A stretch of 64,000 bases of DNA from Owenia fusiformis (Eukaryota; Annelida; Polychaeta; Sabellida; Oweniidae). The stretch covers positions 23,393,915-23,457,914 of the forward strand of contig CAIIXF020000001.1 in the NCBI GenBank assembly GCA_903813345.2. The letters are read 5' to 3'. Position 1 is the stretch's first letter. Every line of letters begins with the position of its first letter. A program made the position numbers and the translations under genes. Below are positions 1 through 64,000 of the stretch, piece after piece. A model generated the notes under the pieces. The model had not been told where the DNA came from. It searched no databases and saw only the letters and a program-made list of their open reading frames with translations.

Positions 1-2597
1 GTTAGAAACGTCAATGCAATAATTAGTTACTGAGCCATGCGTGTTTCAGCGCACAGCTCTTTGGATTAACCCCCGGGGATTAAACCATCCAACCATTCAT
101 GATCATTTAACTTATCTAATATGCAAAGTACTTAATGAATAAAGAATGCGATATCTTATTCCAAAAAATGTCAAATACCTAAATATGTGGTGTTTGATTT
201 GGAAATTTTTCATCGGTAGTTTTGATTAGTTTTAATTAGTTCAATACATCCTACTGCATTATCAACTTGTGTCATCATATTCTAATAAGATATAGCGTTC
301 ATTTAAAGATGTCACTACTAGTCAACTTCAAAGAAGTGCAAGACATGCCAACCATCATGGCATTATTTGTGACAACCAACCCAGAATACTGCAATTGTAA
401 AGGGTGAAAACTTTACATTTTCTGGTATCATCATTTTCTGATAACATTTAGCGTTCATTAAAAAAAATAATATTGGAATTGCACCATGTCGTATTTGCAT
501 ATACATGTAACGTAAGTTACACATCTCTTGTAAAACGATATACGTACTCTACTCTCTGGCTCCCCCATCTAAGCTAAAGACCTCATTGCCTTTTATAACT
601 ATCAGGTAAATTACCATAAGGTCACTTAAATCACGAGGATAAATTCTTGACATAAGACAATGGAAAGTTGTCTTATCTAATCAGTAATATTACTTTTTAT
701 TGACGAAATAAGGACAAGTGAAACATTTTGTTAATTATAGACGTGAGAGGCTTCAACTTCTCACCCCGGTCAGCCCAATAAAAGAAACACGTATGCGGGA
801 AAGTAAATATGCGATTTCAGGTGATATTAGGGTCACGATAACAGCCACCAGGTCATCATGTTATCCTAATTAAGCCAGAAATAAGACATTTCCAGCCCCC
901 AATGGCCATTTTTAATGGAGCCACGGTCTTTTGGTGCCCACTAGATTTATGTTCCAGCCCTGGCAAAGGTGCGTGACAGTTCATCTTTAAAGATATTATT
1001 AACATTTATTGAACCATTATTCTTCGCCTCGTGAAAGTTATGACTGCCCTATGTCCGAATATAATTCTTGGTCCCAGTGTAGTGGCACGAGGTAGAACAA
1101 GTACACGACCCCCTGACCCCCCTAGACAAAGGCTATTGGAAGTTAATACATGGTCTATATGGTTGCTATAGCGACCTTTCATTCATATTAATTTGCACAA
1201 AAATTCATTCAAATAATTTCCATTGAAAATTTTATAAAAAAGTGTCATTGTGAAAAAGTATGGATCAATACACGAGAACACTTTATTTTCTAAGTCTATA
1301 TATATACACGAATTGCAACAGCTTTTTTTCGTGAATACACGCTGTAAAATGCACTCAATGCTATACATTTGAATAAAAGCGATTTTGTGGCCTTTTTAGC
1401 ATAATTTAATAGCATTCCAATGGAGATGAATAAGACATGAAAGCAACGTTAACTTGTGGTTTAAAAAGAAAATGTCACTAGCTCTGTTTAAAGAATGTAG
1501 TACGTATGTATAACCACTGCGGAAATGCTCTTATAACTGATGCAAAAATATGCCCAATGATTTATAGAATTATATACAAATAATAGATCTGTTTATTGTT
1601 TTTATTTCACTTTTATTGGGGGTTCATATGATATTGAGGGCAAATATGATTAAGTCAGCCAAGGGGTGAAGGGTTAAGATGACAGAAGAGAGGGGTATTT
1701 ATCTGACATCCAAGAAGCGTCAGTTTTTGTAAACTTCCAACTGGGGGCAATCTCACCAAAGGTGGGTTAACCACAAGTAGCTACAAGCTACAAACCTTGA
1801 GAGATTCATCCCTAGTTTCGATAATGTATCACAAAATGATTTACAAATGTCGCCAGTTTTGCTTTTTGTTGACGAATTCCTAAAATCGAAAAGCATTTAC
1901 TCATGCGAGTTGAACATTTCTATGACTTCTAGGAGACGTAAGCTTCACGTATGTATGCTAGATTTAAATTCTAACATCCCAACACCACGTACTGTATTTC
2001 AGTTACAGATGCCATGGAAACAAGATCTGTTCATGTCAGAACTTACATAAACACTGGGCCTTAAATACGATCTCTTTAGGAAACAAATACCAGACCCGAA
2101 AACCACGTAGATCTGTTAGTTCTTATCACATGTCCCCAGAACTAAAAAAATTCGACAGAATCACAGTACAACATTGCAATGGTTTGAAGAATTCAAAAAC
2201 ATTTCCGTTCAGCTATGGGCCATCCTTATGATCTTTATACTAACAGGCTTGCGTTCGGTTTTCTATTGAAACAAAAAGTGATATGCACCGGATTGGCACG
2301 ATTGTTTGAAGTACAGTGTAAACCGGTGTGCAATACAAACATGGAACCTAAGTTATAACAACACTTGATCAAATATTTTAAGTACTATGAACATTTTATC
2401 CACCTAAGACCAAACAGGCTAAATTTGCAGAAATATTAATGAAGTCGTGAAATCCCACTTTCCAAACACTGCCGACAGAACATAATATACGCCAAACAAA
2501 ATCAGACCTTCAAACGCATCAAATGTAAGCTACCATGTTTCACTAAAATATACAATAGTAATGTCTGATTCCGTCACATGTCACCATGTGGTGATGA
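1..2597. other. no supported gene, AT-rich
   Basis: Both strands carry only short open frames without plausible splice context, composition or recognisable motifs. I see no RNA gene and no clear repeat structure here. Confidence 0.5.
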
Positions 2598-2723
2598 TCA
2601 CCGTCTTCCAGGATTCCTCCGCAAACACCTGTCTCGATCAGACCCAGGAGCGTAAGGCCAGGGGAGAGAAACTGCTATCAGCGATGCTATGAAAATCGCC
2701 AGGATGAGTGTGGATCTAGTCAT
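2598..2723 (-). CDS. possible short secreted peptide (weak)
   Basis: A 41-codon minus-strand frame starting MTRSTLILAIFIASLIAVS looks like a signal peptide: a basic residue near the start, a hydrophobic core, then a polar tail with one cysteine and several arginines ending at a TGA. The frame is open further upstream (to 2870), so the chosen start rests only on the signal-like character. A GT lies just after the arginine-rich end and could be a donor, in which case this is only a first exon. No promoter or partner exon was identified. It could equally be a chance frame. Confidence 0.15.
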   Translation of the reverse strand: MTRSTLILAIFIASLIAVSLPWPYAPGSDRDRCLRRNPGRR

Positions 2724-2870
2724 GAAACATGAAACATGGACTTGACCCACAATCATCTCGGAAATCAACAAAAATAAAATACTAATCAAAGTATTGTTTT
2801 CCTGATGGCATCTCTTGTTGTTTTGCGCCATAAGTTGACGGTCAACGTCAACAGTTGGTTCATCTGTCAT

Positions 2871-5153
2871 CGTAACTGGAACACGTGGTCGGTAGATATC
2901 CCCAACATATGGTTAAAGGTCAATGGTTACAAATTGTTTAAAGTTTCATAAACGTCAACCTCTTAACTCATATTTCATTTTTATTAGTGCATCTTTAGTC
3001 CTTCCTATAAAACTGTTGAGTAGTTTCAAAATGTTCTCATCTAGAAAACCAGTCTTGCATAGTTCGCCCATGTGTTTCTGCTTCCCGCGCACTTGGACCG
3101 TCGTGTTTGCGATGCACTGCGAGGCCTTCTTCTCCAACAAATGATCGAACTAATATGTTGGTTGGTAATTTAGGTCAGCGTTTTATGCTGTGCGCTCGCA
3201 CAATACACGATGGCCCGCCAACTGTTTGTGACCTCCGACCTTCTATGAAAGGAGCCTGTCAAAACTATTCAATTCGCATACCAGCAAATATGTATGCCTT
3301 AGTTAAACTGCAATGAATTGCACGAAAAAACCACTACTGGCAATTCAGGAAATATTATCGCTAATTAATCACTACTACCAGAAACTGAAACCTAATTACA
3401 GCTCATTTGATAATTAATTGTAAATTGGCGATTTTTCGTTTTAAAAATTTCCCTTTTTTAATTTCATCTCTGTGCAAACTTAGTATTTACCAATCAAACA
3501 GATATTTGATCTGCCATGAATCCCTCACAATGGTTTCTGCTTGTATTTAATATTTGCTTCCAGTGAAAAACCAATAAACTCCAAACTCTTGTCATTTCAA
3601 CTCGCATTTCACGCGCATGCGTCGATGTTCGACTGCATTCAAAATCATTTCATATTCAAAGATGTTTTCGCTCCAAAGATCCTTTTAAAAGGCCGATGCT
3701 TCATGAACGTGTGCTGTATGGGAATCTGATGATTCTATTGTATGGCTGTTTATGCGTCGTTATTTCCAGTAAGCCACTTCTAATGGAGCCACTAGTGGTG
3801 ATCTATCATTTAGGGATGTCCCATGTGATGGCCCAAATAGAGGCCCGCTTGTGCACTTGTGCGAGAAAACATGTTTGTGCACCAAAACAGCATAATTTTT
3901 ACTTTCTATAACGTGTTGATCAATGATCATGTTTACGGGTATGTTTAATAGTGTTGATGCTAAGTCGATGGCCAACGGCGTCAATGACGTCAATTGTGCA
4001 ACCATGTGAACCGTTACACAGCCTTTAAAACAACCTTATTTTGTACCAATGCCAAATATACCTGTCCCATTACGGATTATGACCTATGATTGACGAAAAC
4101 ATGTTCATCAAATGCAAATCATATTTTAGTTATTGCAAAATTAAGAAATTGTGTTAGAAAAACAAGAAAGAGTGAACTCCCGTTGATTAAAGGTCTACAC
4201 TCCCATCTTTTAACAACAAATATTTTAATAAGCATGTTTGACTGTCGACTCAGTTAAGACTGACATACAGTAAGCCTACAAAGTGGTAATCAAAAATAAT
4301 TGGTGTGACGTTAACCTTAAGGAGGTATATGACTTCGTTTTGACTCCATTTCATTAGTTTTAGTTGAAAAACATCTTGGTGAAGGAATATATTTTGGTGA
4401 ATTTTTGGTGAGACACTAGCCTATCGATTCAGGCCCTCGTGATTGGCCTCGCCCATTGATATTATCTATAAATATATCTAAATAAAATAGACCTAGAGTC
4501 AGACAGCCATGAATAATGGTGAGGGAGAGGAGAAGATATATCTCACCATTACTACTAGCGGCCCGACTAGCGGGTACAGGACCCAGATACTGTATTTTTC
4601 AGTCAAAACTGCTGCAAACTAGTGCAATCGCAATCACCTATTATGCTGCCATCTTTAAATAACACAGAAAGGTTTTTGAAATTCAGTGCATCCACCTTTC
4701 GTGACCATATGTATACGGTGATTGATGATAGGATGATATCAACGGAATTTTTCAAACTGAGATTTCAGTCTGCTGTGTAAGAGAGATGTCATGAGCATCA
4801 CATTTTCAAATTGTCAATAAACACAGTAAAAACAAAGAATAGCCATGAAATTAAGCCGAAACTCATTTTAGAGAAAATGTATGACACTGACGACGTACAC
4901 ACAAATTGTAATCTTGTGATATTTTTTTCATAAGGTTAAACTCAACTAGTTTCTAATCATTCTGTGTTGCTACTTTAAGAATGCTCAAAATGTAATGATT
5001 AGTGAATCATTTCTTACATTGATTTTCCGATTCTAATTGTCGAGCACTAGTCTGACAAATAACTTGATAATAAGGTTAGCTTCGTGAATCAGACCCAAAA
5101 TGACGAATGACAAACAAAAGAAATAATTTTGAGAATAGTACAGAACAACTTAC
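2871..5153. other. no supported gene
   Basis: AT-rich sequence with only short unsupported open frames. Nothing here could be tied to the exon candidate at 5154-5348. Confidence 0.45.
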
Positions 5154-5348
5154 GATGATCCGGGCGATGATCTTCCGATGATCTCCGATCCTTGTGACGA
5201 CGATTCCATTGTAAGTCTGGTGGGAGTCTGTGTTATACCTTGGTCCATGCTGTTAATGAGTTATGGTTTGGTAAAACAGATGTATCGCACTTCCTTTTTG
5301 GTGTATTCTGATCGCTCCACTCATCATTGCAATAGGATTCAGTAGCAA
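5154..5348 (-). CDS. possible exon of an unidentified minus-strand gene
   Basis: On the minus strand a TTTTACAG acceptor (AG at 5350-5349) opens a 195-base segment that ends at a GTAAGT donor (5153 downward). The segment is richer in GC than its surroundings. Two readings are possible. One frame is open from the acceptor for about 37 codons and then stops. Another begins at an ATG (MDQGITQTPT...) and stays open through a serine-rich stretch to the donor, which would make this the exon carrying the start codon. I could not find a convincing next exon toward lower coordinates. The paired splice sites are the main support. Confidence 0.22.
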
Positions 5349-8300
5349 CTGTAAAAGTAATGAAATAACGATTATATTAACGAACTATATGGTAATTACT
5401 GTTATGTAAAAATTGTACCATCGTGTAGGCACACATGGTTGTCCAGTTCATCACACGTCCTTGTAAGACGCACATCCTACAGCGTCACTCCAGTTTCATT
5501 TTCAATCATTATTATTCAATCTGCGTAGTACTCTTTTTAATATCGCGAAGCACAACAAGACGTTATAACTTTTGCTGACCATCACGTATGTTCTGACTAA
5601 TGAGCTCCTTTTTACATTTTTTGTCCTCACGTCTATCAGCCTGTTAACTGTTGTTTTAAGTTACTTGTTTATCTGATTATACCCCATGCATTGTACATGT
5701 ATACTTCCATTGAATGATTGGGCCATATCTAGCCTTGGACATCTGGATGGCCATGGTCTAGCAAACAATGTAAATATTTGTAAACATTTCATGGAATAAT
5801 AGACAAATGAATTTGCTTTAATACGTTTAGTCGTCCACTTCTTTCCATGCTTTTATGGAGGAGAAAAACGAGAAATAGAAAACGCCATTAAATCAGCTAT
5901 CATTGTTTATGTTAATCTCATCCCTGTTATTGAGTTCATTTAGGTTGAGAACTTCTTCAGAGAGCCATCCGAGGCCAATAGTCTGTCCTGAACAATCACT
6001 GATTGCTTTGGTCAAAATATAGGAACGGGGGTGAATTGAAGTTAAGACTGAAAAGGCGAGTTTAAATCAATTTTATTGTAAGTTTATTGCGTCTGTATCA
6101 GAGTCATTGAGTGGGATGGTGAAATAAACTTGTTAATTCACGTACCACTGCGTCAGACTATATTTTTTATAATGACACTGCAAAGATATACCCAATCTGA
6201 CTGAAACTCGAAAGTGCAAAGGAGAGCGAGTTTGAAGGTGAACGTGTATTTTGGTACCGAAAATCTGGCATGTTGAACTTTAGAAACGTTATAAGTTCAG
6301 TCCAGGAATAACCCGCAATAACCTGCGGTTCTTCTTGTGGTCTATGCCCAGATTCCGGGTCAGGTCAGACAGAGGACAGGGTCTAACCGCTAAAACACCT
6401 TCCCAAAACCAGCAAATAAAACCTGTCGGAATAAGTGTATAATTTGTTCAAATATGCAATTATTAACAAAGATGTTATGAAACGGATGAAATCATGAAAT
6501 GTGTCATTGTTTCAGTTCGAAAAGCCAACAAGAAAGCCAATATTGAATTCACCCTCAAACTATTGGCATCTCTAAATTAAAGTCAAATATTAATTATAAT
6601 TACGGGTTTATTATATCTCTGGAACTTTGAGTTGAATTAATACTTATATCAAAGATGATTCATTAATTTAGAAAGATAAAGATAGGGAAATAGGGATTGC
6701 TCCTAAATTTATTCCGTCTTCAACTTTGACTCGATGATGAAAAGCAGCTTTTGCTTTATTGATTTGAATACCCTCAGCAACCAAAAAAGCCTTTGCAATC
6801 CCATTATAAATGCATTGCCTAGAAGACTTCTCGACATTTTAATTGGTCGATCAATATCGCATGAACCGTAAGCACCTGGGATACAATATACCTTCTTTGT
6901 CAGTATACCATGCTTTAATAGTGCCTAGATCCAGACCATTAGACGGAGTCAGACTTAAACCGTAAACATGTTGACAACACAGAAGAAAAAATATAGAGAT
7001 AATTTCTAAATCCACTTCTCACGCCTAGCCTAATTTGATTAAGATAATAAAGGTAATATTTAAGTAGAAAAAAATGTATTTAAATACGATATGATCAAGT
7101 TGACCTTGGCTATCCTTTAAGTGACCTGCACGAATTGACAAACCACATTTTAATCCAGCCTTGGTGATCCTGAGTTGTATAAACAACAGTATAAAAATAA
7201 AATTTATTGGACCAGAGACTAGTTTTTCTATATTTCGATATTTCAATGGATTGTTAATGCCTTTTATGTTTGAATTTTCATTTGAACAATCTCTTTAAAA
7301 GCCTTTTTAAAGCTGGACAAATTAAAATCGAGCAAAGCTTCTATTGTCATCATTTCAACTAATTTTTCTCACTAGTTTTCATCTATAACAATATACCGCA
7401 AATAAAGGAGTCAACACAAAATTTGAAAATGGGACGTGAATATCTAAAGTCAACAAAGCACGCGGAAATTTTCTCCATGCTTAACTATTGACATCCTCAT
7501 GCAGTATGAAGGGCGCATTCAATTTTTCATTTTTATCTGTTTAATTAAATTAAACACAAAATGACCTTATATGCGCCCCATTACTATTTGATGACATGAC
7601 CTTACAAGCGCCAAACACAAATTAAAGCAATAGCTCCAATTGGGGGTCATTTTAAGGTTATAGCATATCATATCTGTTTTATTGTAGATTTATTGTAGAT
7701 TAAATTGTTTGTTTTCTATTTCTATTAATCTGGTCTACTTGAACTTTAAGGACAAATGGGAATTAATGGCGTTAACTCCTCCTACCTTACACAATTTGAA
7801 ATCCGTAGAATCGAGTTTGAACATTTTAAGACATTACAAACTGACCTTGGCCAAATTCAACAAACGACTAAATGCCTCCAGCATAATTTATGTCTATAAG
7901 TCAGACGCATGACCTATACAAGTCATCAAATTTTCGAAACTGAAACTGGCGTTTGTATCCAACGATATCTCAAAATATGACTTCATTTGTTTTAAGGTGA
8001 AGGTGAACTTTTTCAAGATGGCGCCGAAACAGGAAACGCTTACAAAATTAATGTCTCACTTTGACTCTGTCACAATTCTTTTAGTTCCATCTATCATTTA
8101 TATGACCAGGCTAAATTCGGTAATGTGAACAGAAACACTAAACAGGTCGAAAGAGGAATTTCAGGCCTCTGAAAATTTGACAGAAAAACAGAGAAAGAAT
8201 ACTGCAGGGAAGGTCTCTTTTTAGAAAAAAACTAATTCAAACCCCAGAAACAAAGCAGCTTTCGAACTTTAAAAACCAGGAAAAAATGTTTGAAGAAGTG

Positions 8301-11003
8301 TGCTTTCTTCTTTTTTGGGACGTTGCTCGATTTTGATATTTTGTGCAATTTCAGAATTAAGTTTAAAAGGAACGGTTTGTCACACTATTCCTTGTCTCAA
8401 CATTTTCAGTTAACATTTTTAAGTTTGAGTTTGTACTTTACAGTTTCATTATGATGATATTACATTCATGAAATAAAAGCAAAGGCTTGTCTGGAAGATT
8501 TTGAAAATTTCTGATCTTGCACAACTCTCAAGTTTTCTGTGTAAATCAGGTTTCAATTAAAAAAATCTCAATAACTTGAACGCATTTGTTTTAAAAGGAA
8601 GAGTTCATAAAAATCTCATCATTCACCCCATAAAACGTCTACTTGTTTTTGTTTCATGAAACTAGATCATTTTGATCATTGATATTCCCTAGGTTTCGAT
8701 TTTAAATGATGATATATATTATTATGTCAATATTCATTTGGATAACAATGGATTGAGTATACTTCTCATCTTCGAATTTCAAATTACTTATTGTAAGGAC
8801 ATGAGACAACATATGCTTTGTTCAAGGACATCCAAAGTACAATAGTCGTGTCTGTGGTTACCCATCACCATGACCACCGCTCCTACTACCATGGCGATGT
8901 GAATACAACCAGATCTTTTGCGGTCAGTTTGAAGACGTTGGAGGAAACATCTATCACTTTAGTCACTTCAATGTGGTAAACAGAAAGTTTGAAGAAATAA
9001 CGATAAGTTCAGAAGTTGATTTCGACTGTTCGTGCCTTGTGCTTTGTGTTAGTTTGGACTTTTTATTTGCTTGGACCCTTTTATTTTGAAAATTCGGCAC
9101 CGTTTCCAAAAATCGATGGCCAGTTTCCTAAGGAAGGTCTATTTTCCTAGGAATGAGGTCTAAAATGAATGGGGATTGAATGGGGTCTAGAAAGGCCCAA
9201 AGGGCCAAACAAAACAAAGGCAGGTCTACAGGGATGACAAAATTACAAGCATCATTACTTACAATCTAATAAAACATCTCCCAAAAGATAGGTTACCAGT
9301 TGGGGAAGTTGTTTAAGTTTCAAATGTTTTCTATGAATAAAAAAGGAATAAAAAAAAAAAAGTTTCATAGTTAAAATATTGGGAATAAAAAATGTTTAAA
9401 TTGTCCCAAATAATAAATGTGGTAACCATACTTATAGAAAAATGAGTGCATTATTGTAAACCTTTAGTTTTCGTCAAAAAAGTTTTCACGTCGGGGATTT
9501 TTTAGAAAATAGACATGACAAGGAATGGTATGAGCCCAAAATATTTTAGAATTGAAACAATTTTTGTCAAGAGTACTCTGACTACTACTTGCTAGATCTG
9601 ATACTACCTTTAATTTTCTTTGCACCCCGTTTCCACACATGCAACGAACAATGTAATTTTGATCATGATAGAAAACTGAAAGAAGTATTATGTTTTATGG
9701 CAATTCGATGCCCGGATTCGATGTAGGCATAGTTCGATATAATAATGTCAGTTCATGGGGTACATACTTGGTGTGGGGGATTAACACATATTACCTATTA
9801 TTCTAAGATAAAAGACGACAAAACTATAATTGTATTTTTCATTAACGAAAGGTTACTCAATTTCAGAGGCAAGGCTAATAAAAACATGTCCTAATATCTG
9901 TGCTATGTTTTGAGAGAATATCGGGTTAGTATGCTCCCGGAACCTGTCGACTCTGACTCACGATACATTGGATATTGCTTACTGATTAAACTCTGCGTGT
10001 ATTATTGTGAATTATCTCTACAAATACAGAATCAAGGATATCGATATTTTTTCAAAGTGCACCCATTTTTCGCCTTAATTTCATTGTGAGCAGCCACGGA
10101 AGCGAAAGAGGGTTCACTTGGTACAGGCTGTAGCTAAAACTATGTTAACTAGGAACTCTCACAATATTATTGACATTATCGACATAATCGACGTGTCAGT
10201 CCATAATTTTTATCATTTTTGTTCAATAATGAATTATATGAGATTCAGAAGCAAATAGGGAACAACGACCTTTAGTTATAAGCCAGTACAGGCAAGACGA
10301 GGTCATGTTAAAATGCACCACTAATTCCACCATATATATTATAAAACGTATTATTCTTTCTCAAAATAAGTATCATTAGTACCAGAGAAACAACCATTTT
10401 TAAATTGATTAATGAGAGTTTGGAGGTCTCCTTTGATTGGGGTTAGACACAGTGTCATCAGGTCATCAAATAGAAGTATCAAGTAATTGATAATATTGAT
10501 CTATAAATCATTAATTTCAGTAATTTCAACATTAAAAGTATATCATTCTTAATTTAACTTAAAATTATTTACCACATTTTCTAAAGTGCACATGCGAGGG
10601 CAGGAATATTGATTTAACTTTGACAAGTGTTAAGAGATTCTGACATAATAGATTTAATAGAAAAAATCTAGGCAATGATCCAGCTGATTTTTAAAACTTA
10701 AATTTACATTCTCACACTTACCATAGAAAGGAGTACTATGGTGAAGAGTACTTATACACATATCACATGATTCTTCAAAGCGACATTATCACCATTATTG
10801 AATTGACAACATCACATTGAATTGACATTGTCATATCATTGAAATGACATATGGGGGTATACAATAAGAGAGTTCACATCAGTTTATGTTATTCGTATTG
10901 TAAACATGTTGATTAAGTGACTCGAAAATAAGTTTATCTGCTAAATGAAAGTAAGCCACTACGTCAATGATTTCCACCTCCTCATACAAGTAACCTACTG
11001 ATA
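5349..11003. other. no supported gene, AT-rich intergenic or intronic DNA
   Basis: Only short frames are present. A diverged segment at about 9505-9610 recurs at 20690-20795 and seems to be an old interspersed repeat. No RNA gene was recognised. Confidence 0.45.
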
Positions 11004-11228
11004 TTAAGGTAGGTCCGTAAGTTGATAATTTTTACTAATTTTCATGATTATGATTACCCATGATAATCAATGAATTGGGTAATATTTTTTCACAATAAAT
11101 GTTGACATTTACATATTATAGTAGAATACACATATAAATGTGAAAAATATTACCCCTTTCATTGATTACCAGTAATTATAATCATGAAAATGAGTAAACA
11201 CATTTCTAGACATACAGATCTGCCTTAA
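11004..11228. mobile_element. TTAA-flanked fold-back MITE
   Basis: The two halves are imperfect inverted repeats. The left side begins TTAAGGTAGGTCCGTA and the right side ends TACAGATCTGCCTTAA. Internal arms around 11030-11100 and 11130-11197 also pair. The element is about 225 bases and has no coding capacity. Flanking TTAA would fit piggyBac-type or Kolobok-type target duplication. The superfamily is inferred from the TTAA ends only. Confidence 0.6.
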
Positions 11229-13504
11229 CCTTTTCGTATGGATGCTGTACATTTTTTTCAATTTGATGATTCCATAAGGCCCGTGGCGTGATGTAAGCTT
11301 TACAATAACATTCAAGATATTCTTGACACGTGTTCACTGCTATTGCCGTTAAGACACCTTATCTCTGTCGAATAATGATTTGATTATATTTACAGATATA
11401 TTATTTAATACACGTTTAGATACAAATTCTTTAGAAAACTAGTCAAATTCGAGCGTTCTTATGAATTGTACTTACCAAGGAATTATGGTGTGTTACATCC
11501 ATCAAATATCTTCAGCCGAATATCATCCATTCCATAGACGGTGTTAACAAAGCATTTTCAATGTATCTTCAGTTATAAGTGAGTCACATCCTACAACTAA
11601 GTACTGGATGTCTAACTGCAAGGACTCACTGTCCTGTTTACCCAATATATATTCATTCGTCCTTCATTTGTTGTTTATATTCGAGATCGATTTTTACCAT
11701 TTCCTCTATATGTGGCATGAGTATATCTATTCTAAAAACACTAATTTTCGAATATTTTCGCGTAAAGCTAGCGAGTGCGCCTCATGCATCCTGATCATAT
11801 TTCAAAATAATTCGATTGCGGATCACAATCTAATCCGATGCATCCCTTTGTTTTAGCGAGAGGTGTATAATAAATAGTTGTGGAGTAAATGTGTTTTATA
11901 TGGTTGACCTGAGGATGACCCCTATCTCTTTAAATACAACCAACAGTCGAGGTATCCAACTTCCCATAATGCATTGCGATTATTACCAAACGGCTATCAT
12001 TTCATGATTCTTATCTTATGATTCACGAACAATTGATTTTTTATACATTCAATACTTTCGATTGGCGTGATTCATGGTCTATTTAATAACAGCTCCTGTT
12101 GTTGCAGAACCATTTTTTACATGACCTTCTTCATATTGGAAAAGAAGCTGCTTATGCTATCGATGGGTTAGTAAGGCAGCTACGGGAGTGTGTTGTATGA
12201 GTCCATGCTGAACTGTTGAACTCGCGGCGCTTGTCCCCGAATGGCCGGGTCGTTATTGATAAGGGGATACTACACGCTCGGCTCATAGTCCCGGAGTCAC
12301 TGTCACCGAGGGTTTATTTGTATTATCGATATCGGTTGATTGTTCTAATCATTTTCAGCAAATCGAATATCTGGTCTTATTTGTAGAATTAATTGTTTTA
12401 TTGTTATTTTTGTAGTTTTCATCAAATTATGATAATGGTTGTTGTACGGAAGAAGCTTGTTGGCGAAAATAGGTGCGAAAAATGACGTCAATGAAATGAT
12501 ATCTAATATATTTTAATCAGTATCAACAAAACTGAAGATCATATGAATCTTTTGACCGATTATCAAACTAAGGTAAGTCAAGTCCCTTAGTAACATGGCC
12601 TTAAATTGACCAGTGGATGACTCACAAATAGCAATTTCAACCGCATGTTTACTCAGAAAACCTCAGATAAGGACATGACGTTTTCAAGAACCTCTAAACC
12701 AGCTAGAATTTTTTAGATCCTTTGTTCAAGGATACAGATTATCAACCAACCAGTATGAGTGTGTTTGCTGGGTGACTAGTGTCTGAAATCAAGTTCAGAT
12801 TAAACATTGAAAATTTATGATTTTTTGGCCAAATTTAGTTTTATTGGTTCTGGGAAACATTTGTGATTTTGAGCCCCGAAAGTCTAAAAATTATCCGGCA
12901 TAAGAAATATGGGGTCTCGATAGTAAGAAATATTCGTAAAACCATGGTAAAACCATGTCCATCCATTTTTAGGATTGAATGTAGTTGACAAAACAAATTC
13001 TAAAGTAGTTTGTTTTAAGACAACATGTGTGTAACATCGCAAAATAATTTCACCAAATAAATAGCGCAGAATATACCAAAGTACTTTGTACCGATTACGT
13101 AATAACGATGCAAATTAAACATGTTGATAAGTTATTTTTCCTCAATCACAAGAAATATTTGACATTTTCCAAATATATGCATCGATTTGAAAAGTTTTTA
13201 AAAATCTAATTTTAATGTACCCTTGCACATCTTCCATTGGTATTTGTCAGTTAGCTTTTGATATTTAGGTTTGCAATCTTGAACTGAATACTGTACGAAT
13301 CTGATATAACACCATCAATTTTTTTTAAAAAATCAGAATTTTCTTTTTTAGCTCAAAACATTTATTACATGGTCTGAAAGTCTTGTGAGTGACATAACAT
13401 TTTTCAGAAAGTTACCATAAACTTGTCTCTTTGTTACCTTAATGGATATGTTAGGAATTGATGCAATTATAAAATATAAAGGCATAAAATGAAAAACTGA
13501 GTTT
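11229..13504. other. no supported gene; GC-richer patch at about 12150-12320
   Basis: Mostly AT-rich. A block near 12150-12320 has noticeably more GC and CpG than its surroundings and could be a promoter, 5' UTR or decayed exon. Neither strand gives a long frame with consistent splice sites, so no call is made. Confidence 0.35.
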
Positions 13505-13675
13505 TTACCCATTAAATATAAACAACACAATCACCAATGTTTGAGTCGTTCATCGGACGAACGGATAGACAGACGGACAGAGGTAGGCTACATCATATCC
13601 TTATCGAACTGAGTTCGTTGGGATCATTTACCATTAAATATAAACAACACAATCACCAATATTTGAGTCGTTCAC
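13505..13675. repeat. direct repeat of about 47 bases
   Basis: The segment around ATTAAATATAAACAACACAA occurs at 13505-13552 and again at 13628-13675, differing at two or three positions. The spacer contains a GACGGACAGAGG tract. It may be a solo duplication or the remains of a retroposed element. Confidence 0.6.
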
Positions 13676-14209
13676 TTCAGTGGCAATTCAGGAAAAGCCA
13701 ACAGTGCAAAAAAAGAGGTCCCAGCACTGTCGTGTATGACATCTATCAGTCAGTAGTGTATCGAAACTATCAATGACTGTATGAACCCGTAATTTCTCAA
13801 AATGGATCCCAAATGGATATAAAGGTATGACAAATTGATATTGCATCGATTTTCCTTTTACCTGTTGTAGTTGCATTCATATTTGATTATGCAGAAATCC
13901 CGCAAACGTATCGATCGTAACCATAGTAAACATTATTAGGATACAACTATTGCAAATTTTTACATGGCTCTTGGGATCCCCACAGATAGAAGATATTTGA
14001 TTAACAAAAAATGTAGCTAACAGCAGAAACGAACAACTTTTTAAAAAACAAAGTATTTAACGTGTGATTTATAAAACATGTGTTCCCAGACACACCATAA
14101 AAGGATCGTTTCTCGGTTGCAACATTATTTTCCTAGAAATTGAACCATATTTATGAAATAATCAATTAACTCGGATTGCAAAGGTAGCTGGGAATACATT
14201 TTACACAAA

Positions 14210-15795
14210 ATGACACTCAGGCCTGTGATCGTAGATGTGGTTATATCTGTAGTGAGGATTGGAATATGTAGCACAATAGGTATAAGTGTAATGCTCCTGA
14301 TACGGTGGATTCTCGTGGTCCTGGTGGAACAGATTCAATACAGGTTCTTTCCTGGTTCAATATCTAGGCCTGTCAAGAGCTCGAAAAAGAAAGGTAATGG
14401 ATGTTTTCTTAGAATTGCAGCTACATGTCATGAGACATGAGGACAGGGAATCCAGAGATAAATCATTTCGAAAATCACGTTCTTTTGTTATATCAATAAT
14501 TTTCTTGTCTTATTCATTTCGAGTCAAGTGTGGTTATGTTCCTGAATAACTTTGAAAGTCCTTTTTAGGGTAGGGGTGTAGCCAGCTTTCAGTCAGGGTG
14601 GGGGGGGGGGTGCGATTACCAATATGTTTTACAAAAATTGAAACCTAGAAATTTATAAAAAATAAAAGGCACTCTAAAGTTCCTTTCTTCAGTTCTTCTT
14701 CTATTCATTTCCTCTATTTTTATTGGTTATAAGGGGGGAGGGGGCTACGCCTATGTAGGGATCAGTTTTCTGAAAACTTCGTACTTCATAAAGATAATTG
14801 AATGTGTTATTTATGTATATACCTTCAAATGATTTAGCCCCATTTAGCTGTCTAGTGGTGCATGATGTAGTGCTTAATGCAGAAAAATACTAGAATTAAG
14901 AAAACAGAGTTATTTTAGATTCTCCATTTAAAAAATGATAAATACAATATACAATATGAATAAGAAATAATGGAATATTTATAAGCAAATATAGAAAAAG
15001 AGGACGTAAAACTGTTCTATTGATCAATTTGATTAATAAATCAAATTAATTATTCATTGTGAAAATCTGTTTGTTTCAGCTAAATTCCGTTACAAAAATG
15101 AGGCGAAAATATTAGATGTATCAGAGCTATGTAACAAATACGAAGAGATTTTATACACAGATGTCCATGCGGATAGATGCGGGTGTCTTTTCTATAAGAG
15201 TGGGAAATATTTCACCCAGACATTCCCAAAGACTATTGGTAGCTGGTTATGTAAGAGACTCGCCCCAGAGGATAAAGAAATTGCAGCCATTACATCAGCC
15301 CTTGTCTGCATCACTTCGAAGCAAATAGAAATCATCAAGGTTCCCGATGATGCCATCAATGAAGGCAATCAACACAATATCATCAATATCAGTAAAAGCT
15401 CACATAAGCTGAAGAGTATATGTATTGTTTGTCACCACAAGAGCATCTCTCGTTTGTTAAACAGTAAAAACAGGAGCGATGACAATGATGAGTTCATTGA
15501 TGATTGTATGCGAGTTGTAGATGATATAAAAACAAAGATCAAAATCAAAGCTGAATGGAGACTGAAAGAAGAAAACCCAATAACAGGAAAACTTGCTCAA
15601 TCTTCAAATAATCAATTTACGAACGAGAACGCACTGATAAATCTTAAGGAAAACATAAGCGACGAAGTGGACCTGAGTAGTATACTACAGTTTTCCCAGA
15701 AAGGATTGACACATAAACGGTTGTCCACACTTCCCAATAAGATGTTCAATACATTCCTAGATAAATTACCACAACTTCCAAGTGATTCTGATTGA
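14210..15795 (+). CDS. unrecognised membrane-anchored protein, two exons, 299 aa
   Basis: Exon 1 is 14210-14393 (donor GTAATG) and exon 2 is 15080-15795 (acceptor TTTGTTTCAG). The join is in phase and gives 900 coding bases including TGA. Residues about 6-44 form one long or two short hydrophobic segments, followed by a basic stretch (KSSKKK), so the protein is probably anchored near its N terminus with the rest cytosolic. The body is hydrophilic. Its first part has an HADRCGCLFY segment and a WLC, and its C-terminal third is rich in Asn, Ser, Lys and acidic residues. I do not recognise a family. An AATAAA lies 170 bases after the stop. The long open second exon and clean splice sites make this a likely real gene. 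The start is the first ATG of the hydrophobic exon, and further 5' exons cannot be excluded. Confidence 0.6.
14570..14755. mobile_element. short hAT-like nonautonomous element in the intron
   Basis: Ends are inverted: AGGGGTGTAGCCAGC on the left and GGCTACGCCTATG on the right, with G-runs just inside. The terminus resembles the GGCGTAGCCAG ends of the element at 21937-22211. The hAT assignment is inferred from end sequence. No 8-base duplication was verified. Confidence 0.5.
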
Positions 15796-15964
15796 TAAAG
15801 GATCTATGTTTAGCCGAGTGATAAATAACTTTTATTTAGCCTCTTTTTCAGCTATTTTTTAACTCTTTTCCCCGAGTGCAAACTAGATGATGAGCAGGTT
15901 ATCATGTAAATGTCCGTCCGATGAACCATCCCATATAGATGTGATATGTTGTATACGATGTAAG

Positions 15965-15970
15965 AATAAA
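15965..15970 (+). terminator. polyadenylation signal of the 14.2-15.8 kb gene
   Basis: Canonical AATAAA 170 bases after the stop codon in the same orientation. Confidence 0.55.
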
Positions 15971-16930
15971 GCTATAAAAAGTCTAAAGAGTGTTTATTGT
16001 TATCTTTTTAATTGTTCAAAAATATTCGCCGAATTTTTGTGGTGGAACGACTTTCAACAAGCAGGATAAGCTCCGTCTAGCTTTTACGATTTTTCGGATG
16101 TTTCAGTTAATTTTTCAATAACCCAATGAATCTGGTCAAAATGCTTGCAAATCTAGAAAATGACATCTCGGAAAAATAAAGCCTTTGTCTCACAATCAAT
16201 AAAAAATACATCAAAAAGCATGTACCTCTTAGTCAATGAGTTTACTTGAGTCATTCATTCAATTCAAATGAAAAAGTTATCTAAAGCTTGTAAAGATTCT
16301 ATTTCAAGGGATCTCACAATGTTATTACTTACCTCTGCCTGCAACTAGGTCACTTTATTTTATTCATGTGTAAAAAGATGTCAGGTTATTTGTAGATTGA
16401 CGTGACACCTTTAAATCAGAAGAAAATATTTGACCGATTCATGAATTCCAACTTATTGGTTATTTTCGGGAACTGACTGAGAGGATTGCGAGGTGGGCTG
16501 CTGCCCCGGGGCTGCTGCTACCCAGCGCACCCCGTCATCTGACAGGCCCGAGTCTTTTATCTATACATCGAACATCCCATATCTAAGTTGGAAAATATTG
16601 ATTGGTCTAACTCTAAGTTTTTTAACTTTTCATAACAGTTATTTCAGAATCATTGAATAACCCTTGCCCAAGGAGTGAGCTGTTTGCATATTTTGGGTAA
16701 CAATAATAATGTTAAATGGAATATTCGAGTTAATCGGCAACTCATGTTAACGGCCATCTACTAGTTCGACGTCGCTTCTAAAAGAGTTTATAACTAGACG
16801 CGCGCATGGCAACGGCTACCTCGAACAGAATACTACATGTAGTCTCTGTCGTTCACAAAGTATATTTGATATAGAGATTTTATAAGAATTTGCTGTCAAA
16901 TTTGTGTACAGATACTTTTGGATATCTGAT
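15971..16930. other. no gene seen
   Basis: Intergenic. A GC-richer patch at about 16480-16560 has no coding signal. A segment near 16770-16815 loosely resembles the 80-base element described at 23506-23585. Confidence 0.4.
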
Positions 16931-17100
16931 TGAGTGAATGGATGAGTAAGTTGATTTGTGATTCAGTGAATAATTGAGTGAGTGGGTTATTGAGTAACTT
17001 AGTGCTTGAGTGGGTTGGTTAAAAGTGAGTGGATGGGTGAGTGAGTGGCCGTTGGTGAGCGAGTGGATGGTGTCATTTGTTAAGTGAATGAGTAATCGAT
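16931..17100. repeat. degenerate GAGT/GAATGA minisatellite
   Basis: Irregular repeats of GAGTGA, GTGAGTGG and GGATGAGT fill about 170 bases without a fixed longer unit. Confidence 0.6.
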
Positions 17101-17837
17101 TGTTTGAAGGGGAGTTAAATGGATGCTTTCATATTTAGATCGTGGAATATCCATTTGTAGCAAGTGATATTTACGCTACTAGAAATAATACAATGCATAA
17201 GTGAGACATTCCAAATATTACAGCCTCCGTCAATTTATAAATTAATTGAGTATATTTATATTAACTTGATATGAATGATTTGGATATTTACATATATGCA
17301 TAATCAACTCACGATAGAAACATTAAGAGATTAATTACATTTCGTAATTGAAAAGTTTGATTGATTTATCAATAATTGCTGTCCAGTTTGAATAACGCAG
17401 ACAGTAAGTTGTGTAAGCTCATTGTTCTTTGTGAATTCATTGTGACCTTGTGAAAGGTCATTATAGCCTTCGATCTCACATTGGTAAATATTGATCAGCA
17501 GGATTTCTCAGAGAAATGAACCCCGTGATGTATCAGTCTGCATAATATCGTTACCAATGATGTTAACAATGACATTTACCTTTTAATTTGACCTTGGCCT
17601 CCAAAAAGATGGTCACTTGCGTGTTTCGATTTTTTGTTTGGAAATAAGACCAGAACTAGCGATTCAAATTCTAAAGAGAAAAATGGCGCCTGTTTGATTT
17701 GTAATTTTGTAATTACGGCATGACTCCATATATGGTAGAATATCGAGTTGGAACCATGGTAGCCACAATCTGTACTATCATTGGTGTTGGCCCGAATAAT
17801 CAGTGACCTTAACACGAATTTCATGCTGAACTATCAC
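17101..17837. other. no gene seen
   Basis: AT-rich. A minus-strand frame at 17576-17824 lacks any recognisable feature. Confidence 0.4.
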
Positions 17838-18066
17838 AGGGGCGGATCCGGAAACTAACAGGTGGGAGGGGATGTATTTGAAGTCTGACAAAAAATTAAT
17901 GGCCCATTTTCTTAATAATTTGGCCTATTATAAAAAATAAAGCCTTAAAAGGCCAATTTAGTTCAAAAGGCCCATTAATCGGGGTCATTTTCGGGCTCAG
18001 AAATTTGTCTGAGCCCATTTTTTCTGCGCCCACGCAAGGGGCTTGAGCCCCTGCCCCCCCCCCCAC
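17838..18066. mobile_element. decayed element with CAGGGGCGGATCC end
   Basis: Begins CAGGGGCGGATCCG and ends in a C-run next to a diverged partner of the left end. The interior carries short GGCC-containing motifs (AAGGCC, TTGGCC) that also occur in the fragment at 39503-39660. Termini of this kind are usual for hAT-type MITEs, but no target duplication is visible here. Confidence 0.45.
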
Positions 18067-18595
18067 AGATTCGCCAGTGTATCACATGCCCTTTGATTGA
18101 CATTTGACCATGGAGCCAAGTAGCTGAGTTGGCGACCCTTGTACAAAGACGGAGAACGAAAATACAGGCAGACGCTCTTAAACTGACAAGCGACAAGATG
18201 ACAAGCGTTCCATCGCAAATCGACATTGAACGTTTGAAATATTAGAAATAGTATCTATTCAACAATAATACATTGCGATTTATGAATACCATGTATAGCC
18301 CAACATATATCAGGATATTGCAAATCTATCTGAAATCATGTATTCTACATTGTTCAATTAACAAAGCATTTTTCTTTTCTATTGTGAAAGTTTCGAATTC
18401 CAATCTCTCATCATGGATTATTACTTGTGCTTTACTAGAAAGGGTGCACCTAATTATTAATGACGTTTTGTCTCTGTCCTTTAGATCTATATACACCCCA
18501 CATTACTTCATCGTTTTGCATTCAGGTAAGAATAATACCTGAGACCCAATTATGAAATACAATCCAGGGTGAATCAATTTAGAAACGTTGTTTTT

Positions 18596-19422
18596 CTATA
18601 GCTCCAAGTCCTTCAGTTTCTGAGCGATATCACTTATAGTCTTATCAGCTAGGGTCTGGTCGTTCATACTGGGACAGTGGCCAATGACGATGGCTGTCTT
18701 TGACGTGTATAAGTAGATGCCGTCCTCGGATGCGTTTCGACCTTTTGCCACGACGTCAACTACGTCATCGCCATCAAAATAAACATAATCATGGCCCGCA
18801 ATGGGAATACCATCGTTCACAAAAGGTGCAATTTCCTTTCCTGAAATATAATATACAGCTTATGTGACCAATGTTGAATAAATGCAAAATATGTTGACCT
18901 ATTTGCCAGGAACGTTGACCTGTTTTTTTAATTTACGATTCTTCGACAATACCAAGCACAAGCTTCATAAGGAAACATTTGTAGTATTTCTGTAAGGTGC
19001 GTTTTTATTTCGCAAATGACCATCCTCGATCTAAATCGTTTGAAGAGGTAGGTCACCAAGTGCCTTAAAACATTAGTAGTTAACATATTTATTTTGCCTT
19101 GTCATGGACTGTTAAAACGTTCTTGATGAAGATGAGCTAACAGTAATGGTACTTCAAGATACTTACTGTCAAAGAACTATACTAATTTTAATAATGTATT
19201 CTTCAGTTTAAAACTAAAAAATAGCATACCTCTGAAAACCCTTGCAATTTTATTTGCTTCTTCTTCTTTGAGAATCAGGGCATTTGGATGATCCGCACGA
19301 TGCCAGAGTCCGCCGTCCCTCAAGCCAATGATGCAGGCCTTGTCAATTTGTGGCTCGCCCTTTAGGTTCCTCGAATTGCTGATGAGCGAGTCAATCCAAG
19401 CGTTCCATGTCATGTCAGCCAT
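18596..19422 (-). CDS. PFN: profilin, two exons, 145 aa
   Basis: Profilin binds actin monomers, poly-proline and phosphoinositides and feeds ATP-actin to growing filaments in the cytosol. Minus-strand exon 1 is 19422-19230 (starts MADMTWNAWIDSLI, donor GTATGC). Exon 2 is 18840-18596 (acceptor TATTTCAG, stop TAG). They join in phase to 438 bases. Family marks seen are the N-terminal W-x-x-W/Y-ID helix, the CIIGL strand followed by GGLW, the F-x-x-G-I-P-I-AG-x-x-Y segment, and the SKTAIVIGHCP block near the C terminus followed by a final amphipathic helix. At 145 residues it is slightly longer than the usual 125-140. The start codon is the first ATG of the conserved N-terminal helix. A CpG-containing stretch upstream (19423-19650) probably holds the promoter and 5' UTR. 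I am confident of the family but not of the isoform. Confidence 0.93.
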
Positions 19423-21160
19423 AATTCAAGTCCACCGTTGCAAGTGTTTAGAAGAGAATGGTTTGGATTACCTCAAACGGTAGCGACGTTGCCGATAGAG
19501 CATATTCCAGACACTACATTTACGCAAATCCAGGATCGATCTGCGAAATATTCAGGAACCCAACAATCGATGGATTCGGAGAATGAGATAAAAATTAGAA
19601 CCTGACTCGCGAAGGCGTCGTATTTTTACTTGGTAAGCGGCCATGCACACTTTATTCATTTTTTCAGTATCAATTCACCTTTTACAGCCCTCAATGAGAT
19701 ACTATTATTGAAAGAAGATATTAAATATGTTTCTATTGTTTGTGAACTAGGCGAATGGGTACCGTAGCCACGAGGTTGCGAGTAGCCTGAGTGCCAGAGC
19801 TTATTATATAAGGCTGATAGAACTATTGAAAAGGGTATGAATCGTTAACCATGAGGTCTGGGGGTAAGAGCTTGGAACGTGAAGGAAGATATCATTTAGT
19901 CTGATGGGTAAGAGCCTAGTGGATTACGTAATTGTATAGAAAGGGTATGAACCATTTATCGTGCTTGAACATTGGGAATACGAAGTTATTGCTTACGTGT
20001 ATGAATCAGTGAGTTCCAACTATATAACCAAAAAATTAAATGAATATATAGAAAAACATCTACCAAAAATACGAAAATAAACCAAAAATCAAATATTCTA
20101 TAACAATATATTTAAACAGTAACACATCAACTTCATCTTCAACTGCATCTTCATTTGAAAATATTAGGTGCATAATATTTTGAATGACCCCTATGTCAAT
20201 TCCAATAACTTGATCACGAATATTAAAGATACGTTCATGAAATTTCACCTGTGTGCAAAATTGCACCCGATGTTTTACTGTAGCACAAACATTATAGCAG
20301 GATTTAATACGGGTCCGCCATGGAGCGCTTGTACTCGTATCTTGATTTAAATTCTTCCAAACACATTAATTTAAAACAAGACATTAACATGAAAAAATGT
20401 CACTATCTAGTTGCTCACAATATCATGAGTTCAATCTTAGTAAAATTTGAACATTTAATTTGATTTTTTAAAAAAAAATTGTTCAATTCGAGGCAAGTTG
20501 AAAAAAGTTAGATTTGAACTCTGAGAACTTGTAAATGATTTTGAAAAAATCTGAAGTATTTGTTAAGTTATTGGAAGTTGAAAGAATATGTTACAGACGC
20601 CAACCACCAACCGCCGTCACAAAACAAACAGACCACAAAAATACTGAATACCCTCTTTAGCTATCCTCAAATAAAATATAGTTTGGGTGGAAGATATAAG
20701 ACATGACAAAGAATGACGAGCCTAAATTTTGGAATTCAAAAATTTTTGTTCAAGTTAGGTTGCTCGCTAGATCGGATACTATCTTTAAAGTAGTACATAA
20801 TGCCTGAACTCTAATATCATTGGCATTTTATATTCTTTTAAAAACATGTAGAATTATTTGCTATTTATAACCACTACATAAAAAGTATGTAAAACATGCT
20901 TATTTTCAAAATGTAAACATATTCCATCTAATATTTCAATTGCAGTTTTATTGCTGCAGATGAAATTCGAAATATCTAGTAATAAGAGTAAAAATCATAA
21001 TAACAATTTAATAATTTGTCCCAGATCATTACAAAACCAAAAGCAATGCAAAATATGCGACAAATCGTCTTGTATTCATCTTACCCATATCAATAAGTAA
21101 AGAAATGAAAAACACATTATGCATTATTTATTTGAACGCATCAATTTATCATCATAATTT
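19423..21160. other. profilin upstream region and intergenic DNA
   Basis: The first 250 bases upstream of the profilin start are GC-richer and probably regulatory. The rest is AT-rich. A segment at 20161-20260 is a diverged match to 40888-40980 in intron 2 of copy B, and 20690-20795 matches 9505-9610. No gene was supported. Confidence 0.4.
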
Positions 21161-21169
21161 TATATAAAA
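21161..21169 (+). promoter_or_regulatory. TATA box of secreted-protein gene A
   Basis: TATATAAAA lies 74 bases before the ATG at 21235, which places a transcription start near 21190-21200 and leaves a short 5' UTR. The start context AACCATGA is good. Confidence 0.55.
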
Positions 21170-21234
21170 ACCCACGAGTGTCCACATCGAAATATTCTCA
21201 CCATTGACGAGAGCACAAACGCCTAACGACAACC

Positions 21235-24200
21235 ATGAAGACAACTCTGACTTTGACATGCGCAGTTTTGCTCTTCAGTATCTGCCAGGGAGGTGTTCGT
21301 CGCGAAGCTGCTGGTGAGTTTTACAATAGTTAAATAAAAGAGATCTGATTATTAGTCCCGAGCCCGACAAATGTTTTTCACAGATCGGGATATGATGAAT
21401 CGAAGATACACTGTCACGTAATTTTATAGGGCTCGCGGGATAGTCACGAAGTCAAACACCTGTATCTTCGATTCATCATATCCCGATCTGTGAAAAACAT
21501 TTGTCGGGCTCGGGACTAATAATCAGATCTAAATAAAAGTAGCGTGCTTTGAATACAACTTTAAAAATAATATAGATGTTAGAAATTGTGTCTTCTTGAA
21601 TCTAGAATATAGGAATTAAGGACAAATGTTTTTATCATCTTAATTTCCTCTATACACTTTATTGTACAATCTAATCTCTTGTCACATTATAAATTGACAT
21701 AGCAAATAATGTCCCAAATTAAAGTTTAGCTTGTTACAATATCTTGTGTTTGTAAATGGGTCTACCATGCTTTTACTGCTAGAGAATTTGTCTTAAGATT
21801 GCCTCCCATATTTTTCATAGGCCTCTAACTTGTTTTTCAGCAATATTTCTGTTAATTGCTTCATGTAGTTATTAAGTACTTTCCAGTCAAGTTTGGAGAT
21901 ATGTGTCAAATACTGTAGCAAATTCATATTCATTCATAGGCGTAGCCAGGAGGGGGTGCGAGGGTCCGATCGCACCCCCCCCCCATAGCAAATAAAATAG
22001 GTACATTAGATAGAAGAAGAAAAGAGCTTTAAAATGCTTTTTATTTGAAGTTTCTAGCCAATTTTGAAGGAAGTTGCATCAATTTTTGTAAAATTCAAAA
22101 CAAATCTTCAATTTTTGGGGTTTCTTATACCACGATTGCACCTCCCTGACTGAAAACGGATATTTTGGCGATCGCACCCCCCCCCCCTCACTGAAAGCTG
22201 GCTACGCCCCTGTCATTGGAGTTTTATAGTTTAATGCAGAAGTAAAAATGAAGATGCTTGATTTTGATTCTAACATTAATATTAAACCTTTGCCACGGGG
22301 CAGGCAAAGAAGATTATCAAAATTGTATTTTTAAAACATGTGAAAATTGTATTTTAAAAATAGATTATATGATTTAGGCTTTTGTTTTTGAACATTTTTA
22401 TTATTTTCAAAGCTGGATTTGAATCGTGTGAAAAGAAAATCATGCTAGAAGTTGAGAAGGGATGGGTGGCTCAATTTAAAAGTCAAGCCATGAATGATTT
22501 CTGTGGAATGAAACAGGTATGTAGACCATTAAATTGTTTTCATTTTCTACTGATTTATCTTATATCTGAATAGAGCTGAAGTTACATACTGTTTAACAAT
22601 GATTTAAAATCTACACTATACTCAGGCTTGATGAATTTTAAATGAAATCGTCAGTCATTCTGAACAACTCCAACACAACATAAAATAAAAATGGCTATAC
22701 AAGTGCCGATCAAAAAGTTTTTTACCGTTGGCTCTAGATTTTATAATAAGAGGAGTTGGCTGCTCAAACTTGAGCACGAGACAGAGCAGATAGTTTGCTT
22801 GAACTTGTATGAGTTTCATACAAATTGGGTTATTGGTAGTGATTGACTAGATTTCAAGAAGCTGCACATAGAATACTCTGTAAAGTTCTCCACTAAATGG
22901 AATATGCTATTATAACAGTAGCAGACATAGACTGGTGCATGTAACTTATAGATAAACTTACCGCCATTTCAAACTTTCCCAAAGTCGCCATTATGTACCT
23001 TAACCTCGTTGCAGCCTCGTTTTGGATAGATATGCTTGGCTAAACCGCGTCACCTCTGTCCATACTGGTTATCAGTACACAGATGATGACATGTTGTTAT
23101 AGTCTCCAACTTTTTGTGGGTGGTGTTTGGTGATCGGCGTTCGTAACAAATGGCAGGTGGTGGTGGCAATATTCATGTTAATTATGCCTTGTCTAGATGT
23201 TGGATCGTTATCATTTTTTAAAATATATGTTTCAATACTATAAGTTGCTTCGTTTTGACTTTCTTGTTTAATAACACCTTAATGAATTTACCATCTAAAT
23301 TGAAATTGATCCAGGCCGAAGTTAATGGTGGGAGCGATGCCCTCGCCTCTTGCGGTAATGATATTTCTGCAGACTTGATACAGAACGAGCTGATACACTG
23401 GGGAATTGTATTGAAAGAAAAGGAACAGGAATGTCCCGGTCTGAATGTGGATGAGAAAATCTTTAAATATCTGACACCAAGTAAGACTTTATTTTCAACT
23501 ACACCTACCCTGCGCGCAGAAGCTAGTTATAAACTGCAGAAGAAGCTCTCTTTTAAGAAGTGAAGCCAAACGAATGCAAAGGGTAAATTAAAACTACACC
23601 TTAACTAATTCAATTTGAGGCTGCGAGTTTGATTCAACTGTATTCCATCAACCACTTGTCTACTAGGTCAAACCACGGATATACGAACTTTAAATTTATA
23701 ATATTACTACGTCCGGTGGATTCATTCTATGAATTTGTGAGATAACTATAATCACAGGCTGGTATCGAAATATTTGTCCGCTGTGACGGAGCATGCTATT
23801 TTTCATAAAAACACTAAGAATACTTCACGATTTATTTTTTAACTCATATATTTCGTTATACCATGCAAAATTACTTACTCCATGCAATGGATATATCATT
23901 TGCGGGTAACTTTCACTTCTGTTTGAAGTCCAATTACGCTGGGAAGAAAAGCTATTGAAAATGGCGCCGGAGTATCATACTTCAAAATGTACCATTTCTT
24001 GTTTAACTTTCTAATAGCACGATATAGTGACACGATAATATTTACACATGGTTTCAGCATAACTATGAAGGTATAAATGAGATGTTGATGTATTTGGTCT
24101 TTTTAATTCTTTTATAAAAAATAATGTTTGATTTTTTTGTCCGCTGTGACGGAGCAGTTGCAAATGTGAACTTTGAAAATGCTCCGTCACAGCGGACAAA

Positions 24201-25677
24201 AAATATTAATACTATTTTTTATTAAAAAAATTAAAAAGACCCAATGCATTAATATCTCATTAATACATTCAGAGTTATGCTTAAAACATATGTTAATATT
24301 ATCGTGTCACTATATCATGCCATTAAAAAGTTAAAAAAGAAATGCTACATTTTAGAGTTTGATACTCTGGCGTCGTTTTCAATAGATTTTACTCCTAGCG
24401 TTATTGGACTTCAAACAGAAGTGAAGGTTACACGCAAATGATATATCCATTGCATGGAGTAAGTAATTATCTTTGATATAACGAAACATATGAGTTAAAA
24501 AATAAATCGTGAAGCATTCTTAGTGTTTTTATGAAAAATAGCATGCTCCGTCACAGCGGACAAATCTTTCGATACCAGCCTGTGATAATGTAAATAACAT
24601 ACGAAAAGGCTTAGACGTCGTTCAAAAGAGAACCTCCAGTATTAAATTAAGAGGGACACCGGTTGTGCCTTGGTCACATTTGCTCCGATTTTCACTACGG
24701 CGCCCGGCCGATTGAGTATTATGTTCAAAATTGAATACGATATTGAACAAAACACTCAATCGGCCGGGCGCCGGCCGATGGATCGGAGCAAATGTGACCA
24801 ATGCATTAGAGCAAGAGGTAAATATTCTATATTCATTTCAGATAGTGTTAATAAGGTGAATGAAATGATGCAGGCGATGGATGGTAAGAAAACTCACTTA
24901 TGACAATGCTTATCATAAATAAAGGTTCTAAAATAGATATTGTGAACGGTGGAGTTGTTGAACATATAGATGGGGCATGTGTCTCAATCACTTGTGATTT
25001 TGAAGAGAATTATATTAAATGACTTTCGCTTGATAATTTAATGTACAAAAGTAGATCCCCGAGATGCGCTAATATATTTTTTATATTATCTGGTAGTAAT
25101 GATTGTAATACAAATAATAATGATGATTATATTGTTTCGGGTTGTAGCTCTCTCTCCAGCTGAACGTACTTGCAGCAGGGAAGCTGAGAAAAAACTAGAG
25201 ATTGCAGCAAATAGTCGTGTAGCTGAGATCCTCGCTGATAGTAACTCAGAAGTCACGGATATATGTGATGAATTTATCAACCAGTGGGAAATCAGTATGA
25301 CATTTTTATTTCGAAAACAATGAACTTATTGCGAGCATAATTCAAAACCCAAATGTAACTTCTCAATCAACAAATAATTGATTTCTGAATCACTTATAAT
25401 TTCAGTTCGAAGAAATGGGTTGATTTAGGAAGTGTATTGAATTAAAGTTTTATATTCCGATACGAAATTATTCATCTCGACATTTCTCAAAAAATATTCT
25501 CCAAAATATTTTTATATTTCAGACACGATCCCAGAACTAGAAAAAGCCTGCAACGCACCTTCAGCGGCTATGCGTACGATTGCGCTAGAATTGCCGAAAA
25601 CTATCAAGGCCATATTTAGTCCATTGAAGGGCACCACCGCATGTGACGCAAATGCCACAAGGGCAAAGATACAATAA
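21235..25677 (+). CDS. secreted eight-cysteine helical protein, copy A, six exons, 230 aa
   Basis: Exons are 21235-21313, 22413-22516, 23315-23480, 24842-24883, 25148-25294 and 25523-25677. All have GT donors and AG acceptors and join in phase to 693 bases. Residues 1-19 form a signal peptide (core AVLLFSIC), and an Arg-Arg at 22-23 could be a processing site. The mature part has cysteines at about 32, 57, 74, 101, 139, 170, 189 and 220: exactly two in each of exons 2, 3, 5 and 6, spaced 24 to 30 residues. Between them the sequence is rich in Ala, Glu, Lys and Leu, suggesting one disulfide-closed helical module per exon. Exon 4 is a short cysteine-free linker (SVNKVNEMMQA). Copy B matches in exon sizes for exons 3-6 and in intron phase. 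I do not recognise the family. It is probably extracellular; function, ligand and tissue are unknown. Confidence 0.75.
21341..21530. mobile_element. 190-base MITE with perfect 70-base inverted arms and 9-base target duplication
   Basis: Arms 21341-21410 and 21461-21530 are exact reverse complements starting AGATCTGATTATTAGTCCCG. AAATAAAAG flanks both sides (21332-21340 and 21531-21539). The 9-base duplication fits Mutator-like or Merlin-like transposases. It lies in intron 1 of copy A. Intact arms imply recent insertion or ongoing mobilisation. Confidence 0.85.
21937..22211. mobile_element. hAT-like nonautonomous element in intron 1 of copy A
   Basis: Inverted ends ATAGGCGTAGCCAGG and CTGGCTACGCCCCTG, with C-runs of 9 to 10 just inside each end and CGATCGCACC / GCGATCGCACC motifs on both sides. 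It sits between the functional first exon and the decayed alternative first exon. Confidence 0.65.
22248..22303 (+). pseudogene. decayed alternative first exon of copy A
   Basis: This 56-base segment aligns with exon 1 of copy B (27693-27750): the same ATGAAGATGCT start and the same GGGGCAG end, but two bases shorter. It is therefore out of frame and no longer encodes a hydrophobic signal peptide. The donor has become GC (GCAAAG where B has GTAAAG). It lies 109 bases before exon 2, near the distance expected for the ancestral intron 1. Copy A must now use the unrelated upstream first exon at 21235. Confidence 0.7.
23506..23585 (-). mobile_element. 80-base MITE, copy 1 of 3
   Basis: Begins TACCCTGCGCGCAG and ends CAAAGGGTA on the plus strand. 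Its reverse complement matches the segments at 48234-48311 and 46564-46653 over nearly their whole length. It lies in intron 3 of copy A. Confidence 0.65.
23751..24586. mobile_element. 836-base nested palindromic element in intron 3 of copy A
   Basis: Two arms of about 400 bases (23751-24165 and 24180-24586) are imperfect inverted repeats ending ATCACAGGCTGG and CCAGCCTGTGAT. The motif TTTGTCCGCTGTGACGGAGC occurs four times: near 23773 and 24136 in one orientation and near 24181 and 24545 in the other, so each arm is itself bracketed by the motif. No coding capacity. No convincing target duplication was found. Confidence 0.75.
24670..24801. mobile_element. 132-base GC-rich fold-back MITE
   Basis: Ends TTGGTCACATTTGCTCCGAT and ATCGGAGCAAATGTGACCAA are exact reverse complements, and inner GGCGCCCGGCCGATTGAGT blocks also pair. 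It ends about 40 bases before exon 4 of copy A and is far more GC-rich than the intron. Confidence 0.8.
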
Positions 25678-25723
25678 TTGCAAGCGAACTGGACACAGTC
25701 GATTAATACTGTATGAATAGCGA

Positions 25724-25729
25724 AATAAA
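25724..25729 (+). terminator. polyadenylation signal of copy A
   Basis: AATAAA 47 bases after the stop. Further A-rich AATAAA-like motifs follow. No equivalent is visible after copy B. Confidence 0.65.
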
Positions 25730-27607
25730 AGCAAATAATAAAAATAAATTATGTTGTATATGATATAGTAGTTATTTTCAGCATTTCACGACTTGATTGT
25801 GTATTGACCTCAACCTGCAGTTTCAGTCAACAATAAAATAAGTTACAGTAACAGTTAAAGGGTTCCGATTAGCATCCCGTATAAAAACAATATGGCGGCT
25901 CCAGGCGAATCAACTGGATCAGTCAATTTTTAAGAAATAAGGGGAGTTCTGTAAAATCCAGTTTATTGAAATTGTCTTTGAGATAAAGTAATCCGTTTAT
26001 AATGATTTTGAAAACGTTATCCAAAGAGTGATTGCGTTCAAAGAATACATGTACAACAGCCAATATAAATCCTTGTTTTAGAAACCGGTTTGTCTTGCTT
26101 TGTTTCATTTGTAGGATATTTCATATGCCAAGCTGTGTGCTATTACGTTATGGGGAAATTTAGATGCCAATTTTTCCTTATTATACACAAATAGAAGATC
26201 CTGAAACTTCACCCATAAATGTGGAATTGATTTGTCAAAATAAAAATCACCCTTTTATAAATGTGTGACGATCTATAATATACTTATGCTATATATTAAA
26301 CAGTTAGAATTGTTCACACAACGAGCTCGAACCTGTGAACCCTTGAGTATTATTCCGGGATCGGGCCTTTTATACTAAACGGTGAGCAACACCAGAAACG
26401 AGCGTTCGATTTGCTAAACGATATGCGTCACCCTTTAAGTAAGCAGTTCACTCTGTCAACATCTGGATCTGTCAATGATTGCATAACAAATGAAAAGTGA
26501 AAAGCGTTTGCAAAAAACACTGCAATGCTGCTATGTAAGTCCAAGTTATTTGGGCATTTTCTCCTCTCCGGAGTTCCTGGATCAATCTGTGAACATCAAA
26601 ATATTTGTTTGGGTAAGGTCAATGAATGCCACAGTTCTAGGATAAAATACCCGCGTGCGCGTCTTACCTGTCTAAAACGAAAAAGATATGGAAATCCTCG
26701 AAGATGTTATAAAAATTAAGCGGGCAACTTTTGACTTAGGGATAGAAAACATGATTTCTCATGATCATCTTAGACAACAGCTCCAGTAGTGTGATGAAAC
26801 CAATTTGAAGTCCTGTTGAGGTATTAAAGGTCACAAAACGAAAGACCCTGATTTCCTGAATCCATCTAGAAGTATTTTTAATTTGCCTGCATAATATTTG
26901 ATATCATTATTATAAAGGTTCAATAGCTTTAACCGTGATATATGTTCAAGTCGATCATCAAATAATAATATGTATACGTTTGACACATTCAACAGACTTG
27001 GACACGAGGTTTAATTGAAATAAGATTTAGTTAAAATCACATTTTAACTAAATTTAACCAGGACAAGCGAACTAAAATCCAAATAGATGACGTCTATCCA
27101 ATATTTAAACTATTGTCTAATTATACCAATTTTTAATCTCATATGCTGTTTTCAATATGTGAATTTCTTATTAATTATAAATAAGAACAATATGGTTCTA
27201 CCAGAAAGCACATATAATGAAACTTGCAAAATGTTAAATTAAGGTGCACGCGCTTATTAAAATTCCAATGTAAAAGTCAATGTAAGAAGTGGATGAAAGT
27301 AAAATAAAGTAATTTCTTCTCAACTACTGCAAATAACAAGTCTCTATCGATTGAAAGAGCGGGAAGCCTTTGAAATATCATTGAAAATGTATTTGAAGGT
27401 ACATTTGAACGGTGTGTAAATTAAATATACTGGTCTGACTTTACACCATTGCAATATCATGCGTATGCCCGTAGAAATATTTCGATTCACATGAATGTTA
27501 ATACTTTGTTTTGCTTTCAATAACATGAATATACTTCATATATTTTGTGACAAACTGCGGGTTTTTAATAAAATCTATTAAGAATATTACACTTTAATAT
27601 AACAATA
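25730..27607. other. intergenic spacer between copies A and B
   Basis: AT-rich with no supported gene. A segment just before copy B (about 27200-27250, CACATATAATGAAACTTGC) has a diverged match at 47645-47690 downstream of copy B, hinting at an older duplication edge. Confidence 0.4.
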
Positions 27608-27608
27608 T

Positions 27609-27618
27609 TATATATATA
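27609..27618 (+). promoter_or_regulatory. TATA box candidate of copy B
   Basis: TATATATATA run 75 bases before the ATG of copy B exon 1, almost the same distance as in copy A. Confidence 0.4.
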
Positions 27619-27853
27619 CGATTTCAATTCGATTTCAATACGTGTCCAACAGTTTCACATTCATTGGAGGAGATTATTGTCCAGGTGCGAAAATGAAGAT
27701 GCTCGCTATTTTGACTTTAACATTGGTATTACACCTTTGTTATGGGGCAGGTAAAGAACACTATTTTAAAACTGTATAATTATCATAAAATATACGTCAG
27801 ATTAAAAATTAGATTGTATAATTAAAAGTTTCATTTACCAATATGTATTATTA

Positions 27854-28070
27854 TTAGACTCCAGATTGAAAATCTGGAGTCTATTGCTTTTGCCAGTTTT
27901 CTTATTATTAGACTCCAGATTTCATCTGGAGTCTATTGCTTTTGCCAGTTTTCTTATTATTATTAGACTCCAGATGAAAATCTGGAGTCTATTGCTTTTG
28001 CCAGTTTTCTTATTATTAGACTCCAGATTGAAAATCTGGAGTCTATTGCTTTTGCCAGTTTTCTTATTAT
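27854..28070. repeat. 54-base tandem repeat, four units, each with a palindrome
   Basis: The block AGACTCCAGAT...ATCTGGAGTCT followed by ATTGCTTTTGCCAGTTTTCT recurs at 27856, 27910, 27965 and 28018. Each unit carries a 10-11 base inverted pair around a short loop. It forms the left edge of the Helentron-like array, and the GACTCCAGAT half is complementary to a motif near the right end of each array unit. Confidence 0.85.
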
Positions 28071-28640
28071 TCTTTCTTTCCGCGTTTTCTCAGCAACTAG
28101 AGGGACTTTCTGAAATCTGCTTACATAGTTAGAAAGGTAATGAGACCTAGTTTCCCGGAAATTAGGTCAAATTTTTATCTAGGTCAAAGGTCAAAATCTA
28201 GGTCAAATTATCATTTTGTGAATTATCTTTGTCATTTTTCAATATTTTTCAAATTTTTTTTTTAACGTGTAGCCAAGAAAAAGACGATTCGACAGTGAGT
28301 TATCAGTTTTTTGATTACTTCTACCGATTTTGAGATATTGCGTCCGGAAAGTAGGTCAAACGAAAAAGTTCTCCAAATTCAACGTATGAGTCATGAAATA
28401 AGTGTAAAATTTCCTCAGGAATCCAAATCTGCAAACCAAATTTTGATCCGACTTCCGGTTCGGAAGCTATAGCGTTTTGAAATCGCTAAATTTGGTGCCC
28501 ATGTTAAGCCAATGGGAAAAAAGACTTTTTCGAAGTGTAAAATACAAGATATAGACTGAGCACAGCTTAACATAATGAATGCCTATAAAAGAAGGGGACC
28601 TCAAAAGCTACCTAGCTTCAAAATTTGGACACCAAAATGC

Positions 28641-31600
28641 CTAGGTCAAAATCTAGGTCAAATTCATAGTTTTTCCTTATTTTTACGATTCTGACACTAC
28701 ACTTTAATAATTTGCTTCAAAATTTTGTATACAGGTAGCAAAGAGTGTACTAATAGTGTTAGCCTTTTGCCGTCAGAAAGTATTTTGACCCACTTTTGAG
28801 ATATGGTGTCCGAAAAGTAGGTCAAAATAAAAATTTCTCATAATTTAACATATGAGCTATGAGTTAAGGGTAGAATTTTCTCAGGAATCCGAATCTGCAA
28901 ACCAAATTTCAATCCGACTTTTCGTTGGGAAGTTATGGCGTTTTGAAAGCTCAAAAATCGCTAATTTTGGTGCCCCATGTTATGTCAATGAGAAAAAAGA
29001 TTTTTTTGAAGTGTAAAATACCAGATAAGGACTGAGTACAGCTTAAGATTCTGAAAGTCTATAAAAGAAGGGGACCTGGAAGGCTATCTAGCTTTAAAAT
29101 TTGGACACCAAAATCCCTAGGTCAAAATCTAGGTCAAATACATAGTTTTTCCTTATTTTTGCGATTCTGGCACTACACTTTTAGGATTTGCTTCAAAATT
29201 TTGTATACAGGTAGCAAAGAGTGGGCTAATAGTGTTAGCCTTTTGCCGTCAGAGAGTATTTTGACCCACTTTTGAGATATGGTGTCCGAAAAGTAGGTCA
29301 AAATAAAAAATTCTCCAAATTTTACATATGAGTTATGAATTAAGGGTAGAATTTTCTCAGGAGTCCGAATCTTTAAACCAAATTTCAATCTAACTTCTGG
29401 TTAGATAGTTATAGCGGTTTGAAGTCTCGAAAAGTCGATATGATGATATCCCCATGTTAAGCCAATGGAGTCGAAGATAAAAAATTGAGAGTTGTCTAAA
29501 TGTCTAAATTCTAGCTGACTCGATCAGCTTATTCTGGATGACTCAGCTTACAAGTATTCTGGATGACTCAGCTTAAAAAAAAGTATTAAATCTGGAGTCT
29601 TAAATTGAACTTGTTCAATTTACATGTCTAGTTATTATTCATTCTTTCTTTCTTTCTTTCTTTCCGAACACTTTTTCTCAGCAACTAGAAGAACTTACTT
29701 TAACCTACTTACATGGCTAACATAGCCCATCAACCTAGTTTCTGGGAAATTAGGTCAAATTTTCATCTAGGTCAAAGGTCAAGAACTAGGTCAAATTTAG
29801 GTAAAATTAACATTCTGTCAATTATCTTCGTTGTTACTTGTGGTAACTCCTTCATCTTTTTTTCAACATGTAGCTTAGAAAAAAACAAATCGAGAGTGTG
29901 CCATCCGTTTTTTGATAACTCTTAGCGATTTTGAGATATGGCGTCCGGAAAGTAGGTCAAACTAAAAAAGTTCTCCAAATTTAGCATATGAGCTATGAAA
30001 TAAGGGTAGAATTTTCTCAGGAATCCGAATCTGCAAACCAAATTTCGATCCGACCTCCCGTTCGGAAGAAATGGCGATTTGAAAGCTCAAAAATCGCTAA
30101 ATTTGGTGCCCCATGTTAAGTCAATGGGAAAAAAGACTTTTTTTAATTGTAAAATATGAGATATAGACAGAGTGCAGCTTAACATAATGAATTCCTATAA
30201 AGGAAGGGTACCCAAAAGCTACCTAGCTTCAAAATTTGGACACCAAAATCCCAAGGTCAAAATCTAGGTCAAATTGATAGTTTTTCCTAATTTTTACGAT
30301 TCTGACACTACACTTAAATGATTTGCTTCTAAATTTTGTATACAGGTAGCAAAGAGTGTGCTAATAATGTTAGCCTTTTGCCGTCAGAAAGTATTTTGAC
30401 CCACTTTTGAGATATGGTGTCCGAAATGTAGGTCAAAATAAAAAGTTCTCCAAATTTAACATATGAGCTATGAAATAAGGGTAGAATTTTCTCAGGAATC
30501 CGAATCTGCAAACCAAATTTTGATTCGACTTCCAGGTCGGAAGTTATGGCATTTTGAAAGCTCAGAAATTGCTAAATTTGGCCCCATGTTATGTCAATAG
30601 GGAAAAATATAATTTTGAAGTGTAAAATACCAGGTATAGACTGAGTACAGCTCAACATAATGAAAGTCTATAAAAGAAGGGGACCTCAAAGGCTACCTAG
30701 TTTCAAAATGTGGACACCAAAATGCCAAGGTCAAAATCTAGGTCAAATTCATAGCTTTTCCTTATTTTTGCGATTCTGACATTACACTTTAATAATTTGC
30801 TTCAAAATTTTGTATACATGTAACAAAGAGTGTGCTAATAGTGTTAGCCTTTTGCCGTCAGAAAGTATTTTGACCCACTTTTGAGATATGGTGTCCGAAA
30901 AGTAGGTCAAAATAAAAAGTTCTCCAAATTTAATTTATGAGTTATGAATTAAGGGTAGAATTTTCTAAGGAATCCAAATCTGCAAATAAACTTTCAATCC
31001 GACTCCCAGTTTAGATTCTATGCCATTTTAAAATTCACATTTGTTTAAAATTCACATTTGCCAGTATCCACAATGCAGATCCATCAAATATACTTTCAAC
31101 AATTCCTACTTACTTACTTACCTACATACCTACTCGGCTACCTACTTAGCTACCTACTAAGCTACCTACTCAGCTACTTACTCAGCTACCTACTTAGCTA
31201 CCTACTCAGCTACTTACTCAATTACTTAATCATCTACATACTCAGCGTCCTACTCAGCTCTTTACTCAAGTAAATCAATCTGGAGTCTTAAATTGAACTT
31301 TGTTCAATTTACCAATCTAGTTATTATTATTTTTCTTTCCGAACCAGTTTTCTCAGCAACTAGAAGGACTTACTTAAATCTGCTAACACAGTCAACTAGG
31401 TAATGAGACCTAGTTTCTGGGAAATTAGGTCAAATGTTTATCTAGGTCAAACGTCAAAATCTAGGTCAAATCGTTAGTTTTCACTATTTTACAAGTTTTC
31501 TCAGTCGTCCTTCGGTATTTTGGCTCCGGTTTTTTTTCATCTTGTAGCTTAGATAAAAAGCTAATTCCGAAAGGCAAATCGTTTTTTGATTACTCTTACC

Positions 31601-34600
31601 GATTTTGAGAAATGACGTCCGAAAAGTAGGTCAGAACATAAAAAGTCCTCCAAATTCAACGTGTGAATTATCAAATAGGTGTAGAATGATCTCAGGAATC
31701 CAAATCTGCAAACAAAATTTCAATCCGACTTCCGGTTCGGAAGTTACAGCGTTTTGAAATCTCAAAATCGCTAAATTTGGCGCCCCATGTTAAGTCAATG
31801 GGGAAAAAGACTTCTTCGAAGTGTTAAATACGAGATATAGACTGAGTACAGCTTAACATAATGAAAGCCTATTAAAGAAGAGGACCTCGAAGGCTATCTA
31901 GCTTTAAAATTTGGACAGCAAAATGCCTAGGTCAAAATCTAGGTCAAATTTATAGTATTTTCTTACTTTTGCGATTCTGACACTACACTTTAATAATTTG
32001 CTTCAAAATTTTGCACACAGGTAGCAGAGAGTGTGCTAATAGTGTTAGCCTTTTGCCGTCAAAAAGTATTTTGACCCACTTTTGAGATATGGTGTCCGAA
32101 AAGTAGGTAAAATTAAATGTTCTCAAAATTTAACATATGAGCTATGAATTAAGGGTAGAATTTTCCCAGGAATCCGAATCTGCAAACTAAATTTCAATCC
32201 GACTTTCGGTTCGGAAGTTATGGCGTTTTGAAAGCTCAAAAATCGCTAAATTTGGTGCCCCATGTTATGTCAATGAGAAAAAAGATTTTTTTGAAGTGTA
32301 AAATACCAGATATAAACTGAGTACAGCTTAACATTCTGAAAGCCTATAAAAGAAGGGGACCTCGAAGGCTATCTAGCTTTAAAATTTGGACACCAAAATG
32401 CCTAGGTCAAAATCTAGGTCAAATTCATAGTTTTTCCTTATTTTTGCGATTCTGGCACTACACTTTTAGGATTTGCTTCAAAATTTTGTATACAGGTAGG
32501 AAAGAGTGTGCTAATAGTGAGAGCCTTTTGCCGTCAGAAAGTATTTTGACCCACTTTTGAGATATGGTGTCCGTAAAGTAGGTCAAAATAAAAATTTCTC
32601 ATAATTTAACTTATGAGTTATGAATTAAGGGTAGAATTTTCTCAGGAATCCGAATCTGCAAACCAAATTTCAATTTGACTTTTCGTTGGGAAGTTATGGC
32701 GTTCTGAAAGCTCAAAAATCGCTAATTTTGGTGCTCCATGTAATGTCAATGAGAAAAAAGATTTTTTTGAAGTGTAAAATACCAGATAAAGACTGAGTAC
32801 AGCTTAAGATTCTGAAAGTCTATAAAGAAGGGGACCTCGAAGGCTATCTAGCTTTAAAATTTGGACACCAAAATCCCTAGGTCAAAATCTAGGTCAAATA
32901 CATAGTTTTTCCTTATTTTTGCGATTCTGGCACTACACTTTTAGGATTTGCTTCAAAATTTTGTATACAGGTAGCAAAGAGTGGGCTAATAGTGTTAGCC
33001 TTTTGCCGTCAGAGAGTATTTTGACCCCCTTTTGAGATATGGTGTCCGAAAAGTAGGTCAAAATAAAAAATTCTCCAAATTTTACATATGAGTTAGGAAT
33101 TAAGAGTAGAATTTTCTCAGGAATCCGAATCTGCAAACCAAATTTCGATCCGACTTCCGGTTCCAAAGTTATGGCATGTCCGAAAAGTAGGTCAAAATAA
33201 AAATTCGCCAAATTTAACGTATGAGTTATGAATGAGGGGTAGAATTTTGTCAGGAATCCGAATCTTTAAATCAAATTTCGATCCGACTTCCGGTTTGAAA
33301 GTTATGGCGTTTTGAAATTTCGAGAAAAATCGATCTGATGTTATCCTGATAGAAAGTCAAAGAAAAAAGATTTTTTTGAAGTGTAAAATACGAGATATAG
33401 ATTGAGTACAGCTTAAGATAATGAATTCCTATAAAAGAAGGGGACCTCAAAAGCTACCTAGTTTCAATATTTGGACACCAAAATGCCTAGGTCAAAATCG
33501 AGGTCAAATTCATAGTTTTTCCTTATTTTTGCGATTCTGGCACTACACTTTTAGGATTTGCTTCAAAATTTTGTATACAGGTAGCAAAGAGTGTGCTAAT
33601 AGTGTTAGCCTTTTGCCGTCAGAGAGTATTTTGACCCACTTTTGAGATATGGTGTCCGTAAAGTAGGTCAAAATAAAATGAGTTATGAATTAAGGGTAGA
33701 ATTTTCTCAGGAATCCGAATCTATAAACTGATTTTCGATCAAACTTCTGGTTAGATAGTTATAGCGGTTTGAAGTCTCGAAAAGTCGATATGATGATATC
33801 CCCATGTCATGCATATGGAGTCAAAGATAACATTCTTAAGAGTTGTCAAAATGTCTATATTCTAGCTGACTCAGCTTATAGTGAATGACTCAGCTTACAA
33901 GTAATTGGATGACTCAGCTTACAAGTAATTGGATGACTCAGCTTAAAACAAGTCTTAAATCTGGAGTCTTAAATTGAACTTGTTCAATTTACATGTCTAG
34001 TTATTATTATTATTCTTTCTTTGCCAGTTTTCTCAGCAACTAGAAGGACTTACTAAAATCTGCTAACATAGTCAGCTGGGTAATGAGACCTAGTTTCTGG
34101 GAAATTAGGTCAAATGTTTATCTAGGTCAAAGGTCAAGAACTAGGTCAAATCGTGTGTTTTCACTATTTTACAAGTTTTCTCAGTCGTCCTTCGATATTT
34201 TTGCTCCGGGTTTTTTTCATCATGTTCCTTAGAAAAAAAGCTAATTCCGTAAGGCAAATCGTTTTTTGATTACTCTTACCGATTTTGAGATATGGCGTCC
34301 AAAAAGTAGGTCAGAACATAAAAAGTTCTCCAAAGTCAACGTGTGAGTTATCAAATAAGTGTAAAATCATCTCAGGAATCCGAATCTGCAAACAAAATTT
34401 CGATCCGACTTCCGGTTCGGAAGTTATTGCGTTTTGAAATCTCAAAAATCGCTAAATTTGGTGCCTATGTTAAGTCAATGGGAAAAAAGACTTTTTCGAA
34501 GTGTAAAATACAAGATGTAGACTGAGAACAGCTTAACATAATGAATGCTTATAAAACAAGGGGACCTCAAAAGCTACATAGCTTCAAAATTTGGACACCA

Positions 34601-35700
34601 AAATGCCTAGGTCAAAATCTAGGTCAAATTCATAGTTTTTCCTTATTTTTACGATTCTGACACTACACTTTAATAATTTGCTTCAAAATTTTGTATACAG
34701 GTAGCAAAGAGTGTGCTCATAGTGTTAGCCTTTTGCCGTCAGAAAGTATTTTTACCCACTTTTGAGATATGGTGTCCGTAAAGTAGGTCAAAATAAAAAT
34801 TTCTCATAAATTAACTTATGAGTTAGGAATTAAGGGTAGAATTTTCTCAGGAATCCGAATCTGCAAACCAAATTTTGATCTGACTACTGGTTCGGAAGTT
34901 ATGGCGTGTCCAAAAAGTAGGTCAAAATAAAAAAAATCCAAATTTAACGTATGAGTTATGAATTAGGGGTAGAATTTTTTCAGGAATCCGAATCTGCAAA
35001 CTAAATTTCGATCCGACTTCCGGTTCGAAAGTTATGGCATTTTGAAAGCTCAAAAATCGCTAAAATTGGTGCCCCACGTTATGGCAATGGGAAAAAAGAT
35101 TTTTTTTGAAGTGTAAATTACGAGATATAGACTAAGTACAGCTTCAAATAATGAAAGCCTATAAAAGAAACGGACCTCAAAAGCTATCTAGCTTCAAAAT
35201 TTGGACACCAAAATGCCTAGGTCAAAATCTAGGTAAAATTTATAGTTTTAACTTATTTTTTAGATTCTGACGCTACACTCTAATTATTTGCTTCAAAATT
35301 TTGTATACAGGTAGCAAAGAGTGAGTTAATAGTGTTAGCCTTTTGCCGTCAGAAAGTATTTTGACCAACTTTTGAGATATGGTGTCCGAAAAGTAGGTCA
35401 AAATAAAAAGTTCTCAAAATTTAAAGTATGAGTAATGAATTAAGGGTAGAATTTCCTCAGGAATCCGAATCTTTAATCCAAATTTCAATCCAACTTCTGG
35501 TTAGATAGTTATATCGGTTTGAAGTCTCGAAAAGTCGATCTGATGATATCTCCATGTTAAGCCAATGGAGTCGAAGATAACATTCTTAAGAGTCGTCTAA
35601 ATGTCTATATTCTAGCTGACTCAGCTTATTCTGGATGACTCAGCTTACAAGTTTTCTGGATGACTCAGCTTTAAAATCTGGAGTCTTAAATTGAACCTGT
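28641..35700 (+). repeat. 475-base tandem monomers inside the array, some 610 bases
   Basis: The landmark CTAGGTCAAAATCTAGGTCA (or a close variant) recurs at 28641, 29117, 30252, 30726, 31927, 32402, 32877, 33487, 34607 and 35217. Within a unit the spacing is 474-476, except for two 610-base steps in which about 135 bases around the AAGTAGGTCAAAATAAAAA block are duplicated. Monomer number per unit is two, two, four and two, so units grow by internal monomer gain. Confidence 0.85.
31085..31265. repeat. CTACCTACTCAG-type minisatellite in array unit 2
   Basis: Alternating CTTAC, CTACCTACTTAG and CTACTTACTCAG steps of 4 to 12 bases fill this stretch and give a spurious open frame of Leu/Ser/Tyr repeats. 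It replaces the hairpin-proximal part seen in the other units. Confidence 0.75.
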
Positions 35701-35717
35701 TCAATTTACATGTCTAG

Positions 35718-38700
35718 TTATTATTATTATTTATTGCTCTCACTATTTACAACAGTGGCACATGAGGAGTATCAGTGCGGCAGAATGACATATCATTAAA
35801 ATACAACATATTACAGCATTAAAAAACATTAAAATATTTGTTAAAATACATTACAATACTGATAATAGACTTTTATCTTCATTGTCATTACAGAAAGTGA
35901 AAGTGAATAAAATCAATGTTTGAATATCTCTTTATTGATATCAACTAAAAATGTTTTTGATAGCTTATCAAAAGTAGAACCTAGGTCCTGTCCCCAATAT
36001 ATAGCTACATCATCCCCCAAAATCCAACGTGTTTTCTCAGAAATGGAAAGTTGTAAAAAACTATTGACAATTGAATCCGGGCATTCTTTATTAAACTTTT
36101 CAAAAAACATATTTCGTTGTGTTGTTGTGGATGGGCAAGTAAATAGGCGGTGTTCAAGTGTATCTTTTTCTGAGAGGCAAGTACTACAGAACCCATCTGA
36201 CAGTCCCCTCCTTTCAAGATCAGTATTCAAGCCCAGACATTTAGCGCGAGCTCTGAATTTGATATGCTGGCTGTAAAAATCCATGCCTGTTTTCAGATAA
36301 TTTTCTAAAAAAGTATGGTTCTTAACAGTCTTGAATAGTGACAATGATGATTTATCGCATATTGCCTCATTAAAGCATCTTACCCATTGTTCATTTGAAA
36401 TATTTAAATAAGATGTGTACCAGTTAGTATCGTCACGGTATATAACATCATCAAGTCCAACCTCAGTTAGGATTGAGTGGACATTTTCCATAAAAGGCCA
36501 TGGTGCCTTGTGACCAAGCTTAAACTCATGTAGCAAATAATTGAAAATATCTTTATGGAGTCCATTCTTCAAGGAACTTTTTAAATAAATAAAATAATCA
36601 ATCTGGCGTTTATGTATAATATCACAGATTGGTCTCCACCCAAGGTCACCAAGGAGGGATTCTCTTGCAGGGTTGCATTTGAGTTGCATTAAGGCCTTAG
36701 CCATTTTGTATTGCATAGTGCTAAGATATTTTTCGGTGGTCTTATTCAGTAACATTACTCCACAACCATGGAGTATTGCAGGCAAAAACATTCCGTTATA
36801 CATTGTATTGCCAAAATCAATTCTTTTCATATTACAATGCTTTGTCAGTGTAGAGCAAATCATATTTTGAATTCTTCTTGACTTGGGTTTTAAAGTGTCT
36901 TTAATGTGGTAAGTATCCTTCAAAGAACGGTCAAAATAGATACCCAAATACTTGTAGACTTTTACTTCTGTCAATTCATGTTCCCCTAATATCCATTTTT
37001 TCTCATAATTGATTCTTTGCCCTATAACCATTACTTTCGATTTTTTCGAATTAAATTTAAAACCCCATTCAACTGCAAAAATGTCAGTTACTTTTAAAAG
37101 TTTATTCAATTGCTGCTCAGACTCGCCCATAAGCACTATATCATCGGCGAAAAATAAAGATGGAATTTTTTTACCTTTAAAGTCAAAGCAAATGTTTTCC
37201 TTTTCAAGTGAGCTTAATAAGTCGGTCATTATAATAGAAAATAATGTTGGGGAAAGGCAGCAACCTTGTTTTAAACCTGTTTCTGAGTCATACCATGGAG
37301 TTGAAAAATTTCCAAAAACCACCTTATTAGATATACCTTCATATGTTTTCCTCAGGAGTCTCCAAAATTTACCCTGTATCCCTTTTTCCCATAATTTCGT
37401 AAATAAAATATCCCGATCAATCACGTCGAAAGCCTTGGAAATATCAATAAAAGCCAAAAAAGATTTTTTGTTCTTTGCCTTTCTTATGCCACATAGGCCC
37501 TTTAAGGCAAATATATGGTTTTCCAATCTCAAGTTGGATCTGAAGGCACCTTGTGTATCCCCAAAGATATTTCTTTTTTCGCAAAATGACCTTAATTTAC
37601 TTTCCATGATAGAAGTGAAAACTTTATAAACATTAGAATTAACTGTGAGGCCCCTGAAGTTATCTAAATTCTCAATATCATTATTTTTGTGCAGTGGTTT
37701 TAATAGGCCTTCTTTCCATTCTTTAGGAATCAGCTCCAATAGTCTTACCTTGTTAAAAAGGTCAAATAATGGTTTCATTAGCGCAACTCCACCATTTTTC
37801 ATAAATTCATTCGGTATCTGATCTGTTCCACAAGATTTCCCATTTTTCAAAGTTTTAATACATGTGGTTATGTCATCAAATTCAAAAGCGCAAAATAAAA
37901 GTGAGTCGGTTGAAAAATTTGACATTGACTTTAACTCATCAATTCTATCCTCAAGGGAAGGTGTGACATGTTTAGGGTTCTTGTTAACTTTACCAACACT
38001 ACCCCAGTACTTAATGAGGGCATCTGAAATTTGCTTGGGGTCTGTTAATATTGTGTCAGTGTCGTCGGGGTTTTTAATCTGTATGGGATACCCGGCATTA
38101 GCATTAAACATGGTCAGCGTTTTCCAATAAGTTTTAGAGCTTTTAGAGCGTTTATATGCATTTCTCGTGATCAACTTAATGTGGTTCTTAACATGAGCTT
38201 CCTTTATCTTAATTTGGACTTGTTGCTTACGGTATAAATAGAGTTCCCACATTTCATGAAGAATATCTGGGTCACATGACCCTAATCTACTCCAATAACG
38301 GTAAAAGCGCGATGCCTGTTTTCTACTTCTGATTAAACTTTTAATATCATCATTCCATAAAACATGGCGATTAATCTGAAATTGCTTAACTCCGATAGAT
38401 TTCATGGCAGCGTTCTTAACATTAGACTTCCACATATTCCAAGCTTCATCTATGTCATTAATGTTTGATATATCCCACTCCATAAATTCAGAGTAAATGT
38501 TACCTCTAAAAAGGTCCCAATCAGTATTATCAGATATGTTCCACCTAACTGAAGGTGACTCATTCTTAAAGTGAGGCTTGAGTTTGTGGGGTTTAATATT
38601 AGACAACTTCATCACAATGATCAAAAAAGAATGATCGCTACCTACGGAAGCGTGTTCATGGTTTTGGTCAATCAGCATACTCTGTAAAATATTATCACAA

Positions 38701-39330
38701 AGTTCATTGACAAAAATATAATCAATAGTGGAGGACTGACCATTACGGGCCCAAGTTGTTTCCCCCTTACATTTAACAGAAAGATTTAGATTTGTCATTG
38801 TGGTAACTTCAGAAAACAGCTCAATCAAATCACCATTTGGACTATTAGATGACTTTCTGAATTGAGGCACTTTACCATTGAAATCTCCCATTAATATATT
38901 ATGCATATTTCCATTTTCAAGTTGGGTAACATTACTTATGAGCTCATTGGTCAGTGCTTCACTAATATCTTTGTCTTTACCATCGACTGGGAAATAAGTT
39001 ACACCATAGTTAAAAATACAGTTATAATGTTTACACTGGATCCATAACCTTTCAAAATCATCATCCATTGAATCTAATAGATTATCGTTTAAGATAGTAA
39101 TCTCCTTTTTAATGAAGAACCCAATACCACCGCCACCTTTACCAGCTCTGTTCTTGGAAATGAATTTATATTGATCATTACATATAGTTAAAGTATTGCA
39201 CTCATTAAAGAATGTTTCTACTACCCCTAAGATATCATACTTATTAGACTTTAAGAGTTCATTCAATTCATATTGTTTTGAAATTCCAAGATGCTGGACA
39301 TTATTGAATGCTACTATGAGGTATAATAAC
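35718..39330 (-). mobile_element. 5'-truncated non-LTR retrotransposon (LINE)
   Basis: The 3' end is at low coordinates, where an AAT-type microsatellite tail (minus-strand sense) abuts the end of the Helentron-like array. The single long frame encodes endonuclease and reverse transcriptase. The 5' edge is placed at about 39330, because sequence from TTGAACATT onward matches the DNA just before exon 2 in copy A. ORF1, the 5' UTR and only the first few endonuclease residues are missing. No target duplication could be defined. Confidence 0.85.
35913..39266 (-). CDS. LINE ORF2: APE endonuclease and reverse transcriptase
   Basis: Drives target-primed reverse transcription of LINE RNA. The reported frame is 1117 codons and is open for 24 more upstream (to 39338) without an ATG, so it is a truncated ORF2 rather than one with its own start. 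The endonuclease spans roughly residues 1-225: a VVETF block near 15, GDFNGKV, TTWARNGQSSTIDYIFVN, and SDHSFLI near 210. The reverse transcriptase spans about 470-790: SCGTDQIPNEF, FRGLTV, AFIDISKAFD, GLKQGCCLSP and FADDIVLMG near 705. A C-terminal Cys-Cys-His-Cys knuckle (CSTCLSEKDTLEHRLFTC) lies near 1027. There is no RNase H domain. No stop or frameshift interrupts it, so the insertion is young. Clade is uncertain; it looks like the I/Nimb/Ingi branch. Confidence 0.93.
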   Translation of the reverse strand: MNELLKSNKYDILGVVETFFNECNTLTICNDQYKFISKNRAGKGGGGIGFFIKKEITILNDNLLDSMDDDFERLWIQCKHYNCIFNYGVTYFPVDGKDKDISEALTNELISNVTQLENGNMHNILMGDFNGKVPQFRKSSNSPNGDLIELFSEVTTMTNLNLSVKCKGETTWARNGQSSTIDYIFVNELCDNILQSMLIDQNHEHASVGSDHSFLIIVMKLSNIKPHKLKPHFKNESPSVRWNISDNTDWDLFRGNIYSEFMEWDISNINDIDEAWNMWKSNVKNAAMKSIGVKQFQINRHVLWNDDIKSLIRSRKQASRFYRYWSRLGSCDPDILHEMWELYLYRKQQVQIKIKEAHVKNHIKLITRNAYKRSKSSKTYWKTLTMFNANAGYPIQIKNPDDTDTILTDPKQISDALIKYWGSVGKVNKNPKHVTPSLEDRIDELKSMSNFSTDSLLFCAFEFDDITTCIKTLKNGKSCGTDQIPNEFMKNGGVALMKPLFDLFNKVRLLELIPKEWKEGLLKPLHKNNDIENLDNFRGLTVNSNVYKVFTSIMESKLRSFCEKRNIFGDTQGAFRSNLRLENHIFALKGLCGIRKAKNKKSFLAFIDISKAFDVIDRDILFTKLWEKGIQGKFWRLLRKTYEGISNKVVFGNFSTPWYDSETGLKQGCCLSPTLFSIIMTDLLSSLEKENICFDFKGKKIPSLFFADDIVLMGESEQQLNKLLKVTDIFAVEWGFKFNSKKSKVMVIGQRINYEKKWILGEHELTEVKVYKYLGIYFDRSLKDTYHIKDTLKPKSRRIQNMICSTLTKHCNMKRIDFGNTMYNGMFLPAILHGCGVMLLNKTTEKYLSTMQYKMAKALMQLKCNPARESLLGDLGWRPICDIIHKRQIDYFIYLKSSLKNGLHKDIFNYLLHEFKLGHKAPWPFMENVHSILTEVGLDDVIYRDDTNWYTSYLNISNEQWVRCFNEAICDKSSLSLFKTVKNHTFLENYLKTGMDFYSQHIKFRARAKCLGLNTDLERRGLSDGFCSTCLSEKDTLEHRLFTCPSTTTQRNMFFEKFNKECPDSIVNSFLQLSISEKTRWILGDDVAIYWGQDLGSTFDKLSKTFLVDINKEIFKH

Positions 39331-39502
39331 CTTGAACATTAATTTTGTGGCAGATTTTGAATCGTGTGAAAAGAAAGTCATAATGGAAATCGAAAAAAAC
39401 GTGGTTGGCTCGATTTAAAAGTGAAGTCATTGGTGACTTCTGTGCAACGAAACAGGTATGTAGATCATCAAATTCATTTCATTTTCTTCCGAATTATCTC
39501 TA

Positions 39503-39660
39503 TGGCGCCGGATCCGGGGGGGGGGGCCAAAAAGTGAGCCTTTTGGTCATTATTGGGCCTTCTAAGGCCTTATTTTTTTAATATTAGGCTAAATTTTGAA
39601 GAAAATGGGCCTCAAATTTTCAAATTTTGGGCCCACTTTTCGGTTTTAGGGGCCCAAAAT
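39503..39660. mobile_element. fragment related to the 17.8-18.1 kb element
   Basis: Starts GGCGCCGGATCC followed by a run of G and has several GGGCC-containing motifs like the element at 17838-18066. Only one end is recognisable. It lies just after exon 2 of copy B. Confidence 0.4.
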
Positions 39661-40290
39661 ATTTTTCTAGTACTATTAATAATGCGAAAATAATGATTTA
39701 GAATTTACAAAGAATGAGTTAGAAGTTCTAATTGATAAAAAATCCCTTGATATCGGCGGCCACTTCAAGCCTTTAACAGCAATAGAATAACCATAAGGCA
39801 GTAATATGCAAAAAGTCACCAACAACATATGTGTTGCAAACTCCGGACGTAAAACACTAAACATCAACCGCCGAACACCAAACGCCGATCACTTTCCACA
39901 AAAAGCTGGTGACTATTAACAATTGTTGTGGTAACATAAAAACTGCCAAAGACTCGGACTAAATAATAATTGTAAAGTGATAAATAAAAATTGCTTTGGA
40001 TACTGGCATTATCATTCTTTTGGAACTTTGAAAGTACAAGAAACATAAGAAATATTCATGGGCCAATTTACGATAATTGATATTTCAAAAAATACAAAAT
40101 TCGAAAATAAAAATATATTCATATGTCGATGGTTTTTTCTTGAATTGTAGAATAAACACATTATATTTTATAAATTCGTAAGCGGCATCATTGGAATTAT
40201 ATTGGTATTTCGTAACCTGAGCAATTTTCAAAGGAATAAAAAATTAACATATTTTCGTTAATCGTTCAATAAGTCTGATTTAATTTCAAA

Positions 40291-40778
40291 TAACACCCCA
40301 GTCACATTTGTCGCACGGCGGCCGTACGTCGACCGCAGATCAATTAAATCAGTGGATTTCTGCGACGAGCGTAGGAAAACTACGCTCGCCTTACGGCCTC
40401 CGTACGGCGTATCCAGTTTTTTACAGGCCGCAGGGTCGCCGTAGAAATTATAACTCGGAGTCATAATATTTGTTCATTTCTGAGAAATCAACTGGCTCAA
40501 CAAGATTGAATCATTATTTGTCAATGTTTCATGATCACTTTTCATTTGATATTACATCCTAGCATTATGAATAACATTTATAAATTGTCCCGATGTAGTT
40601 AAAATGAAAGAAAAGTATTATTTATCAACAGAAATTTAGAATTCACCGTGCGGCTGCCGTGGGAAATGTGACTGCAAAAGTATGAAAGCGCAGAAATTCT
40701 ACGGCGAGCGTAGAAAAGCTACTGGCCGCAGAAATGATAGACCGCACGGCGGCCGTGGGAAATGTGACTAGGGTGTTA
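40291..40778. mobile_element. 488-base MITE, copy 1 of 2 (TAACACCC ends)
   Basis: Inverted ends TAACACCCCAGTCACATTT and AAATGTGACTAGGGTGTTA, with GC-rich CGGCGGCCG blocks inside both ends and an AT-rich middle. The copy at 46828-47323 is closely similar throughout and in the same orientation. The ends fit a TA target duplication. It lies in intron 2 of copy B. Confidence 0.8.
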
Positions 40779-41344
40779 GATATTATTGTGTGTGTCAAAC
40801 AAACAATAAACATGTTTCCTTGGATATTTGTATTAAATTGTAAAAATAAAAATGTAAATAGAGTGAACGTTATCGTTTGAAATTATTAGCCGCAAATTAT
40901 TCTGAACGACCCCTATGTCAAAAGCGATAATTGAAGAAATGGGCAAGATACGTTCATTCAATTTTACACATACAGTTCTTCTCCGATGCTCTCACTATAG
41001 GACAAAGTTTGTAGCTTCATTTGTAATATGGTTTTTCCAGAAGAGGGTGTCTAATAATAATGAATTCTTCAATACATCTGATTTGGAGGATACGTTTATA
41101 TAAGACTCCATTAATCATTCCAAGAGTACCCCTTTTACTATGGCATGGCCTACTTTATAACATCATACATTATAAATAATGTTGAAAAGCAAAATATTTA
41201 TTCATTTTGACTCTTTTATAATATACAAATGTAAGGCATTTTAATGTAATATATTCCTTTCGCCTTGTTTAATTATATTTGTTAAGTCTTTCAATTAGTT
41301 TAATTTTGAAAGTGAATGGACCGGGTCCTATTTTCACAGGGTCG

Positions 41345-42080
41345 GTACCAAATTAAGCGTTACAGGTCAAAAAGATTTTTTTCAACTTGCTTCAAATTGA
41401 CCAATTTTTTTCAAATCATCTACAAATCATCAGAAGTTCATGTCTGACTTTAGATTTGAGATTCGACCTTCATTGACCTTCTCAAGGTCAAAAAGGGTCA
41501 AAAAGGTATTTTTCAACTTGCTTCAAATTGACCAATTCTTTTTTCAAACTCATCTAGAAGTTCTCAAAAGTTAAATTCTGACTATAGATTTGACCTTGAA
41601 TGACATTCTAAAGGTCCAAAAATATTTGACCTTCTCAAGGTCAAAAAGGAGTTTTTTCAACTTGCTTCAAATTGACCAATTCTTTTTTGAAAATCATCAA
41701 CAAGTTCTCAGAAGATTCAAATCTGACTTTAGACTTCAGATTTCACCATCAATGACCTTGTCAGGGCCAGAAAAGGTCCAAATATTGTGAGCAACTAGGT
41801 GGTGACATTTTGTCATGTTATTGCCTTGTTTTCGTCTCCCACCCTCTGAATTTTCGGGGCCGCCCCAGGTGTTGGTTTAGCATGGAAATTATTTATGTTT
41901 GGGCAGGGGGGTGCAATCATTTTCATTGGAATCGATATAAAAGTATTCTGGCACTTACAATGACCAAGACGTGCAAGCAATATTTATCATTGGGGTAAAT
42001 GTTGTATGGTTATGTGTCAGATTGGAAATAAAAAGAAAGCATAGCATGTTGAATAGAAATGTACGTAAAGGTTACATTCT
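41345..42080. repeat. repeat array with ~140-base monomers ending in a hairpin, unit 1
   Basis: Imperfect monomers around TTTTCAACTTGCTTCAAATT recur at about 41385, 41510 and 41655. The unit ends with GAGCAACTAGGTGGTGACA and the palindrome TGACATTTTGTCA. A separate copy of the end occurs at 63630-63672. The layout (short tandem repeats, then hairpin, near the end) parallels the array at 28-35.7 kb, so a second Helentron-like family is possible. Confidence 0.6.
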
Positions 42081-42704
42081 TCTTTTTTCAAACTCATCTA
42101 GAAGTTCTCAAAAGTTAAATTCTGACTATAGATTTGACCTTGAATGACATTCTAAAGGTCCAAAAATATTTGACCTTCTCAAGGTCAAAAAGGAGTTTTT
42201 TCAACTTGCTTCAAATTGACCAATTCTTTTTTGAAAAACATCAACAAGTTCTCAGAAGATTCAAATCTGACTTTAGACTTCAGATTTCACCATCAATGAC
42301 CTTGTCAGGGCCAGAAAAGATCTTTTTCAACTTGCTTCAAATTGACCAATTTTTATCTACAAGTTCTCAGAAATTCAACTCTGACTTGAGTTTGAACTAA
42401 TAATATTGTGAGCAACTAGGTGGTGACATTTTGTCATGTTATTGCCTTGTTTTCGTCTCCCACCCTCTGAATTTTCGGGGTCGCCCCAGGTGTTGGTTTA
42501 GCATGGAAATTATTTATGTTTGGGCAGGGGGGTGCAATCATTTTCATTGGAATCGATATAAAAGTATTCTGACACTTACAATGACCAAGACGTGCAAGCA
42601 ATATTTATCATTGGGGTAAATGTTGTATGGTTATGTGTCAGATTGGAAATAAAAAGAAAGCATAGCATGTTGAATAGAAATGTACGTAAAGGTTACATAC
42701 ATCG
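42081..42704. repeat. tandem duplicate of the preceding repeat, unit 2
   Basis: Starts TCTTTTTTCAAACTCATCTA as at 41538 and is nearly identical to 41538-42080, except for an extra ~80-base monomer near 42320-42400. The near identity points to a recent tandem duplication, or to an assembly duplication. Confidence 0.8.
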
Positions 42705-42751
42705 CTCTTCCCACAAAGTTATAACATGATCATATGTGAAACTGAGAGTGA

Positions 42752-43283
42752 AATATATTGTTTCTTGGTTTGGCAATGACTCATTCGTTGCTGTAATTTA
42801 AATATAAACATAAAAATACGAATACAACTAACTTTTGATCGTACGTTTATATTTCACATAATTTTAAAGTAATTTTGTATCCTCCAACACATGCTTAATA
42901 AGGTTTTACAAAGACAATTCAAATAATTCAAAAATTAAATAATGACGATCTAAACAGTTTTATTAAGTACTTTCATTTCTCAAAATAATAATCTAAAAAA
43001 ATTTTTTCCAAAGATATAATATATTGTTTCTTGGTTTTGCAATGACTCATTCGTTGCTGTAATTTAAATATAAACATAAAAATACGCATACAACTAACTT
43101 TTGATCGTACGTTTATATTTCACATAATTTTAAAGTAATTTTGTATCCTCCAACATACGCTTAATAAGGTTTTACAAAGTCAGTTCAAATAATTCAAAAA
43201 TTAAATAACGACGATCTAAACAGTTTTATTAAGTACTTTCATTTCTCAAAATAATAATCTAAAAATATTTTTTCCCAAATATG
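42752..43283. repeat. 266-base tandem duplication
   Basis: Units 42752-43017 and 43018-43283 differ at only a few positions. Both contain TTTTGTATCCTCCAACA, which also appears inverted at about 43296 and 43455. In intron 2 of copy B. Confidence 0.85.
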
Positions 43284-45544
43284 ATATTTTAATGTTTGGA
43301 GGATACAAAATATTGGACAGCCTAACTTGAATTCACGACACTCAAGCATATATCTCCATTGTCTGCAATCGAAGATATGTCATCAAAATGTACCTTCTGG
43401 CATATCTTTCACCAAAATAATGCATCAATAGTGTATATAAATATGGCCTATGTGTTGGAGGATACAAATATTTGACAAGTCGTATACATATAGTAAAACA
43501 CACTTAATTATGTGACTAAGACATATATCAAACATCCCGCTTACAAGAGTTGGTAGCACATACATTTTATTAACATGCTCAAAAATATCAGTGCAATCGA
43601 TACATTTTAATTAGGTTAAGAAATCCGAGTTTATATTTGCCGAAAACATAAAATATTTCTTAATTGTCTAAAAATCCATCATTAAAGTGATCTTTTTTAA
43701 AAAGATAAGGAATATTCCAAACACGTACCTCGTGGTTATTGCTTAAAGTCTGGTCAACAAAAAATACATTGCATGTCCAGGAAATCAACATATGTCGCAG
43801 TCTCTAGTACAACGTCAACAGATTTCTAAAACATCAATTATCGTAAATTGTCCCTCATATTCTATCGATAAGGGGTAAACACCTAAATGAATTTATCATC
43901 ACAATCTAATTCAGGCCGAAGTTAATGGTTGGAGTGCTGCCCTTGCCTCTTGCGGTGATGACACGTCTGCAGACATGATACAATTACAGCTGCTCTATTG
44001 GGGAATCAATATAAAAGAGAATGAACAGGAATGTCCCGGTCTGAATGTGGATGAGAAAATTTTAAAATATCTGACACCAAGTAAGTCTTTATTTCACACA
44101 GCTCCTCTGTTAAACATTATGATACAACCATACAACGTATCGACTACAGTAGGTCCAAGATATACGTGAGTTGATCCAAAAGGTCTGCACCGTTTAAACA
44201 TAAAAACACCGCGCGTCGTTCAAAAAGTACTCCCAACTTCTAAATTATGATGAGGGACATAGAATTAGGAGTTTACTGTCAGCCGGGACCCGTTTAACGT
44301 ATAAAGTATTTGATATTTATTTCAGGTAGTGTTAATAAGATGAATGAAATGAAGCAGGCGAGAGAAGGTAAGAAAAAAGCACTTATGAGCTTTTAAATAC
44401 TAGTGATGAGATAGTACTTTGTGAATGGATGGAGCTTCTCTATATCTAGTTTTCAAATACTTCTGATTTTGACTGCTGGAATTTTACTGTTGCATGATAT
44501 TTTTTACATATAATATATCAAAACTAGGTCCCTGATTTTTTAAAACTTTCCATGCATCGTTTCAATCACACGTCCGTATTTTTAAAGGTTATTCACAAGT
44601 GTGACTAATGGCGTCGTTCTCGTCCTAAAGAACCCTAAAATATTATATAACTTACACAATCAAAAAACGAGGACATAAATCTTCTTTTCTTAAAATATCA
44701 GATAAAATCTATATCTTATACCAGAGTTTCAGATTTGAGTTTCCATTTTTGGTAATAATGATTATGTTATATGTGCTATGTTATAGATCTCTCTCCAGCT
44801 GAACGTAGCTGTATGCTGAAAGCAGAGGACAACATTTTTATAGCGGCGCAAAATCGCACAACTGAGGTCCTTGCTGATAGTGGTTCAATAGTCACAGACG
44901 TGTGTGATGAATTCATCAACCAATGGCAAATCAGTATGAAAATTACAATTTAATATGTATCATATCCCACCCTGACAGAGACAGAGCTACAAAATCAATA
45001 TACAATTGGTCAAATTTTGTATCCTCAAATACCATTGTCCAATTACCGACGTACATAGTTAATAATAATATAACAAAAGCTGCGCCAGAACATGCCCTTT
45101 ACTCATATTATATTATTTTTGGGGGTTACAAATTATTTGAACTGCTGAAAAAAACTCAAACGGTATATGTGATTGACATAATATGACTTTTAGATAATTT
45201 ATTAACTAATACTTTTGTACCCTACTGTAAAAATGGATGTTGTGATTCGTAAGACATTGATTGTATCACTGGCTACAATTTTCTTTTACACACCAGAAAT
45301 ATGAGCATCTTATAGAAAACGTCTAGTGAATTATTTCTACGTAATGTTCTGTGTTCATAAATTGTTATTAGAATATTTTTATATTTCAGACACGATCCCA
45401 GAGCTTGAAAAAGCCTGCAATGAGCCGTCAGCTGCCTTGCGTACGATTGCGCTAGAATGGCCGGAATCTGTCAAGAACATATTTAGTCCACTGAAGGGCA
45501 CTGCAGCATGTGACGCAAGCACAGCCAGAGCAATGACACAATAA

Positions 45545-46563
45545 TTGAAGAACTGGAAGAAATTCATATTTCATGTGAATCTTAACCATATAATGCAAAT
45601 AGAAAATTTCCACAGCAAAACATATGACAATTTCAAAATATATAGGTCTGGGAGGGGTTTAATTGCATACTGCGTCGCTATTGCATGAATTACATCACTA
45701 TTTTCACAATTTTATTGATATTAGGTGTCAATTTATTTGAAGACCCCGAACTGGCTTAGTTTCAGAAATATCACATTGAACTCAAAAATGACCGTTAATC
45801 CGCACCATCCATCGTACAATTCAAAATGGCCGCTCATTGTGGAATTTTGCAATAATTTTCCTATCTCTTCAAAGTATGGCTATATTATACTCAAATTGAA
45901 GGAATTTTAGAGTAAATCACATTTGTGGTATTTTACTGATTTGTGCCTAACAAAATTCAAAATGGCTGCCGAGAGTAGGAATTTGCTATTATTTTGAGAT
46001 CTCTCCAAAGTATGGCTACATTATACATTTGACTTTGAAACTCCTAATTAAATGGTCACCCAAATGATTTAATCGGTGGAAATTCTGAGCTTATTGTATA
46101 TATGCCTTTTAAAATCTGCCAATCACGCAAATGCGAGTAGGTAGTTACCAGTTTCACCACCAGGTGGCTCGTTCGGGTCAGATAGCATGGCGGGTATAGA
46201 AGAAAGTTTCATTTAAATTAAATCACATTCCTTTCAGTGGTTCAATTTTTATATAACCCTTATGTATCTAATAGTTATGGAAATTATAATATGTCCAGTA
46301 AAAGAAAATGTTATCTGTCTATTACAAGAAAAGATATTTCACTTTTTGTGATTTTGTAACATGTAAAGGTCTATGGGGAATCAAACCGAACTAGAAGTCA
46401 CACTTTCAAAAAATTAAATTTTCAAAATAAAAATTTTCGAAATGAAACCACATTTCTAGATGTACTTTTACATGTAGATTTCAAATATAACATAACTTTG
46501 ACTGAATTTTGAATATTTAATGACGTAAATCGCATCTAGTCTATTAAATTAAGGGTATGGTGA
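45545..46563. other. intergenic DNA with a diverged ~70-base direct repeat
   Basis: Segments around CAAAGTATGGCTATATTATA (45824-45895) and CAAAGTATGGCTACATTATA (45956-46025) are diverged direct repeats, both starting CAAAATGGC. No gene was supported. Confidence 0.45.
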
Positions 46564-46653
46564 ATGGTACGCTTTGCATTCGCTTGACTACGCTTCTTAC
46601 AAGAGAGCTTTGTCTCTCAGTTTATAACTAGACTCTGCATGCACGGTCAGTAA
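46564..46653 (+). mobile_element. 80-base MITE, copy 2 of 3
   Basis: CTTTGCATTCGCTTGACTAC through AGAGAGCTTTGTCTCTCAG to CTAGACTCTGCATGCACG matches 48234-48311 and, inverted, 23506-23585. The TACCCT/AGGGTA ends are mutated here. Confidence 0.55.
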
Positions 46654-46827
46654 ATGGTACATTCTGACATATACAGATTCATAGTGTTCGTTGGAGTGGT
46701 GCTAGACCGTAGAGCTGCAGAGTACTAGTTCAAATAACATTTTAGAAAGGAAACATCCTAGCGAACTATAAAGTCCTTATATTTTTGTGCCGCAGATGAT
46801 GTACATTAGTACATTTTATCTTCTCTG

Positions 46828-47323
46828 TAACACCCCAGTCACATTTGTCGCACGGCGGCCGCAAGTCGACCGCAGATCAATTAAATCGGTGAATTTCTGC
46901 GGCGAGCGTAGAAAAACTACGCTCGCCTTGCGGCCTCCGTACGGCGAATGCAGATTTTTACAGGCCGCAGGGAAGGCGTAGAAATTATAACTCGGAGTTA
47001 TAATATTCGTTCATTTCTGAGGTCCCCGTAGAAATCAACTGGCTCAACAAGATTGAATCCTTATTTATCAATGTTTCACGATCACTTTTCATTTGATATT
47101 ACATCCTAGCACTATGAATAACATTTTTAAATTGTCCTGATGTAAATAAAATGAAAAAAGTATTATTTATCGACAGAAATTTAAAATTCACCGTGCGGCT
47201 GCCGTGGGAAATGTGACTGCAAAAGTATGAGAGCGCAGAAATTCTGCGGCGAGCGTAGAAAAGCTACTGGCCGCAGAAATGATAGACCGCAAGGTCGCCG
47301 TAGGAAATGTGACTGGGGTGTTA
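46828..47323. mobile_element. 496-base MITE, copy 2 of 2 (TAACACCC ends)
   Basis: Same family as 40291-40778, with ends TAACACCCCAGTCACATTT and AAATGTGACTGGGGTGTTA. It is flanked by unrelated DNA, so the two copies are separate insertions or a copy carried by local duplication. Confidence 0.8.
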
Positions 47324-47383
47324 GCTGAATTTAAAAGAATGTTGATTTTTGTTTTTTTGTTTACAGAGTACATATGGGGTATA

Positions 47384-47556
47384 TGATAAAACAAATAGTG
47401 ACTGCCACATTTTCGGAAATAGTGTAAAAATGTTCCCCTCGCATGCTCCCTCGACCTGCAGCCTCGGGAACATGTCAGTGGACAGGATATTCCCTTGCGA
47501 AAAATATTTTGCACTATTTCCCTCATCAATGGCAATCACTATCACTATCTCATATG
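47384..47556. repeat. imperfect inverted repeat, ~170 bases
   Basis: AAATAGTGACTGCCAC and GGAAATAGTG on the left pair with CACTATTTCC and TGGCAATCACTA on the right. Possibly a decayed MITE. Confidence 0.4.
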
Positions 47557-48072
47557 CCATTTTGTTAATATGTGACGAAGGTTAAATTCGCTCGGTCATT
47601 GTTAATTACAAATGAGAAGCATTTTAGATAGGTTTAGATAAAACCACATATAAGGAAACTTGCTAAATTGTAATTAAGGTGCACGCAGCACAAGCATATT
47701 CACACCATGCAGACAGATCGCACAAAATACAATCGCATGATGCGAGACTCGACAATAAGTAGGAAACAACAAAGATTTTGTCACCCATTTTGCAAATTAT
47801 TTTTACTACTTAATAAAGGGTGGATGACAGTCACATATAGTTCTGAATGAATATGAGAATAACATAACCTTTGGATATGCCAAGGAAACACGTTTGAAAA
47901 GCAATGACCTTGATCGAAAATACGACAAAACTGCAATTGGAATTTTGTAGATTTCTTTGAAAAACTAAGACACGCCCGGTGACTGTACAAAAATGATGGA
48001 GAGGGATTAGGCAATTTCTACAACGCTCAACAAATTTGGAAGATTTATTTTTTCAAGAGAAAATTTACAACA
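47557..48072. other. no gene seen
   Basis: AT-rich. Contains the diverged match (47645-47690) to the DNA before copy B. Confidence 0.4.
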
Positions 48073-48184
48073 TATTTGAAACACAAATATTAATCGAACT
48101 TATGATCGGACAATGTATGATCATTGATGTGTACTTAACATCATGCTTTTGTTTGATCATCGAATAATATTTGTGTTTCAAATA
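48073..48184. repeat. 112-base inverted repeat
   Basis: TATTTGAAACACAAATATT at the left and AATATTTGTGTTTCAAATA at the right are exact reverse complements, with weaker pairing inward. Small fold-back element. Confidence 0.6.
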
Positions 48185-48233
48185 TTAAATCGTAAGACAT
48201 GTGAAACAAATGTTAGTGCAACCAGATGGAATT

Positions 48234-48311
48234 TACCCTTTGCATTCGTTTGACTTCACTTCTTAAAAGAGAGCTTCGTCTTTAGTTTAACTAGACTCTG
48301 CACGCAGGGTA
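48234..48311 (+). mobile_element. 78-base MITE, copy 3 of 3
   Basis: Starts TACCCTTTGCATTCG and ends GCACGCAGGGTA. The TACCCT/AGGGTA termini are best preserved here and in the inverted copy at 23506-23585. Confidence 0.6.
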
Positions 48312-48961
48312 GGTGGAATTGGACCTGCCCATGTCCGTGCTTCCAAGAAATCACAAGGGATGGTGGGCATCACTCACATATTCAAATATTTTTAAAACAC
48401 ACAATTTATCCATGAAGGGATTACAAAGTAGCCCGGACAGAATTGTTCAAGGGTCGCTTTTTCTTTGATAACTTTTTTAATTTTCAGTTTTATCAAAGAT
48501 TAGTTACATATTTGAAAACTAGGGAAAATTCTGACATACAAAGAAATATTTTTTGAACATCTCTTAATATATTGATATTAAGCCTATATGCGTTCATAAA
48601 ATGAGTGACGCAAATACATAAGCTTAATTCATCATTTTGTCTCATATTTGCTCAAAAATGGCAGCATGTTTCGTGAATATGAATGTTCAGTGGAAAAATA
48701 ATATCCAAATATTCCAATCTTGGTGTCCAATGACCAATCATAAAATACAAGAAGTCATTCTCCCTTCAAGGGTCATGAAGTCAATTCTATTGCAATGGTC
48801 GGCGCGGGGGTCATGTGTTCAAGAGGATGTGAAAAGCGGTGGCGCCCCAATGCAGTGCGGGGTGTGATGAGAGTAAGCCTAGGTCTCATGAAGCTAGTCA
48901 AGGAGTACATACCGAAGGGTTGATGCACAATGGTGTTCGGCTAGTTAGCTGAATCTTGCAG
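48312..48961. other. no gene seen
   Basis: A short open frame at 48637-48867 lacks splice context and family features. Confidence 0.4.
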
Positions 48962-48963
48962 TA

Positions 48964-49603
48964 CAGGGTGTCCCGAAAGTATGCCCCCCCTAGGCAGACA
49001 TATAACAGTGTCGTCATAGTATGTGTCATATATCATTTTAAAGCTTATCCAAGGTTACATTGATTCGCCAAGTATCATGTTTCAACTCCCAAATGTGAAA
49101 AAATGACAGGCATTTCAAAATTTGGTGTTTGGTCAAAATTAAGTTCAATTTTACACCAAATCACTAGTCAATGTGTCCTCCCGGGCCATCTTAACAGCAG
49201 CAATTCTTTTCGGATCGGATGGATATTGAGTTAGAAAAAGAGAACGGTGAGGGTAGAAACTCTAAGGAAACTCTTCTAAAGTGCCTTAACAGGTTTTAAA
49301 ACGGTTATAAAATTCCACACCCCTATTTGAAGGGCTTTTAAGGTCATATCTGAAAAGAATTGCTGCTGTTAACATGGCCAAGGGGGGATTCATTGACTAG
49401 TAATGTGGTGTAAAATTGAACTTTATTTTGGCAAAACACTAACTTTTAAAATGACTGTAACTTTTTCCCATTTGGGAGTTAAACCATGATACTTGGCAAA
49501 TCAATGTAACTTTGGATAAGCTTTAAAATGATATATGATACATTCTATGAGGTCACTGGTATATGTCTGCCTAGGGGGGGGGGCATACTTTCGGGACACC
49601 CTG
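48964..49603. mobile_element. 640-base mariner/Tc1-type palindromic MITE
   Basis: Ends CAGGGTGTCCCGAAAGTATG and CATACTTTCGGGACACCCTG are exact reverse complements, with TA on both outer sides (48962-48963 and 49604-49605). Arms of about 260 bases pair imperfectly (for example TAACAGCAGCAATTCTTTTC near 49192 with GAAAAGAATTGCTGCTGTTA near 49353). The CAGGGTGTCCC terminus with a TA target is a known mariner-superfamily form. No transposase is present. Confidence 0.85.
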
Positions 49604-49605
49604 TA

Positions 49606-50619
49606 GTCATAAAATGTGCAGATTTCAGTTTTTTGTTTTAACATTTCGCCATGGTTATGATAGATAAGTGCTGTGGTAACATAAGCTGATCAAAGGGATA
49701 GTTAATGGTGTGCTCATTTAATGTTAGGCTTAGGCCTACCATAGGATACATCATACAGGAATATAAAGTACTGGTAGCTATAAACTGAAACCTTATGCTA
49801 TATTAGTTTCACACGGATGCCGTGAAATACGCAATCATATGACGTGCACGGACCTGGGGACAATTCGGGAAATACGGGCTAATCTCAGCTCTTTAAGCGG
49901 TAATATCTGCCTTATTTAAAAAGCTAACTGTGTGCTTTATATATCATTTTGAAGTATTTTTTATTTGCATTTCTGACTGAAATTATTTTTCCTTGAAAAG
50001 TTTAATGGGATCTACCATATTTTTAAAGTTAATTGTACCCCGACATCGTCAAATACGCTGTAAAACGTAACATTTCACGCTTACACGGTTCGTTGAAATC
50101 GACATAACTTTTGAAATACTGATCAGAATTTTATTCAAATTTTATTCAATAGAACATGCGCATTTATGACGTCACAATTGCATAAAGGATACAAGTTTAA
50201 ATTTTCTAAAATATGAACGCTTTAAAAAATTTCAAAATTCGGTGTAAGGCTTTGAAGGCGAAGGAGACTAGCAATAAGTTGACCTTTATTTAACCTTCTT
50301 ATTTAGGTCTGATTAAAACAAAAATTAACCGCACAATATTGTCATGGCGAAATTTACAAAACAATAACCGATTTCTTTTATTTCAAATAATATCAATAAG
50401 AGCTGCTTTTAGAGAAGTTGAAAAATGTCAACGCATCGATTTTTTACTACAAATTCCATACATATCAATTTTTACTAACGCCCCGAGTGGATATCCTGAC
50501 CGTTTAGTTTTCAAAAATCAAAAACATTTTAGAAATATTGTCCTCGAGATCTTAGGATTGAATAAGAATAAAATATCTTATCTTTAGGTTGACTAAACGT
50601 GACAAAATGTAACGCTTGT
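49606..50619. other. no gene seen
   Basis: AT-rich intergenic DNA. An 82-codon frame at 50339-50587 shows no family features. Confidence 0.4.
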
Positions 50620-50925
50620 CTTTGGCGTAGCGTGGGTATTTTATGACTGAGTGTACGCCACGAGTGAGCGAAGCGAACGAGCTTTGAGGGGGCGGGTTCT
50701 TTCCCCCAAGAAAGTTTGAAAAAATTAGATTGCATTTGAAGCGTTCTGCCGGGGGCGTTTTAAATACGAAATTCCGACTACGAAAAAATGATATGGATTA
50801 ATAAAATGTTAGGCCATTACTTCAGAATATTAAACGTGGGTCATTTCAATATCAAAAATTCACGTTTCTCTAAACTTTGAGAGTACGCTATGGCGTTTTA
50901 TGCGTATATGACGCTACGCCACTGT
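50620..50925. mobile_element. hAT-like nonautonomous element
   Basis: Left end TTTGGCGTAGCGTGGGTAT and right end ATATGACGCTACGCCACTG are imperfect inverted repeats. An internal GAGTGAGCGAAGCGAACGAG motif resembles subterminal repeats of hAT MITEs. No 8-base duplication was verified. Confidence 0.5.
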
Positions 50926-51193
50926 TGACGTTATAAGGCTGAACTTGCGCCCTATAACCTACTGCCCATTATTTTGTTAAATGGTATTTTGACGCCATGA
51001 TGTTACGCTAATTGACAATTGTCCCCAGTTTCGTGCGACGTGTAGCTGCTATTCAAAAATCACTCTGGCCTTGCATTGTGTAAATATTGCTACTCTATGA
51101 ATATATAAAAATTTATCAGTTAGAAGATGTCGCTAGTATCAATGTTTGTGGACTTTTATAAGTTGCTAGAATTCACTCGATCATTCAGCGATC

Positions 51194-51265
51194 GGGGATG
51201 TAGCTCAGCGGTAGAGCGCGTGCTTTGCATGTACGAGGCCCCGGGTTCGAACCCCGGCATCTCCA
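51194..51265 (+). tRNA. trnA-UGC: tRNA-Ala (UGC anticodon)
   Basis: A 72-base intronless cloverleaf. The acceptor stem GGGGATG pairs with CATCTCC (one G-U), with discriminator A. The A box is TAGCTCAGCGGTAGAGC, the anticodon loop has TGC in TTTGCAT, and the T arm is CCGGGTTCGAACCCCGG with B box GGTTCGAACCC. CCA is not encoded. It reads GCN alanine codons, mainly GCA. It lies alone in intergenic DNA. Confidence 0.97.
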
Positions 51266-51274
51266 GAAGCTTTC

Positions 51275-51278
51275 TTTT
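51275..51278 (+). terminator. RNA polymerase III terminator of tRNA-Ala
   Basis: First TTTT run 10 bases after the tRNA 3' end, with several more T-runs directly behind it. Confidence 0.75.
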
Positions 51279-51486
51279 CTTTATTTTTCATTTGTTTTTT
51301 CTTTTGTTTTTAAGATTCACATGTTTTGTGACTGTAATGGTTTATTGTTTCTTTGTAACTTTTTAGCAATGAAATCAATATATTAATCCTGAAAACGATT
51401 TAACGACCTGTAGAATACAACGTTATTACTTTACGAGTATCTGTAGAAATATCAATAATGTGACGGTTGATATAAAGAAGTTATTT

Positions 51487-51590
51487 ACAAGACGGGATTC
51501 GATATCATATTCGACATGTAAATAACGACCTTAATTTTTACAAGATGGGATTCGATATCATATTCGACATGTGAATAACGACCTTAATTT
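51487..51590. repeat. 53-base tandem duplication
   Basis: Two units, ACAAGACGGGATTCGATATC... and ACAAGATGGGATTCGATATC..., adjoin at 51539/51540 and differ at a few positions. Confidence 0.85.
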
Positions 51591-51833
51591 ATCCCGGCTT
51601 ATACCATGGTCAAGAGCAATAGCTAGTACCTAGTTATAAAGTCCTCTGTTGAACAAGAGAAAAATATGTTTAACTCTTAGAAACATTTAAGTTACATATT
51701 ATCCCGCCCTAACGTGCATTGAGAATTTAAGAAAAAGAAAAACATAAAACTTAAAAAAAATTGAAAAATCAAAATTATTTTTCAACTAAATAATTAACTT
51801 TTTGGAAAAAAATGTAAAATTTTCAAAGGTGCA

Positions 51834-52528
51834 TGTGCAGTATGGGAAGTGATTTTAGACGGTCATATCTTTTACCTTGAGCACTTTCTGGCCACAAATG
51901 CAGTGGTTTCTATTAAGACTATATGTTTTCTTTCAAGTGAAGTCACCATACTACTAAAATATCAATCCAACTATCTGAAAAATTATGGTTTAGGACCCCA
52001 CCTTGGCTCTTTTTTAAAATTGTTTGGCTTATTTTCTAAAAAGAGGATCTTGTTTTTCTCAATTTAAACATACTGAACGTTTCTGAAAAGGGGATGGGTA
52101 CTGATTACTGAAATGCGTGAAAGTTAAAAACCACATATCCCATGTAAATTTCACATAGAGAAAAGTAGTGCTATCTATTGTTTTCAGCATGATTTTGGTC
52201 ATCAAAAATTGATATCTTCACTAGATCACTTTCAATACCATTCTACTTTTGAAGAAGTTTTAGACCCCTTGTTGAATAATCTTTTCATGCGATAAAAATT
52301 AGAAAAAGAAGATCCTCTTTTGAGTTAATAGGTTCAACATTTTGATAAATTGTTGACATGTGGTCCGAATTCATAATTCTTTGAATTGTTCGATTAATAT
52401 TTTTATCATTGTGGGCATTTCACTTGAAAAAACATACTGCCTTAATAAAAACCATTGCATTTATGCTCAGAAAGTACTCATGGTGAAAGTATGACTGTCT
52501 AAAATTACTTGTCATACTGCAAATGGAC
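51834..52528. mobile_element. ~695-base fold-back element
   Basis: The left end (TGCAGTATGGGAAGTGATTT and about 100 bases inward) pairs imperfectly with the right end (AAAATTACTTGTCATACTGCA). The centre is unpaired AT-rich DNA. A segment near 52165-52215 resembles 56655-56710, suggesting a second decayed copy at about 56.4-57.1 kb. Confidence 0.55.
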
Positions 52529-52756
52529 CTTTACCCGTGATTATATCAATATCATCCCTGATATCATCTCTCTTATCCTTATATCATCTCTGATATCATC
52601 CCTGTCCCAAGTATGTGGTATTATACTACCAATATCATAAGTGATAATTATATTTTATCATATTACTTGCATTTTAATAAGTCAAGGGGATAGGATTGTA
52701 GCCAGTCTGATAAAAACAATAAACTTAACCAAGTACAGTACAATGGGCATTAAAAC

Positions 52757-52762
52757 TTTATT
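52757..52762 (-). terminator. candidate polyadenylation signal of the 53.0-54.5 kb gene
   Basis: TTTATT on the plus strand is AATAAA on the minus strand, 286 bases beyond the stop. Confidence 0.35.
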
Positions 52763-53047
52763 CATCATAATACAGAAAAATATGTGTATAAAAATAAAAA
52801 TGTAAGACTAAGAGTATAAATACTGAAGCTTCGTTACAACATGGACGTACGGAGAAAGCAATATCCATGATACTTGAAAAAATCCATTATATTATTAAAA
52901 GAATTCTGCCGACGCCGCTTTTACAAAAACATAAATATAAACATAAACAAAATTACATGTAGTTAATACATTACAATATAAATAATAAAATAATTATCAA
53001 CAGTGCAAAATATTTTAATGATTCCGATTCCATGAATTCAGATTTGC

Positions 53048-54527
53048 TTACATATTGAAGAAAATCTCAGGTGAATTGTGGGCTATGGTCACTATAACAA
53101 CCGTGTTACATTTGATATGTTCGGGTAATTTGTGATAAGTCTTTATTATTGTGTTTGCCACATTTGTCGAAGTAGCCCAGACGTGTAAAATTTGTTTCGA
53201 CCAATTCTCCAAAGAATTTTGTGTGGCTTGGATCACACCTGTAACAAAACAATGAAAACTTTCAGATACCTCATAAAATAAGTACATTTTAATAATTTTA
53301 AGGCATCGATTAGTTACATCATGGACTTTTATAGTTGCATGTTTTTATGTATTTACCTAAAAGATTACGGTATTAATCTAAGATTAATGAGTTACAATCT
53401 ATCAAGATCTATCAATCAAAGCAAAACATCATGTCACCCCACCTGTTAATTTCTTGACCAACAATTTCTCGGCGTCCTCATCTGTGTACTCCCCTCTGTA
53501 TTTCATTGCTCTGGTGACCGATACACCTAACCTCGTTGAGAACATCTCACACACATAATCTGTGATAGACCCACCCTCAGGGAAGTATGACACCTCCATC
53601 TCAGTCTGAAATTCAGTAAATTAGTTATAATACAATTATTCATTATTAGTGGATTGGATTAAGACTTGATTTACATACATTACATGCCGAAGACAAGTGA
53701 CCGAGAAATATTATAATCAAAGCCTTTCTACAACGCACATGTACATGTACTCTCTCATATTCTCATTAATCATGGAAAGATGGTCATTAAAAATTGTTAT
53801 CTAATTTGGCAAAAGCAATTTTGTTGAAAAAAAACATTATCAAAATTTTAGTTTGAAATGCTTGGAAAGCCAAATAAACAATGTTGATTTTAAATGATTC
53901 TCAGAGGTGGACCAATGCAACGTACCCTACAGCTCTCCTTCTGTCGCTTCGCTCGCACTGATATAAACCTAAAAAATCACACCCGCTTGAAATTTGCTGG
54001 CTCAGCCCCTGATGCCTGATCACATCTTTTAATCTTACCTTCAATAGTTTTGCACCGAAGCATCTTTTGAGCACCTCGTATGACATAACTTCAGATATAA
54101 CAGAACTTCCTCCAGCATTTGGGACATCCTGCAACTTCTGAGCATGTTCTGATAATTTCATGTTCCTTACTCTGCGAAAAGGATCATATTCGTATTGTAT
54201 CAGTCCTCCTTCTTTGTTATCATTGATACATTTGATTAATTTGAAATATTCATTTAATCTCACTGAAAAGTTTTCACCAATGTAAATATTTACACTTTTA
54301 GTTTTTTGCCCAGTTTTGGGGGTGAATGTCTCCAATTTGCTTTTGAGGCAACTTTGGGGACTTGTTGCAGTTTTTGAGAACGCATTTTTCTTGTTTTTGA
54401 GGCTGGAATTTAGGGGAGATGTAATGGTCACTTTCCCCGGAATGTTCCTTTTGTGTTGTCGTGAACCCCGACCCCCGGGACCCCGACCGCCGATGGTGTT
54501 TTCGATGTGTCGTTTTCGTTGCTGCAT
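53048..54527 (-). CDS. unnamed protein that looks conserved, three exons, 280 aa
   Basis: Minus-strand exons are 54527-54039 (donor GTAAGA), 53605-53443 (acceptor TTTCAG, donor GTGGGG) and 53238-53048 (acceptor TTACAG, stop at the end). They join in phase to 843 bases. The start is the first ATG after an in-frame TGA. Residues 1-75 are basic and low-complexity (Arg, Lys, Ser, Thr, Gly), probably disordered. From about residue 80 there is a compact alpha/beta-looking domain with NIYIGENFSVRLNEYF, ISEVMSYEVLKRCFGAKLLK, then TEMEVSYFPEGGSITDYVC, GVSVTRAMKYRGEYT, and a C-terminal block with WSKQILHVWATST and NTVVIVTIAHNSPEIFF. The spacing and composition look like a conserved eukaryotic family, but I cannot name it and give no function. 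No signal peptide or membrane segment is present. Confidence 0.75.
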
Positions 54528-54577
54528 TGTTCATTGTTTTCCGTGTCATTATATGTGCCATTATAGCTGTTGTCTTT

Positions 54578-54627
54578 GCCTGTGTGGTTCAGTGGTAGAT
54601 TCGCCTGTTTGGTTCAGTGGTAGATTT
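54578..54627 (+). repeat. 25-base tandem duplication carrying a tRNA-like A box
   Basis: GCCTGTGTGGTTCAGTGGTA and GCCTGTTTGGTTCAGTGGTA start 25 bases apart. TGGTTCAGTGGTAGA matches the D-arm/A-box of tRNA-Gly/Glu. No B box or cloverleaf follows, so it is a fragment. It lies just upstream of the minus-strand gene start. Confidence 0.5.
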
Positions 54628-54639
54628 ATAATTCAAGGC

Positions 54640-55979
54640 GTGATCGTATGGGTTCTTTTCATAATTATTCGTGTCTGATGAAATTACTACGACACCAAGC
54701 TTTATAGTAAAAATTTCATCAATGAATCCAAATATAGCAAATGAGTAATGATTGGCCAATCAAAAGAGAAGAGAGTGACATCACTTTCCTTTTATGGATT
54801 TTAGGTAGCGATACAATTACGTATTTCGTCGTTATATTATTTACGAAGATTATCTTTTGGCATAATTATGAGTTCGTTTATTATTCTTACTATTTATTTG
54901 CATTATACTTTATATAAATATAACTTCAAGTATCAAGTATATTGTAGGCCTAAAGTACGAAAACATCTTATCCCAATTTAGAAACTAGGTCATTGAAAGA
55001 TGAACAATTTTCATCTCTCCTTTCAAGATTTTAATCGATCAAGGATATTACAATGTACTTCATAAGATAAAGGACACCACTGTACACATTCTGGTGAGTT
55101 ATACGTTTTATACATTCCAATTTAATCCCTTTCTTAGGTGTACCGCTGCATTCGAGTAATTTTGGAACCATATTTTCACTTCCTCTTTCAACTTCAACTT
55201 GAACTTCCAAGAAATAATCAAAATCGAAAATGAAAACAAATATACAAGTATAGGCCGCCATTTATCTATCTGATTTTTGGGCTAATGTAACATGCAAGAT
55301 CTGATACAGTCACAAATAGGCTTCATAGATGTTAGGTGCATTCATGCACCCTCTGGGTCTCTGAGGATCTTGTTGGCCTTACGACAATCCAACGCATTAG
55401 AGGCGGTGTTCACCGTCTACATAGATGTCGGAAAGATTATTTTGTAGGACTGATACACAGTGAGCACCATCAATCTTCATTATTCATTATGTTATGTTAG
55501 ATATTAGATAGATTATGCTGACTATGGACTGATAGCTACAGTTGGGAACATAAAGAATTACTAGACTAGGGCAAAGAGGTGTAACGTCGACTGGTGGGAT
55601 TAAGTCGACATAAATGACGGGGTAACTTCGACACTTACTTATTAGAAGTAGAATTTCCGTTTCCGCCATTTGTTTGATTTCTGGAAAAATAAAATCTTGC
55701 GAGATCTCGATCCATGCGATAAAAAAACATGGCTTCCCCCAAGACTGTAACACCTCTAGTAACAAATATGCAAATTAATTTACTCCATTGGTCATTTTGA
55801 ATGGCACATCCTATGTAAACAAATAATTTTCCAATCCCAAATTTTAACATATGTGGGCTATAGTCTGAATATTTTCATTTCAAATTTCAAAAAGATTTCA
55901 GACTAGAGGTCTGTGATATTCCCAGGAATACTCATTTTCTGTTCAAAAACATTTACAATACAATATGTAAAACACAGAA
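54640..55979. other. no supported gene
   Basis: Upstream region of the minus-strand gene, then AT-rich DNA. Short minus-strand frames at 55031-55261 and 55487-55850 show no family features or splice support. Confidence 0.4.
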
Positions 55980-56389
55980 TCACGCGGTACTAACTTTGAC
56001 CGTTAATTTGAATTTTTGACCTACCAGATGCTTGAAAATCAAGGATTGCGAGTCTCATACTGGACCGTTTTTCTTCAAACTTATACGATTAAAAGCAAAA
56101 CTAAATTGCCTTTCTGTCGGTGCATTACTTTATTGTAAAGAGTCCCTCGTTCTAGCAGCGTTTTGGTCCCCAGCTGTTAGAAGGCCTTCTTACAGCTGGG
56201 GACCAAAATGCCACTGGAAGTAGGGACTCTGTTTAAGAGAATAATGTGCCATCAGAAAGGGATTTTTGAAATGCTTTGAATGGAACAAGTTTGAAGAAAA
56301 ACGTTGCAGAATGAGACTCGTAATCCTTGATTTTCAAACATCCGGTAGGTCAAAAATTCAAATTAACAGTCGAAGTTAGGACCGCGTGA
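55980..56389. mobile_element. 410-base near-complete palindrome
   Basis: Ends TCACGCGGT and ACCGCGTGA. Arms pair along almost their entire length (for example AATTTGAATTTTTGACCTAC with GTAGGTCAAAAATTCAAATT), and the centre is GGTCCCCAGCTG...CAGCTGGGGACC around 56167-56208. No coding capacity. Confidence 0.75.
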
Positions 56390-58275
56390 GTATATATGGT
56401 CAATAAAAGTCGCAATTCTTGATAAAAAGAAGTGGAAATCCCTGAAGATATCATCACCTAACTTCTAATTCAAGTCATGTTATCACAGTAAATGGGTAGC
56501 TCGCATATTTCTGTTATACAAATATTAATTTGTAAAAAGTAAACATTTTATAAGCTGAGAAGGAATTTCCCGCTTTGACATGAAATCATCAAAATTTGTG
56601 AAGGTAGACAAGGAAAAAAAGTATGACATTTTCTACCTGTCCTTAAAATAAAAAACTCATGTGATCCATTGCTTTCAGCTTAATTTTGGTCAACCATAAT
56701 GGATATTCTTAAAACCCCTGAAGGAATCACTTATTCCTAAAACAATGCTATTTGTTAACTGTGTGTCAAAATGCAACATTTTGATGCAACAAAAATTGAA
56801 AAAGCAGGGATGGAAGGGGTTGAAAATCAGGACAACATTTCAGAAAAAACATGTGGGTGGGCTGTTTGCATCTTTCCTGTCTCAAAGTCGAAATTATTTT
56901 ATGATCTCTATGAGTAGTTTTCCTGGAGGTAATTTATTGGCCTAACATATGCACCTGTTTAAATCCTCAGAAAATAGCCAAAATCCATATGATTGCATGA
57001 TATCTGTTGCGACACTTTCCGTCCTCTTTTCATGAAATAAAAAGCAAAATTGTTGAAAATTGAAATCGTGAATTCACTTAAAGTTTAACGCATAATCACA
57101 TAAATATTCCAGAGGATCCAGAAACTTTGTTGTTGAAATTTCTTGTGAAGCTTTAGAATATTAAAAAAATTAATTCACATATTCATCATGTTCCTTCAAT
57201 GCAAATGATACATACAGTACACATACTGAATAAAACAGGTTTTTGAGGGTTACAAATAGATAAAGGTTATATGCGCTTAACATCCAAAGTCTACTTTATG
57301 CATATACATATATTGGAACCATTTTTATTATATGAGCTCTGGACACTTCATTGGAATCATGTTAGTCTATGTTAAATGAGTATTTGATTTATATATTTAT
57401 AACCTAATTAGTTATAAACCAAAGTTGAAGTTGAAAGATAACATTCTTAATATTGAGTATAGAGAACTGATGATCAGTTTAATTATTGATAAAGACCATA
57501 TATCTTAGAAGGGTGTTTACAGGCCATCCCCCAGATGCTATAAGACCAAATATATAACATGGTCGTTATCAAACAATTTTGCCTGTCCTTGACATTTGTC
57601 CCTTCATCTATAACCAAAAGTCTTCCGGACAAATGAAAACTGCCATTTTTTAACCTAATGCACACTCGGATCCATTTTATAGGGAGGAGTCCACGCAGAT
57701 AATTTATATCATTTGTCCAATTGAGAACCAATTTTAAACCTTTTTTGAGAATTCATCAAAATATCATGTTTGTTAGAATATACAGACTTAACATCAGAGC
57801 CCATTGGTCGTACCATATAAAAGGTGAAGGGGTGCTATTAGAAACACAAATGATGGTTGCTTGGAAAACAAAGGAATATCATGAATCGTTCTACTGTAAT
57901 ATTCTATCGCAAATTAAATTGTTGAAGGATCTCTACAATGTCCTTGGTTTGGGTACTGTATAACATGAAATATTGCTGTGGATATAAAGTTGCCGATTGC
58001 CGAATGTAAAACAGAAACGGCAACATAAAATTCAGAAATATAATTAAGTAATTGAAGATCAATCTTTGTGGGCGATAATATGGTAGTTGTCTAATGTGTG
58101 TCAACTTACTTTAATAGGGTAATTTTCTAACAAGTATCAACTTACTATACTTTAACAAAAATCATAAATAAAATACAATAAAATCGAAGCTTTATTCCCC
58201 AGCATGAAATTACAATAAAAAGTCATGTTAAAAAGTTAAAATGTCAGAATCTAATTGTATCCAAGTGCTTTGGAA
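56390..58275. other. no supported gene
   Basis: AT-rich. A probable decayed relative of the 51.8-52.5 kb element lies at about 56.4-57.1 kb. Frames at 57483-57731 (minus) and 57721-57963 (plus) have no recognisable features. Confidence 0.4.
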
Positions 58276-58337
58276 ATCCCAGTATTAAAAGTTTTTAATC
58301 CCGATATTAAAAGTTTTTAATCCCGATATTAAAAGTT
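58276..58337. repeat. 22-base tandem repeat, about three units
   Basis: ATCCCGATATTAAAAGTTTT recurs three times in direct succession with one variant first unit. Confidence 0.8.
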
Positions 58338-59730
58338 AAAATCACTCAAATGTCACTCATAATGTCAGGATGTCAGGTTTTCTGAGTCAGTAAAATGAAG
58401 GTGATTAAAATTCAGTTGTAAATCAAAATTATATTAGAGGTGTCAGCTTAGCAATATTTTATTTGGCTTTGCATTTAGGGGTGTCAGGTCGGCAAACTTT
58501 TATTCGGCAATAACAATTTTAATCCAATTCGGAAAATAAAGCACCCGGATTTAATACATGTTATACAGTATTTTATAGAAATACCTATTTAATCCAATGA
58601 TCATCATCAGGATCAGTTCTATTGCAGCGTGATGACTTTTGTGTCTGTTATATTATTGGGTGGAGAATCATTCTGGTTTACAACACCCCCCCCCCCTCTT
58701 ATCTGTCATTTGCGAGAATGGTTTAGCCCACTTTGGAAAGACCAAGACAAAAGGGGGCACTGTTATTGCGCTTGGTGGAGAATATGTATCTGCTATTGTT
58801 AGAATAGGACCATATGCTAAACAGGTCTCTGTGTGGAACATTTATGGAATTTGGATGTTTTGGCATTGGTTCATGTTACATGCCAGCATAATTCAATTAA
58901 ACACCTCCCAGTGAATCTAATTACAGAACAGAATTAAGCTTGCATACATTTATATGGGTCTATCTGAGACGTAAACTGTAATGTGCAATGATAAACTTTC
59001 TGGAAAGCTGAACGGGAAACATCTGACAATTAATAAATATTTATACCTCCATGTAGATACAGATTACATATTGGTCGTTAAAAAGGCTCTTATTCAGATA
59101 AACACCACTGAATCAATAATGCTAACACCTTGGAATGTGAACACTTGAACAGTTTTATTCAGATCTAGCATTGTTCACTTTAAGGTATGTTCTCTTTTAG
59201 ACGTATGATGTCATTTTTTTTCATTTCATTGATTCACTTAAGAATACAGTTCAGAATAAAATCCTAAAGTCATAGATTGTTAACACATCAATGTGATTGC
59301 TCTCTTATTACTTTACTTGAATTTATGATCCATCATCACCAGTTGTGTTTTTCAGTGTTACATTGTATGTATGCTTGCTTTCTTAAAATATTGCCATTTG
59401 TGCTTCGTGGAAGGCCTCAAGACTCATTCTAGAAAACAATACGATCATCATGCAATGTTATTTATACCAGCTTGTAAAGGGTGTTGCCTGAGTATCTGAT
59501 ACCATGATTGTTAATATGATCAGGTTTTCATAATCATTGAAAATTGTCGAGCTAAATGTTACATTCCATGACATGAAGAAGGAGGACGAGGGAGCAGGGG
59601 CGGATCTGGGAACCAACAAGAGGGGGGGCAGATCCTCCAGTGGGGAGGGGCTGATTGCAGTCCCTGGATATACTGCTTTAGTATATTACAATCAATTACA
59701 AAGGGTTTCATTAGAATTTATGACAAAAGG
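58338..59730. other. no supported gene
   Basis: A poly-C tract at about 58685 and a GC-rich patch at 59590-59650 (GGGGCGGATCTGGGA, another relic of the CAGGGGCGGATCC element family). Upstream exons of the adaptor gene at 60.3 kb may lie here but were not identifiable. Confidence 0.35.
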
Positions 59731-59941
59731 CAGGCCCGTAGCCGGGGGGGGGGGGGGGGGGTCGATGGGTTCGAGCGAACCCCCCCTGGCCAAAAAATCT
59801 TTCAAAATCATGCAGTTTTCACCATTCTGAGCACTTTTTAAGTGATCTTGGCCATTTTTGAACCAGAATTGTCACAAGTGAACTCCCCCTGGAATTTTTC
59901 AAAAAGTGAACCCCCCTTGGCAAATCCTGGCTACGGGCCTG
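59731..59941. mobile_element. 211-base element with CAGGCCCGTAGCC ends
   Basis: Ends CAGGCCCGTAGCCGG and CCTGGCTACGGGCCTG are inverted. Inside, GCGAACCCCCCCTGGCCA and GTGAACCCCCCTTGGCAA repeat near each other. A run of 18 G adjoins the left end. Same general terminus type as the hAT-like elements above. Confidence 0.6.
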
Positions 59942-60279
59942 ACAGGAAATGTGAATTTGAAAACAAGAGGCGAAATAATTAGAAATAACTTTGAAACAGT
60001 TGCTATGGATCCCTCAAAACAGCAGGATAAACAACTGAAGAAAGTTTCCAGTTGTCTGAGGTCTGTTGCTAACGAATCTCTTACACTATTGTACCATTAT
60101 AAAACTAGTTGAGGGAGGCGGGTCAGAACCCAAAATATGTAAAATCTTATTAAAAGTTTTGCCATTTATCGTTTTTATCAGAAGAATTATTGTAGTCTGT
60201 TCAGTTTTAAGTAAAATTTTCACACCTGGTTGTAAAACCTGCTGTTTGCTTTAATGTCATGTTTTTACGTGTTTCAGGA

Positions 60280-63200
60280 ATGGAGTCAGGGTTCCAACAG
60301 CGCAGGCTGCTTTCCCTTGATGAGGCCTACCAAGCAACTGCAGACTTCCTGCCTGGCAGTGAAGCAGGGATGTTATTTGTTGCCATATCAACCATTTGTG
60401 CTTCCATGGTGATTGTGATAGCGTTAGCTCTGTGCGTGTGTGGGAAGAAAGAAGGGTAAGTGAGAGCCAGAATCAGAAGTACAGTATACAATTGTTGACC
60501 TCTCCAGAGGTCAACCGGCAAAATTGTATACCGAGACTGTAAACTGAGAAACTACTGTTGACAGAGACCGAAGGTCGAGGTCAACAGTAGTTTCAAGGTT
60601 TACAGTCGAGGTATACGATTTTGACGGTTGACCGAATGGAGAGGTCTACAATTGTTTTGTTAGTCCGAAGAAACTAGTAATACACAATCATATAGACGGC
60701 AATCATCAATCGGCATGGCTTCATTTCATAATCTTTTCTCCGAACCACGTCAGCAATATTTTTTTAGAAATTCTGAAGATAGTGGTAGCTAAACTCTCTA
60801 TATTCGGCACATCACGGTAGAGTCATTAGTAAATTAATGTTGATTTTACGTTTCTATTTGCATTTTTGCCATTCTTGTCGTCTAGTAAACTCAAAAAATC
60901 ACTTTCATCAACGTTTACAATATTATGACGTCATGGAACTTTTTTCAAAAGTAGCGGTCAACAGTATCTAGTAGCGGTCAACAGTGCATATTGTTGACCG
61001 CTAATCAACCAATCAGAATCGAGTATTTCAGTTGAGGTACTAACAATATAGGTTGTGACAAAATGGCAAGATTATTTTGGGAATCAAAATATTTATAATT
61101 GTGAAGAATATATTCATTGGTAGGACTTGCCAATATATTCTTCACAATCACAAATATTTTGAAATGTTGCAAATGATAAAACATGGATTTCCACATATAG
61201 AAAATGAAAAATCAAGTGTTAAATTCTCCAGTAATGTTTTGTGTACATGTTGCCTTTCTAATCTAAATGCACAGCTGATACATTTTGTTATATAAATAAA
61301 ATATTAAAAATGGAGCTAACAGTAATGTCACACTTTCACAGTTTCTCATTGTAAAAAAGGAATCAGTTCATAAATGTTAAATTAAATAAAGGTCATGAAT
61401 GCCAAAGAATTAAATTATGAATGTCAGTTTAATCAAATGATGAATATCAGTTAAATAAAATGATGTAAATTGAAATGATGAATGTCAATTAAATGAAATG
61501 ATGTATTATTTTTTCAGAGATAAAAATCTAGAGTTGAAGACTGTGACCCCAAGAGTTGATAGGAGGTCATCAAGAGATAATGTGAGTTCAAATAATATGA
61601 ATACAAATAATGTGAGTTCAAATAGTTTTTCATGACAATTATAAATCAACCAGAGGCATAAAATCAAAGACATGAACACAAACATATACAAGCAAGCATA
61701 TATTATAAACTCTGTGTCAAGAAAACAGTCTCAAATACCCAAAAGACAAGCATACATACAAATATACTCAGTGTCAAGTATGCAGACACAAACTTGTATA
61801 CTTACAGGGAAGCAAAGAGACACAATGTACCCTAAGGCAAGCACACAGACACATATACCCAAAATCAAGCACACTGACAAATATACTCAGTGTCAAGTAT
61901 GCAGACACAAACTTGTATACTTACAGGGAAGCAAAGAGACACAATGTACCCTAAGGCAAGCACACAGACACATATACCCAAAATCAAGCACACTGACAAA
62001 TATACTCAGTGTCAAGTATGCAGACACAAACTTGTATACTTACAGGGAAGCAAAGAGACACAATGTACCCAAAATCAAGCACACTGACAAATATACTCAG
62101 TTTCAAGCATTCAGACATAAATATGTATACTTACAGGGAAGCAATGAGGCACAATCTACCCAAAGGCAAGCATGCAGACACATAGACACGAGGCAAACAC
62201 CTAGAAAACTTGAATTTTACAATCATGTATTTGTTTTATAGGATATTGTGGACTCAGCAAATCTCCAAATTGAAGTAGAGGGGGCTAAAAGACAGAGTAA
62301 TGGATCTGCAACACATGAACATATCAGAGAAAATGTTTCATCAAACAGCAATGATAAACACAGGTATATAATCAAATATAAGTTAAATGTTAATGCCTAA
62401 TGTTTTGTCTTTTGTATTCAGTTTGCCTGAAATTAGAATTACTATACATGTACTTTTTGTACAGTAAACCAGTAGTATGTCTATGTAGTGATGATTGATG
62501 GTGTTTTCAGCACTGTATTCTACATTACTTTACCAATTCTGATCAAAATATCCTAATTCTCCATAACTTACCAATTTTCACTTGCTGGTATCAATGTGTT
62601 ATGATTTGATATCATCTTCTATGTATTTTCCAGGGCTGAGTCAACCAAGTCAGCCACTATTGCTCGCAGACTTCCCGAGATCCCTGGAGTCCATACACCC
62701 CTCAGTGGCTCAGATGATGCCGTTTTTGAGGGTAGAGAAGAGAACTATTACAGTATACCAAAAGACTATCCTCAAAATATTGGCAAACAGGCAGCTGAGA
62801 GGTCCAGTGCTATTCCTGCAGGTGTTGATGATGATAAGGATGATAGCATTATTGATCCATATAATACAGTGAAAGATGACACTAGTGAGACAGCTGGTGA
62901 CTCTGCAAGTGGGGCTGTTGGAGGAGTAGACCCAAAATACACTAGAGTCAAAGGAGAGCCCCCCTATGCCAAAGTGAAAGGAGAGCCTCCATATTCGAAA
63001 GTGAAGGGTGAACCTCCATACTCCAAGATTAAAACAGATACTTCCAAGAATGACACTGGTGAAGAGGACCCCGACTATGCCACAACAGAAGATGACTATG
63101 CTGCTATTACTCCACCCCCTGTACCCAACAGAGGATATCTTGACTCTAGCCCCCTACAACAACCCCCCAGATCCACGAGCCCAAACTTACCATCTAGAAA

Positions 63201-63429
63201 TCTCAACCCCCACATTCCAGCAGCTAATCTACCCCTCAGTTCCTCTGCTCCTCAGGGAACAAGTTCAGTGACGGACCAGGAGAGGGAGCCACCATACAAT
63301 CAAGTAACAGTACGTGAGTCGTTGCAGAGTATCCGTGAGCGTCAACAGGAACAGCTCAGGGAGGCCAACTCACGTACTCTTAGTAATGTGGATGAAGATT
63401 ATGCCTCTGTAGATGCTGACAAAGTAAAG
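60280..63429 (+). CDS. transmembrane tyrosine-motif adaptor, PAG1/Cbp-like (3' end unresolved)
   Basis: Exons 60280-60455 (acceptor GTTTCAG at 60277), 61518-61581, 62242-62363 and 62634-63429 join in phase to 386 codons. A short N-terminal ectodomain with no obvious signal peptide leads into one membrane helix (residues 31-52, MLFVAISTICASMVIVIALA) and a juxtamembrane CVC that could be palmitoylated. The long cytosolic tail has RRLPEIPG, DPYNTVKD, repeated KGEPPY-S/A-K-V/I-K units, DPDYATTEDDYAAI, TPPPVPNRG, PPYNQVTVRESLQSIRERQQ and DEDYASVDADKVK. This architecture matches the vertebrate Csk-binding raft adaptor PAG1, which recruits SH2 proteins to phosphotyrosines. The resemblance is by layout and motifs, not alignment. 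The last donor (AAG|GTCTGT) is weak; without splicing the frame stops at 63463-63465. Upstream 5' UTR exons are not located. Confidence 0.75.
60484..60654. repeat. 171-base inverted repeat in intron 1 of the adaptor gene
   Basis: Left arm 60484-60562 and right arm 60580-60654 pair imperfectly from CAATTGTTGACCTCTCC to AAACTACTGTTGAC. Further GGTCAACAGT and TTGTTGACCG copies lie at 60955-61005, so the element may have a larger outline. Confidence 0.65.
61390..61505. repeat. degenerate ~30-base tandem repeat
   Basis: AATGATGAATGTCAGTTTAA-like units recur about four times in the intron before the second coding exon of the adaptor gene. Confidence 0.55.
61763..62180. repeat. 119-base minisatellite in an adaptor-gene intron
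   Basis: TATACTCAGTGTCAAGTATG starts units at 61763, 61882 and 62001, with a variant at 62092 (spacing 119, 119, 91). The unit length and few stops give a spurious 189-codon open frame rich in Gln, Thr and Lys, which ends at the TAG that is also the splice acceptor of the next exon. Confidence 0.85.
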
Positions 63430-63440
63430 GTCTGTTCATT

Positions 63441-63672
63441 TATATCGCACCCTTGGGTGCTATAATATATTGTGCTATATTGTTCAAATCTGACTTCAGA
63501 TTTGAGAATGACTTCTCAGGATCAAAAAACTCCAGATGTTGACCAATTTTTTTTCAAAATCAAGTTCTCAGAAATTCAAATCCGACTTAAGATTGAACTC
63601 ATTGTATTTGCATTGTATTGAGAAACCAGGAGCAACTAGGTGGTGACATTTTGTCATGTTAATGCCTTGTTA
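63441..63672 (+). mobile_element. second-family Helentron-like relic after the last adaptor exon
   Basis: Starts near a GCACCCTTGGGTGC palindrome and ends with AGCAACTAGGTGGTGACATT and the TGACATTTTGTCA palindrome, the same end as the repeats at 41.3-42.7 kb. One internal monomer (ACCAATTTTTTTTCAAAATC) is recognisable. It begins about 10 bases after the proposed splice donor. Confidence 0.5.
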
Positions 63673-64000
63673 TTTTCTATGGTATGGGAAATACAATTGG
63701 CAAATTGATGATATTTCAAGCATACTCCTTTATTTGAGGACACAGATTTTTGTATCCTGACAATCTACATGTACATTTCCATCAATATCATAAGTATTTC
63801 CTCGTAGGTTATGTAAATAAAAATTCAAATATAAAAAGGCTTCAACAAGTATGGTTGCCAAACTTGTGGAGGGGAGTGTATATTTGATCATATGTTTATA
63901 AATGTGTATATTTGATAGATGCATTAGCTTCAGAAAAGGCAATCCTAGGTATAAAAGAGTATAAAATGAAGCGACACATTTTTAGATGAATAACATAACA
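63673..64000. other. no gene seen
   Basis: Probably intron or 3' flank of the adaptor gene. No exon was recognised. Confidence 0.4.

What the first reader, a model, noticed from the sequence alone, without database searches (positions are those of the whole stretch)
21235..45544. Unrecognised secreted protein family built from exon-sized two-cysteine modules
Copies A and B share six exons with identical phases. Exons 2, 3, 5 and 6 each encode a helix-rich segment with exactly two cysteines 24-30 residues apart, and exon 4 is a short linker. The signal peptide is on its own exon. This one-module-per-exon layout suggests an extracellular protein that grew by exon duplication, and I know no named family that fits.
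Basis: partly seen in the sequence, partly recalled or inferred. Interest (0 to 1): 0.75.

Follow-up and report, generated by a model that had tools for sequence, protein, structure and literature searches.

The report
Secreted gene with borrowed start exon
This is an unnamed family of small secreted proteins in an animal genome; one member appears to have acquired the promoter and secretion-signal exon of a distant relative, and the proteins look like cross-linked helices rather than a chain of separate modules.

Summary
Copy A is a real six-exon gene model encoding a 230-residue secreted-type protein with eight mature cysteines. No Pfam or PDB entry matches it. The same genome holds nine further relatives on contigs C8 and C12; all seven complete genes share intron phases 1,0,1,1,1.

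The modular reading is not supported. No exon detectably resembles another, exons 2 and 3 have asymmetric phases, and exon 5 alone is predicted as one long helix. Two sub-lineages lost complementary pairs of cysteines across exons 5 and 6, which favours disulfides between exons.

Copy B is not a matching six-exon gene: exon 2 is frameshifted as assembled and exon 1 shows no similarity to A's.

The strongest result is that copy A looks chimeric. Its promoter, signal exon and intron-1 start are about 78% identical to five relatives, within or near the range those five show among themselves. Those five share introns further on, but none of that aligns to A. A and B share exons 2 to 6, and A keeps a dead copy of B's signal exon in intron 1.

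Mature exons of four relatives change at about the neutral rate while frames stay open. A role in a fast-changing interaction is inferred; expression and target are unknown.

The parts
21083..21339 (+). Captured block, first part: TATA promoter, 5' leader, signal exon and first bases of intron 1 of copy A
   Evidence: 75-79% DNA identity to a1-a4 and C12; a genome search with the C12 block finds 6 places: C12, a1-a4 and copy A
21235..21313 (+). Copy A exon 1: signal peptide MKTTLTLTCAVLLFSICQGGVRREAA, ends phase 1
   Evidence: 64-71 of 76-78 bases identical to exon 1 of a1-a4 and C12
21341..21530 (.). Foldback element (two perfect 70-base arms, 50-base centre) interrupting the captured intron start
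   Evidence: pair I2; homology resumes at 21531
21531..21605 (+). Captured block, second part: intron-1 sequence
   Evidence: 76-81% identical to a3, a4 and C12
21934..22212 (.). High-copy interspersed repeat between captured block and relic; the junction lies in 21606-22244
   Evidence: 40 listed matches (itself included) from 3008 candidates
22245..22311 (+). Relic of a B-type signal exon inside A's intron 1: 2-base deletion against B exon 1, donor GT changed to GC
   Evidence: 70 of 88 aligned positions identical to B; the only other match to the B start in the genome at E<=1
22413..22516 (+). Copy A exon 2, phase 1 to 0, two Cys
23315..23480 (+). Copy A exon 3, phase 0 to 1, two Cys; 166 nt as in B, C12 and a1-a4
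24842..24883 (+). Copy A exon 4, 42-nt linker, phase 1 to 1, no Cys
25148..25294 (+). Copy A exon 5, phase 1 to 1, two Cys; predicted as one helix on its own
25523..25677 (+). Copy A exon 6 with stop codon; AATAAA at 25724
27693..27750 (+). Copy B exon 1 (signal peptide MKMLAILTLTLVLHLCYGA), ends phase 1
39354..39455 (+). Copy B exon 2, frameshifted by one base as assembled
43915..44080 (+). Copy B exon 3
44326..44367 (+). Copy B exon 4
44787..44933 (+). Copy B exon 5
45390..45544 (+). Copy B exon 6 with stop; exons 3-6 together give 169 residues, 120 identical to A

Best explanation
Copy A belongs to a multigene family of secreted, cysteine-bonded, probably helix-rich proteins. Shown by sequence: the conserved six-exon plan; family members on C1, C8 and C12; A's promoter, signal exon and intron-1 start close to the C8/C12 genes, its body shared with B; a dead B-type signal exon in A. 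Inferred: (1) A's older gene lost its own start after a copy of a C8/C12-type promoter plus signal exon landed upstream, putting a distant family member under the expression programme of those genes; (2) the mature protein is a set of helices tied by bonds between exon 5 and exon 6 (first Cys to first, second to last), and perhaps likewise between exons 2 and 3; (3) the proteins are secreted to bind a partner that keeps changing, such as a gamete, pathogen, prey or rival, because mature exons change at about the neutral rate while frames and most cysteines persist. Step 3 is the least certain (I give it about 0.3).
For: Family: genome searches with A, C12, b3 and c1 recover the same exon sets; 7 of 11 loci are complete and all 7 have phases 1,0,1,1,1. 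A/B body against six other members: hhalign score 40.0, maximum 21.5 in 60 shuffles. Chimera: the C12 block aligns to A at 78-81% and to a1-a4 at 79-83%; beyond it C12 shares 1347, 610, 1550 and 1228 of 2434 noncoding bases with a1-a4 and 0 of 2434 with A. A aligns with B from the relic through exons 2-6; relic. Noncoding distance of A's block to the five genes 0.21-0.24 (A-C12 95% 0.18-0.32), below A-B dS 0.52 (95% 0.35-0.75), so capture probably followed the A/B duplication. Disulfides: b1-b3 lack the second Cys of exon 5 and the last of exon 6; c1 lacks the first Cys of exon 5 and the first of exon 6. Rate: body dN/dS 1.04 pooled over C12, a2, a3, a4; signal exon 0.39; no stop and all Cys kept in 0.9-2.2% of neutral runs per gene.
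Against: No RNA or protein evidence; signal cleavage not predicted with a tool. Body dN/dS has 95% limits 0.73-1.51, so positive selection is not shown; C12-a1 exons 2-3 (0.049 over 0.126), b1-b3 (0.26-0.32) and A-B look constrained; no-stop alone survives in 12-15% of neutral runs per gene. Exon 6 of A/B is not detectably like exon 6 of the others (45 of 50 shuffles reach its score), exon 5 only marginally (5 of 50), so the bond pattern is carried to A by position and phase. The bond argument rests on two loss events; if each lineage lost two of four at random, the second would agree with the first one time in three. b and c1 are left with seven cysteines, C12, a2, a4 with nine, so some cysteine is unpaired or pairs between chains (sequences). 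c1 exon 4 is a weak model. B's intron-1 start gave 67 of 91 to a4 and 65 of 86 to C12 (AT-rich, no shuffle control for these pairs), so B's start may be an old cousin of the same start. b3 and c1 also share almost no introns with C12 (30 and 0 of 2434); A differs from them in having the block. Constraint on the promoter could make the capture look younger.
Confidence: 0.7

Rival explanations
1. One reading: a modular extracellular protein with one disulfide-closed helical hairpin per exon, grown by exon duplication.
For: Two cysteines in each of exons 2, 3, 5 and 6 of A at similar spacing; exon 5 predicted helical; first half against second half of the non-A members was reached by only 1 of 30 shuffles.
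Against: No comparison above 1.0% probability in 14; asymmetric phases of exons 2 and 3; complementary cysteine losses across exons 5 and 6; exon 5 one helix in isolation.
Confidence: 0.12
2. No capture: A descends as a unit from the ancestor of the C8/C12 genes, and promoter and signal exon were conserved while the body diverged.
For: Exon plan shared and body homologous; promoters can be conserved; B's intron-1 start may faintly resemble a4 and C12.
Against: The intron-1 part of the block is as conserved as the promoter (79-86 of 101-104), yet no later intron of A aligns to C12 while a1-a4 do. A carries a dead B-type signal exon. b3 and c1 bodies are closer to C12, a2, a3 (34-39%) than A is (21-29%), but their upstream DNA gives no comparable alignment and their exon 1 aligns at only about 67-73%, against 84-92% for A.
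Confidence: 0.1
3. The family is decaying: dN/dS near 1 reflects lost need, and B, a1 and the relic are steps in that decay.
For: dN/dS 1.04; B frameshifted; a1 broken in exons 4 and 6; lone signal exon at C8:19589553.
Against: Seven complete open genes with GT-AG introns; no stop plus all Cys kept in only 0.9-2.2% of neutral runs per gene; A-B and b1-b3 constrained.
Confidence: 0.1

Closest known systems
Trappin / WFDC / semen-coagulum (REST) genes of mammals
   Same: Signal peptide on its own conserved exon, fast-evolving secreted part; [quoted passage not shown] related passages of PMC3209443)
   Different: Three exons, one of them coding the secreted part, with WAP or Kunitz domains; here five mature exons and no such domain found
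Saposin B-type domains
   Same: Secreted, helical, disulfide-bonded (recalled); the C12 query touches a saposin-like repeat frame on C9 eight times at E 0.64-4.2 (named from its motif, recalled)
   Different: No CxxC opening or six-Cys unit (sequences); no Pfam saposin match in 7 scanned members; the losses in b and c1 do not fit the nested saposin pairing (recalled)
Cone-snail toxin and frog-skin peptide precursors (recalled)
   Same: Conserved signal region before a fast-changing mature part in a multigene family
   Different: Short peptides without a six-exon body; no sequence relation tested

Membership tests
Any Pfam family | Score above the curated cut-off | tested here: not met
   A and B exons 3-6; 7 members of alignment A1 (A, B exons 3-6, C12, a2, a3, a4, b3), best E 0.016, each listed family in one member only; c1, b1, b2, a1 not scanned
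Saposin B-type | Pfam saposin match and a six-Cys unit opening with CxxC | tested here: not met
   No saposin family; no CxxC opening in the sequences
Exon-shuffled modular extracellular protein | Modules on phase-symmetric exons that resemble one another | tested here: not met
   Exons 2 and 3 asymmetric; no exon similarity above 1.0% probability in 14 comparisons
Rapidly evolving secreted gene family (trappin/REST-like mode) | Mature exons changing faster than the neutral rate, signal exon constrained | tested here: inconclusive
   Body 1.04 (0.73-1.51), signal exon 0.39 without limits computed
Rapidly evolving secreted gene family (trappin/REST-like mode) | A gene made of one gene's 5' end on another body, with a relic left in intron 1 | tested here: met
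   (copy A only)
Four-helix cytokines | Up-up-down-down four-helix fold | not testable with these tools
   The fold tool takes proteins that the DNA gives letter for letter; a spliced protein was not sent, only exons 3 and 5

The most novel reading that the evidence does not exclude
An undescribed superfamily of secreted helical proteins in which promoter-plus-signal-exon cassettes pass between distant members, so that an old body gains a new expression site in one step and is re-deployed in an arms race.
Probability: 0.35. Interest if true: 0.7.

Novelty: new variant of a known kind. Interest (0 to 1): 0.5.

Why it matters
Capture of a promoter and signal exon is one way a secreted protein can switch tissue in a single step. 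Here the likely donor genes, the recipient's sister copy and the dead original exon all lie in one genome, so the order of events can be read and roughly dated; I judge such complete cases uncommon (inference). The family also has no match in Pfam or the PDB, and its cysteine losses give a disulfide map that can be tested directly.

Tried and rejected
One hairpin module per exon: not supported (cysteine losses). Saposin membership: not met, although the C12 query touches a saposin-like repeat frame on C9, 8 matches at E 0.64-4.2. The first profile comparison of A's exon 3 with alignment A1 was invalid because A1 contains A and B; it was repeated without them. The MAFFT alignment shifts exons 5 and 6, so identities were taken exon by exon. 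Dropped from the family count: the exon-5-like stretch at C8:17930867-17931010 (genome-wide E 4.41; better only inside a chosen stretch; no other exon of the family recognised there) and the lone b-type signal exon at C8:19589553-19589672 (no further exon recognised in the fetched neighbourhood). Parts of C8 between the fetched pieces of the a cluster (10640000-10642999, 10670000-10671999) were not read. Species: the COX1 search found nothing and the SSU rRNA search failed; a guess at one annelid led to two paper searches (listings only), was not tested and is not used. Paper searches for signal-exon or promoter capture and for secreted families (listings, plus passages of PMC3209443 and PMC2831891) showed no paper describing this family in what was listed; that is no proof of absence. 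The tblastn run had a wrong option and returned nothing; it was repeated. A 201-base match between DNA downstream of A and c1's intron was taken for a repeat and not followed.
Full report
What is there. Copy A is a six-exon gene model on the + strand (21235-25677) with GT-AG introns, phases 1,0,1,1,1 and one open frame of 230 residues. It starts with a hydrophobic, signal-like stretch on its own exon; cleavage was not predicted with a tool. Exons 2, 3, 5 and 6 hold two cysteines each. Comparison with copy B supports the exon model: A-B matches coincide with exons 2-6 plus short flanks at 72-85% identity, and the exon 3-6 frame has dN/dS 0.345, bootstrap 0.21-0.55, with dN at or above dS in 0 of 4000 resamplings.

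Copy B is not what the finding says. Its exon 1 (27693-27750) shows no detectable similarity to A's exon 1, and its exon 2 carries one extra base in an A-run that stops the frame. Its first intron is over 11 kb and holds repeat arrays and a LINE with an intact 1141-residue frame on the other strand. B is a pseudogene or has an assembly error there.

It is a family. Searches with copy A, the C12 gene, b3 and pieces of c1 found, besides A and B, nine loci: one on C12 (16651967-16655660), four on C8 near 10.63-10.68 Mb (a1-a4), three on C8 near 19.54-19.56 Mb (b1-b3) and one on C8 at 29113035-29126463 (c1). Of these 11 loci, 7 are complete (A, C12, a2, a3, a4, b3, c1) and all 7 have phases 1,0,1,1,1. 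Of the other four, B is frameshifted, a1 is broken in exons 4 and 6, and for b1 and b2 no exon 1 was found. The exon 4 of c1 is a weak in-frame candidate.

Is A's body the same family? Exons 2 and 3 of A/B match the other members better than all 50 shuffles; exon 5 is in register but marginal (5 of 50 reach it); exon 6 is not detectable (45 of 50). As a whole the A/B body scores 40.0 against a maximum of 21.5 in 60 shuffles. With identical phases, and exon 3 (166 nt) and exon 4 (42 nt) of the same length as in C12 and a2-a4, homology is the simplest reading, but for exon 6 it rests on position.

A looks chimeric. The C12 promoter-exon 1-intron 1 block is found in six places in the genome: C12, a1-a4 and copy A. 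A's block is 75-79% identical to these genes in its first part and 76-81% (a3, a4, C12) in its second. Upstream of the start codon A shares 106-112 of 135-138 aligned bases with the five genes (77-83%), and they share 109 of 138 to 136 of 143 among themselves (79-95%). In the intron start A shares 79-86 of 101-104 (78-84%), they share 88 of 117 to 101 of 107 (75-94%). Past the block the picture changes: C12 shares 610-1550 of 2434 noncoding bases with a1-a4 but 0 of 2434 with A, and no later exon of A aligns to C12 by DNA. b3 and c1, which lack the block, share 30 and 0. In A's intron 1, at 22245-22311, lies a dead copy of B's signal exon with a 2-base deletion and the donor GT changed to GC. 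So the A/B ancestor had the B-type start next to exon 2, and A most likely gained a C8/C12-type start upstream. The block's noncoding distance to the five genes is 0.21-0.24 (A-C12 95% 0.18-0.32), less than the A-B dS of 0.52 (0.35-0.75), which places the capture after the A/B duplication unless promoter constraint is the cause. One caution: B's own intron start gave 67 of 91 to a4 and 65 of 86 to C12; these are AT-rich and had no shuffle control, so a very old common origin of both start types is open. A foldback element later split the block, and a high-copy repeat lies between block and relic; whether repeats mediated the event is not known.

How the protein is built. In 14 profile comparisons none exceeded 1.0% probability; the closest to a signal was first half against second half in the non-A members, reached by 1 of 30 shuffles. 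Exons 2 and 3 are phase-asymmetric. In isolation exon 5 is predicted as one helix, residues 3-46, pLDDT 81 in the best model and 57-59 in the other four; exon 3 gave an unusable model, pLDDT 47. Among relatives, b1-b3 lack the second Cys of exon 5 and the last Cys of exon 6, while c1 lacks the first Cys of exon 5 and the first Cys of exon 6. Each lineage lost one cysteine from each exon, and the two sets of losses are complementary. That fits bonds first-to-first and second-to-last between exons 5 and 6, and neither bonds within exons nor a nested saposin-like pattern (recalled). It rests on two events and is suggestive only. Cysteine counts of the mature part are 8 in A and a3, 9 in C12, a2 and a4, 7 in b1-b3 and c1 (counted), so some cysteines are unpaired or link chains. 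Exons 2 and 3 keep all four cysteines in the seven complete genes, so their pairing is open.

How it evolves and what it may do. Among C12, a2, a3 and a4 the mature exons have pooled dN 0.234 and dS 0.226 (ratio 1.04, 95% 0.73-1.51; 181 codon columns) and the signal exon 0.39; exons 2, 3 and 5 are above 1 and exons 4 and 6 below, without a test per exon. In a simulation of 55 random substitutions per gene, no stop plus all cysteines kept occurred in 0.9-2.2% of 2000 runs per gene, no stop alone in 12-15%, so the genes are probably maintained. Against an arms race: C12-a1 (exons 2-3), b1-b3 and A-B look constrained. My best guess is a secreted helical protein that binds a changing partner; the function is inferred from the pattern alone.

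What it resembles. [quoted passage not shown] No Pfam or PDB relative was found for the family.

Verdict. The chimeric start of copy A is the part worth following.

Noticed in passing
window 35913-39338, - strand: LINE with an uninterrupted 1141-residue frame (endonuclease and reverse transcriptase matches, zf-RVT below cut-off) inside copy B's first intron.
   Followed up: partly
window 28328-35536: Array of diverged direct repeats, mostly at about 475-base spacing, in copy B's first intron.
   Followed up: no
window 23748-24589: Large inverted repeat, two 391-base arms 88% complementary with a 60-base centre, in copy A's intron 3.
   Followed up: no
window 62605-63465, + strand: 286-residue frame rich in tyrosine motifs of the form Y-x-x-V/I, with YxKVK-like repeats; no Pfam match. 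It looks like the tail of a signalling receptor (inference).
   Followed up: partly
window 15040-15795, + strand: 251-residue open frame with no Pfam match above cut-off.
   Followed up: partly
L026 736-6000 (G000:C9:34618400-34624400): One uninterrupted frame of at least 1755 residues with 18 saposin-like units (counted by a CxLCE motif) at an exact 89-residue spacing; saposin is named from the motif, recalled.
   Followed up: partly
G000:C8:19589553-19589672: Lone b-type signal exon (20 of 21 residues as in b3) with no further exon recognised in the fetched neighbourhood; a second movable start, or a distant exon 1 of b1.
   Followed up: partly
L014 (G000:C8:17930867-17931010, - strand): Stretch resembling A's exon 5 (37%, genome-wide E 4.41) with no other exon of the family recognised nearby.
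   Followed up: partly
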